This document shows positions 1 to 31,822 of a DNA stretch of 31,822 nucleotides, piece by piece. Within the stretch, counting starts at the first letter, position 1; each line of letters starts with the position of its first letter. The position numbers and the translations under genes are program-made. This stretch comes from a virus, in the IMG/VR virus record IMGVR_UViG_3300023082_000028, positions 1 to 31,822 of that record; one strand, 5' to 3'. The notes beneath the pieces were generated by a model. The model had not been told where the DNA came from. It saw nothing but the letters and a program-made list of their open reading frames with translations, and did no database searches.

Positions 1-2
1 CC

Positions 3-299
3 CAGATCAGCAGGTGGGCCGACGGCTTGCCGGCGCCCGTGAAGCGGCGCGCGGTCGAGCTGCGCCGGGAGTGGGGTGCGATCTGTCACGAACGCGCACG
101 CTTCTGGACTGCCGGAGCCCTTGGCCCGTCGTGGCACGACAAGTACGAGACGTTCGGCCCGCTGACCTGGCAGGCCGCCCTCGCGGTGGATTGCGACCTG
201 CGAGAGCAGGCCCACCATCAAGCCGAGCGCGCTTTCTGCGACTCGCTCGTCCCCGACGACGAGCCGACCGACCTCCTCGAGCTGTTGGCGGCGATGTGA
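3..299 (+). CDS. Hypothetical protein, 5' end cut by the window edge
   Basis: The reading frame is open from the first bases to a TGA at 297-299, so the true start lies outside the window. A TTG at 27 is an internal codon in the visible part, with no ribosome binding site I trust. About 99 residues are visible, Arg/Glu-rich at first and ending in an acidic stretch (PDDEPTDLLELL). I recognise no family. The stop overlaps the GTG of the next gene, so it appears to belong to the same translationally coupled early operon as the genes that follow. Confidence 0.6.
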   Translation, partial: QISRWADGLPAPVKRRAVELRREWGAICHERARFWTAGALGPSWHDKYETFGPLTWQAALAVDCDLREQAHHQAERAFCDSLVPDDEPTDLLELLAAM

Positions 300-418
300 G
301 CCCGTCCGAGCGGATCAGCGACGCCGAGCTCGCGCGGATCCGCGACCGCCACCCCGCACTCCAGCAGGACCAGCTCGACGTCGAGCACGACGAGCCGACC
401 CAGGAGACCGCCCGATGA
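296..418 (+). CDS. Small hypothetical protein (40 aa)
   Basis: A GTG at 296 overlaps the TGA of the previous gene, and the stop overlaps the ATG at 415 of the next gene (ATGA). The product starts MSPSERISDAELARIRDRHP and is strongly charged, with a predicted single helix. It is short, and support comes mainly from its exact fit between two coupled genes. No function can be given. Confidence 0.5.
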   Translation: MSPSERISDAELARIRDRHPALQQDQLDVEHDEPTQETAR

Positions 419-852
419 CGCGACTCCACCTGGTGCCCACCGTGGCCGACCGACCGTTGCCCGCTCTCTGGGATGGTCGCCGAGTCGTCTGGGACGAGCT
501 GACCGACCAGCTCCCCACGACCCTCGACCTCCACCTCACGAAGGCCCAGCGCGCGGAAGCTGCCTGCACAGGGTGCGGCACGCCGGACTCTGACGCCCTG
601 ATGTCCGTCGGCACCGTCCACCCGCTGCCGGGCGACCTGATGGAGAGCAGCGTCCCGCGGAAGTCCAAGCGCACCGGACGCACGCTCCACGTGCCGACCA
701 TGGTGGCCGCCCACCCGTTGCGACGCCTCCACCTGACCCGCTGCAAGACCTGCGGCCTGGACGTCGTCTGGGACACCCAGACCGACGAGTGGTGGGACCT
801 CGACGCCTCCGACTACGGCCCTGAGGGCTCGACCGATCCGAGGCTGTTCTGA
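415..852 (+). CDS. Zinc-ribbon-like hypothetical phage protein (145 aa)
   Basis: The ATG at 415 lies in an ATGA overlap with the upstream stop, and the gene ends overlapping the ATG at 852. Two cysteine pairs, CTGC near residues 51-54 and CKTC near 110-113, are placed as in a zinc ribbon, so it may bind one zinc ion. Between them is a basic segment (VPRKSKRTGR). Cysteine-pair proteins of this kind are frequent in actinophage early regions, usually without a known role. It precedes an HNH nuclease gene in the same operon. Confidence 0.7.
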   Translation: MTRLHLVPTVADRPLPALWDGRRVVWDELTDQLPTTLDLHLTKAQRAEAACTGCGTPDSDALMSVGTVHPLPGDLMESSVPRKSKRTGRTLHVPTMVAAHPLRRLHLTRCKTCGLDVVWDTQTDEWWDLDASDYGPEGSTDPRLF

Positions 853-1301
853 TGACCGCGGGTGCGTTCGCCCCCGAGGTGCGGGAGGCGATCTACGAGG
901 TTGCCTCAGGCCGGTGCATCGGCTGCGGACGCGTCGACGTCACCGCCCAGCACCGTCGCGCCCGTGGGATGGGCGGCACACGCGACCCGCTCGCGGCTAC
1001 GCCAGCGAACGGGCTACCCCTCTGCGGATCCGGCACGACGGGCTGCCACGGCTGGACCGAACGCCACCCCACCGAGGGAGCTCTCCTCGGGTGGCGCCTC
1101 ACCAGCGGGCAGGACCAGCTCGTCGAGCCGTTCTACACCCGCCACGGGTGGCACCGCTGGACGGTAGTCGAGCGGGCCGACCGGATCGGTCCGGTGCGGA
1201 TCTACCTGGTGGCCTGGGTCGACGAGCCCGAGCTCGACCGCCGCGACGAGCGCAAGACAGCGATGCGCTCGTTCCTCAACCGGTCCCCGGGGTGGCGCTG
1301 A
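852..1301 (+). CDS. HNH endonuclease-like protein (149 aa)
   Basis: The order of metal and catalytic residues fits an HNH nuclease. A first cysteine pair CIGC (22-25) is followed by QHRRARGMGG with the candidate catalytic His at 34, then Asn 53 in ANGLPLCG, Cys 58, and GCHGW with Cys 65 and His 66. Such zinc-bound HNH domains cut or nick DNA with a divalent metal. In many phages a small HNH protein helps terminase during packaging; here no terminase is nearby, so the role is open (homing, packaging or host DNA attack). Start and stop each overlap the neighbouring genes by one base. Confidence 0.8.
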   Translation: MTAGAFAPEVREAIYEVASGRCIGCGRVDVTAQHRRARGMGGTRDPLAATPANGLPLCGSGTTGCHGWTERHPTEGALLGWRLTSGQDQLVEPFYTRHGWHRWTVVERADRIGPVRIYLVAWVDEPELDRRDERKTAMRSFLNRSPGWR

Positions 1302-1474
1302 TGGGTGTCCGCCGTCGCTGCCTGATCCGCGGCTGCCCTGACGGCGGTCTCTGGATGGAGGCCCCGACCCTCGCCGCGGCGGCGGCGATCCAGCACCGCC
1401 ACTACATGGCCGAGCACTTCGCGCCGGCCCCTCAGACCGATCCACGCAGGACCCAACCACAGGAGACACGATGA
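1301..1474 (+). CDS. Small hypothetical protein (57 aa)
   Basis: The ATG at 1301 shares its A with the upstream TGA, and the stop overlaps the ATG at 1471. The product begins MGVRRRCLIRGCPDGG, with a CxxxxC pair and a later HRHYMAEHF segment, so a Cys2His2-type zinc site is possible. No family is recognised. The precise coupling on both sides supports it as a real gene. Confidence 0.55.
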   Translation: MGVRRRCLIRGCPDGGLWMEAPTLAAAAAIQHRHYMAEHFAPAPQTDPRRTQPQETR

Positions 1475-2091
1475 CCGACCACCCGACCGATACCCCCGAC
1501 GCCACCCCAGACTGGGTCGAGCGCGCCATTCCGGCTGTCTCAGAGGTCCCACAGAACCCGACCCGTGTCACGAAGCGGAAGTTCGCGCACGAGCTCTACC
1601 CACACGCCGACGAGGCCGAGGTCCGCGAGCTCGCAATCGAGGTGCCGTACCTCTACGCGCAGGCGCTCGCCTTCGACGTCTGGGGAACCGGATGGTTCGA
1701 CGCCTTCCCCGGCGGTCACGAGAAGGGCACCCCCGAGCACACCACCGCCGCGCAGATGACGACGTCACGGACGCTGCTCCTGATCGAGCACCGCCGGACC
1801 GCGCTCCTCGCCGACGCCCTACTGCAGGGGCTCTCCGGTCAGGAGGCATGGTCGTGGGCTGAGTCCCGGATGGACGAGACCGGCGAGTGGGTCTACGAGC
1901 GTGCCGTGCACTACGGCATCGACCCCTACGCGATCAAGCCGTACCCGTGCGGCCCCGTCCCGGACCACCACGATCACCTCGACCCGCCGGACACTCACGG
2001 GGGCCGGATCGTGCACCGCATCCCCGGCGCTGAGGCCGACTGCGTGGACTGCACAGAGGTACCCGAGAGCACCGATCGGCTGGACGTCTGA
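1471..2091 (+). CDS. Hypothetical phage protein with C-terminal His/Cys patch (206 aa)
   Basis: The ATG at 1471 overlaps the upstream stop in ATGA form. The middle (about residues 35-150) is mostly helical, with several Trp residues (WGTGWFDAF, AWSWAESRMDETGEW). The C-terminal third is rich in His, Pro and Asp (PDHHDHLDPPDTHG), with a CVDC pair near 192-195 that could hold a metal. Proteins with this general look are common in actinophage early regions. I cannot name a function. Confidence 0.65.
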   Translation: MTDHPTDTPDATPDWVERAIPAVSEVPQNPTRVTKRKFAHELYPHADEAEVRELAIEVPYLYAQALAFDVWGTGWFDAFPGGHEKGTPEHTTAAQMTTSRTLLLIEHRRTALLADALLQGLSGQEAWSWAESRMDETGEWVYERAVHYGIDPYAIKPYPCGPVPDHHDHLDPPDTHGGRIVHRIPGAEADCVDCTEVPESTDRLDV

Positions 2092-2261
2092 TGGCCGGCG
2101 AGACGAGGACCCCTGACGGGTGCGCCCGCTGCGGTGTCCCGGACAAGAACCACGGGTGGCGTCGCCACTGTGGTGGCTACTTCAAGACCCCGACCCCCGA
2201 GCAGATTGAGAACCGACGCCGGGTGGTCGCACCCGTCGAGATCGAAGGAGCACGGCCATGA
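2091..2261 (+). CDS. Small putative zinc-binding protein (56 aa)
   Basis: The ATG at 2091 shares its A with the previous TGA, and the stop overlaps the ATG at 2258. The product has CARCGVPDKNHGWRRHC, a CxxC pair followed by His and Cys, as in very small zinc-finger proteins. The rest is basic and ends PVEIEGARP. A GAAGGAG at 2243-2249 near its end serves as ribosome binding site for the next gene. No specific function can be assigned. Confidence 0.6.
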   Translation: MAGETRTPDGCARCGVPDKNHGWRRHCGGYFKTPTPEQIENRRRVVAPVEIEGARP

Positions 2262-2743
2262 CAACACCCTCCCCGCACACCGCCCATGACACCCGCCACC
2301 CACTCCTCGAGCCCTACGAACAGGGCCTGGAGAGCGACCCCCGGATGCCCGTCAACCGGCAGGCGGCGACCGGTCGCCATGGTTCCCCCGCGCACGAGGT
2401 CCCGGCTGCTGCGGTCGAGGCTGCGGCGCGGGATCTGTTCGCCTGGGACGTGGAGGAGCATGATGACCCCGCGCCGACTTGGGAAGACCTCAACGAGGCC
2501 CAGCGTGACGTGTGGCGGTCCGGCGCCCAAGCCGCCCTCACCGCCCCCCTTCCCTTCCTCCGCGAGACGTGGGAGGCGCCGATCCGGGCGCTGGTCGACG
2601 AGTTCGCGTCGTTCGAGAACTACGCCCGGAGCAACGATCGCGGGCAGACCGCGTTCGACAAGGCAGCCCGACGCGAGGCCGACACATGGCACGAGGCGGC
2701 TGGCCGTCTCCGCGCCCTCCTCACCTCGGAGGCGACCTCGTGA
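2258..2743 (+). CDS. Hypothetical protein (161 aa)
   Basis: The ATG at 2258 is preceded by GAAGGAG and overlaps the stop of the previous gene. The N-terminus is polar and rich in His and Pro. From about residue 50 on it is acidic and helical (AAAVEAAARDLFAWDVEEHDD, then a long amphipathic segment ending in LRALLTSEATS). The C-terminal motif EATS recurs at the end of the next product, which suggests the two genes share ancestry at their junctions. No domain is recognised. Confidence 0.65.
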   Translation: MTTPSPHTAHDTRHPLLEPYEQGLESDPRMPVNRQAATGRHGSPAHEVPAAAVEAAARDLFAWDVEEHDDPAPTWEDLNEAQRDVWRSGAQAALTAPLPFLRETWEAPIRALVDEFASFENYARSNDRGQTAFDKAARREADTWHEAAGRLRALLTSEATS

Positions 2744-3006
2744 GCGCGCTGGGACGAGAGCCCATCACGATCTGGGCACCCGACAACATCCACCAATCTT
2801 CCGGCGACCGACTCGCCGAACTGATCCGTGCGGGTGGGATCGCGTACCTCCGTGCGAACCCGACGAAGACGCTCCACGAGGGCGACTGGCGGGACAAGCC
2901 GTTCATGGATGGCATCGCTGTCGACCTAGACGAGTCGGACGTCGTGGACTTCATCGCCGCGTTCATCATCGACCACGCGGACCCTGACACTGAGGCGACC
3001 TCGTGA
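2740..3006 (+). CDS. Hypothetical protein (88 aa)
   Basis: The GTG at 2740 overlaps the previous TGA as GTGA, and the stop overlaps the GTG at 3003 in the same way, both within the repeated string GGCGACCTCGTGAGCGC. The product is acidic at its C-terminus (DLDESDVVDFIAAFIIDHADPD). It has no cysteines and no obvious membrane segment. Family unknown. The repeated junction indicates local duplication or module shuffling in this operon. Confidence 0.6.
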   Translation: MSALGREPITIWAPDNIHQSSGDRLAELIRAGGIAYLRANPTKTLHEGDWRDKPFMDGIAVDLDESDVVDFIAAFIIDHADPDTEATS

Positions 3007-4104
3007 GCGCCGACGACACCCGCGACCTGACCACGCAACCGCTTGAGCACTTCCCGCTCACCGAGATCATCGGGGACCCAGGCAGCGTGGTCCCTCGTCG
3101 CCATGACGAGTCGATTCCGTCGTGGTCGGCGCGCGCAGTCCTCGCGTCACCGTGGCTGGCCGCTCATGTCGCTGCTGCGGTGGCTGAGCGGGACGCCGAG
3201 ATCGAGCGGCTGCGATTCGAATCCGAGCAGGCGCGTCTGGCTGCGATCCACGCTGAGGAGTACGCGCGTCACACCGACACTCTGGTCGGGATCATTCGGG
3301 ACTCGCAGGAGAGGTTGGCGCGGCCGGGACAACGCCTCGCAGACGTGAAGGAGATCCTTCACCGGCTTCCGCATGCTGCTCGTCAGGAACGGGAAGACCG
3401 CCAGCTACGGGACCGGGACAACACGCCGCTTGCGACACGCATCGCAGAACGCGCTGACCTTGAGGCTGAGATTCTGCGGTTGAGGACCCTCATTGAAGAG
3501 GAGATCGAGACGCCGGCTGAGGCCGAGCGCGACGAGGCCCGTGCTGCGCTGGGTGCAGTCGCGGCGCTGGCGGACGAGGCCGAGCGACGTAACGCCTTCG
3601 GTCACGCGAGGGTCTACGTGTCTGACCTCCGCGAACGCCTCGCTCCCGTGTCCGGTGCGGTCGCCAAGCCGGACGACGCTGCAACAGATCGGCCGGTTTC
3701 GTTGCAGCGCGAGGGTGACGCTGAAACGAATGTCGTGTGCGCGCGCTGCGGAGGCCAAGTAGGACTACGCGAGCCTGGCGTTGGGTGCCTGGAAAACGTC
3801 ATGCACAGCGGCTTGGTCGGCGTCCTCCCGGCCGCCAAGCCGGACGACGAGCGCGAACGCTGGCACGCGGTGGCGGCCGAGATCGTCGAGCATTTCCGGT
3901 CGATCGGATCGAACATCACCGAGACACACGTCGGCATCGTCATGGAAGCGTCGTCGCGAACTGAACACCACCCCGGTCGCCACGCACGAGCAGGAGGTCG
4001 CGGCGAAGGCGTGTGGGCGGTGCGGTGGCTCGGGGCTGCTGCAGGGCCGCGTAGTCGGCCAGCCCGTCTCGTGCACCGTCTGCGGAGGTGGCGGTCGTGG
4101 CTGA
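3003..4104 (+). CDS. Coiled-coil protein with zinc-finger C-terminus, apparent +1 frameshift
   Basis: From the GTG at 3003 the frame encodes a long coiled-coil region (about residues 57-215, many Glu/Arg/Ala heptads), then CARCGGQVG, then a segment ending near THVGIVMEASS (about 3953). Beyond about 3975 that frame, which runs on to 4331, turns into Arg/Pro/Ser-rich text typical of a wrong frame. The +1 frame instead encodes CGRCGGSGLL and CTVCGGGGRG, a DnaJ-type zinc-finger pair ending at 4104, where the stop overlaps the next gene's GTG. The simplest reading is one protein split by one extra base between about 3945 and 3975. Two separate genes are possible, but the +1 frame has no usual start codon nearby. 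Confidence 0.55.
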
Positions 4105-4417
4105 CCAGCGACCTACCGGGACCGGCGTCAGCTCGTGTCGTGACGACGACGGCAACCTCCACGCCCTCTACCGCGACGAGGCACTGGCCGCCGGCTGGAC
4201 CCCACCCGACGTGCTGGCCGCACGGATTGCCGAGGAGCGAGCGATGGCGACCCGCAAGGCGTCCGCCCTCATCGGTGCCCAGACCACCGCGAAGGGACAC
4301 CGCCGGGCCAATGCCGAGCTGTTCTCGATGATCCTCTGGCACGAGGCCGACGAGATCGAGTACCGGCATGAGCAGGCGATGCGTCGTGCACGTGCGGTCG
4401 AGGCGTCCAGTGGCTAG
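4097..4417 (+). CDS. Hypothetical helical protein (106 aa)
   Basis: I chose the GTG at 4097 over the one at 4088 because GGAGGTGG (4084-4091) sits at a good distance, and the overlap with the stop at 4102-4104 matches the coupling used in this operon. The product has a short polar N-terminus (SCRDDDGNLHALYRDEALAAG), then long charged helices rich in Ala, Glu and Arg. No cysteine cluster or membrane segment is present beyond one early Cys. Function unknown. Confidence 0.6.
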   Translation: MADQRPTGTGVSSCRDDDGNLHALYRDEALAAGWTPPDVLAARIAEERAMATRKASALIGAQTTAKGHRRANAELFSMILWHEADEIEYRHEQAMRRARAVEASSG

Positions 4418-4652
4418 GCCGCTCGGACCCTGCGGATGGGCGCACACCTCCACGATGGCCGTCGCGGTCGGACGGTTCGACCTGCTCCTGCCCGGGACAG
4501 GTGGCTACCGCGCAGCATCAGGCGGACCGACGAGGACGACACGAACTCAGGCCGAGGCGGACGAGTGCGTTGCCCTCCACCCGTCCGCCTCGGCAACACA
4601 GGAGGGGGCAACACGACCACCTATCCCGGGACCTGTCGGAGACGATCGCTAG
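4410..4652 (+). CDS. Hypothetical protein (80 aa), weakly supported
   Basis: A GTG at 4410 overlaps the TAG at 4415-4417 of the previous gene by eight bases, as at the preceding junction. The product begins MARPLGPCGWAHTSTMAVAV and ends PPIPGPVGDDR, low in complexity and without a known domain. Other frames are open here too, so this choice rests on the junction pattern. It would be the last gene before a short region with inverted repeats. Confidence 0.4.
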   Translation: MARPLGPCGWAHTSTMAVAVGRFDLLLPGTGGYRAASGGPTRTTRTQAEADECVALHPSASATQEGATRPPIPGPVGDDR

Positions 4653-4691
4653 GTTCAGAACCAAGCACTACGCGTGACGGCGGTAGTGCTT
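4652..4691 (+). promoter_or_regulatory. Paired inverted repeats between two early genes
   Basis: GGTTC-A-GAACC (4652-4662) is a perfect palindrome around a central A. It is followed at once by AAGCACTAC (4663-4671) and its exact reverse complement GTAGTGCTT (4683-4691), separated by 11 bases. No T-run follows, so a simple terminator is unlikely. An operator, an attenuator or an mRNA-processing hairpin fits this first real gap in the early operon. The next gene starts at 4714 behind AGAAGGA. Confidence 0.4.
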
Positions 4692-4713
4692 CGACTCAGG
4701 AAAGAAGGACCGC

Positions 4714-5031
4714 ATGACATTCACGTTCGACGACCCCCCAGAGGCCGTCCAGACCATCGAGCAGCAGCTCGCGCAGACCCGCTCCGACCTGCTCCACGAG
4801 GAGAAGCTCGCGTCGTACTGGAAGGTCCAGCACGAGCAGGCCACCCAGCTCGTCGGCATCCTCCTGGCGCAGCTCGAGAACGAGTACCCAGACGGCGTGA
4901 CCATCGACCTCGAGCAGCTCGGCAAGGCGCCGCAGGTTGAGGTGCTGCGGGTCGAGGAGACCGAGGACTGGTCGACCGAGCGGGTGCTCCGCGTGAAGCA
5001 CGCCTCCCGCAGGAAGGCCGACGACTCATGA
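4714..5031 (+). CDS. Coiled-coil hypothetical protein (105 aa)
   Basis: The ATG at 4714 follows the purine-rich ribosome site AGAAGGA. Residues about 8-60 form a likely coiled coil (TIEQQLAQTRSDLLHEEKLA and onward). The C-terminal part is charged, with a basic end (HASRRKADDS). The stop overlaps the ATG at 5028. It directly precedes a J-domain protein and may work with it, which is inference from position only. Confidence 0.65.
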   Translation: MTFTFDDPPEAVQTIEQQLAQTRSDLLHEEKLASYWKVQHEQATQLVGILLAQLENEYPDGVTIDLEQLGKAPQVEVLRVEETEDWSTERVLRVKHASRRKADDS

Positions 5032-5696
5032 CCGGGCTCTACGAGCTACGGCCTCTCGACGACCGGACCGGCTTCACCGGCAAGCAGAAGCACTCCGCGT
5101 TCACCCGTCGGGCCGGCGATGGTTCGTGGCGACGTGAGTCCATCCCGCTCTCCGAGACGCGTGACCTGCTCGCCCGGGAGCTCACGATGGTCAGCGCCTC
5201 GGACGTGATCCTGGAGGTCGACGTCCTCCCCGGTCAGATCCGGCTCGACGGCGAGCTGTACGCCAACGCAAAGGTCAACTCGCCTGCCGTGCGGCTGCAC
5301 TTCGAGTCGAAGCACGGGCACCTGTCCTACCAGACCGACGTCTTCACGACCTGGCAGGACAACGTCCGGGCGATCGCGCTCGCGCTTGAGGCGCTCCGCA
5401 AGGTCGACCGCTACGGCATTGGCCGCGGTGACGAGCAGTACCGCGGCTACCTCGCGCTCGACGCTGGGACGGGCATCGCGCTCGGTGGCATGACGAAGAC
5501 CGAGGCGGCCGCGGTCCTGCACTCCGCCGCTGACGTGATCGGTGACGAACCGCACCCCGGCATGACGTCTACCTGGGAGATCGAGCGTGTCTGGAAGCGC
5601 GCTCGTAGCGCGTCGCACCCCGACCGCAACGACGGCGACCAGGAGCAGTGGGACCGCGTCGAGCTGGCCGCCAAGGTGCTGGGGCTGACCTCATGA
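5028..5696 (+). CDS. J-domain (DnaJ-like) phage protein (222 aa)
   Basis: The C-terminal region (about residues 185-222) contains WKRARSASHPDRNDGD followed by LAAKVLGL. This is the HPD tripeptide and following helix of a J-domain, which stimulates the ATPase of Hsp70 (DnaK) chaperones. The first 150 residues are a beta-rich region I do not recognise. Phage J-domain proteins of this layout may recruit host DnaK for replication or assembly. The ATG overlaps the previous stop in ATGA form, and the stop overlaps the ATG at 5693. Confidence 0.75.
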   Translation: MTGLYELRPLDDRTGFTGKQKHSAFTRRAGDGSWRRESIPLSETRDLLARELTMVSASDVILEVDVLPGQIRLDGELYANAKVNSPAVRLHFESKHGHLSYQTDVFTTWQDNVRAIALALEALRKVDRYGIGRGDEQYRGYLALDAGTGIALGGMTKTEAAAVLHSAADVIGDEPHPGMTSTWEIERVWKRARSASHPDRNDGDQEQWDRVELAAKVLGLTS

Positions 5697-5812
5697 TGCA
5701 GACCCACGAGCACCGGCCCACCCTCCTCGCCGACCCATCGTTCAACGGCATCGCCTGCCTCGTGCGGGTCTGCGTCGACTGCGGCGTCCTGATGGAGAGG
5801 GCCACACGATGA
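5693..5812 (+). CDS. Small hypothetical protein with CxxC (39 aa)
   Basis: The ATG at 5693 overlaps the TGA of the J-domain gene; a second ATG follows directly at 5696. The product ends in ACLVRVCVDCGVLMERATR, so it carries a CxxC pair and perhaps a small metal site. The stop overlaps the ATG at 5809. Reality rests on the gap-free coupling on both sides. Confidence 0.5.
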   Translation: MMQTHEHRPTLLADPSFNGIACLVRVCVDCGVLMERATR

Positions 5813-5982
5813 GCGTCGCCGCCCTGATGTGGGTCTCCCTCACCGCCTGGATTGCTGTCGTCACCGGCGTCTCCGTCGTCGTGCTCGTGATGAAGGACCG
5901 CAGTCGCGACGTCGCTGGGATGGTGGTCGGTGCGGTGATGCTTGTCGTCATCATCGCCGTCGTGCTGGGAGGCGACCGATGA
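5809..5982 (+). CDS. Small two-span membrane protein (57 aa)
   Basis: Two hydrophobic stretches are visible: about residues 4-27 (ALMWVSLTAWIAVVTGVSVV) and 36-54 (VAGMVVGAVMLVVIIAVVLG). They are joined by a charged turn KDRSRD, giving a hairpin in the membrane. The ATG overlaps the upstream stop and the end overlaps the ATG at 5979. It could act on the host membrane early in infection. It lies far from the lysis genes, so I do not call it a holin. Confidence 0.6.
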   Translation: MSVAALMWVSLTAWIAVVTGVSVVVLVMKDRSRDVAGMVVGAVMLVVIIAVVLGGDR

Positions 5983-6452
5983 AGGCGCTCACCGTCCGCC
6001 AGCCCTGGGCATGGGCCATCACCACCGGCGAGAAGACCATCGAGAACCGCACCACCAACTGGAGGCACCGCGGGCCCCTGCTCATCCACGCCGGCGCCGC
6101 CTACTCCCAGCGCGGCATCGACTCCGACCTGATCCACGACCTCTGGCAGCGCCAGTTCGGATGGGACTACGAGAACACGCTCACACTGACCCTCGGCGCG
6201 ATCATCGGGCAGGTCGACCTCGTCGGCGTGCACCGTGCCGAGCCGGGCTGCTGCGAGTCCCCGTGGGCTGAGCGGGTCTACACCGAGGCATCGGGCAAGA
6301 TCCGTCGGTCGATCCAGCACCTCGAGCTGGAGAACGCCCGGTCCTACGGCTTCGACCCGATCGAGTGCCTCGGCCGGCTCGGTCTTTGGGACGTCGACGA
6401 CGACGTGCTCGAGGAAGTCGCCCGACGCGAGGCCGTGATCAACCGTGGCTAA
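5979..6452 (+). CDS. ASCH-domain protein (157 aa)
   Basis: The N-terminus MKALTVRQPWAWAITTGEKT followed by IENR is the signature of the ASCH (PUA-like beta-barrel) family: a QPWA turn, then GEKTIENR. LLIHAG and a GAIIGQVDLVGVH strand follow in the usual order. ASCH domains bind RNA or modified nucleic acid, and in some members act as N4-acetylcytidine amidohydrolases. Phage copies are common but mostly uncharacterised. The ATG overlaps the preceding stop. Confidence 0.8.
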   Translation: MKALTVRQPWAWAITTGEKTIENRTTNWRHRGPLLIHAGAAYSQRGIDSDLIHDLWQRQFGWDYENTLTLTLGAIIGQVDLVGVHRAEPGCCESPWAERVYTEASGKIRRSIQHLELENARSYGFDPIECLGRLGLWDVDDDVLEEVARREAVINRG

Positions 6453-6666
6453 CCTCCTGGCCCTCGCGGGGATCACAGTCGAGATTCGCCCCCTCGAGCA
6501 CACCTACGTCATCCGCCACCTCGACCTGCACGAGCCCATCGTGCTGTCGCGCCAAGACCTGACCGAGACAGGCCGCTCGCCGGACCACATCATCTACGAC
6601 CTCGTCGCGGCCACGCTGCGCCATCAGCAGGAGGACGAGTCACACATCGTCAGGGGTGAGAACTGA
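6445..6666 (+). CDS. Hypothetical protein (73 aa)
   Basis: The GTG at 6445 overlaps the end of the ASCH gene by eight bases, and the stop at 6664-6666 overlaps the ATG at 6666. The product is a small mixed alpha/beta protein (ANLLALAGITVEIRPLEHTY at the start, an acidic C-terminus). No motif is recognised. The start is set by the coupling pattern. Confidence 0.6.
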   Translation: MANLLALAGITVEIRPLEHTYVIRHLDLHEPIVLSRQDLTETGRSPDHIIYDLVAATLRHQQEDESHIVRGEN

Positions 6667-7061
6667 TGACCGCCACCATGCCGACCACGGTCAAGGTCGG
6701 GACCCTCACCTACACGATCCTGACCGACGCCGACGAGATCCGCCGCATGTCCGAAGCGGCCGACATCGAGAAGGACGCCGAGTGGGCCGCGTTCTCCGAC
6801 CATGACGCCCTCGTCATCGGCATCAACCCGGGCCACCACCCAGACCAGAACCGGGTATCCATCGTCCACGAGCTCCTCCACTGCGTCCTGCGGGTCTCGG
6901 GCTCGTGGCCAGACGCCTACGCACGGACGGTCTCGCGTGCACGGGGCAATCACGGCGGCTTCTCGGTCGAGGAGTCGGTCGTCTCGGCCACTGCGGCACC
7001 CGTACTCGGTGTGCTGCGGGAGAACCCGGACCTGATGGCCTGGCTGCTGGAGGTCGGATGA
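6666..7061 (+). CDS. HExxH zinc metallopeptidase-like protein (131 aa)
   Basis: Residues 68-72 read HELLH, the zincin motif with two zinc ligands and the catalytic Glu, inside a hydrophobic helix (VSIVHELLHCVLRV). An EE pair near 102-103 in FSVEESVVSA is well placed for the third ligand. The short domain resembles the ImmA/IrrE-like and SprT-like peptidases seen on mobile elements, some of which cleave phage repressors. No helix-turn-helix is fused here and no repressor gene is in the window, so the substrate is unknown. The ATG shares one base with the upstream stop. Confidence 0.7.
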   Translation: MTATMPTTVKVGTLTYTILTDADEIRRMSEAADIEKDAEWAAFSDHDALVIGINPGHHPDQNRVSIVHELLHCVLRVSGSWPDAYARTVSRARGNHGGFSVEESVVSATAAPVLGVLRENPDLMAWLLEVG

Positions 7062-7261
7062 TGCTGACCGACACCCCCTCGGCCTGCCCGGCCTCGGACA
7101 CCGGGGACTGCTGCGAACGGACCTGCCACGATCGCGCCGTTTGGGCGGTCACCGACCCTGACGGGCTCGTCCACGGCGTGTGTGTCCGGCACCTCCCGTT
7201 CCCGGGTCTCGTCGAGGTCACCCCGTGGGCCGCGACCACCACCCTCGAGGCGGCAAGATGA
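7058..7261 (+). CDS. Small cysteine-rich hypothetical protein (67 aa)
   Basis: The ATG at 7058 overlaps the previous stop, and the gene ends overlapping the ATG at 7258. The cysteines form CPASDTGDCCERTC followed later by HGVCVRH, which suggests one or two zinc sites. Similar small Cys-rich proteins are common in actinophage early operons and have no assigned role. Confidence 0.6.
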   Translation: MMLTDTPSACPASDTGDCCERTCHDRAVWAVTDPDGLVHGVCVRHLPFPGLVEVTPWAATTTLEAAR

Positions 7262-7518
7262 GCCACCTCATCGTGTTCCGGGCCACCGGACGCTGCCACC
7301 GGTGCAACGCGCCCCTGACCGGGCTGATCACACACCACGGGGCGATCCACCGCAACGCCATCAGGATCCTCGACGACGACCCGATCATCGTCTGGGGGCC
7401 GTGCCCGGGCGGGTGCATGGACTTCCAGTGCTACCCGGCGTCGGACGTCGTTCTGACGGGATTGTCGGAAGCCTCACAGGTCCTCATGGAGGCCGAGCGG
7501 GCGAAGGTGCCTGCATGA
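7258..7518 (+). CDS. Putative zinc-binding hypothetical protein (86 aa)
   Basis: Paired cysteines CHRC (near residues 13-16) and CPGGC (near 49-53) with interspersed histidines (THHGAIH) suggest a compact zinc ribbon. The ATG at 7258 and the stop at 7518 both overlap neighbours in the ATGA manner. No family name can be given. Confidence 0.6.
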   Translation: MSHLIVFRATGRCHRCNAPLTGLITHHGAIHRNAIRILDDDPIIVWGPCPGGCMDFQCYPASDVVLTGLSEASQVLMEAERAKVPA

Positions 7519-7679
7519 TCTGGCACGGTCTGACGTTCCTGTCCTGGGCCGCCTGCGAAGCAGTTCACCGCGACGACCCTTCCCGCTTCACCCGCGTCGC
7601 CGTCTGGTGGCTGCGGATCTCTGGCGGTGTCGTGCTCCTGCGCGGCACCCTGATCCTCCTGATCGGAGCAACCTCATGA
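7515..7679 (+). CDS. Small membrane protein (54 aa)
   Basis: The start MIWHGLTFLSWAACEAV is mildly hydrophobic. The C-terminal half (VAVWWLRISGGVVLLRGTLI and onward) is a likely membrane span. The ATG overlaps the stop of the previous gene, and the stop overlaps the ATG of the WhiB gene. No function is assigned. Confidence 0.5.
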   Translation: MIWHGLTFLSWAACEAVHRDDPSRFTRVAVWWLRISGGVVLLRGTLILLIGATS

Positions 7680-7954
7680 CCGCATCGCCCTACGAGGAGC
7701 TCCGCCGAGCCCTCCAACCCCAAGAGTGGACCGAGCAAGCCGCCTGCGTCGACTCCGGCGAGCACCCGGACCTCTGGTTCGCGCCCCGCCGCAACCACGC
7801 CCAACGTCGACGCGCGAAGGCCATCTGTGCAGCCTGCCCGGTCGCTGACATCTGCCGTGCTGACGGTGAGGGGCACCTCGGGATCTGGGGTGGGCAGGTC
7901 GGGAAGGCGTTCACCCGGTCGCGGCAGGTCCCCCAGGTCAGGGTCGCATCATGA
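7676..7954 (+). CDS. WhiB-family transcriptional regulator (92 aa)
   Basis: Four cysteines at 24, 51, 54 and 60 form the C...CxxC...C set that holds a [4Fe-4S] cluster in WhiB-like proteins. They are followed by the diagnostic turn GIWGG at 69-73 and a basic C-terminus (TRSRQ). The segment WTEQAAC, then DLWF, also matches the family. WhiB proteins occur only in Actinomycetota and their phages. They bind region 4 of the primary sigma factor and alter promoter choice around -35. Placed late in the early operon and upstream of late genes that share an unusual -35 element, this one is a candidate late-gene regulator (inference). The ATG overlaps the upstream stop. Confidence 0.85.
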   Translation: MTASPYEELRRALQPQEWTEQAACVDSGEHPDLWFAPRRNHAQRRRAKAICAACPVADICRADGEGHLGIWGGQVGKAFTRSRQVPQVRVAS

Positions 7955-8334
7955 GCGAGCCGAAGCGGATCCAGCGCAGGCGCACGAAGGGGTGGCGGAT
8001 GCCCGACGGCGCCGTGTACGTCGGCCGGCCCACGAAGTGGGGCAACCCCTGGACCGTCGTGCCTGTCCGAGACGCGAACTTCCCGTTCTCCGACGCGGCG
8101 GACGTCGTGACCGACGACGGCACGACCATAGGCAGGTTCGAGCGGTACTCCCGCGGTCCCCGCTCTGGCGCACCGTACTGGGCGGTCCAGGGGTTCAACC
8201 GCGACTTCGCAGCCGGCCTTGCTGAGGAAGCCCGTGCCGAGCTGGCCGGCCGGGACCTTGCCTGCTGGTGCCCGCTCGACCAGCCCTGCCACGCCGACGT
8301 GCTCCTCGAGCTCGCGAACGGGACACCCGCGTGA
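7951..8334 (+). CDS. DUF4326-family protein (127 aa)
   Basis: The N-terminus has RRRTKGWRMPDGAVYVGRPT followed by KWGNPW, and the C-terminus has LAGRDLACWCPLDQPCHADV followed by LLELAN. These two blocks are the hallmarks of DUF4326, a family common in phages and actinobacteria with no proven biochemical role. The conserved CWC...CH residues may hold a metal. The ATG overlaps the WhiB stop, so both come from the same transcript. Confidence 0.85.
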   Translation: MSEPKRIQRRRTKGWRMPDGAVYVGRPTKWGNPWTVVPVRDANFPFSDAADVVTDDGTTIGRFERYSRGPRSGAPYWAVQGFNRDFAAGLAEEARAELAGRDLACWCPLDQPCHADVLLELANGTPA

Positions 8335-8738
8335 CCACGGAGACGGCGCGGGTCGAGACCATCCGCATCCGCATCCGCATGGCCGACCGCATCAGCGAGA
8401 ACGACCGCCTCCACTGGCGTGTCAAGGCCCGCCGCACCAAGACGATCCGCCTAATCGGCCACCTCACCGCCCGCGGACGGGCACCCATGCAGCGCGCCGA
8501 GCTCGTCGCCCGAATCGGCTGGCCCGACCGCCGCGACCGCGACGCCCACAACCTCATGCCCACCCTCAAGGCCGCGATCGACGGGATCGTGAAGGACGCC
8601 GGCCTGCTCCCGGACGACAACGACCGCTACCTGACCGGCCCCGACCTGCGCCCGTACCTGCTGGGCGAGCGTGGATGGTTGACGATCGACCTGATCTTCA
8701 CCGAGGTGTCGGCCGACGACGGTAGCGTGACCCCATGA
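8331..8738 (+). CDS. RusA-like Holliday junction resolvase (135 aa)
   Basis: The central block RRDRDAHNLMPTLKAAIDGI followed by VKDAGLLPDDND matches the RusA core. Its acidic residues (Asp 69/71, Asp 84, Asp 95/96) and a Lys near 80 are spaced as in the family's magnesium-binding catalytic site. RusA enzymes cut four-way junctions and help resolve recombination or packaging intermediates. The GTG at 8331 overlaps the upstream stop. The length is close to the usual size of the family. Confidence 0.8.
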   Translation: MTTETARVETIRIRIRMADRISENDRLHWRVKARRTKTIRLIGHLTARGRAPMQRAELVARIGWPDRRDRDAHNLMPTLKAAIDGIVKDAGLLPDDNDRYLTGPDLRPYLLGERGWLTIDLIFTEVSADDGSVTP

Positions 8739-8947
8739 CGGTCTCAGCTGTGCTCCACGGTGGCCCGCTGCACGGCGATCGCCTCGAGATCTCGGACGAC
8801 GTCGCCGCTGACTGGTCCCGATCGCAGGTCATCCGCCTCGCCGCCGACCCTGACAACCCGCTCGGCGACCGCAAGGTGTGCACCTACCAGCGGACGGTCG
8901 TCGACGAGGATCCGCTGCGCTACGAGTACGTCGAGGAGCGGCCATGA
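8735..8947 (+). CDS. Hypothetical protein (70 aa)
   Basis: The ATG at 8735 overlaps the resolvase stop, and the end overlaps the ATG at 8944. The product begins MTVSAVLHGGPLHGDRLEIS and ends YEYVEERP. The 'GGPLHG' opening is common among short actinophage proteins of unknown role. No enzyme motif is seen. Confidence 0.65.
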   Translation: MTVSAVLHGGPLHGDRLEISDDVAADWSRSQVIRLAADPDNPLGDRKVCTYQRTVVDEDPLRYEYVEERP

Positions 8948-9124
8948 CGGTCCAGCAGCACGCGCTCGCGGCCTCCCGCGCAATGGAGCGTCTGCTGCGA
9001 GCAGGCACTCACCGACCCGGCCGGTCGCGGCATCCTGGTGCGCCGTTCGCTCTGGGACGGGGAGACGGCCGCGCTGTCCGCCGACGTGCCCTACGGGACG
9101 ATCGTGATCCGCCCGCAGGGCTGA
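8944..9124 (+). CDS. Hypothetical protein (about 60 aa), apparent +1 frameshift
   Basis: From the ATG at 8944 the frame reads MTVQQHALAASRAMERLL, a sensible start. It then becomes Arg/Pro/His-rich text and, left alone, would run through the start of the next gene to 9609. In the +1 frame from about 8995 the text is sensible again (EQALTDPAGRGILVRRSLWD, then an end at IVIRPQG and TGA at 9122-9124), but that frame has no start codon after its own upstream stop at 8945. One extra base between about 8983 and 9006 explains both. It is either a damaged gene, a sequence error or a recoding site. Confidence 0.5.
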
Positions 9125-9145
9125 GGGACCTCTCACACTGCCGTC

Positions 9146-9178
9146 GTCCCCCAACCACGGGCCGTTCGCCCCGACGAT
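9146..9178 (+). promoter_or_regulatory. Late promoter P1 (leaderless, for the fibre-like gene)
   Basis: GTCCCCCA (9146-9153), a 19-base spacer, then GACGAT (9173-9178) with A at position two and T at position six. The predicted +1 is 9185, which is the A of the ATG. This is the most diverged 8-mer of the eight-member family described in the findings. Confidence 0.5.
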
Positions 9179-9184
9179 CGCCGC

Positions 9185-10699
9185 ATGGCCTTTCCCGACG
9201 GATACACCGCGTGGGGCGGCACCGCCGCCGACTTCACCACCAGCCGCTACGACCTCCGCGACGGCATCACCCTCATCAGGTCCCGCGCCAACAAGGTCAC
9301 CATCTGGGGCGGCCCCGGCGACGACGCCGTGCAGGTCACCGACCTCTACGACCACACCATGGCACCAGTCACCGAACTGCTGTCCGCTCCCTCCGGCCTC
9401 CTCCGCACCTTCTGGGCACCAACCGTGCACGAGGAGTTGTGGGCGTCCGTGCAGGACGGCGAGCTCGTGCAGCTCGTTCCCCACACCGGACCCCCGACAC
9501 CGTGGAGCGCTGTAGGCGACAAGCCGGCCACGTTCCCACCCTCGCCGCACGCTCACTCAACGGGAGACGTGTCCGGGCTCGAGACGCTGGTCACTACCAG
9601 AGCGGGTGACCAGCTCGGCTACGAGGTCGTGGAGGACTTCACCCTCTACGCCGACGGGCCACTTGTCGGCCGCAAGACTCTCAGCAACCCAGGTAGTGGG
9701 CGGCTGACGTGGGGCAACGTCGGCGACCGTGCACCGGTGGTCGAGAGCGGCAGCATCAGCATCCCTCCGGGCGTCGCTGGGACCATGCGCGCCTACCTGG
9801 GTCCTCTCGCCGCTGACGTCAACGTGATCGGGATGGAGTTCTCCCACGACGGCGACGGGTCTGGCGGCCTGTGCTGCATGGCGATCTCTGACGGCCTGAT
9901 CGGCGGCGGCTCATCGTTCCCCGACATGCCCGTGCACCACATCGCGGCCACAACCTCGTGGCATCTCCAGGTGGCCGAGAACGGAGACACCTCCGTCGAG
10001 GATGGCGGCATCGGATCATCGGATCAGGACGGCGGCCCGCTCGTCGCTGGCACCCGCTACCGCGTGGAGGTCATCCTCGACAAGCGCCGTGAACGGGCCT
10101 ATGTCGTGGACCACCGAGGCAACGTCTTCACCGCCGTCAACGGTGCGTTCAACGGGGACGGCCAGCACGTCTACTTCCAGGTGCTTCGCTCGGCCCTGTC
10201 GGAGACCCGGTTCCGCATCCATCGCGTGTGGGCCGACTCGCGCCGCATAGACCCCGTCGTCAACGCGCACGCGCTGACCCGCATGACCCCACCGCCCGTG
10301 CTCAAGTCCGTCGGTGCGCCCGTGGCGTTCGCGGAGTCCACATGGGCGAGTGTCGCGGCCACCGCAGCGAAGATCCCGCTGCCGTCCTCGCGCGCGGTCC
10401 GCGTCCAACTGTCAGGGCGTGTGCAGGTCACGACGGCCGGCGACTTCTACCTCGCCGTGATGCGTGACGGCGGTGTCATCGGCAACCCGATCAAGCCCAT
10501 ATGGGCGGCGCGCGGCACGGGCGTGTTCGACCTCAACGAGGGCATCACGCTCTCACCGGCCGACCTCGCTTCGGGACGGATCGGTGACCCGATGAACCTG
10601 ACCATGTCGGTGTGGGCCCCGGGCAGCGGTGAGGGGTCAATCCTCGCTGGCGGCTACGACAAGTTCGACGTGCAGTATCAGCCCCTCCCGGTGCTGTGA
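9185..10699 (+). CDS. Fibre-like minor structural protein (504 aa)
   Basis: The start region (MAFPDGYTAWGGTAADFTTS) and a Pro/His linker near 120 (PPSPHAHSTGDVSGLETLV) resemble the shaft-joining parts of phage fibres. Residues about 155-350 look like a beta sandwich of the lectin/glucanase (ConA-like) type often found in actinophage minor tail proteins (GTRYRVEVILDKRRERAYVV, then DHRGNVF). A second beta domain ends the protein. I infer a particle-surface protein, perhaps receptor binding. Its place, ahead of the head genes and far from the other tail genes, is unusual. The ATG sits exactly at the predicted +1 of P1, with no ribosome binding site. Confidence 0.65.
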   Translation: MAFPDGYTAWGGTAADFTTSRYDLRDGITLIRSRANKVTIWGGPGDDAVQVTDLYDHTMAPVTELLSAPSGLLRTFWAPTVHEELWASVQDGELVQLVPHTGPPTPWSAVGDKPATFPPSPHAHSTGDVSGLETLVTTRAGDQLGYEVVEDFTLYADGPLVGRKTLSNPGSGRLTWGNVGDRAPVVESGSISIPPGVAGTMRAYLGPLAADVNVIGMEFSHDGDGSGGLCCMAISDGLIGGGSSFPDMPVHHIAATTSWHLQVAENGDTSVEDGGIGSSDQDGGPLVAGTRYRVEVILDKRRERAYVVDHRGNVFTAVNGAFNGDGQHVYFQVLRSALSETRFRIHRVWADSRRIDPVVNAHALTRMTPPPVLKSVGAPVAFAESTWASVAATAAKIPLPSSRAVRVQLSGRVQVTTAGDFYLAVMRDGGVIGNPIKPIWAARGTGVFDLNEGITLSPADLASGRIGDPMNLTMSVWAPGSGEGSILAGGYDKFDVQYQPLPVL

Positions 10700-10824
10700 T
10701 GACCCACCTGTTCGTCCTGCTCGCCGTCGCCGTCGTCCTGGGGTGCACCGTCGCCGGGGTCGCGGCAGCGCTCATATCCGGGGCCAAGCCGTGGCCGGAA
10801 CCGCCCGAGCAATCCGCCCGGTGA
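10699..10824 (+). CDS. Small single-span membrane protein (41 aa)
   Basis: The ATG at 10699 overlaps the stop of the fibre-like gene. Residues about 3-29 (THLFVLLAVAVVLGCTVAGV and onward) form one membrane span, followed by a short Pro-rich polar tail. No cleavable-signal function is clear. It is co-translated with the fibre gene and could be accessory to it or to lysis. Confidence 0.5.
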   Translation: MTHLFVLLAVAVVLGCTVAGVAAALISGAKPWPEPPEQSAR

Positions 10825-10845
10825 GACACAGCGTCCGTGCGCCGT

Positions 10846-10878
10846 TCTCACGTGAGAGTCACCGCCAGCCGCTACCGT
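10846..10878 (+). promoter_or_regulatory. Candidate moron promoter with palindromic operator
   Basis: TCTCACGTGAGA (10846-10857) is a perfect 12-base palindrome. It is followed by TACCGT (10873-10878), which fits the actinobacterial -10 pattern TANNNT. The latter ends eight bases before the ATG at 10887, so a very short or absent leader is predicted. The element does not match the late-promoter family and would let the lipoprotein gene be expressed in the lysogen. Confidence 0.45.
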
Positions 10879-10886
10879 GACGTTCC

Positions 10887-11294
10887 ATGCGATCGCTTCC
10901 CGCCCTTCTTGTACTCGCACTCCCCCTGGCCGCGTGCGGGAGCTCCGACGACACAACCGCCACGGAGGACATCGACCGTGACGCATGGCGCGTCGACCTG
11001 GTCCAGCTCGACGGGACCACGACCGAGCCGGACCTCGACACCCTCGAGCGTGTCACCCGCGACATGTGTGACGACACCATCAGCGACCTCGCGCTCGGGC
11101 TCTCTCTCGAAGGTGCACGACCAGACGTCATCCGCATCAATATGCGGTACGTCTGCCCCGACCGGGTCGGGAACGTCGACAAGGCGCTCGAGCAGATCCA
11201 GGACGCCAGCAGCAACGTCGACGAGGCATGCGCCCTGCCGGAATCCCAGCGGACCGAGGAGCAGTCGATGCTCGCCGAAGCGATGAGCTGCTAG
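10887..11294 (+). CDS. Secreted lipoprotein, probable lysogenic-conversion (moron) gene (135 aa)
   Basis: The N-terminus MRSLPALLVLALPLAACGSS is a lipoprotein signal peptide: basic start, hydrophobic core, and lipobox LAAC with the acyl-bearing Cys at 17. The mature part is acidic. Its cysteine-containing helices (RVTRDMCDDT, NMRYVCPDR) recall the DUF732-like small secreted proteins of actinobacteria, a weak resemblance. Phage-encoded lipoproteins often block superinfection at the cell surface, which is a hypothesis here. The gene has its own promoter-like region and a convergent neighbour overlapping its stop by four bases, so it stands apart from the late operons. Confidence 0.75.
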   Translation: MRSLPALLVLALPLAACGSSDDTTATEDIDRDAWRVDLVQLDGTTTEPDLDTLERVTRDMCDDTISDLALGLSLEGARPDVIRINMRYVCPDRVGNVDKALEQIQDASSNVDEACALPESQRTEEQSMLAEAMSC

Positions 11295-11548
11295 ACGTAC
11301 CGACCCGACCGGTAGTTCGGGTCCACGTCGACCGGGGTGAGCTGCTCCTGCCAGAGCCACTCCTGGCACATCATCGGCGGGGTCGACGGCGTGCGGTCTG
11401 ACACGTAGGCCACGAGCGCCTGCCGCCTGGTCGTGCCACGCCAGTCCAGGATCAGCCCCCGCACCGGGCGTGCCTTCCCTGGCTGACGGACCAGGACGAA
11501 CCGGACATCGTCGTACTGGGGCCACGCGTCGTTCTTCTTCGCGTTCAT
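11291..11548 (-). CDS. Minus-strand hypothetical protein (85 aa)
   Basis: The start at 11548 is preceded on its own strand by GGGGGTGGGG, a possible ribosome site. The product begins MNAKKNDAWPQYDDVRFVLV and has the segment VRGLILDWRGTTRRQALVAY, followed by a Trp/Gln-rich part (CQEWLWQEQLTP). This is natural protein composition, unlike the opposite strand here. It may be a small beta-barrel; I recognise no family. It is the only minus-strand gene in the phage besides the integrase and converges with the lipoprotein gene. Confidence 0.6.
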   Translation of the reverse strand: MNAKKNDAWPQYDDVRFVLVRQPGKARPVRGLILDWRGTTRRQALVAYVSDRTPSTPPMMCQEWLWQEQLTPVDVDPNYRSGRYV

Positions 11549-11560
11549 CCCCACCCCCGC

Positions 11561-11587
11561 AGGATAGAACACCAGTTCGAGGGCCAA
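11561..11587 (-). promoter_or_regulatory. Candidate promoter for the minus-strand moron gene
   Basis: On the minus strand TTGGCC (11587-11582), 15 bases, then TATCCT (11566-11561). The -10 fits TANNNT well; the spacer is short. Transcription would begin near 11554, about six bases before the ATG at 11548. It lies back to back with late promoter P2. Confidence 0.35.
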
Positions 11588-11597
11588 CATCAGGCGC

Positions 11598-11630
11598 ATC
11601 CCACCACAGGTGTGCGACCTGACCCACTCT
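11598..11630 (+). promoter_or_regulatory. Late promoter P2 (leaderless, for protease/scaffold)
   Basis: ATCCCACC (11598-11605), 19 bases, CACTCT (11625-11630). The predicted +1 is 11637, the A of the ATG. The upstream GTG at 11610 in the same frame would lie between the two elements, so this site favours the ATG as the start. Confidence 0.6.
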
Positions 11631-11636
11631 CGGGGC

Positions 11637-12872
11637 ATGCCCACAGGACAGCTCCTCGGAGTCGAGCTCGTGAAGGTCGGATCGTGGCGTGCCGCGGTCG
11701 GCTCCGGCGAGGTCACCCGAGAGGACCTCGCTGACGCCGTCGAGGCGTACTCCGACCACATCATCGACCGCCCAATCCTCAAGGTCGGGCACCAGGACGA
11801 CAACGTCTTCAACGCCGCAGTCAACGACGGCGCCGGTGATGGCGAACCCGCCTACGGGTGGCTCGAGAACGTCCGTCTGAACGACGCCGGCGACACGCTG
11901 ATCGCTGACATCGTCGGCATGCCCACCAAGCTGGCCGAGATCGCCGCGACCGCGTACCGGCGTCGCTCCGTCGAGCTGGCCCGAGGGGTGAAGACCGCCG
12001 CCGGGAAGTCGTACCGCATGGTCGTCACCGGCCTCGCCCTCCTCGGCGTTGCCCGCCCGGCAGTGAAGGGTCTCGCCGACGTCATGGCGCTGTACTCCGA
12101 GCCCGCCGAGACCACATCGGTTGAGGTACTCGAGCTGATGGACGGCCTGACCGCTGACCAGGTCGGCGCGTTCGCAGCCGTTCTCGACTCTCTGGCACCG
12201 GTGCACGACACGGACCTCGTCCCACCACGATCCGACGATGCCGCCAATTCTGGCGGTGACGTTACGCAGGGCCAGCAGCCCGCCGACAAGGAGAACAAGA
12301 TGCCCGGACTGACCAAGGAGCAGGTGCTCGCAGCCCTCGACGCCGAGGGTGACAAGTCGATCGAGGATCGGCTGGCCGAGCTCACCACCGTCGAGGAGAC
12401 GGACGAGGAGAAGGCCGCGCGCGAGAAGGCCGAGGCTGACCAGGCTGCTGCCGAACAGGCGGCCAAGGACAAGGCCGACGCGGACGCCGCTGCTGCTGCA
12501 GCTGCCTCCGGTGGCGACGACGAGGGCGAGAAGCCCGGCACCGTCACCCTGTCGGCCGCGCAGTTCGCCGCCCTCAGCGACGGCGCCACCAAGGGGACCG
12601 AGGTCGCGAAGATCCTCGACGGCCAGCGCCGCGACAAGCTCGCCAACGACGCGTTCCGTGCCGGCAAGATCACCAAGACCGAGCTGACCGAGTGGCGCAA
12701 GGCCCTCGACCGCGACGAGGCCGGCACCACGACCCTCCTGTCCACGCTGACGCCGCGCTTCTCCACGCAGGAGATCGGCGACGACGCCGCCCCGACCGAG
12801 CTCGCCGAGGGCGAGGCCCAGGCCGTCAACTCCTGGCTCGACACCGTCTTCGGCACCGCGCCGACGGCCTGA
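11637..12872 (+). CDS. Mu I-like prohead protease fused to scaffold (411 aa)
   Basis: The first 150 residues match Mu-type prohead proteases: a candidate catalytic His in LKVGHQDDN (near 52), PAYGWLENVRL, then TAYRRRSVELARG with the candidate nucleophile Ser near 110. The enzyme would cut scaffold and itself during capsid maturation. Residues about 222-411 are an Ala/Glu/Lys-rich scaffold with a coiled-coil core (EEKAAREKAEADQAAAEQAA) and a C-terminal domain that would contact the capsid protein. The gene precedes the decoration and major capsid genes as in Mu-like and lambda-like head modules. I chose the ATG at 11637 because promoter P2 places +1 there. A separate scaffold can arise from the internal start at 12300. 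Confidence 0.8.
   Translation: MPTGQLLGVELVKVGSWRAAVGSGEVTREDLADAVEAYSDHIIDRPILKVGHQDDNVFNAAVNDGAGDGEPAYGWLENVRLNDAGDTLIADIVGMPTKLAEIAATAYRRRSVELARGVKTAAGKSYRMVVTGLALLGVARPAVKGLADVMALYSEPAETTSVEVLELMDGLTADQVGAFAAVLDSLAPVHDTDLVPPRSDDAANSGGDVTQGQQPADKENKMPGLTKEQVLAALDAEGDKSIEDRLAELTTVEETDEEKAAREKAEADQAAAEQAAKDKADADAAAAAAASGGDDEGEKPGTVTLSAAQFAALSDGATKGTEVAKILDGQRRDKLANDAFRAGKITKTELTEWRKALDRDEAGTTTLLSTLTPRFSTQEIGDDAAPTELAEGEAQAVNSWLDTVFGTAPTA
12219..12251 (+). promoter_or_regulatory. Late promoter P3 inside the protease gene
   Basis: GTCCCACC (12219-12226), 19 bases, AATTCT (12246-12251). The predicted +1 is 12258, which gives a 42-base leader ending in AAGGAG six bases before the in-frame ATG at 12300. 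The element lies in the linker between protease and scaffold, a low-complexity and AT-richer spot. Confidence 0.55.
12300..12872 (+). CDS. Nested scaffold protein, in-frame internal start (190 aa)
   Basis: AAGGAG (12288-12293) lies six bases before an ATG in the protease frame, a much better start signal than that of the full-length gene. Translation from here gives the scaffold alone (MPGLTKEQVLAALDAEGDKS at its start), without the protease. Nested protease/scaffold pairs are established for lambda C/Nu3 and Mu I/Z. Here the nested frame would have its own promoter (P3) as well as its own ribosome site, giving scaffold in excess over protease. Inferred from sequence alone. Confidence 0.65.
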   Translation: MPGLTKEQVLAALDAEGDKSIEDRLAELTTVEETDEEKAAREKAEADQAAAEQAAKDKADADAAAAAAASGGDDEGEKPGTVTLSAAQFAALSDGATKGTEVAKILDGQRRDKLANDAFRAGKITKTELTEWRKALDRDEAGTTTLLSTLTPRFSTQEIGDDAAPTELAEGEAQAVNSWLDTVFGTAPTA

Positions 12873-12897
12873 CCCGCATCCCACCAAGGAGCCTCAC

Positions 12898-13272
12898 ATG
12901 CCCAGCAACCCCTCCCGGCACACGTACTCGCCCGGTCAGGACATCCCCTGCACCGCGTCGACCGCGGTCACCGGTGCCCGGTTCGTCCTCATCGGCACGT
13001 CCGGTGTGAAGCCGAACCCGAACATCAAGCCCTGCACCGACGGCCTCCAGCCGTTCGGCGTCGCGTCCTACGACGCCGCTGTCGGCCAGACCGTGCGGGT
13101 CATGCGTGCGGGTGTCGTGCTCGTCAAGGTCGGCGCCGGTGGTCTGACGGCCAACCAGGAGGTCCAGTCCGACGCCAACGGTCAGGCCATCGTCCTGGCC
13201 GCGGGCAAGGCCGCCGGTCGCGCCGTCTACGACGCTGCCGCCGGCGCTCTCGCCGAGATCGCCCTGTACTGA
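12898..13272 (+). CDS. Capsid decoration protein, DUF2190-like (124 aa)
   Basis: The ATG at 12898 follows AAGGAG with six bases spacing. The product is a small beta-rich protein (HTYSPGQDIPCTASTAVTGA, then FVLIGTSGV, QTVRVMRAGVVLVKVG) like the head-decoration or fibre-base proteins placed just before the major capsid gene in many phages. It would bind the outside of the shell after expansion and stabilise it. It is 25 bases downstream of the scaffold gene and 41 bases upstream of the capsid gene, so it shares their transcript. Confidence 0.7.
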   Translation: MPSNPSRHTYSPGQDIPCTASTAVTGARFVLIGTSGVKPNPNIKPCTDGLQPFGVASYDAAVGQTVRVMRAGVVLVKVGAGGLTANQEVQSDANGQAIVLAAGKAAGRAVYDAAAGALAEIALY

Positions 13273-13313
13273 TCCCCCGACCCCAGATTCACTGAAAAGA
13301 AAGCGACAAGACG

Positions 13314-14219
13314 ATGCCCGGACCCGGAAGCATTTACCCTCCCGACGCCGCAACGGTCGCGGGATCCAAGATCACCGTCGATCGTTGGCTCAAGAATCCG
13401 ACGATCCAGCAGAAGTCCTTCGAGCGGATCACGCTCCAGCAGGGTTTCATCGCCGACTTCCTGTTCCGCGGCGGCCTCGCCGAGGGCGGAGCGGTGATCT
13501 ACGACAAGCTCACCGCGGCCAACCTCTGGGCCGACGGCGAGCCGGGCATCATCGCCCCGATGAGCGAGTTCCCGCTCGTCGACGTGTCCGACCCCGACCC
13601 GAAGATCGCGCTCGCGGTCGAGCGTGGCCTGGCATTCGAGACGTCGTTCCAGGCGATCAAGCGCAACAACATCGACGTCATCGCGAAGGGCGTCCGCCGC
13701 CTCGCGAACACGATGATCCGCAACCACGACGCGGTCGCGCTCGCGGCGTTCTACACCGACCCCGACATCCCCACGGGCGACGGCTCGGTCACGTGGGCGT
13801 CCGACGGCGGCGACGGGATCCTGACGGACATGTTCGCCGGCTCCGCGGTCGTCGAGGACGGCGACATGGCGTACACGGTCGACACGGCGATCATCCGCCC
13901 CGAGACCCGCACGCTGCTGCTGTCGAAGAAGGCCATCCGTGAGGCCCTGCCCCGCGAGAACACCGCGATCAACCCGGTCACGTCCGGAAAGCTCGCGGGT
14001 CTGGCGGGCATCGACAACTGGATCGTGTCGCGTCGCGCCCCGGTCGGCAAGGTCGCCTACGTCAACTCCAAGGTGGTCGGCTCGATCAACGTCGAAGAGG
14101 CCTTCTGGACCGCCTCGATCGAGGACAAGCTGCGCCGTCGCTGGGTGACGCAGGCCGGCCGGTCGGACGTCCCGATCATCGACGAGCCGCTCGCGGCGTA
14201 CATCCAGGACATCGCCTGA
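13314..14219 (+). CDS. Major capsid protein (301 aa)
   Basis: The gene lies directly after scaffold and decoration genes, with a purine-rich ribosome site (GAAAAGAAAG) some distance upstream. The N-terminal part (VDRWLKNPTIQQKSFERITL) is followed by an alternating helix/strand body and a C-terminal domain (NWIVSRRAPVGKVAYVNSKV; then FWTASIEDKLRRRWVTQ). The size and pattern fit HK97-fold shell proteins of the short Mu-like type. I see no separate long delta domain, consistent with scaffold supplied by the upstream gene. The stop overlaps the ATG at 14219. Confidence 0.8.
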   Translation: MPGPGSIYPPDAATVAGSKITVDRWLKNPTIQQKSFERITLQQGFIADFLFRGGLAEGGAVIYDKLTAANLWADGEPGIIAPMSEFPLVDVSDPDPKIALAVERGLAFETSFQAIKRNNIDVIAKGVRRLANTMIRNHDAVALAAFYTDPDIPTGDGSVTWASDGGDGILTDMFAGSAVVEDGDMAYTVDTAIIRPETRTLLLSKKAIREALPRENTAINPVTSGKLAGLAGIDNWIVSRRAPVGKVAYVNSKVVGSINVEEAFWTASIEDKLRRRWVTQAGRSDVPIIDEPLAAYIQDIA

Positions 14220-14881
14220 TGGCCGGCGACGCGGGCAAGGTCGCCCGCCCGGCCGCCAAAAAGGCAGCGGCGGCCCCGGTCCCGACCCCGGAGCCTGCCG
14301 ACGTTGCCCCTGTGGCGCCGTCCCCGGCCGCGGACGTCCAGACGCCCATCGTCGACGACAGCACGGTCTACGTCGTGTCCGTCGAGGACGCGGACAACGT
14401 CGAGGTGTCCGTGCCGAACGACGTCGACGAGGCCGAGGTGGGTGACTACCTGGTCCTCGCTCTGGAGGAGAAGGGCATCGACAAGTCGAAGCTCGTCAGC
14501 TACTCCAAGGCGTCCGACATCGACCCTGCCCCGGGTGCCGTCACACCCGGGGCAGGGGACGGCAACGTCCCCGAGGTCCCGGACAGCGTCGACACCGACA
14601 CCGGACTGGACCTCGAGGCGCTCGCGCGGCTCGCCGCTGGCGACCCGGACACCGAGGTCGTCGTCGAGGAGCCCGTCGAGGTCGCCCCGTTCCTGTCCGG
14701 CCGCGAGCACGTCTTCTCGAAGGACGGTGACCGGTACCTGGTGCTCGGTGCCATCTTCTCCTGCTGGGTCGACGGGAACTACCGGGCCGCCGACAAGGGC
14801 GACGTCGTGGTCGTCGCCCCGGAGATCGCAGAGAAGTCGCTCCGCAAGGGCTACCTTCTCGCGCTCGACGACGAGTCCTGA
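14219..14881 (+). CDS. Head-associated hypothetical protein (220 aa)
   Basis: The ATG overlaps the capsid stop by one base, so it is made together with capsid protein. The N-terminus is an Ala/Pro/Lys linker (KVARPAAKKAAAAPVPTPEP). The middle is acidic, with Val/Asp/Glu repeats, and the C-terminus is a small beta domain (HVFSKDGDRYLVLGAIFSCW) that may be SH3- or barrel-like. Its position suits a minor head, vertex or joining protein. A hairpin follows its stop. Confidence 0.6.
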   Translation: MAGDAGKVARPAAKKAAAAPVPTPEPADVAPVAPSPAADVQTPIVDDSTVYVVSVEDADNVEVSVPNDVDEAEVGDYLVLALEEKGIDKSKLVSYSKASDIDPAPGAVTPGAGDGNVPEVPDSVDTDTGLDLEALARLAAGDPDTEVVVEEPVEVAPFLSGREHVFSKDGDRYLVLGAIFSCWVDGNYRAADKGDVVVVAPEIAEKSLRKGYLLALDDES

Positions 14882-14897
14882 GACGCACTACCCAACG

Positions 14898-14938
14898 GGG
14901 CCGCTCGTCTGTCGCCACTGAGCACAGGCGGGCGGCCC
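14898..14938 (+). terminator. Hairpin after the capsid gene group, possible weak terminator
   Basis: GGGCCGCTCGTCTG (14898-14911) pairs with CAGGCGGGCGGCCC (14925-14938) as a 14-bp stem containing two G-U pairs and a 13-base loop. Only a short non-T tail follows. It may reduce read-through from abundant capsid message into the connector genes, or protect the 3' end of that message. Confidence 0.45.
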
Positions 14939-14965
14939 TAGCCATGACCGAGGAGGAGCCCCACG

Positions 14966-15433
14966 ATGGCCGACGTAGACGCTGACACCCCCGTCGAGCC
15001 GTTCGACGCGAACCTCGCCGGCGTGCAGGCACTGATCCCTGAGGTCGAGCTGCTCGACACCCTCGCGATAGGGCAGCGTGGCGTCACCAAGGACCAAGTG
15101 CGGGTGTGGCTCGTCGAGCTCACCGGACACGTCCTGCTGCGCCTTTCCCGCTACACCGCCCTCGACGATGTCCGGCAGGACGTCGTCGTCGCGATGGCCC
15201 GCGACATCCTCCACAACGGTGCCGCGTCCTACGCCGAAGCCGCAGCGTTCCCAGAGCGCACCGGCCGCGCTGAGACGTCCTACGACCAGGTCCTCTGGAA
15301 GCGGTACCTCGGCGACCGCGACGCCCTCGAAGCGCAGGTCGACGAGTGGCTCGACGCCGGCGGCGGACCCGGTGCCGGCGGGATCTCGGCGTCGTTCCCG
15401 TGCCCCGCCATCCCCGACTCGATCGGCTTCTGA
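14966..15433 (+). CDS. Head-tail connector protein, gp6/DUF1320-like (155 aa)
   Basis: The ATG at 14966 is preceded by GAGGAGG. The mostly helical product (VQALIPEVELLDTLAIGQRG, a long helical middle, YDQVLWKRYLGDRDALEAQV) has the size and layout of the small adaptor proteins that form a ring below the portal, and it occupies their usual slot after the capsid gene. Assignment is by context and overall pattern, not a strict motif. Confidence 0.6.
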   Translation: MADVDADTPVEPFDANLAGVQALIPEVELLDTLAIGQRGVTKDQVRVWLVELTGHVLLRLSRYTALDDVRQDVVVAMARDILHNGAASYAEAAAFPERTGRAETSYDQVLWKRYLGDRDALEAQVDEWLDAGGGPGAGGISASFPCPAIPDSIGF

Positions 15434-15434
15434 C

Positions 15435-15896
15435 ATGGGCCTGAACCTCAGCTTCGACTTCTACGGCGACTCCCAGCTCAACCGCACCCTCGCGCGGGTC
15501 ACCGAGGACGTCTCCGACCTCACCGACGCGTGGGAGGAGATGGCCGACTCGCTGCTGGCCGCCGAGCAGAAACAGTTCTCCAGCGAAGGTTCCTATGCGT
15601 CGGGTGGATGGTCGCCGCTGTCGCCGAAGTACGCCGCGTGGAAGGCACGCCACTACCCCGGTCAGCCGATCCTCGTCGCCACCGGCGCGCTGAGCGCGTC
15701 CCTGACCCAACGTCCCTTCGGTGTCGAGTCGATCGAGCCGCACTCGATGGCGATCGGCTCTGACAACGAGGTCGGCGGATACCACCAGAACGGCACCGAC
15801 AAGATGCCACAGCGCCGCGTCGTCGAGCTCACCGGACCGACCCGCGCCGAATGGGTCAAGATCGCTCAGCGGCACGTGTTCAGGAGCATCGGATGA
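15435..15896 (+). CDS. Mu gpG-like virion morphogenesis / tail completion protein (153 aa)
   Basis: The ATG at 15435 lies one base after the upstream stop. The sequence has the features of the phage virion morphogenesis family: a helical N-terminus (DLTDAWEEMADSLLAAEQKQ), then GGWSPLSPKYAAWK, LVATGALSASLTQ, and a late GGYHQNGTDKMPQRRVVELT loop with the typical 'YH..G....P.R' pattern. Members join the tail to the filled head. The stop overlaps the next ATG. Confidence 0.75.
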   Translation: MGLNLSFDFYGDSQLNRTLARVTEDVSDLTDAWEEMADSLLAAEQKQFSSEGSYASGGWSPLSPKYAAWKARHYPGQPILVATGALSASLTQRPFGVESIEPHSMAIGSDNEVGGYHQNGTDKMPQRRVVELTGPTRAEWVKIAQRHVFRSIG

Positions 15897-16456
15897 TCGG
15901 GCCCGAGGGCGCGACCAAAGCCGTGGCCGAGCGTGTCGCCGACCTGATGCCCGACAAGCTGGTCGAGCTCCGCGAACGCCTCGCTGACGACAAGCTGCCC
16001 GAGGTCAACTCGATCACTGCGTTCGACGACCACCGCATCCCGATGAACAAGTGGCCGGCGATCATGGTCGTGCCTCAGGACACCCCGAAGATGACGATGG
16101 CAGGCACCAACGGTGTCGAGGAGAAGTGGACCCCCCGTTACGTCATGCGCGCGTTCGTGTGGGTGCGAGGCAGCGACCAGCTCAACGTCGCCCTCAACCG
16201 GTACCGGATCACCCTCGCGCTGCGTGAGGTGCTCCTCGCGTCTCGCGTGTTCGACCAGTTCGAGCTCGACGTGACCACGTTCCGCGAATCGTTCTCCGAC
16301 GTGATGGACGTCAAGAACGAGGGCACCATCGCCGGCGCCTGGATCCAGTTCGACATGACCTCCGAGGAGACCCTCACCACGGGCACCGCGTTGGGCACCG
16401 TCGCGACTGCAGACGTGAACACGGACGTCATCCCACAACACCCCGCGCTTTCTTAG
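15893..16456 (+). CDS. Neck or tail-completion protein (187 aa)
   Basis: The ATG at 15893 overlaps the previous stop (ATGA). The product is an alpha/beta protein (MIGPEGATKAVAERVADLMP at the start; YVMRAFVWVRGSDQLNVALN in the middle) in the position of tail-terminator or neck proteins, between the morphogenesis protein and the sheath. Its last codons overlap the 8-mer of late promoter P4. Function is inferred from gene order. Confidence 0.6.
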   Translation: MIGPEGATKAVAERVADLMPDKLVELRERLADDKLPEVNSITAFDDHRIPMNKWPAIMVVPQDTPKMTMAGTNGVEEKWTPRYVMRAFVWVRGSDQLNVALNRYRITLALREVLLASRVFDQFELDVTTFRESFSDVMDVKNEGTIAGAWIQFDMTSEETLTTGTALGTVATADVNTDVIPQHPALS

Positions 16457-16462
16457 GACGGT
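16430..16462 (+). promoter_or_regulatory. Late promoter P4 (leaderless, for the sheath/tube unit)
   Basis: ATCCCACA (16430-16437), 19 bases, GACGGT (16457-16462). The predicted +1 is 16469, which is the second of two in-frame ATG codons (16463 and 16469). The 8-mer lies inside the end of the preceding gene. Confidence 0.5.
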
Positions 16463-16468
16463 ATGCCC

Positions 16469-16837
16469 ATGACCACACGCCTGTTCAACCCCGGCCCGGG
16501 CACATTCGTGTCTCCCACCGGTGGAGTGTTCGCTCCCGGTGAGCACTTTCACGCCGAGCTGAGCGACGCCCTCTACGCGGCAGTCGATCGCGGGCGTCTG
16601 CTGGTCGTCGACGAGCCCGAGATCCCCGTCCTGGAGCCCGCACAGCCCGACGTCGAGCCGCTGCAGTCGTTCCATGACGCCGCTGTCGATGCGATCGAGG
16701 AGCAGTCCACCGATGGCGGCGACGAGATCACTGAGGTCGGGTCCGAGGACGAGATCGTCATCGACGACACCCCCGCACCGAAGCCCGGCCCCCCGGCCAA
16801 GAAGACCACGTCCAAGACCGCGCAGAAAGAGGACTGA
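16469..16837 (+). CDS. Tail-associated hypothetical protein (122 aa)
   Basis: Two ATG codons stand six bases apart (16463 and 16469). I prefer the second because promoter P4 places +1 on it. The N-terminus (MTTRLFNPGPGTFVSPTGGV) is a small beta domain. The rest is an acidic linker ending in a Lys/Thr tail (PPAKKTTSKTAQKED). Short proteins of this pattern precede the sheath in other contractile phages with no assigned role. Confidence 0.6.
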   Translation: MTTRLFNPGPGTFVSPTGGVFAPGEHFHAELSDALYAAVDRGRLLVVDEPEIPVLEPAQPDVEPLQSFHDAAVDAIEEQSTDGGDEITEVGSEDEIVIDDTPAPKPGPPAKKTTSKTAQKED

Positions 16838-16840
16838 CCC

Positions 16841-18301
16841 ATGCCCGGAGTTTCCGTCATCACAGACACCTGGGCTGGCCCGGCCTCGACGCCGTCGCCC
16901 GCCCACGCCGCGTACTTCGTGGCAGGCCTCGCCGAGCGCGGGCCCGTCGGCGAGACCCGCAAGGTCAGCTCCCTCAACGAGTTCGAGGCCTTCTACGGAT
17001 CGCGCGTCGCCTACGGCGCACTGCACGACGACCTGCGAGTCTTCTTCGCCGAGGGCGGCGGCGAGGCGCATGTGTCCCGCATGGTCGGCGACACCCCGAC
17101 CGCCGGCTTTCTCGCGCTCAAGGACAAGTCGGCCGGCGCGGGCGTCGACACGCTCCGTGTGGCCGCAGCGTCGCCGGGTGCATGGTCGACCGGTCTGAGC
17201 GTCGCTGTCGCTGCAGGCACCGAGCCGGACACTTTCAAGATCACTGTCAGCTACCAGGGTGTCGTGGTCGGCACCTACGACAACCTCCTGACCCCCATCG
17301 ACGCGGTCACCGCGACGCAGGAGTCGGTGTGGATCAAGGTTACCAACCTGGGATCGATCTCGGCGTCGCCGACGAACCAGCCGAAGGTCGCGACCGCGTC
17401 GCTGTCCGCCGGCACCGACGACCGCGGCACCGTCGACGCGTCCTCGGTCGAAACGGCGCTGGCCGTGTTCGGTGAGAACCTCGGATCGGGCGCGGTCGCC
17501 GTTCCCGGCCTCAGCGCACCCGTTGCCGGTGCGGCGCTCGTCGCGCACGCGAAGGAGTTCGACCGGGTCGCGCTCCTGTCCGGGGCCATCGACGACACGC
17601 CGGCCGACGCGATCGCCGATGCGGCTGACTTCGTGGCCGCAGGGAACGAGGTCGCAGGCTACTTCTACCCGTGGCTGACGATCCCCGACGGCGCGACCAC
17701 CAAGATGGTCTCCCCCGAGGGATTCGTGGCCGCCAAGCGCGCCACCGCGGTCCGGGACTCCGGCCCGTGGAAGGTGCCTGCCGGAGAGGCCGGCATCGCC
17801 CGTTTCGTCCTCGGTCCCGTGGCCCCGCTGACGAGGGCCGAGGGGGACGAGCTCGACGGCAACCGGGTCTCCGCGATCCGCACCGTCGCCGGGACCACCC
17901 GCCTCTACGGGTGGCGGTCGCTGTCGACCGACGCGCTGAACTACCCGCTGCTCTCGGCCCGAGACCTGCTCAACTACATCGCGATCGAGTGCTCGGCCGT
18001 GGTCGAGCAGTACGTGTTCGAGACGATCGACTCGTCCGGGCAGCTCCTGTCGAAGGTCGGCGCGTCCCTGATCGGTGTCCTCGACCCGATTCGCGCCGCA
18101 GGCGGCCTGTTCGAGCGGATCGACCCGATCACCGGGCAGCGTCTCGACCCGGGCTACTCGGTCAACGTCGGCCCGGAGATCAACACCAACGAGACCGCGT
18201 CGGCGAACAAGATCCTCGCCGAGGTCCGGGTCCGCAACAGCCCGAACGGGTCCGACCTCGTCATCACCATCGTCAAGGCATCGCTCACCGCGAGCCTCTG
18301 A
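16841..18301 (+). CDS. Contractile tail sheath protein (486 aa)
   Basis: The N-terminal segment (AYFVAGLAERGPVGETRKVS, followed by EFEAFYGSR, a run to FFAEGGGEAHVSRMVGD) is the typical sheath opening. The C-terminal part (ALNYPLLSARDLLNYIAIEC, then WRSL upstream, VNTN-like 'VGPEINTNETASANKI') is the conserved domain that forms the inter-subunit mesh. It wraps the tube and contracts to drive it through the host envelope. The length is usual for phage sheaths. The ATG follows a purine-rich site four bases after the previous gene. The tube gene follows, as in all contractile systems. Confidence 0.9.
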   Translation: MPGVSVITDTWAGPASTPSPAHAAYFVAGLAERGPVGETRKVSSLNEFEAFYGSRVAYGALHDDLRVFFAEGGGEAHVSRMVGDTPTAGFLALKDKSAGAGVDTLRVAAASPGAWSTGLSVAVAAGTEPDTFKITVSYQGVVVGTYDNLLTPIDAVTATQESVWIKVTNLGSISASPTNQPKVATASLSAGTDDRGTVDASSVETALAVFGENLGSGAVAVPGLSAPVAGAALVAHAKEFDRVALLSGAIDDTPADAIADAADFVAAGNEVAGYFYPWLTIPDGATTKMVSPEGFVAAKRATAVRDSGPWKVPAGEAGIARFVLGPVAPLTRAEGDELDGNRVSAIRTVAGTTRLYGWRSLSTDALNYPLLSARDLLNYIAIECSAVVEQYVFETIDSSGQLLSKVGASLIGVLDPIRAAGGLFERIDPITGQRLDPGYSVNVGPEINTNETASANKILAEVRVRNSPNGSDLVITIVKASLTASL

Positions 18302-18318
18302 GTCAGGAGAACAGCATC

Positions 18319-18729
18319 ATGGCCGGACCAGCATCTCAGCGTCAGTTCCTCGTCACGATCGACGGGATCGGTGAGTTCTTCGCGACCCTGTCGGGTGGTG
18401 AGGTCACCGCCGACGTCGGCGACTCCTACGACGGCGGCAAGAAGCGCCCCGACAAGGTCGCCGGGAACGCCGTCACGGCCAACCTGGTGTGCGGTCGCCC
18501 GTACAAGATCACCCGGGACCAGCCGATCATCGACCGGCTCGAGAAGCAGGTCGGGTCGTTCACGACGACCATCACCCGGCAGCCGGCCGACGCGGACTTC
18601 ACACCGGTCGGCAAGCCGACGGTGTACCCGGACTGCCTGCTGGTTCGCGTGACCCCGCCCGAGATGGACGCGTCATCGTCAGACGCCGCGTCCTACGAGC
18701 TCGAGTGGGCCACCCCCGGATCTGCCTGA
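18319..18729 (+). CDS. Tail tube protein (136 aa)
   Basis: The ATG at 18319 follows CAGGAGA. The small beta-rich product (SQRQFLVTIDGIGEFFATLS, then KITRDQPIIDRLEKQVG and a C-terminal YELEWATPGSA) has the size and position of a tail tube monomer, directly after the sheath. Hexamer rings of it form the inner tube that conducts DNA. The stop codon lies at the edge of a bulged stem-loop (18725-18750). Confidence 0.8.
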   Translation: MAGPASQRQFLVTIDGIGEFFATLSGGEVTADVGDSYDGGKKRPDKVAGNAVTANLVCGRPYKITRDQPIIDRLEKQVGSFTTTITRQPADADFTPVGKPTVYPDCLLVRVTPPEMDASSSDAASYELEWATPGSA

Positions 18730-18799
18730 CCTCTCCTCCTGAGGGTCAGGTAGTCCTGTCGCCGTGGCCACGCGCCACGTGTCGGCGGTTCTCCTAGAC

Positions 18800-18866
18800 G
18801 GCCCCGTGCCCCTGTGTGCCGCGCGATCGGTCTGAGCAACTGTCGCCGCAGCAGGGGCGCGGGGCC
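18800..18866 (+). terminator. Long GC-rich hairpin after the tube gene
   Basis: GGCCCCGTGCCCCTG (18800-18814) pairs with CAGGGGCGCGGGGCC (18852-18866), 14 of 15 positions matching, across a 37-base loop; TTCG follows. With the smaller bulged stem at 18725-18750 it probably ends or limits the sheath/tube transcript just ahead of promoter P5. A structured RNA is also possible, given the long loop. Confidence 0.5.
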
Positions 18867-18888
18867 TTCGCATGCCCAGAACGTCACC

Positions 18889-18921
18889 GTCCCACCACGC
18901 GGGGCCGGGCGCCGCGAATCT
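18889..18921 (+). promoter_or_regulatory. Late promoter P5 (for chaperone/tape measure unit)
   Basis: GTCCCACC (18889-18896), 19 bases, GAATCT (18916-18921). The predicted +1 is 18928, which leaves a 33-base leader carrying TAGGAGA before the ATG at 18961. It follows the hairpin at 18800-18866, so the terminator/promoter pair separates two tail operons. Confidence 0.6.
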
Positions 18922-18960
18922 GAGCGGGACAGAACACCCCGTGGCGACCTAGGAGACCCC

Positions 18961-19539
18961 ATGACCACGACCCCCGACCACGACTTCACCCGACCGGCCG
19001 CAACTTCCACCGGCCCGCAGCTCAACGAGCGTGCGGCGTCGGACTTCGAGAAGCTCCGCAACATCCCGGATCCGGACCTCGCGCCCGTCCCCGAGAAGTC
19101 CGACCTCGAGCTCATCGCCGCCGACCTCAAGGCCAACATCGAGGACACCTCGATCGTCCTGCCGGTCAAGCGTCGGGAGGGCTACTCGCTACGGTTCGAC
19201 ACCAACATTCCGTGGGAGCACTTCGAGAAGTGGCGCAAGGTGTCGAAGGACCGCAGGGCGACCAACGGCATGGACGTGCCGCGCCTGGCGTCCCTGGTCA
19301 TCGCGAACAAGTGCATCGAGATCCTCAAGGACGGCAAGGTCCTCGTCGACGACGCCGGCGACCCGCTGACCTTCGGCTCCGACGAGATCCGCAGCCTCTA
19401 CGGGACGCCGAAGGCCGCCGAGGCGGTCAAGCTCATGATCGGCCGCGACTCCGACATGACGGCCATCTCGGACGCCGTCGTCACCGCTGCCGGTTGGGGT
19501 GACGAGGTCTCCGAGGAGGATCCTACGCCGGCCGACTGA
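18961..19539 (+). CDS. Tail assembly chaperone gpG (192 aa)
   Basis: The gene sits between tube and tape measure genes, where G-type chaperones are always found. The product has a disordered N-terminus, a central alpha/beta domain (RREGYSLRFDTNIPWEHFEK, followed by WRKVSKDR) and a helical end (AVKLMIGRDSDMTAISDAVV), and it stops at 19537-19539. It is thought to coat the tape measure protein before tube polymerisation. A second open segment in the -1 frame runs to 19712 and encodes the T part, so two products are expected. The ATG follows AGGAGA. Confidence 0.8.
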   Translation: MTTTPDHDFTRPAATSTGPQLNERAASDFEKLRNIPDPDLAPVPEKSDLELIAADLKANIEDTSIVLPVKRREGYSLRFDTNIPWEHFEKWRKVSKDRRATNGMDVPRLASLVIANKCIEILKDGKVLVDDAGDPLTFGSDEIRSLYGTPKAAEAVKLMIGRDSDMTAISDAVVTAAGWGDEVSEEDPTPAD

Positions 19540-19712
19540 CCGAACGCCTGCAGGCGGACCCCCGGGTCAAGTCCGCCGCCCGAGTCGCATCGACGTTCGG
19601 GCTTGACCCGGTGGCCGTGCTCGACGAGCCGGACAGCCTGCGGCGGGCGATCAGAGCGGCAGCGCATAACTCGCTCATCGAAGACGCGAAGAAGAACCGA
19701 CCGAAGAAATGA
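19536..19712 (+). CDS. Tail chaperone T segment, reached by -1 frameshift or CTG start (58 aa)
   Basis: In the -1 frame relative to gpG, the segment reads TERLQADPRVKSAARVASTF, then GLDPVAVLDEPDS and a basic end KKNRPKK, like the T domain of gpGT chaperones. That frame has a stop at 19500-19502, so a frameshift must occur between 19503 and 19539. I see no canonical XXXYYYZ slip site. The string AGGAGG at 19514-19519 could stimulate slipping. Alternatively a CTG at 19536 overlaps the gpG stop as CTGA, matching the ATGA coupling used across this phage. Confidence 0.6.
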   Translation: MTERLQADPRVKSAARVASTFGLDPVAVLDEPDSLRRAIRAAAHNSLIEDAKKNRPKK

Positions 19713-19723
19713 GGTGAACAGCG

Positions 19724-22339
19724 GTGGCGGAGGAGCTCGTCCTCAAGGCGTCCATGAAGGACGACCTCTCTCGTCCCATCGAGCACGTCGAGGACAAGAT
19801 CGACGACGTCACCGCTGCCACCAAGAAGCTCGAGGCCGCCTCCAAGAGCGCCAACAGCACGCTCGACAAGACCGCCACCCGGTACGGCGCGACGGCCCGC
19901 GCTGCGGACAGCCTGACCCGTGGAACGGGCGCCACCGCCCGGGCGGCGCAGAACGCGGACAACCGGCTCAACAAGCTCGCCCGCGGCGGCATGTCCGCGA
20001 CCCGCGACCTGGCCATGTCCACCGCCCGGTACACCACCTACGGCGCGACCGCCCTGGTCGCGGCCGGCGGCGCCGCGACCCTCTTCGGCATCAAGACAGC
20101 CGCGTCGATGCAGACGTCGAGGATCGCGTTCGAGACGATGCTCGGCAGCGGCCGCAAGGCCGACGTGTTCCTCAAGGACCTAGCTGCGTTCGCAGCCAAG
20201 ACCCCGTTCGACTTCCCGGGGCTGCAGACCGCGGCGTCGTCCCTGATCTCGGCCGGGATCGACGCGAACAAGGTCATCCCCATCATGACGACCCTCGGAG
20301 ACGTGACGTCCGGCATGGGCACCGGCGCGGAAGGTATCCAGCGCGCCACCATCGCCCTGCAGCAGATGAACGCCGCCCAGAAGGTCAACGCTGAGGACCT
20401 CAACCAGCTCCGCGACGCCGGCATCCCCGTCTACGACCTCCTGTCAGCCTCGATGGGCAAGACGAAGAAGGAAATTGCCGGTATGGCCGCCGCCGGCACC
20501 CTCGGCGCTGAGGGGCTCGACGCGATCATGAAGGGGCTCGAGACCGGCAAGGGGCTCGAGCGGTTCAACGGGCTGATGGAGAAGCAGTCCGCGAGCCTCG
20601 AGGGGACATGGTCGACTCTTAAGGACACGTTCGGGATGGGGATGGCCAACGCGCTGCAGCCCGCGATCCCCGTCCTGACGGACCTCACGCTCGGCGCCTC
20701 CGACCTGGTCGGGAAGGGCATCGGTCCGTTGTCCGACGGGATCGCCGACCTGGTGCGCAAGGGGCAGGAGCTGTACGCGTCCGGCCAACTGCAGCAGTGG
20801 GCCAAGGAGGGCAAGGACGGTGTCGTCGAGTTCTGGGACGCCGTCGGGCCGCTGGTCGGCTCGCTGTTCGAGCTCGGGAAGGACGCTCTGCCCGTCGTCG
20901 GCCAGACCCTCGGCACCGTCGTGGGCCTGATCGAGACCGGGGCCCGGGTGCTGACCCCGCTCGTCGACGGCTTCAACGACCTCCCGGACGCGGGCAAGAA
21001 GGCCCTGATCTTCGCTGCCGCGATCTACCTCGTGTCCCAGCGGCTCGGTGACGTCCGCCAGCGTGGCGCCGACGCCATCGAGCAGCTCAGGGGCGTCGAT
21101 AAGCGCATGGTCGCTCTCCGCACCACGGCCGGGCTCGCTGGTGGCGCGCTGATGACGTTCGCCGGCGACGTCGGCGAGACCCATCAGGGGCTCGGTGACC
21201 TCATGACGATCGGCGGGTCGATCGCGACCGGCTTTGCTGTGGCAGGTCCGATCGGTGCGGCGCTAGGCGGGCTCGGTGGCGCCTTCTCCGTGTTCGCTGG
21301 GCACAGCAAGGCAGCCGCGGAGGAACAGGACAAGCTCAACCAGGCGGGTCAGCGAGTCGCCGAGACCCTCGACCACCAGACCGGCGCGTTCACCGAGCTC
21401 ACCAAGGCTCAGACCGCGAACGAGCTCGCCAAGAGCGGCGTGCTCAAGACCGGCATGAACATGGGCATCGACCCGTCCGTCACGGTCGACGCGGCGCTCG
21501 GCAACGTGCAGGCCAAGAAGGAAGTCTCCTACGCGCAGGAGGGCTACCGGCAGAACATGTTCGATCAGGCCAAGGCGCGCGGCGACGACATGATGGGCGC
21601 GACTGCGAAGGACATGGTGCTGCCCGAGCTGACCAAGTTCAACGCCGCGCTGGGGACGACGACGGAGGCGATCCGCAAGGAGCGCGAGCAGATCGATCTG
21701 GTCAACCAGGCGATGGGCAAGACCCCGGCGACCGTGAAGACCAGGTTCGACATCAACACCGATGCCGGGGTGGCTGCGGTCGACAAGCTGAACCGGGCGA
21801 TCGACCGGGCGCGTGCACGGGGTGCAGCAGTCGGCGGCACTGGGTCGGCTGGACGCACCGGAACGACTGCCTCCGGTGACACCGCCACACGCCACGGTTG
21901 GGGCGGCTCGGGAGGATCACGTCTCGGGCGGACGCTCGCCGCTCACAACGGCATTTCTGGCAGGCTCGGAGGTGGTTACCGAGTCACGAACGCCCTGACC
22001 GGCGGCGGGGGTGCTGGCCGTGGCTCCGGCGACCACCAGGCGGGCCGCGCCGTCGACGTCACCGGCCGCAACCTTCCCGCCTACGCCCGCGAGGTCCGCG
22101 CCGGCGGCGGGTACGCCCGCATCCACGGCGAGGGGTCCCGCAAGCACGTGCACGCCGTCATGGGCGACACCGCGACCCCGCACGGCGGGAGCATGGCGGG
22201 CTCGTCCCGGGGCGGGATCTCGATCGACGTCGGCGGGATCCACATCCACGGATCCGGGCTATCCCCAGATGAGGTTGCAGCCGCGGTGCAGAAAGCGATC
22301 GACGCCATCATCCGTGAAGCCGAGGAGACCACCGCATGA
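19724..22339 (+). CDS. Tape measure protein with C-terminal M15-like peptidase domain (871 aa)
   Basis: The GTG at 19724 follows GAGGTGA. The length and content are typical: an N-terminal coiled coil, then the conserved region AFAAKTPFDFPGLQTAASSL followed by ISAGIDANKVI, then hydrophobic helices (AALGGLGGAFSVFAG). It sets tail length; by the usual rule of about 1.5 angstrom per residue the tail would be near 130 nm. The C-terminus (about 740-825) carries SGDHQAGRAVDV with His 771 and Asp 778, and HVH at 808-810. This fits the zinc site of M15 (D,D-carboxypeptidase-like) peptidases, so it may cut peptidoglycan during DNA entry. A Gly-rich linker joins the two parts. Confidence 0.85.
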   Translation: MAEELVLKASMKDDLSRPIEHVEDKIDDVTAATKKLEAASKSANSTLDKTATRYGATARAADSLTRGTGATARAAQNADNRLNKLARGGMSATRDLAMSTARYTTYGATALVAAGGAATLFGIKTAASMQTSRIAFETMLGSGRKADVFLKDLAAFAAKTPFDFPGLQTAASSLISAGIDANKVIPIMTTLGDVTSGMGTGAEGIQRATIALQQMNAAQKVNAEDLNQLRDAGIPVYDLLSASMGKTKKEIAGMAAAGTLGAEGLDAIMKGLETGKGLERFNGLMEKQSASLEGTWSTLKDTFGMGMANALQPAIPVLTDLTLGASDLVGKGIGPLSDGIADLVRKGQELYASGQLQQWAKEGKDGVVEFWDAVGPLVGSLFELGKDALPVVGQTLGTVVGLIETGARVLTPLVDGFNDLPDAGKKALIFAAAIYLVSQRLGDVRQRGADAIEQLRGVDKRMVALRTTAGLAGGALMTFAGDVGETHQGLGDLMTIGGSIATGFAVAGPIGAALGGLGGAFSVFAGHSKAAAEEQDKLNQAGQRVAETLDHQTGAFTELTKAQTANELAKSGVLKTGMNMGIDPSVTVDAALGNVQAKKEVSYAQEGYRQNMFDQAKARGDDMMGATAKDMVLPELTKFNAALGTTTEAIRKEREQIDLVNQAMGKTPATVKTRFDINTDAGVAAVDKLNRAIDRARARGAAVGGTGSAGRTGTTASGDTATRHGWGGSGGSRLGRTLAAHNGISGRLGGGYRVTNALTGGGGAGRGSGDHQAGRAVDVTGRNLPAYAREVRAGGGYARIHGEGSRKHVHAVMGDTATPHGGSMAGSSRGGISIDVGGIHIHGSGLSPDEVAAAVQKAIDAIIREAEETTA

Positions 22340-22998
22340 CCACGATGCTGCTCGAGATGCCCCTGGCCCCCATGCTGCCAGCGCATCGCCGCGCGTACCT
22401 GCTGTCCGAGACCGGCGCCCGGATCGAGTTCCACCGCACCCCACCGGAGTCGACAGCCGACGGCGACGCCCCGACGTTCGCGACGGTCGACCGTCCCAAC
22501 CTTCTGCCGCTATCCCGCAAGACGTCGCCCGCGCTCAGGACGATCTCGATCAGCCCTCAGGTCGGCGACGACAACGCCGAGACGTCCTGCGAGGACACCC
22601 TCGCCGCGCTACGTGCGCTCGCCGCGTCCGGAGAGCGACTCCAGCTCGTGTGGGGTCGCCTTGAGCAGGGTTGGTGGAACATCACCGGCATGCCGATCAC
22701 CGTCATCTCCCGCGTCCAGGGCACCAACGACGTCTCCCGATGCACCGTCGACATCACCCTGACGCAGGCGAACGACCTCACCATCACCCCCGGCTCGACC
22801 TCGACCAGTGGCGGTGGTGGCCCGGCCGGGTGGAAGTCCGTCACCGTCAAGTCTGGCGACACCCTCTACAAGCTCGCCACCAAGTACCTCGGCCGCGGCA
22901 ACCGGTGGGCGGAGATCGCGAAGGCCAACGGGATCAAGAACCCGAAGTCGACCAGCGCGCTCAAGGTCGGCAAGACCCTCAAGATCCCGCCGAGGTAG
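22336..22998 (+). CDS. Baseplate hub protein with LysM domain (220 aa)
   Basis: The ATG overlaps the tape measure stop. Residues about 1-150 form a beta-rich domain (LERLQLVWG-like 'ERLQLVWGRLEQGWWNITGM'). After a Gly/Ser linker, a LysM motif ends the protein (VTVKSGDTLYKLATKYLGRG; AEIAKANGIKNPK; VGKTLKIPPR). In contractile systems such LysM proteins sit between tube and hub and link the spike complex to the tube. The LysM may also touch peptidoglycan. Its place between tape measure and gpD-like hub is the usual one. Confidence 0.8.
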   Translation: MTTMLLEMPLAPMLPAHRRAYLLSETGARIEFHRTPPESTADGDAPTFATVDRPNLLPLSRKTSPALRTISISPQVGDDNAETSCEDTLAALRALAASGERLQLVWGRLEQGWWNITGMPITVISRVQGTNDVSRCTVDITLTQANDLTITPGSTSTSGGGGPAGWKSVTVKSGDTLYKLATKYLGRGNRWAEIAKANGIKNPKSTSALKVGKTLKIPPR

Positions 22999-23002
22999 AC
23001 GG

Positions 23003-24295
23003 GTGGCCAGCAAGTACACGCCCGACTCTCGGCTCGCCGACGTCCGCGTCAGGGGCTCGAAGCTGCACGCGAACATCCGCGAGGCCACCACGTTGGCGTC
23101 GATCAGCCTGTCGACGACGTCACCCGTGACGATGAACCTGACGGTCGACGACCCGCAGATGACCCTGATGGCCGGCGGCCTGCTGACACGCGGTGCGTCG
23201 TTGGACTACGCCGACCTCGAGCTGCAGATCCGATCCGTCGATGCAAACGACCCAGGGACGGGGAACGTCGTCGCGCTCACCGCGCGATCCGAGGCGTGGG
23301 TGCGGCTCAAGAATCAGCGCGGATGGAAGCTGTGGAAGAACACGTCCCCAGCCTCAGTGGTCCGCACACTCGGCCGCGGCGTGGGGATGAAGGTTGTCGC
23401 GCAGTCATCGGGGAAGCGTCGACGCATCACGCGGGGCAAGAAGGAGTCCTCGCAGGGGCTTATCGAGCGGTACGCCGGCGAGCTGAACTTCCTGACGTTC
23501 GCGACCGGCGACACGATCTACTTCGGGTCTCCCAAGTGGCTGGCTAGGAACGGTCCGAAGCGGACGATGCAGTGGGACCGATTCAACCGGCGCGGCACGG
23601 TGTCGGCCGGAGGCACCCTGCTGCGTCAGCCGTCCCTGCGACGTGCTGAGGACTCACCTCGCGGGCAAGCCGAGATGACGGCCCTGTTCCTGGGCGACGG
23701 TGCCGAGACGTGGCGTCCCGGTCAGGTCATTGATTTCGCGGGTGCGCCTGGCTTCTCGGGCAGGTACCTCGTCAACGACGTGCAGATCCCCGGCGACGCG
23801 AACGAGCCGGTCTCGGTGACGGCCGCTATCCCGACGTCGCTCAAGGGATCCAGCGGCGACGCGCTGCTGCGATCGGAAGGGAAGGCCACGTCCGGGACCG
23901 CGGCTCTGACTCTCGGTGCGCCACCGTCGACGACGTTCACGGATGCCGCGATGACCTACGCGGTCGGCTCAACCGGCACTGCGGTCGGGGGCTCAGCGGT
24001 CCAGCCATTCACAGGGGCCGAGATGGTCAACTGGTGCGCCGGACGGGCCGGGGTAAGTCTCGTCGGCGATCCCGCGCAAATGCTGGCCTTCTGCCGATCT
24101 AGGAAGACCACGATCAGCGTCGGCGACGGCGTCACGACTCGCGGCGCGCTCCTGTTCACCACCGGCGCGGTCGGGATCGCGATCGGCGGGGGCCGCGTCG
24201 TCATGGCATCAGGGCGGGCCTACACGATCGTTCCGGCCGGTGCTGTGTCATGGACCGCCGCGGCGCTCGTGCCCGGCCTCAAGTACGGGAGATGA
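23003..24295 (+). CDS. gpD-like baseplate hub protein with inactive NlpC/P60-like domain (430 aa)
   Basis: The GTG at 23003 follows GAGGTAG by a few bases. The first 300 residues have the late-control-D/hub layout: strands SLADVRV-like at the start, then FLTFATGDTIYFGSPKWL and FSGRYLVNDVQIPGDANEPV. The last 95 residues align by eye with NlpC/P60 endopeptidases (MVNWCAGRAGV; TTISVGDGVTTRGALLF; GIAIGGGRVVMASGRAY). The nucleophile position (normally DCS) reads TGA with Gly 338, and the usual catalytic His position reads Ala 389. The fold seems kept and the activity lost. It forms the hub that carries the spike. Confidence 0.75.
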   Translation: MASKYTPDSRLADVRVRGSKLHANIREATTLASISLSTTSPVTMNLTVDDPQMTLMAGGLLTRGASLDYADLELQIRSVDANDPGTGNVVALTARSEAWVRLKNQRGWKLWKNTSPASVVRTLGRGVGMKVVAQSSGKRRRITRGKKESSQGLIERYAGELNFLTFATGDTIYFGSPKWLARNGPKRTMQWDRFNRRGTVSAGGTLLRQPSLRRAEDSPRGQAEMTALFLGDGAETWRPGQVIDFAGAPGFSGRYLVNDVQIPGDANEPVSVTAAIPTSLKGSSGDALLRSEGKATSGTAALTLGAPPSTTFTDAAMTYAVGSTGTAVGGSAVQPFTGAEMVNWCAGRAGVSLVGDPAQMLAFCRSRKTTISVGDGVTTRGALLFTTGAVGIAIGGGRVVMASGRAYTIVPAGAVSWTAAALVPGLKYGR

Positions 24296-24296
24296 G

Positions 24297-24551
24297 ATGA
24301 CGTCACTGTTCAGCCCCAGCTCGTCGGCGCCGGACGGCACCGGGGTGTGGCTCGGCACCGTCACCCGCATCGCATCCGGCGGCAGCGTGTACGTGCAGGT
24401 CGGCCGGCAGGCTGGTGAAGGCGAGTACGGTCCGTGCCTCGTCGTCGGCACCGTGAGCCTGTCCGCCGGCGACCGCGTCGCGGCAGCGTTCGTCGAGGGG
24501 TCCCCCGACGACGTGATCGTCCTCGGGCCCGTATCTGACTCCAACCCATGA
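24297..24551 (+). CDS. gpV-like baseplate assembly protein, short OB-fold form (84 aa)
   Basis: The ATG at 24297 comes one base after the hub stop. The product is a single small beta domain (GVWLGTVTRIASGGSVYVQV, then GPCLVVGTVSLSAGDRVAAA, VLGPV), matching the OB fold of gpV/gp5 spike proteins. It is much shorter than usual and lacks a beta-helix or tip, so any piercing tip would come from another protein. Its position after the hub and before gp25 is standard. Confidence 0.65.
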   Translation: MTSLFSPSSSAPDGTGVWLGTVTRIASGGSVYVQVGRQAGEGEYGPCLVVGTVSLSAGDRVAAAFVEGSPDDVIVLGPVSDSNP

Positions 24552-24570
24552 CCGATCCTGTGACCGGCTC

Positions 24571-24603
24571 GTCCCACCGACTCCGAGAATGCTCGGTCAT
24601 GCT
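24571..24603 (+). promoter_or_regulatory. Late promoter P6 (leaderless, for the baseplate wedge unit)
   Basis: GTCCCACC (24571-24578), 19 bases, CATGCT (24598-24603). The predicted +1 is the G of a GTG at 24610. This supports that GTG over the in-frame ATG at 24589, which lies within the spacer. Confidence 0.6.
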
Positions 24604-24609
24604 GGGCGC

Positions 24610-24933
24610 GTGTCCACCGAACTGATCGCTCACCCCTTCACGATCCGGGCCAACGGCACCGTCAAGACGGTCACCGACGGGTCGTCCGCAGCCAACGCCC
24701 AGGCGATCGCCGTCATCGCGCAGACCGTCCGAGGCGAGCGCCCCATGTGCCCCGGTTTCGGCGTCACCGACCCAGCGTTCCGAGGCCTCGATGTCGGCGA
24801 GATCCAGGCCGGCCTCGCGGCGTTCGGGCCGCAGGGTGTGACCGTGTCGGCGCTCAGCTACGAGCCTCGCACCGAGACCACCGCGGCCGTGACCATCGCG
24901 TTCGTCGACACCGAGGGAGCTCCCAGTGCCTGA
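24610..24933 (+). CDS. gp25-like baseplate wedge protein (107 aa)
   Basis: The product (STELIAHPFTIRANGTVKTV, then IAVIAQTVRGERPMCPGFGV, then DP.F and VSALSYEPR) has the gp25/gpW layout: an N-terminal strand, a helix ending in the conserved 'RGER' turn with the Pro/Gly-rich loop, and C-terminal strands. It forms the inner baseplate and starts sheath assembly. I chose the GTG at 24610 because promoter P6 predicts +1 there; the ATG at 24589 is the alternative. It overlaps the next gene by eight bases. Confidence 0.75.
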   Translation: MSTELIAHPFTIRANGTVKTVTDGSSAANAQAIAVIAQTVRGERPMCPGFGVTDPAFRGLDVGEIQAGLAAFGPQGVTVSALSYEPRTETTAAVTIAFVDTEGAPSA

Positions 24934-26071
24934 GCAGATCAACATCCCGGACGAGTTCACCAACCCGACCCTGTACGACGCTGACGAGCAGGTCCTCGTC
25001 GACCGGGCACTGACGCACGCCCAGACGAAGCTGCCGGAGTGGACTCCACGCGAAGGCAACACCGAGGTGGTGCTCACGGAGTCGCTGGCGCTGCTCGTCG
25101 CCGAACTTGTGTTCGCGATCAACCGCCTGCCCGAGCAGACGCTCGAGGGGCTCTTGCTGCTCTACGGCCTGGCCCGCGACCCCGGCGAGCCATCGACCGG
25201 AACGGCCCGCTTCACACTGGCCGACTCCCTCGGCTTCACGATCCCGCTCGGCACCGAGCTGCGCGCGACCATCAGCGACACGGCCGAGGAGATCGACTTC
25301 ACCACGACCGTGTCGGTGGCAGTCGACCCGGGCGCCACGACCGCCGACGTGCCCATCCAGGGAGTCGAGAATGGCATCGGCGCCAACGGCTTGCCCGCCG
25401 GCACGGTGCTGCAGATCCTCGATGCTGTGCCCTACGTCGAGTCGGCGATCACCGTCGGCATCGTGACCGGTGGGCGGGAGCCCGAGGGCGACAGCGACTT
25501 CTACAACCGCGGCGCCGCGATGCTGTCGCGCCTCACGTCCACGCTCGTGCTGCCGGCCCAGTTTCGGGCCGCGGCTCTTGAGGATCCGTCCGTCAGCTAC
25601 GCGACCGTCTACGACCTCTACGACCCGACCGCCGGCGGCGTGCCCGGCGATCACCTCGGTCACGTGACCGTCGCTGTCGTCGATGAAGACGGAGGCGCGA
25701 TCACCGACCCCGAGATGGCCACACTCGAGGCCGTTCTGTCCGCGAAGACCCACGCCGGGCTCGACGTGCACATCGTCGCGCCCACGTACCAGCCCGTCGA
25801 CGTCACGGCCACAGTCATCGCGAAGGCCAACGCCGACCCGACCGCCGTCGACACTGCTGTGACCGCGGCCCTGACGGCCTACCTGGCGCCGAGGAACTGG
25901 ATCGGTCGCGGCACCACGACCGTCTACCACAACGAGCTCATCTCCCTGATGGATCAGGTGACCGGCGTCGAGCGCGTCGCGACGCTCACCGCGCCGGCCG
26001 GGGACGCCGTACTGAGCGGGATCATCGTCCTGCCCGAGCCCGGCGCGATCACCGTGACGGTAGCGGTCTGA
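24926..26071 (+). CDS. Baseplate J-like protein (381 aa)
   Basis: The GTG at 24926 overlaps the gp25-like gene. The sequence has the gpJ/gp47 order: a helical N-terminus (ESLALLVAELVFAINRLPEQ), a beta domain (IPLGTELRATISDTAEEIDF; VPIQGVENGIGANGLPAGTV), the conserved 'GREPEGDSDFYNR' motif, and C-terminal strands (HIVAPTYQPVDVTATVIAKA). It forms the wedge that links hub to fibres. Length and neighbours (gp25 before, gpI after) are as expected. Confidence 0.85.
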   Translation: MPEQINIPDEFTNPTLYDADEQVLVDRALTHAQTKLPEWTPREGNTEVVLTESLALLVAELVFAINRLPEQTLEGLLLLYGLARDPGEPSTGTARFTLADSLGFTIPLGTELRATISDTAEEIDFTTTVSVAVDPGATTADVPIQGVENGIGANGLPAGTVLQILDAVPYVESAITVGIVTGGREPEGDSDFYNRGAAMLSRLTSTLVLPAQFRAAALEDPSVSYATVYDLYDPTAGGVPGDHLGHVTVAVVDEDGGAITDPEMATLEAVLSAKTHAGLDVHIVAPTYQPVDVTATVIAKANADPTAVDTAVTAALTAYLAPRNWIGRGTTTVYHNELISLMDQVTGVERVATLTAPAGDAVLSGIIVLPEPGAITVTVAV

Positions 26072-26709
26072 TGCTGCCCGATCCGTCATTCGACGCCGCG
26101 TGGACGACCGCTTTCACGCGTGAGTGGTACGCCTCGCTCCCCGCGGCCTACAGGGATCTCGACCGGGGCGAGCAGCAGCTACTCCGGTTCCTGTCCCTGC
26201 TGGGCGATCAGGCCGACCAGGTCGAGCAGCTCGCCCAACAGGCCGAGGCCGGCACGCTGACGTCACCCGCTACGACCCCCGATGTGCTGGTGCCGTGGCT
26301 CGGGCAGATGGTCGGCCTGACGACCAACGCGCCTGCGACCGTCGCCCAGTTGCGTGCGCGGATGTCATCTCTTGACGCCCTGCGATACGCCGGCAATCCG
26401 GCATCCATTGAACTGGCTGTCAAGCCGCTCTTGAGCGGCGACCGGTGGGTGTCGGTGCGACCGCATGAAGGCACGCCTGCCGGTAGCCCGTGGGTCATCG
26501 GGATCTTTGTTCGTGACTCCGAGTCTCCTGCCGACCTGACCGAGATCAGCGACGCAGTCACTGCAGCCGGTCTGAAACCGGCCGGCTTCGGACTCGTCGT
26601 CGGCACGGTTAGCGTGTCGTGGGCCGCGATCGATGGCCTGCCCGGCGAGTGGGACGGCGTGAAGGCAGACGGCGCGAGCTGGGCCGAGATCGACAACGAA
26701 GCGTGGTGA
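26071..26709 (+). CDS. Tail protein I-like baseplate wedge (212 aa)
   Basis: The ATG shares one base with the gpJ-like stop. The N-terminus is helical (LDRGEQQLLRFLSLLGDQAD) with 'PDVLVPWLGQMVGL' and RYAGNPASIELAVKPLL, the signature pattern of P2 gpI-like tail proteins. The C-terminal end (WAAIDGLPGEWDGVKADGAS) has short Trp repeats. It would cap the wedge and attach fibres. The 57-base gap after it carries promoter P7. Confidence 0.75.
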   Translation: MLPDPSFDAAWTTAFTREWYASLPAAYRDLDRGEQQLLRFLSLLGDQADQVEQLAQQAEAGTLTSPATTPDVLVPWLGQMVGLTTNAPATVAQLRARMSSLDALRYAGNPASIELAVKPLLSGDRWVSVRPHEGTPAGSPWVIGIFVRDSESPADLTEISDAVTAAGLKPAGFGLVVGTVSVSWAAIDGLPGEWDGVKADGASWAEIDNEAW

Positions 26710-26727
26710 CGGTCCTACACCGGCTAC

Positions 26728-26760
26728 GTCCCACCCTGCCCGACGTCACCGGGTGATCGT
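26728..26760 (+). promoter_or_regulatory. Late promoter P7 (leaderless, for the tail-collar fibre)
   Basis: GTCCCACC (26728-26735), 19 bases, GATCGT (26755-26760). The predicted +1 is 26767, the A of the ATG. No ribosome binding site is present before that ATG (TCGTTCTCTT). Confidence 0.65.
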
Positions 26761-26766
26761 TCTCTT

Positions 26767-27576
26767 ATGGTTGTCTCCCTCACCGCGCGCCTCGGACTCA
26801 AGCGATGGTCGACGTCAACTGACGAGTGGATCGGGCGCGAAGGCTTCAACGCCCAGAACGAGACCCTCGACGACGTCATCGCGATCGACGACCAAGGGCC
26901 GATCAGCGCGCGGCCAGCCGAAGCGGTCCGCGGCTTCTACTACTACGCCACCGATGTGGAGCAGCTCTATCGGAACACCGGCACGGGCTGGGTCCCGATC
27001 GGCGTCGACGCGTCGAAGCTGGTCGGGAAGGTCCCACTCGCTGCGCTGCCGACGCAGGTCCCGATCGGTGGGGGGATTCTCTGGTTCACCCCGTCCATCC
27101 CGGACAACTACATGAAGCCGCGGGGGCAGGCGATCTCCCGCATCACCTACGCGGCTCTCTTCGCTCTGTGGGGGACGACCTTCGGGGCGGGCAACGGGTC
27201 GACGACGTTCAACCTCCCTGGCATCGTTGGTCGCACGATCGTGGCCGTCGACCCGAACGACCCGGCCTTCGACACGGTCGGAGACTTCGGCGGCGAGAAG
27301 ACCGTCACGCTCAGCACGGCGACGATGCCGAACCACTCACATGGCGGCGGCGTCGCTGACGGCGGGATCAACGCGTTGATGAGCCGCAACCTAGCGAGCG
27401 ACAACTCCGCCCCGTCCGGCGCCGTCGCGCGCGGCGACGGCGCCACAGCAGGCGTTCGAGGGATCAACGGATCCGGTCACGGGCACGGCCTCAGCATCAA
27501 CGCCGAGGGGGGCGGACAGCCTCACAACAACATGCCGCCGTACTACGTCGCCGAGTACCTCATCCGGGTGCTGTGA
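26767..27576 (+). CDS. Tail fibre protein with tail-collar domain (269 aa)
   Basis: The central part matches the phage tail-collar (microcystin-dependent-like) domain: GGGILWFTPSIPDNYMKPRG, then ALFALWGTTFGAGNGSTTFN followed by LPGIVGRTIV. The C-terminal part carries NHSHGGG and GSGHGHGLS metal-type His clusters and the usual ending 'NNMPPYYVAEYLIRVL'. Such proteins form short trimeric fibres at the baseplate and probably bind host cell-wall sugars. The ATG has no ribosome site and lies at the predicted +1 of P7. Confidence 0.85.
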   Translation: MVVSLTARLGLKRWSTSTDEWIGREGFNAQNETLDDVIAIDDQGPISARPAEAVRGFYYYATDVEQLYRNTGTGWVPIGVDASKLVGKVPLAALPTQVPIGGGILWFTPSIPDNYMKPRGQAISRITYAALFALWGTTFGAGNGSTTFNLPGIVGRTIVAVDPNDPAFDTVGDFGGEKTVTLSTATMPNHSHGGGVADGGINALMSRNLASDNSAPSGAVARGDGATAGVRGINGSGHGHGLSINAEGGGQPHNNMPPYYVAEYLIRVL

Positions 27577-28001
27577 TGGACTCCGAGATCCCCGAGGTCG
27601 TCGTGCGCCGTCACATCGTGTGGGTCGAGCGAGCAGCACGGATGGGCTGCTACGCGCGCGATCTCTGCCTCCTGTGGACGGGCAGCATCTACGTCTTCGT
27701 CGTCACCCCTCCCAGCATCAGCGAGGCCGGCTTCTACGGCGTCACCTCGATCGCCTGGGCGCTGCTGCTGTTCGGCGGCTCGCTCGTGTCGTTCATCGGC
27801 CTCGTGTTGGGAAAGACCCTCGCCGAACTCTGGGGCTGTCTCGCGGTTGGCGGCGGATTCCTCCTGTGGACCATCGCGGCTGTCATCCAGCCCGACGTCA
27901 CCGCCGTCTCGCTCGGAGTGGCTGGCGTGCTCGCTGCGGGCGTCTTCGGACAGATCTACCGGGTGGGGATGATCGCAACCGGGAGGGTCATCCGATGGTG
28001 A
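27576..28001 (+). CDS. Four-span membrane protein (141 aa)
   Basis: The ATG at 27576 shares its A with the fibre stop. Hydrophobic segments lie near residues 29-46, 54-76, 83-103 and 109-127 (for example WALLLFGGSLVSFIGLVLGK), so four spans are likely. It opens a group of membrane protein genes ahead of the endolysin and could belong to the holin set. No family is recognised. Confidence 0.6.
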   Translation: MDSEIPEVVVRRHIVWVERAARMGCYARDLCLLWTGSIYVFVVTPPSISEAGFYGVTSIAWALLLFGGSLVSFIGLVLGKTLAELWGCLAVGGGFLLWTIAAVIQPDVTAVSLGVAGVLAAGVFGQIYRVGMIATGRVIRW

Positions 28002-28420
28002 CGTTCCTGACCGCCACGACCACCACCGACCCGTCTGGCCCTCTGCTCGGCGGGTCCGTCTTCGCGTGGGTCGCTCTCGTCGTCACAGTCCTCGGTGTTG
28101 GCGCCGGCGGCGGGGTGCTCGGACGCAAGCTCAAGTGGTTCGAGGTCAAGCAGATCGCCGAGAACAACGAGCGGAGCGGGGAGCACCTCTTGATCGACCA
28201 ACTGCAGGAGGAGAAGGAGTCCGAGCGCAAGCGGCACGCTGACGAGCTGGCCCGCAGGGACGCTGAACACTCCCAGCAGCTCACGGGCCTGCGCGATGAC
28301 CTCGCGAAGGTCCAGCGGGCGAATGTGGCTCTCTGGAACCACGTCAACAACCTCCACACGTGGATCGCGGGGGGTGCTGAGCCACCAGCCCCGGCGATGC
28401 CAGAAGGGCTGTTCGGATGA
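27995..28420 (+). CDS. Membrane-anchored coiled-coil protein, lysis-accessory candidate (141 aa)
   Basis: The ATG at 27995 overlaps the upstream gene and follows GGGAGGG. One membrane span (VFAWVALVVTVLGVGAGGGV, about 21-40) precedes a long charged coiled coil (about 55-115, LQEEKESERKRHADELARRD). This layout resembles Rz-type or holin-associated proteins, although actinobacteria lack the outer membrane that spanins act on. A regulator of the holin is another option. It overlaps the next ATG. Confidence 0.55.
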   Translation: MVTFLTATTTTDPSGPLLGGSVFAWVALVVTVLGVGAGGGVLGRKLKWFEVKQIAENNERSGEHLLIDQLQEEKESERKRHADELARRDAEHSQQLTGLRDDLAKVQRANVALWNHVNNLHTWIAGGAEPPAPAMPEGLFG

Positions 28421-28719
28421 TCGAATTCCTGACCGAGCACGCCGGCACGTTCCGGCTGCCAAACCTCGTCCTCGGCCTACTGGTCATCGTGACCCTCGGC
28501 TGGCGGCACCTCTACAACCACCCGCGCCGCGATCTCGACGACCGGCTCCGCTCAGCCACCTCCGTGCTGCCCTACGTCGTGCTGGTGGTGGCCTCGGGCA
28601 TCGCGTACTCGCGGGGGTACGTCGCGCCGTCCTACGTCGCCTGGATGACGTTCGCGCTGCTGGCGTACCTGGTGGCCCTGTGGACGCCGTGGCGGTGGCG
28701 TCTGCCGGCCCGTACCTAG
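28417..28719 (+). CDS. Small multi-span membrane protein, holin candidate (100 aa)
   Basis: The ATG overlaps the previous stop (ATGA). Hydrophobic stretches near residues 15-30, 50-67 and 71-91 (LPYVVLVVASGIAYSRGYVA; YVAWMTFALLAYLVALWTPW) suggest three spans, and the C-terminus is basic (RWRLPART). Size, topology and position just before the endolysin fit a holin. A second candidate is at 30243. Confidence 0.55.
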   Translation: MIEFLTEHAGTFRLPNLVLGLLVIVTLGWRHLYNHPRRDLDDRLRSATSVLPYVVLVVASGIAYSRGYVAPSYVAWMTFALLAYLVALWTPWRWRLPART

Positions 28720-28728
28720 AATCCTGCC

Positions 28729-28761
28729 GTCCCACCCGGACGCACGCTGGCGTCGCATCTT
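28729..28761 (+). promoter_or_regulatory. Late promoter P8 (leaderless, for the endolysin unit)
   Basis: GTCCCACC (28729-28736), 19 bases, CATCTT (28756-28761). The predicted +1 is 28768, the A of the endolysin ATG. Confidence 0.65.
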
Positions 28762-28767
28762 GGCGTC

Positions 28768-29442
28768 ATGACCAACCAGTTCACGCGGATCCGCAGCCCG
28801 TTCCCTGCGGACTGGCAGCCCGCCGACATCTCGCTCGGCCTCGAGCAGGTGCTCGACGCTGTCCACGCGATCACCGACCTGCCGATCTACATCGGCCAGC
28901 CGCCGTACAACACCAAGAACCGGGAGTCGAAGGGCACCCACGACAAGCGCAACTGCGCCGACCTCTACGGCCGCAAGGGCCACGAGAAGGCCGACCTCAA
29001 CCAGTTCCGCGTCTGGCTGCCCCGGCTCGGCTGGCCGGGCTGGGTGCGCGACCCCTCCCAGGGGAACTGGCCCTGGCACTTCCACTTCCTCAAGCACGGC
29101 GACCCGGGCCTCGCCCAGCTCGCGCTCGAGCAGGACGTCGCCTACGTGAAGGACCGCAACGGTCTGGGCCGTGCTGGGATGGCGGGTCCCGACTACGGCG
29201 CCCGACCGCGCGACCCCGAGGTCATCCACGTCTACAAGCCAACCGACGTGTTCAAGGTGCGGACGCGGACGGGCGGCTACTCGCAAGCCAAGAAGGACGC
29301 CGACCTCAAGCTCAAGGTGCGCGACCCCGGCTTCGTCGTCAGCAACCACGTCCTCACCGTGGCCGACAAGAACGGGCACCAGTTCGTCGTCACCGCGTCC
29401 GGGACGTTCTACGACCGCTCGAAGCTCGTGGCGGTCCGCTGA
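28768..29442 (+). CDS. Endolysin, M15-type peptidase (224 aa)
   Basis: KGTHDKRNCADL places His 58 and Asp 65 seven residues apart as in the HxxxxxxD half of the M15 zinc site. WHFHF at 103-107 supplies the later HxH, so the enzyme should cleave peptidoglycan cross-links or stem peptides in the D,D-carboxypeptidase/L-Ala-D-Glu manner. Cys 63 replaces the small residue often found there. The C-terminal 75 residues (VIHVYKPTDVFKVRTRTGGY onward) are probably a wall-binding part of unknown type. There is no signal peptide, so release depends on a holin. The gene starts at the predicted +1 of P8. Confidence 0.75.
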   Translation: MTNQFTRIRSPFPADWQPADISLGLEQVLDAVHAITDLPIYIGQPPYNTKNRESKGTHDKRNCADLYGRKGHEKADLNQFRVWLPRLGWPGWVRDPSQGNWPWHFHFLKHGDPGLAQLALEQDVAYVKDRNGLGRAGMAGPDYGARPRDPEVIHVYKPTDVFKVRTRTGGYSQAKKDADLKLKVRDPGFVVSNHVLTVADKNGHQFVVTASGTFYDRSKLVAVR

Positions 29443-30215
29443 TGGCGCCGCAGGCGTGGTTCAGGATCATCGGCTGGAACATCAAGAGCCCCACGCTGCT
29501 GGGCCCGTGGCCTCGGTGGACAGTGCGCCGCGGCCGGACGGTCCGCCGGCTCGCCGCCCTGCACCCGGACGTGTTCTGCGGCATCGAGATGGGGTCGCTG
29601 TCGCACGTGAAGTGGTTCCGCACGGCCATGCGGAACGCCGGGTGGCCGATGACGCTGGCTGTCGGCGGGGCCCGGTGGCGCTACATCTTCTTCAACCCCA
29701 AGGCGTTCAGCCAGCTCCGAGGCGGGCAGCGCGTCCTCGAGGGCGAGTACCGCTCCGACGACAAGGAGATGACTTGGGCGCAGCTCCGTCACCGAGGCGG
29801 CCAGCAGCGTCTCGTGCTGATCTTCTGCGCCCATCTCGAGAACGAGGGGCCTGACTCGATCCGCCGCCAGCAGGCTCGATCGCTGCTCGCGCACATCGAG
29901 GACATCAAGACCGAGCTCGGCATGTCGTGGGACGACTGCTACCTCTATCTCGACTGCAACGACGAGGGCGGCGTCCAGAAGATCCTCGAGAGCTCGCGCC
30001 TGTCGAACCTGCAGATCGGCAGCAAGCAGCAGCTCATCCGGTTCAACACCATGAACCGCTGGTCGAAAAAGCGGCGCCGGGTGTCGGTCAACCACTCGAT
30101 GGACTGGCTCGGCGCCGGGCAGAGCATCAACGCGGCCAAGACGTTCAGCCCGGACTGCTCGGACTCCAGCGACCACAACCTCGTCGGTGCGGACATCCTC
30201 TCGCCGACGGCCTGA
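29442..30215 (+). CDS. Endonuclease/exonuclease/phosphatase-family nuclease (257 aa)
   Basis: The DNase I-fold motifs appear in order: GWNIKS (Asn near 13), CGIEMG (Glu near 49), FCAHLEN (His), YLDCNDEGG (Asp and Asn), SMDWLG (Asp) and SSDHNLV (the C-terminal Asp-His pair). All residues of the metal-dependent site seem present, so it should be active on a phosphodiester, probably DNA. No signal peptide is seen. The ATG shares one base with the endolysin stop, so nuclease and endolysin are co-translated. It may degrade host DNA at lysis; this pairing is unusual. Confidence 0.8.
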   Translation: MAPQAWFRIIGWNIKSPTLLGPWPRWTVRRGRTVRRLAALHPDVFCGIEMGSLSHVKWFRTAMRNAGWPMTLAVGGARWRYIFFNPKAFSQLRGGQRVLEGEYRSDDKEMTWAQLRHRGGQQRLVLIFCAHLENEGPDSIRRQQARSLLAHIEDIKTELGMSWDDCYLYLDCNDEGGVQKILESSRLSNLQIGSKQQLIRFNTMNRWSKKRRRVSVNHSMDWLGAGQSINAAKTFSPDCSDSSDHNLVGADILSPTA

Positions 30216-30242
30216 TTTTCACCACCCCACCAAGGAGAAGCA

Positions 30243-30569
30243 ATGTCTCAGTACCTCGTATCGGTGATCCGGACATGGGTCCCAATCATCGTCGGCTGGC
30301 TCGTGAGCCAGTTGCTCATCATCGGTGTCGTCATCGACGACGACACCAGCAAGCTCCTCGAGAGCGCCATCTCCGCCGTCACGATCGCGTTGTACTACGC
30401 GGCCGCACGATGGCTGGAGACCAAGTTCCCGAACGCGGGCGTCCTGCTGGGCTACATCCGGCAGCCCGTCTACGTCGACCCGACCAAGACCCCCGAGCAG
30501 CAGGTCGTCAAGGTCGAGGCGGGCATCGCCGACGTGGCGAAGACCCCTCCGGAGCCCGAGAACTACTGA
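30243..30569 (+). CDS. Holin-like membrane protein (108 aa)
   Basis: The ATG follows AAGGAG with five bases spacing. Two spans are likely: residues about 12-31 (WVPIIVGWLVSQLLIIGVVI) and 42-58 (SAVTIALYYAAARWLETKFP). They are followed by a soluble tail with Pro-rich ends. Similar two-span proteins with a 'LYY..ARWLE' segment close the lysis cassette of many actinophages and are usually listed as holins. It is the last gene before the terminator. Confidence 0.7.
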   Translation: MSQYLVSVIRTWVPIIVGWLVSQLLIIGVVIDDDTSKLLESAISAVTIALYYAAARWLETKFPNAGVLLGYIRQPVYVDPTKTPEQQVVKVEAGIADVAKTPPEPENY

Positions 30570-30579
30570 CCCCGTTCTG

Positions 30580-30618
30580 CAGTGGCCCAGCTCCATCTCA
30601 GGGGGAGCTGGGCCACTG
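30580..30618. terminator. Strong bidirectional terminator between late genes and integrase
   Basis: CAGTGGCCCAGCTCC (30580-30594) and GGAGCTGGGCCACTG (30604-30618) form a perfect 15-bp stem with a 9-base loop, followed by TTGTCT. It lies between the ends of two convergent genes and can serve both directions. Confidence 0.85.
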
Positions 30619-30622
30619 TTGT

Positions 30623-31579
30623 CTAGGCCGCCAGCCCGTCCAGGCCGTGCCACTTCTTCATCCCCGTGACCGGGTCGATGGCGGCGGGCATCTCGACGAC
30701 GACGTCTCGGGTCGCGTCCGGGAGCAACAGCAGGCCGGCGCGGCGCTGGGTGTCGTCCACATGCAGGTACCGCTGCGTCGTGGCCAGCGAGGCGTGACGC
30801 ATCAGGTCCATCACGACGCGGGAGTCCACGCCGGCGCGAAGGAGCTCGGTCGCGTACCAGTGCCGCAAGGCGTGCGCCGATCCTGGGATCTCCGCCCGGT
30901 GCATCGCGTTGGCGACAACGGTAGAGACGGAGCGACCGAGGATGTGGCCGCCGTCGTCGCCGTCGCGGTTGGGCTTCCATTGTGGAAACCACCAGCCCGG
31001 GCCGTAGAGGGCGGCCTCCGCTTCGATGATCGGGTGAAGCGGCAAAATCGCGTCCACGTTGCCTTTGCCGATGACCCGCAGCTCCTTGGAGCGCAGATCG
31101 ATGTCCTTATCGCCGCGGAACTTCGCGATCTCGGAGACGCGGAGGCCCTGGTAGGCGGCCAGCAAGATCATCGTGCGGGTCTTGCGCTTCATGCGGGTGT
31201 CGAGGAGGTGCACGAGGTGGGACGTCGACACGGGTCGCGGCGGCCGGCGCTTCGCCTTGGGGATCGCGAGGTCGGACATGGGGTTGTCCGGCCTGCCGCC
31301 GTGGCGTTGCAGCCACCGGAACCAGGAGTCGAGGTTGACGTGGTACGTCTGGCGTGTCGACGCGAGGAACGACCCGGACAGGAACTCGAGCACGTCGTCG
31401 ACGTCGAGGTTCTCAGGCGGTCTGCCGATCTGGCGGGACACGCGTTGGATCAGGTCTACGCGGTCGTCGATTGTTCGGTGGGACCACGACTGGGCGCGCA
31501 TCCAGCGGCGCCACGAAGCGAGGAGCGGGTCGAGGTCAGGGTGCCCTGACACCGACGCATCGGGGAAGAGAAGCGTCAT
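30623..31579 (-). CDS. int: Tyrosine integrase (318 aa)
   Basis: This is a site-specific recombinase of the tyrosine (phage integrase) family. The N-terminal part (about 14-100) is a SAM-like core-binding domain (HRTIDDRVDLIQRVSRQIGR). The catalytic domain shows Arg 147 (YQGLRVSEI), Lys 172 in the beta turn (GKGN), His 236 and Arg 239 (HALRH), His 262 (LMRHAS) and the nucleophile Tyr 271 (TQRYLHV), all present. No clear N-terminal arm-binding domain is seen and the protein is short, like XerC/D-type integrases. It is oriented against the late genes and lies about 110 bases from the att core, so it should insert the phage into a tRNA-Thr gene. Confidence 0.9.
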   Translation of the reverse strand: MTLLFPDASVSGHPDLDPLLASWRRWMRAQSWSHRTIDDRVDLIQRVSRQIGRPPENLDVDDVLEFLSGSFLASTRQTYHVNLDSWFRWLQRHGGRPDNPMSDLAIPKAKRRPPRPVSTSHLVHLLDTRMKRKTRTMILLAAYQGLRVSEIAKFRGDKDIDLRSKELRVIGKGNVDAILPLHPIIEAEAALYGPGWWFPQWKPNRDGDDGGHILGRSVSTVVANAMHRAEIPGSAHALRHWYATELLRAGVDSRVVMDLMRHASLATTQRYLHVDDTQRRAGLLLLPDATRDVVVEMPAAIDPVTGMKKWHGLDGLAA

Positions 31580-31587
31580 GCCGTAGG

Positions 31588-31616
31588 AACGTAATCATCC
31601 TCGAATCGGCCGTCTA
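31588..31616 (-). promoter_or_regulatory. Candidate integrase promoter
   Basis: On the minus strand TAGACG (31616-31611), 17 bases, TACGTT (31593-31588). The -10 fits TANNNT and ends eight bases before the ATG at 31579, so the leader would be very short. It does not resemble the late-promoter family, as expected for a gene needed early. Confidence 0.4.
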
Positions 31617-31691
31617 CGGTCACGCCGCGACCTCTTTGTCGTCGACCACAGGGGTGGCCGCGCGGTGCAGCGCGACGACGCAACCTTCGCC

Positions 31692-31735
31692 CTTGTAATC
31701 TCTAGGTCGCAGGTTCGAGTCCTGCCGGGCGCACC
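31692..31735 (+). other. Attachment site core: 3' half of tRNA-Thr(TGT)
   Basis: The 44 bases fit a tRNA from position 32 to the end: anticodon loop CTTGTAA with TGT at 31694-31696, 3' anticodon strand TCTCT, variable loop AGGTC, T arm GCAGG-TTCGAGT-CCTGC, acceptor strand CGGGCGC and discriminator A, then CC without an encoded full CCA. The bases before it (TCGCC at 31687-31691) do not pair with TCTCT, and no 5' half exists, so this is not a working tRNA. It is the core copied by integration. The intact tRNA gene is expected at the other prophage end, left of the window. Confidence 0.8.
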
Positions 31736-31822
31736 TCAGAGCAGGTGGTCGGCCGCCGCGACACCGATCGCGGCGGCGACGGCCTCCAGGGCCGGCGTCT
31801 GCAGGGTCCACTGCTGCCAGTG
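31736..31822 (-). CDS. Probable host gene, C-terminal fragment
   Basis: Reading from the window edge on the minus strand, 28 codons (HWQQWTLQTPALEAVAAAIG, then VAAADHLL) end at a TGA at 31738-31736, directly next to the att core. The composition is ordinary helical protein. In GC-rich DNA short open frames are frequent, so this rests on composition and on the stop abutting the tRNA end. No family can be named. Confidence 0.3.
   Translation of the reverse strand, partial: HWQQWTLQTPALEAVAAAIGVAAADHLL

Follow-up and report, generated by a model that had tools for sequence, protein, structure and literature searches.

The late genes of several actinobacterial phages carry a shared upstream element, which consists of TCCCAC, a gap of 20 bases and a hexamer with A at -11 and T at -7, and which stands at equivalent late genes on the late strand. 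It was noticed as eight sites in one stretch of viral DNA of 31,822 nt (the window). The observation is confirmed and reaches far past the window: the element is carried by phages of Arthrobacter, by a phage contig of Jiangella muralis and by phages from metagenomes. We consider it quite probable that host sigma-A polymerase reads such sites together with a phage activator bound at about -51 to -32, and that most of the resulting late mRNAs are leaderless.

The element in the window and in other phages

A direct check of the letters found all eight 8-mers, 19-base gaps and hexamers at the coordinates originally given, all on the plus strand. Late promoter 1 (element 9146-9153, with one core mismatch; -10 9173-9178; ACAC box 9135-9138) lies in front of a fibre-like gene (9185-10699; 504 aa), with the predicted +1 on its ATG at 9185. 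Late promoter 2 (element 11598-11605, -10 11625-11630) would serve the protease-scaffold gene (11637-12872), with the predicted +1 on its ATG at 11637, and has an equivalent leaderless site in Pippa, Vibaki and Bumble. Within that gene stands late promoter 3 (element 12219-12226, -10 12246-12251, predicted +1 12258, ACAC box 12208-12211). Its 42-base leader, with the Shine-Dalgarno-like (SD-like) word AAGGAG, would precede a predicted nested scaffold protein of 190 aa (12300-12872), in frame with the longer gene; equivalents of this internal site are present in Pippa, Vibaki, ArV1, Bumble and the Jiangella contig. Late promoter 4 (element 16430-16437, -10 16457-16462, predicted +1 and ATG 16469, ACAC box 16419-16422) has equivalents in Pippa, Vibaki and the Jiangella contig. 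Its gene is small and lies 5' of the tail sheath gene. Late promoter 5 (element 18889-18896, -10 18916-18921, predicted +1 18928) is separated from the tail chaperone ATG at 18961 by a 33-base leader with an SD-like word, and equivalents of it occur in Pippa, Vibaki, DrYang, ArV1 and Bumble. Late promoter 6 (element 24571-24578, -10 24598-24603), with its predicted +1 on the GTG at 24610 of a baseplate wedge gene, has equivalents in Pippa, Vibaki and Bumble. Late promoter 7 (element 26728-26735, -10 26755-26760, ACAC box 26717-26720) has its predicted +1 on the ATG at 26767 of a tail collar/fibre gene, and late promoter 8 (element 28729-28736, -10 28756-28761) on the ATG at 28768 of a gene (224 aa) that has no family match. 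The six start codons placed 39 bases after the start of the 8-mer, and the two leaders of 42 and 33 bases, were all as originally described.

Exact copies of GTCCCACC in the window are followed by NANNNT at a spacing of 19 in 5/5 cases on the plus strand and 0/3 on the minus strand, again as claimed; copies with one mismatch have it in 1/21 and 1/19 cases, respectively. When a matrix was built from 109 sites in 14 records other than the window, it ranked the eight sites 1-8, from 24.7 bits down to 10.2 bits for late promoter 6, and gave the next position 6.4. Because seven of the eight would have been selected by the rule behind the matrix itself, what is informative is the fifth rank of 9146 despite its core mismatch and the drop to the next score. 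In 40 Markov-made control windows, the best score was at most 15.2 and the eighth-best at most 2.5. An unbiased scan of each strand, covering hexamers that occur at least 4 times and gaps of 12-25 (up to about 57,000 combinations), gave TCCCAC with gap 20 the top rank on the plus strand of the window (7/13, binomial tail 5.9e-9). The same combination came first on the plus strands of Pippa (8/12, 1.8e-9), Vibaki (12/16, 2.9e-16) and the Jiangella contig (5/9, 2.8e-7). These tails are uncalibrated, other hexamers reaching 1.8e-7 on the Jiangella and Bumble minus strands, and the first rank in the Jiangella contig therefore proves little by itself. TCCCAC with gap 20 was top on no minus strand, and it was not top in DrYang, ArV1 or Bumble, nor in the parts of 41-50 kb scanned from Cantare, Schomber, DalanDe and GMA6. 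The -10 signature accompanies only 4/17 TCCCAC copies in Bumble and 4/12 in DrYang.

The strand and gap preferences recur in a held-out set of nine records that are not wholly independent by descent (G167, G168). There, 73 of 103 TCCCAC copies have the -10 signature at gap 20, compared with 0-8 at the other gaps from 14 to 26, and 3/91 on the minus strand. A motif search over related prophages had been proposed as a check; run here over related phages, it finds the element again at equivalent late genes. Several carriers are isolated Arthrobacter phages, so the element is no peculiarity of a prophage. In related Gordonia and Brevibacterium phages, it occurs at background level only. When window positions 9000-30000 were compared with phages by megablast, just two stretches of 41-45 bp matched, both within the scaffold gene of a Rhodococcus phage. 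One of these two phages, GuyFagieri, has another tail gene set and is not enriched in the element, the counts in its first 38.8 kb being 0/0 on the plus and 1/19 on the minus strand. No relative of the window was found by an MCP-based search of viral contigs or by a first sheath-alignment search of genome contigs, and a strict pattern for a second repeat family of DrYang and ArV1 matched nothing.

High frequency of the gapped motif in host DNA had been named as a refuting outcome, and the motif proved rare there. The strict leaderless pattern occurs once in the 7.3-Mb genome of Jiangella muralis, inside the phage contig. Across 148 actinomycete genomes it occurs 45 times versus 23 for the reversed control, an excess of about twofold that counts against the reading favoured here.

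Start codons and Shine-Dalgarno words

A fixed distance from the -10 hexamer to the start codon, as expected of a leaderless late regulon, was found in both sets of phages. In the first set (46 sites in 7 phages, with Vibaki 48132 too close to the record end to be counted), a start codon stands at 39/40 in 26/46 sites, and each other offset from 33 to 99 has at most 2 ATGs. In the first 34.5 kb of five annotated phages, the depositor's start is at 39/40 for 16 of 29 sites and no other offset occurs twice. In the held-out set, a start codon begins 39-41 bases past the element start in 42/73 sites.

Starts of this leaderless type lack Shine-Dalgarno sequences. SD-like words were present in 0/42 held-out leaderless sites versus 16/26 of the others having a start. 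The first set gave 1/27 leaderless versus 12/15 leadered sites, with the classes sorted by hand and the leadered start codons hand-picked. For this SD count and the first-set ACAC counts, five of the 46 sites were dropped, two of them terminator-like (Pippa 44706, DrYang 49161, Vibaki 33166 and 40666, ArV1 46352), and window site 9146 was added. Among annotated late starts, SD-like words precede 0/16 of those at promoter +39/40 versus 60/139 of all others; further starts with both A-11 and T-7 have such words in 7/17 cases. In the leadered class, the element with its -10 stands 71-93 bases 5' of the start codon.

The original prediction of a family of late promoters, mostly leaderless and with a non-standard upstream element, is upheld in silico by the constant gap, the placing of start codons at +39/40, the contrast in SD-like words, the synteny across phages and the rarity in host DNA, the 5' ends themselves being predictions. 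Because the element predicts start sites to single-base precision, it calls the annotated start of the Pippa portal gene into question. It also predicts a nested in-frame scaffold gene in 6/7 first-set phages and points to a testable activator.

Promoter architecture and the candidate activator

A at -11 and T at -7 had been described as the canonical conserved -10 positions. Both are kept, since the search was defined by them; T at -12, however, is present in only 2/120 sites and so is avoided, and the hexamer does not conform to the canonical sigma-A TANNNT. Sequence logos, one of which excludes the two sites with T at -12, display no TTGACA-like -35 and only TCCCAC at -38 to -33. The 8-mer had been proposed to replace the -35 box; a non-standard element is indeed present upstream of the -10, but it is larger than the 8-mer, consisting of C-40, TCCCAC and, in about half of sites, ACAC at -50 to -47 (22/42 at the fixed position in the first set). 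The conserved block spans -51 to -32 and is centred near -41.5, and an activator site is a more fitting reading of it than a -35 box. The ACAC box was also tried as a mark of the leadered class; the first-set contrast (13/15 versus 11/27, p=0.008) was not upheld in the held-out set (11/31 versus 12/42).

These features suggest that the eight sites are late promoters of a contractile-tailed actinobacterial phage. Host RNA polymerase with the primary sigma factor would read each site via A-11 and T-7. Unaided, the host enzyme would be expected to work poorly on them, as they have neither T at -12 nor a TTGACA-like -35. An activator specific to the phage would bind the site of about 20 bases from -51 to -32 (C-40, TCCCAC and, in about half, ACAC), at about -41.5, the position at which class II activators sit. 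Most transcripts would have the start codon at their very 5' end and be translated as leaderless mRNAs. Leaders of 32-54 bases, mostly with an SD-like word, would remain on a minority, namely the messages of the nested scaffold gene, the tail chaperone and some other genes.

Other readings of the element were weighed against this one. That host sigma-A holoenzyme suffices, with TCCCAC as an alternative -35 contact and timing set elsewhere, has a limited but real chance of being correct. A-11 and T-7 are kept (by the search definition), the phages have no sigma region 2, and late promoters of phage phiYS40 reportedly need no phage factor in vitro. Against it, T at -12 is avoided, TCCCAC lies off the usual -35 position, and host DNA seldom contains the strict leaderless pattern. 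Action of host WhiA on the ACAC box, possibly together with a WhiB-like protein, is unlikely: this box is often GACAC, the WhiA consensus (PMC3781837, in excerpt), and the window encodes a WhiB-like protein, but ACAC is at its fixed position in barely more than half of first-set sites, and TCCCAC is the constant part. WhiB as a shared activator was rejected, as searches did not find it in six other carriers and matched it in four non-carrier records, two of them below the curated cut-off.

The position of the element overlaps the polymerase footprint, and the window encodes an integrase, so the phage is probably temperate; both would suit a repressor operator over the promoters in place of an activator site. 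We hold this to be distinctly improbable, as orientation and distance to the -10 are both fixed, and promoters that look weak (no T-12, no -35) would hardly need repression. A phage-encoded sigma factor reading TCCCAC/VANNNT would account for a -12 preference unlike that of primary sigma, and small Pippa proteins weakly resemble sigma region 4, below curated cut-offs. It was set aside as very improbable, Pfam sigma region 2 having been matched in 0/15 carrier records, window included, by a search whose positive control matched 10/14 known genomes and which a very divergent sigma would escape. A translation or start-associated RNA signal, like SAS of cluster K phages, would explain why most sites lie at a fixed distance 5' of start codons. 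The element with its -10, however, also stands well upstream of leadered starts and inside the coding region of the scaffold gene, and such a signal has hardly any chance of being the explanation.

Co-occurrence makes phrog_5264 (Pippa gp69) the foremost candidate for the activator. This protein has two CPxC motifs and is encoded upstream of the terminase genes. It was found in 6/6 carriers other than the window and in 0/8 non-carrier records; the latter include related records (three Gordonia phages, and L013 and L045, which share sites). This co-occurrence is confounded by descent, because phrog_5264 accompanies one and the same lineage of terminase and tail genes; 7/8 tested phrog_5264 records have a sheath, the exception being a 10-kb fragment. 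It was not found in the window record, which has no terminase or portal matches and is itself probably a fragment. The predicted fold of phrog_5264 is mediocre (mean pLDDT 71.4), and its model matched no solved structure in the PDB (best E 3.5). Of 46 non-virion genes in Pippa, just two, gp1 and gp69, have a relative at BLAST level in the Jiangella phage. Pippa gp1 is conserved and was rejected on its location 5' of the large terminase gene, which suggests a small terminase (PHROG name 'Rnase E'); the small HTH proteins gp36, gp38 and gp73, without such a relative, were rejected as well. We tentatively propose, as a possibility short of even chances, that phrog_5264 is a zinc-ribbon late activator of a new kind, which would bind TCCCAC (with ACAC) and bring the host's sigma-A polymerase to promoters without T-12 and -35, switching on a mostly leaderless virion regulon.

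Known systems and meaning

A phage late regulon built on leaderless mRNAs with one shared non-standard -35 element had been thought undescribed; for the leaderless late messages, phiYS40 offers a precedent. Its late promoters reportedly share just a -10-like element. Most middle and late transcripts of this Thermus phage have no leader (PMC3594737, in excerpt), which resembles the leaderless late messages predicted here; unlike phiYS40, whose host belongs to a different phylum, the present phages have a strict upstream element at a fixed distance. In T4 middle promoters (MotA box, AsiA, sigma appropriation), a phage element likewise replaces the -35 element (PMC7403470, in excerpt), but here the sequence and position are others, the genes are virion genes, the messages appear leaderless and no MotA or AsiA relative is shown. 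The block at -51 to -32 also resembles class II activator promoters in being centred near -41.5, with an activator that is here a candidate. Short conserved repeats are found 5' of other actinophage genes, namely SAS/ESAS of cluster K mycobacteriophages and the repeats of Microbacterium phages EC/EF/EG/EI (PMC7302621, in excerpt). In the part of that report consulted, SAS-like motifs lie at ribosome-binding positions, the EC/EG repeats lie mostly among non-structural genes and no fixed -10/start geometry is reported for either type of repeat, unlike the geometry found here. Actinobacterial leaderless genes have TANNNT about 12 bp before the start (PMC3160421, in excerpt), a similar -10-like element beside the start codon, but here T at -12 is avoided and the upstream element is always present. 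In the literature examined, in part as excerpts, no element that controls the late genes of these Arthrobacter phages is described.

If the proposal for phrog_5264 is true, late expression in these phages would be switched at both transcription and translation. A group of soil-actinobacterial viruses apparently has its virion genes under one shared, unusual promoter, which could be tested in easily grown laboratory phages. The isolated phages in this group would offer a system whose late promoters appear, for the most part, to yield leaderless mRNAs.

A phage-specific gapped element on the late strand

All eight sites that the original prediction had placed in the window, each with an 8-mer, 19 bases and a -10-like hexamer, were confirmed at their positions. 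The A and T of the hexamer were present in 5/5 exact plus-strand copies of GTCCCACC and 0/3 exact minus-strand copies, as had been claimed; copies with one mismatch carried the -10 signature in 1/21 (plus) and 1/19 (minus) cases in the window. To test the element against chance, each hexamer present at least four times was combined with gaps of 12-25 bases and scored for a downstream NANNNT. TCCCAC with a gap of 20 ranked first on the window plus strand (7/13, 5.9e-9, uncorrected for up to about 57,000 combinations). It also ranked first on the plus strands of Pippa (8/12, 1.8e-9), Vibaki (12/16, 2.9e-16) and a contig of Jiangella muralis DSM 45357, NZ_LFXL01000053.1 (5/9, 2.8e-7). These scan tails are uncalibrated: in both Bumble and the Jiangella contig, unrelated hexamers on the minus strand attain 1.8e-7. 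It was not ranked first in DrYang, ArV1 or Bumble, in the 41-50 kb parts of Cantare, Schomber, DalanDe and GMA6, or on any minus strand scanned. A second element, AAAACA/AAACAG with NANNNT 13-14 bases downstream, topped the scan in DrYang (loci L010/L058) and ArV1 (L060/L066) and possibly represents early promoters.

A weight matrix built on 109 sites from 14 other records, window excluded, returned the same eight window sites as its top eight (24.7 to 10.2 bits; next score 6.4). Seven of the eight satisfy the rule by which training sites were selected; the exception, 9146, still ranked fifth. On 40 Markov-made windows the best score was at most 15.2 and the eighth-best at most 2.5.

TCCCAC copies with a -10 at gap 20 were counted on the late strand versus the other strand: 7/13 versus 0/12 in the window, 7/10 versus 1/4 in Pippa (first 32 kb), 4/12 versus 0/12 in DrYang (first 34 kb), 12/16 versus 0/5 in Vibaki, 6/13 versus 1/21 in ArV1 (first 50 kb), 4/17 versus 0/13 in Bumble and 4/4 versus 1/12 in the L011 part of the Jiangella contig. 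On the two strands, the counts were 1/3 and 1/5 in the right part of Pippa (from 28 kb), 1/8 and 0/18 in that of DrYang (from 30 kb), and 1/8 and 0/20 in Cantare (50 kb). In nine held-out records (two of them, G167 and G168, apparently Arthrobacter phages akin to those of the first set), 73/103 copies had the -10 at gap 20, compared with 0 to 8 at other gaps from 14 to 26 and 3/91 on the minus strand. The motif search proposed for related prophages was positive on the late strand of the Arthrobacter phages and the Jiangella contig, but not in the Gordonia phages Schomber, DalanDe and GMA6, whose whole records held 1, 1 and 4 matches (all four in GMA6 on the reverse strand), a background level.

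In the search proposed for host DNA, the strict pattern (TCCCAC, N20, SANNNT, N6, ATG) was seen once in the 7.3 Mb of the Jiangella genome, inside the phage contig; 148 actinomycete genomes (Jiangella included) gave 45 matches, and the reversed control 23. Across the first seven phages, which together span about 0.36 Mb, ATG stands at exactly 39 in 21/46 sites. At the level of sequence, the predicted promoter family is phage-specific and not a host promoter class.

A logo was drawn from 118 sites, with TCCCAC at -38 to -33, A-11 and T-7 fixed by the search definition. C occupies -40 in 108/118 sites and A occupies -32 in 96/118; positions -50 to -47 favour A (65), C (66), A (66) and C (73), and the -12 base is C in 70, G in 38 and A in 10. 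ACAC begins at offset -11 from the 8-mer in 22/42 sites of the first set, and 0 to 2 times at any other offset. The logo omits two sites that have T at -12, DrYang 49161 (19162 in L058) and ArV1 46352 (L060); both lie within a GC hairpin followed by a T-run and are read as terminator-like false positives of the motif.

Start codons and Shine-Dalgarno words

An open-frame start codon lies 39/40 bases downstream of the first 8-mer base in 26/46 sites of the seven phages, and no other offset from 33 to 99 holds more than two ATGs. The depositors' annotated start is at 39/40 in 16/29 sites (five annotated phages, first 34.5 kb), where no other offset was seen twice. The Pippa portal (locus L009) is annotated from 1970; the leaderless start predicted for it, 1982, is 12 bases further downstream.

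In the first set, a Shine-Dalgarno (SD)-like word precedes 1/27 leaderless and 12/15 leadered starts, a count for which five of the 46 sites were dropped, window site 9146 was added, and the classes and leadered starts were hand-picked. Annotated late starts at +39/40 have such a word in 0/16 cases, compared with 60/139 for all remaining annotated late starts and 7/17 for other starts preceded by both A-11 and T-7. In the held-out set, 42/73 sites are leaderless (ATG, GTG or TTG at offset 39-41), with an SD-like word in 0/42; 26 of the 31 other sites have a start within 110 bases, with an SD-like word in 16/26.

No report of leaderless promoters in Arthrobacter phages was found in the open-licence literature, which does not prove absence in print, nor was anything related to GTCCCACA in a phage context. 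A text search of Klyczek 2017 (PMC5513430) gave no occurrence of promoter, motif, leaderless, TCCCAC or transcription. In the literature on leaderless genes in actinobacteriophages, one paper predicts a single leaderless gene in Adephagia and another discusses hidden HNH genes. Comparison literature was PMC7302621, PMC3594737, PMC7403470, PMC12340547, PMC3160421 and PMC3781837. Comparison with the Thermus phage phiYS40 draws on a review.

Gene context and a nested scaffold gene

The window, a single virus record of 31,822 bases, encodes a protease-scaffold, a scaffold/decoration-like protein and a major head protein, as well as tail sheath, chaperone, tape measure, baseplate wedge, baseplate J and fibre genes, and a tyrosine integrase. 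Since Pippa queries detected no terminase or portal despite these head and tail genes, the record is probably a fragment, either cut short or rearranged; ahead of the scaffold gene it carries a fibre-like gene (504 aa) and a lipoprotein-like one. The window also encodes a Peptidase_M78 (IrrE/ImmA-like) domain protein (6666-7061), a type known from lysogeny control regions. Its sheath relatives fall in 88 phage records (Arthrobacter 72, Gordonia 14, Brevibacterium 2). At 12396-12440, 41-45 bp match the scaffold gene of the Rhodococcus phages GuyFagieri and MacGully, the only near-identical DNA for 9000-30000 in the phage collection.

Promoter positions recur before the portal, before and inside the protease-scaffold gene, and before a small pre-sheath gene, the tail chaperone, minor tail genes and the baseplate wedge gene; these equivalences, drawn from gene annotation and the site list, are not all present in all phages. 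From the promoter inside the protease-scaffold gene, a nested scaffold protein in the same frame is predicted, in the window at 12300-12872 (ATG 12300, predicted 190 aa, SD-like word). Not only the window but also Pippa, Vibaki, ArV1, Bumble and the Jiangella contig have an in-frame internal start with no intervening stop. The arrangement resembles that of lambda C/Nu3.

Candidate readers of the promoters

Pfam sigma region 2 had no match in 15/15 carriers, with a control positive in 10/14 known genomes. A WhiB-like protein is encoded in the window at 7607-7954 (ATG 7679, gene 7679-7954; Pfam E 5.5e-11); a search of six other carriers gave no WhiB, and four non-carriers (three Gordonia phages and L013) gave matches, two of these below the curated cut-off.

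The family phrog_5264 (Pippa gp69), with the motif CPAC-x11-CPVC, was found in 6/6 carriers other than the window, and neither in the window record nor in the non-carriers (0/8). Around 29 phrog_5264 loci on viral contigs, several of them copies of named phages, TCCCAC had a -10 in 58/112 copies on the gene's strand and 4/101 on the opposite strand; the figures for 50 sheath loci not selected for phrog_5264 were 0/98 and 11/199 on the two strands. In 8/10 loci examined, phrog_5264 and TerS are separated by a TCCCAC promoter match, and sheath is present in 7/8 phrog_5264 records tested. When the 46 non-virion genes of Pippa were compared with the Jiangella phage, BLAST-level relatives turned up for gp1 and gp69 alone. 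The link of phrog_5264 to the promoters is one of co-occurrence within one lineage.

With its midpoint at -41.5, the conserved block from -51 to -32 sits at the class II activator position. Geometry, strand, synteny, SD contrast and phage specificity are all visible in the sequences themselves. Transcription of these late genes would start (+1) on the start-codon base; host sigma-A would probably read the promoters with the help of a required activator, and phrog_5264 may be that activator.

What the first reader, a model, noticed from the sequence alone, without database searches (positions are those of the whole stretch)
12219..12302. A promoter plus ribosome site inside the protease gene for a nested scaffold
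P3 lies within the protease/scaffold reading frame, and its predicted transcript starts 42 bases before an in-frame ATG with AAGGAG at ideal spacing. Nested scaffolds are known (lambda Nu3, Mu Z), but they are normally made from the same mRNA. Here transcription would also restart, and it would feed the decoration and major capsid genes, giving capsid and scaffold in excess over protease.
Basis: partly seen in the sequence, partly recalled or inferred. Interest (0 to 1): 0.6.

Follow-up and report, generated by a model that had tools for sequence, protein, structure and literature searches.

The report
Phage scaffold gene with inside promoter
Inside the gene for a capsid-cutting protease, this bacterial virus and its relatives keep a phage-specific promoter, a ribosome-binding site and a start codon that should make the protease's scaffold half as a separate, more abundant protein, an arrangement previously known from herpesviruses.

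Summary
At 12220 lies TCCCAC-N21-ANNNT, a bipartite promoter motif with seven + strand copies in the window (0.55 expected; no shuffle reached seven). TCCCAC +38 falls exactly on a start codon at five copies, suggesting leaderless mRNAs. P3 instead gives a 42-nt leader carrying AAGGAG and an in-frame ATG at 12300. Standard sigma-70 scans miss this promoter class.

Both parts are conserved. Exact promoter copies sit at the protease/scaffold junction of 24 of 97 homologous genes and in none of their protease-coding parts. In 22 clade genes, 20 sites are seen against 0.21 expected from codon shuffling, and the proline codon at the site is CCA in 90% versus 4% elsewhere. An in-frame internal Shine-Dalgarno start occurs in 42 of 50 non-redundant fused genes.

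The protease model best matches herpesvirus assemblins, whose UL26 gene contains UL26.5, a scaffold gene with its own promoter. The likely mechanism is one gene with two promoters and two starts, making scaffold, decoration and major capsid protein in excess over protease. Expression is untested, and the factor that reads the promoter is unknown. New variant of a known kind.

The parts
11599..11636 (+). P1: TCCCAC (11599-11604), N21, ANNNT ending at 11630; +1 = 11637, the A of the protease ATG (leaderless)
   Evidence: same geometry upstream of about 20 homologs
11637..12872 (+). protease-scaffold fusion gene, 411 aa (His52 and Ser111 invariant); no Shine-Dalgarno before this ATG
   Evidence: (phrog_3894 E 5.9e-72)
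12208..12211 (+). ACAC upstream element of P3 (-50 to -47), part of GACACG
   Evidence: position-wise tally of 47 sites; Thr codon at DT is ACG in 21 of 21 homologs versus 31% elsewhere
12220..12258 (+). P3: internal promoter, TCCCAC (-38 to -33), AATTCT (-12 to -7), predicted +1 at 12258
12258..12299 (+). predicted 42-nt leader of the nested transcript
   Evidence: relatives have 30-54 nt
12288..12293 (+). Shine-Dalgarno AAGGAG, 6 nt before the nested ATG
12300..12872 (+). nested scaffold gene, 190 aa, MPGLTKEQ..., in frame, sharing the stop codon
   Evidence: starts right after the disordered linker 187-224
12898..13272 (+). decoration (cement) protein gene downstream of P3
   Evidence: PF09956, above cut-off
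13314..14219 (+). major capsid protein gene downstream of P3
16431..16468 (+). another copy of the promoter motif; +1 = ATG 16469 (leaderless)
18890..18928 (+). another copy, with a 33-nt leader and AGGAG before ATG 18961 (tail assembly chaperone position in relatives)
24572..24609 (+). another copy; +1 = GTG 24610
26729..26766 (+). another copy; +1 = ATG 26767
28730..28767 (+). another copy; +1 = ATG 28768

Best explanation
One gene, two transcripts and two translation starts. Promoter P1 starts RNA at the protease ATG itself, giving a leaderless message for the full-length protease-scaffold fusion (inferred from geometry). Promoter P3, of the same phage-specific class, lies inside the gene in the part coding for the disordered linker. 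It starts a second RNA 42 nt before an internal ATG that has a strong ribosome-binding site. That RNA encodes the scaffold alone and continues through the decoration and major capsid genes. Scaffold and capsid are thereby made in excess over protease, while a few full-length copies share the scaffold part and can co-assemble into the procapsid. Shown by sequence: motif, spacing, frame, conservation, codon bias and domain boundary. Inferred: that RNA polymerase uses P3, that the scaffold is made separately, and the stoichiometry.
For: Seven exact-spacing copies in the window, 0.55 expected, all + strand; 7, 12, 4 and 7 + strand copies in Brent, Vibaki, Bumble and BarretLemon against 0.1-0.3 expected. 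+1 falls on ATG in 28 of 47 non-redundant sites. The internal copy is at the protease/scaffold junction in 24 of 97 homologs and never in the protease part, 30-54 nt before the internal Shine-Dalgarno start. 20 sites in 22 genes versus 0.21 by codon shuffling; Pro codon CCA 90% versus 4% elsewhere, Thr ACG 100% versus 31%. ArV1 and PrincessTrina keep the internal promoter without a 5' one. Internal start with Shine-Dalgarno length 6 or more: 28 of 50 junctions versus 1 of 50 protease parts; 3.64 versus 0.22 per 1000 codons in other genes; GGAG occurs in all three codon phases and in different peptides. ATG 12300 (Met222) sits at the end of the pLDDT<50 linker.
Against: No expression data. The motif is not sigma-70 consensus and the factor that reads it is unidentified. 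In this gene alone the Shine-Dalgarno is expected from the amino acids. Altadena (TCCCCC) and contig L025 (TCCCGC) have one mismatch at the internal site. Gordonia, Corynebacterium and Rhodococcus homologs have the internal start but no such promoter. The 24 genes with the promoter fall into only 6 groups at 50% identity.
Confidence: 0.82

Rival explanations
1. The nested scaffold is made only by internal translation initiation on one long mRNA (lambda Nu3 type); the TCCCAC/ANNNT element is a binding site for a regulator, not a start of transcription.
For: The internal Shine-Dalgarno start is far more widespread than the promoter (42 of 50 non-redundant genes; promoter in 24 of 97), so translation alone suffices in most of the superfamily.
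Against: The element has promoter geometry, and the same element places +1 exactly on ATG in 28 of 47 sites. Inside the gene it lies upstream of the internal start and never in the protease part.
Confidence: 0.12
2. The conserved DTxxVP peptide in the linker is a protease self-cleavage site; separate scaffold arises by cleavage and the DNA motif is a by-product of the peptide.
For: DT and VP are invariant in alignment A1 and lie between protease and scaffold.
Against: Codons are fixed beyond the peptide: CCA 90% versus 4% elsewhere, ACG 100% versus 31%; L024 keeps TCCCACA but reads I-P; the -10 half has no shared peptide.
Confidence: 0.03
3. P3 and its ribosome site are chance features of a GC-rich, Lys-Glu-rich linker.
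For: The Shine-Dalgarno alone has codon-shuffle p = 0.95 in this gene.
Against: Conservation of both parts in diverged relatives.
Confidence: 0.02

Closest known systems
Herpesvirus UL26 / UL26.5 (HSV-1; UL80 / UL80.5 in HCMV)
   Same: N-terminal assemblin-fold serine protease fused to a scaffold; nested in-frame, 3'-coterminal scaffold gene with its own promoter inside the protease gene (PMC4498786 and its reference Liu and Roizman 1991; PMC9732275)
   Different: Bacterial promoter class and Shine-Dalgarno start; polycistronic transcript runs on into decoration and capsid genes; full-length message apparently leaderless
Lambda C / Nu3 overlapping genes (Shaw and Murialdo 1980, cited in PMC8508860); Mu I / Z (own knowledge)
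   Same: Protease with an in-frame nested scaffold made from an internal start
   Different: Both products are taken to come from one mRNA; no dedicated internal promoter (own knowledge); here transcription also appears to restart
Arthrobacter myophage capsid modules (Brent, BarretLemon, Vibaki, Bumble, ArV1)
   Same: Homologous gene, same order, same internal promoter, Shine-Dalgarno and start
   Different: Records annotate a single gene, called either scaffolding protein or maturation protease; nested gene and promoter not annotated

Membership tests
Nested protease/scaffold genes (lambda C/Nu3 type) | In-frame internal start with ribosome site at the protease/scaffold boundary, same stop codon | tested here: met
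Nested protease/scaffold genes (lambda C/Nu3 type) | Scaffold detected as a separate protein | not testable with these tools
   needs proteomics
UL26/UL26.5-type arrangement | Assemblin-fold serine protease domain | tested here: met
   VIA-align top rows VZV protease Z 8.4, rmsd 2.7, 103 aligned; PRV pUL26N Z 8.0; T4 gp21 Z 7.4. Foldseek alone gave nothing and MCE domains score Z about 5.5, so moderate strength; PHROG head maturation protease E 5.9e-72
UL26/UL26.5-type arrangement | Catalytic Ser and His | tested here: met
   His52 and Ser111 invariant; that they are the catalytic pair is inference, and a second His (herpesvirus Ser-His-His triad) was not examined
UL26/UL26.5-type arrangement | Own promoter inside the protease gene | tested here: inconclusive
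   Sequence and conservation strongly support it; activity not measured
UL26/UL26.5-type arrangement | Common descent of the internal promoter with the herpesvirus one | not tested
   bacterial-type and eukaryotic promoters differ; similarity of arrangement only
Sigma-70 consensus promoters | TTGACA / TATAAT hexamers | tested here: not met
   no enrichment upstream of internal starts
TCCCACA-N20-ANNNT phage promoter family (defined here) | TCCCAC, exact N21, ANNNT | tested here: met

The most novel reading that the evidence does not exclude
A phage promoter class uses the position of its +1 to set protein dose: leaderless messages (start on ATG) for low-dose proteins such as the protease, and leadered messages with a Shine-Dalgarno for high-dose assembly proteins (nested scaffold, tail assembly chaperone), so that a UL26.5-like transcription unit exists inside a phage gene.
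Probability: 0.5. Interest if true: 0.78.

Novelty: new variant of a known kind. Interest (0 to 1): 0.72.

Why it matters
Tailed phages and herpesviruses share capsid protein, terminase and assemblin-type protease. Herpesviruses solve the protease-to-scaffold dose problem with a promoter inside the protease gene; the known phage cases do it by internal translation. A conserved internal promoter in phages would show the same solution on the bacterial side, would add an unannotated gene and a promoter class to a large group of phages in culture, and is directly testable by 5'-end mapping in isolates that are in hand.

Tried and rejected
Sigma-70 style scans and a position-weight scan found nothing at P3, and at first I judged the promoter unsupported. 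That was the wrong consensus: comparison of sequences upstream of the protease start in relatives showed TCCCAC at a fixed distance, and P3 is a copy of it. The inverted repeat CCGCC-AATTCT-GGCGG over the -10 region is not beyond chance and the region folds no better than shuffles. No Rfam match. Single-protein scans of viral and genome contigs found no relatives; the alignment query did. Foldseek against PDB gave no significant match and profile search against PDB sequences gave none; the VIA-align second look gave assemblins. Literature searches for this promoter or for nested scaffolds in actinophages found nothing relevant, but the library is incomplete. Brent's HTH proteins were compared with other carriers for a candidate activator: gp69, AlpA-like, is the only one of those tested with a relative in Vibaki, Bumble and BarretLemon, a weak lead.

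Full report
What was claimed. The sequence is as described. The gene (11637-12872, 411 aa) matches head maturation protease families and is followed by cement and major capsid genes. Homologs are in Arthrobacter, Gordonia, Corynebacterium, Rhodococcus, Mycobacterium and Pasteurella phages.

The nested start. In 20 of 21 fetched relatives the strongest internal in-frame Shine-Dalgarno plus start codon lies at the protease/scaffold junction; Jinkies is the exception, with a weaker AAGGGG there. For the query alone this is unremarkable, because its Lys-Glu is written AAG GAG (codon-shuffle p 0.95). Across 50 non-redundant fused genes from phage records and IMG/VR, 42 have such a start with at least 5 matched bases at the junction (shuffles 26.7 +/- 2.6) and 28 with at least 6 (12.3 +/- 2.6); the protease half has 2 and 1. 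Density at 6 or more is 3.64 per 1000 codons, against 0.22 in other long genes of the same loci and almost none out of frame. GGAG is written in all three codon phases and with different peptides, so the DNA, not the peptide, is kept. In the model, residues 187-224 are disordered and the scaffold helices start right after Met222.

The promoter. Sigma-70 scans found nothing. Lining up the DNA before the protease ATG in relatives showed TCCCAC at -38 and ANNNT at -11 to -7. The pattern TCCCAC-N21-ANNNT occurs seven times in the window, all + strand, from 11599 on; 0.55 expected, none of 100 shuffles reached seven, and no other spacing from 12 to 33 is comparably enriched. At five copies +1 is a start codon (11637, 16469, 24610, 26767, 28768), the signature of leaderless mRNA. 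Brent, Vibaki, Bumble and BarretLemon have 7, 12, 4 and 7 + strand copies, against 0.1-0.3 expected. From 47 non-redundant sites the consensus is ACAC (-50 to -47), C at -40, TCCCACA (-38 to -32), [CG]ANNNT (-12 to -7), C at -1 and A at +1; +1 is ATG in 28 of 47. Note that TCCCAC, A(-11) and T(-7) are fixed by the search pattern.

P3 is a conserved member. The exact motif lies at the junction in 24 of 97 homologous genes (6 groups at 50% identity) and in none of their protease parts, 30-54 nt before the internal start. In 22 genes of the clade there are 20 exact sites; codon shuffling gives 0.21 +/- 0.44. The motif explains an otherwise odd invariant peptide, DTxxVP, in a disordered linker: the proline codon is CCA in 19 of 21 (4% elsewhere), threonine ACG in 21 of 21 (31% elsewhere), valine GTC in 21 of 21 (55% elsewhere). 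L024 changes the peptide (I-P) but keeps TCCCACA. ArV1 and PrincessTrina lack the 5' promoter yet keep the internal one. Altadena and L025 have one mismatch.

Mechanism. Two promoters of one class serve one gene. The 5' one makes a leaderless message for the fusion; the fusion ATG has no Shine-Dalgarno in the window or in the Arthrobacter relatives. The inner one makes a leadered message with a Shine-Dalgarno for scaffold alone and, with no + strand terminator-like site and no further copy of the motif before the end of the capsid gene, for cement and major capsid proteins. A second leadered copy with a Shine-Dalgarno is conserved before the tail assembly chaperone (window TSS 18928, ATG 18961), which suggests that leader plus Shine-Dalgarno marks the high-dose proteins; this generalisation is inference.

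Comparison. The protease model's best structural matches are varicella-zoster and pseudorabies virus assemblins (Z 8.4 and 8.0) and T4 gp21 (Z 7.4), moderate support. In herpesviruses UL26.5 is nested in frame in UL26 (PMC4498786) and its promoter is inside UL26 (Liu and Roizman 1991, cited there); HCMV UL80.5 is similar and thought to set stoichiometry (PMC9732275). Lambda C/Nu3 is the phage precedent for the nested start. The new element is a conserved internal promoter in phages. I found no report of it, but the library searched is incomplete.

Limits. Everything is sequence evidence; no transcript or protein was observed, and the factor that reads TCCCACA is unknown.

Noticed in passing
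window 18890-18961; Brent 12538, Vibaki 14326, Bumble 12288, BarretLemon 12880: A second conserved leadered copy of the promoter, with Shine-Dalgarno, before the tail assembly chaperone position.
   Followed up: partly
window 16431, 24572, 26729, 28730; 47 non-redundant sites in relatives: A phage promoter family whose +1 is usually the A of ATG, implying widespread leaderless mRNAs.
   Followed up: partly
L015, L017-L022 (Gordonia, Corynebacterium, Rhodococcus, Mycobacterium phages), codons about 165-184: A further in-frame Shine-Dalgarno plus ATG just after the protease domain, before an extra middle domain, suggesting three nested products.
   Followed up: no
window 12879-12886: TCCCACCA just before the decoration gene, overlapping its Shine-Dalgarno, but without the -10 half; chance or relic.
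   Followed up: no
window 1-9000: Coding frame jumps often and no terminase or portal was recognised among the reading frames scanned; HNH and RusA families found. Possible decayed or chimeric stretch.
   Followed up: no
Brent 45731-46039 (gp69, AlpA-like) and relatives: The only one of the tested Brent HTH proteins with a relative in Vibaki, Bumble and BarretLemon; possible reader of the promoter.
   Followed up: no
public records of these phages: The same gene is called scaffolding protein in some records and head maturation protease in others; the cement gene is called scaffolding protein in several.
   Followed up: no
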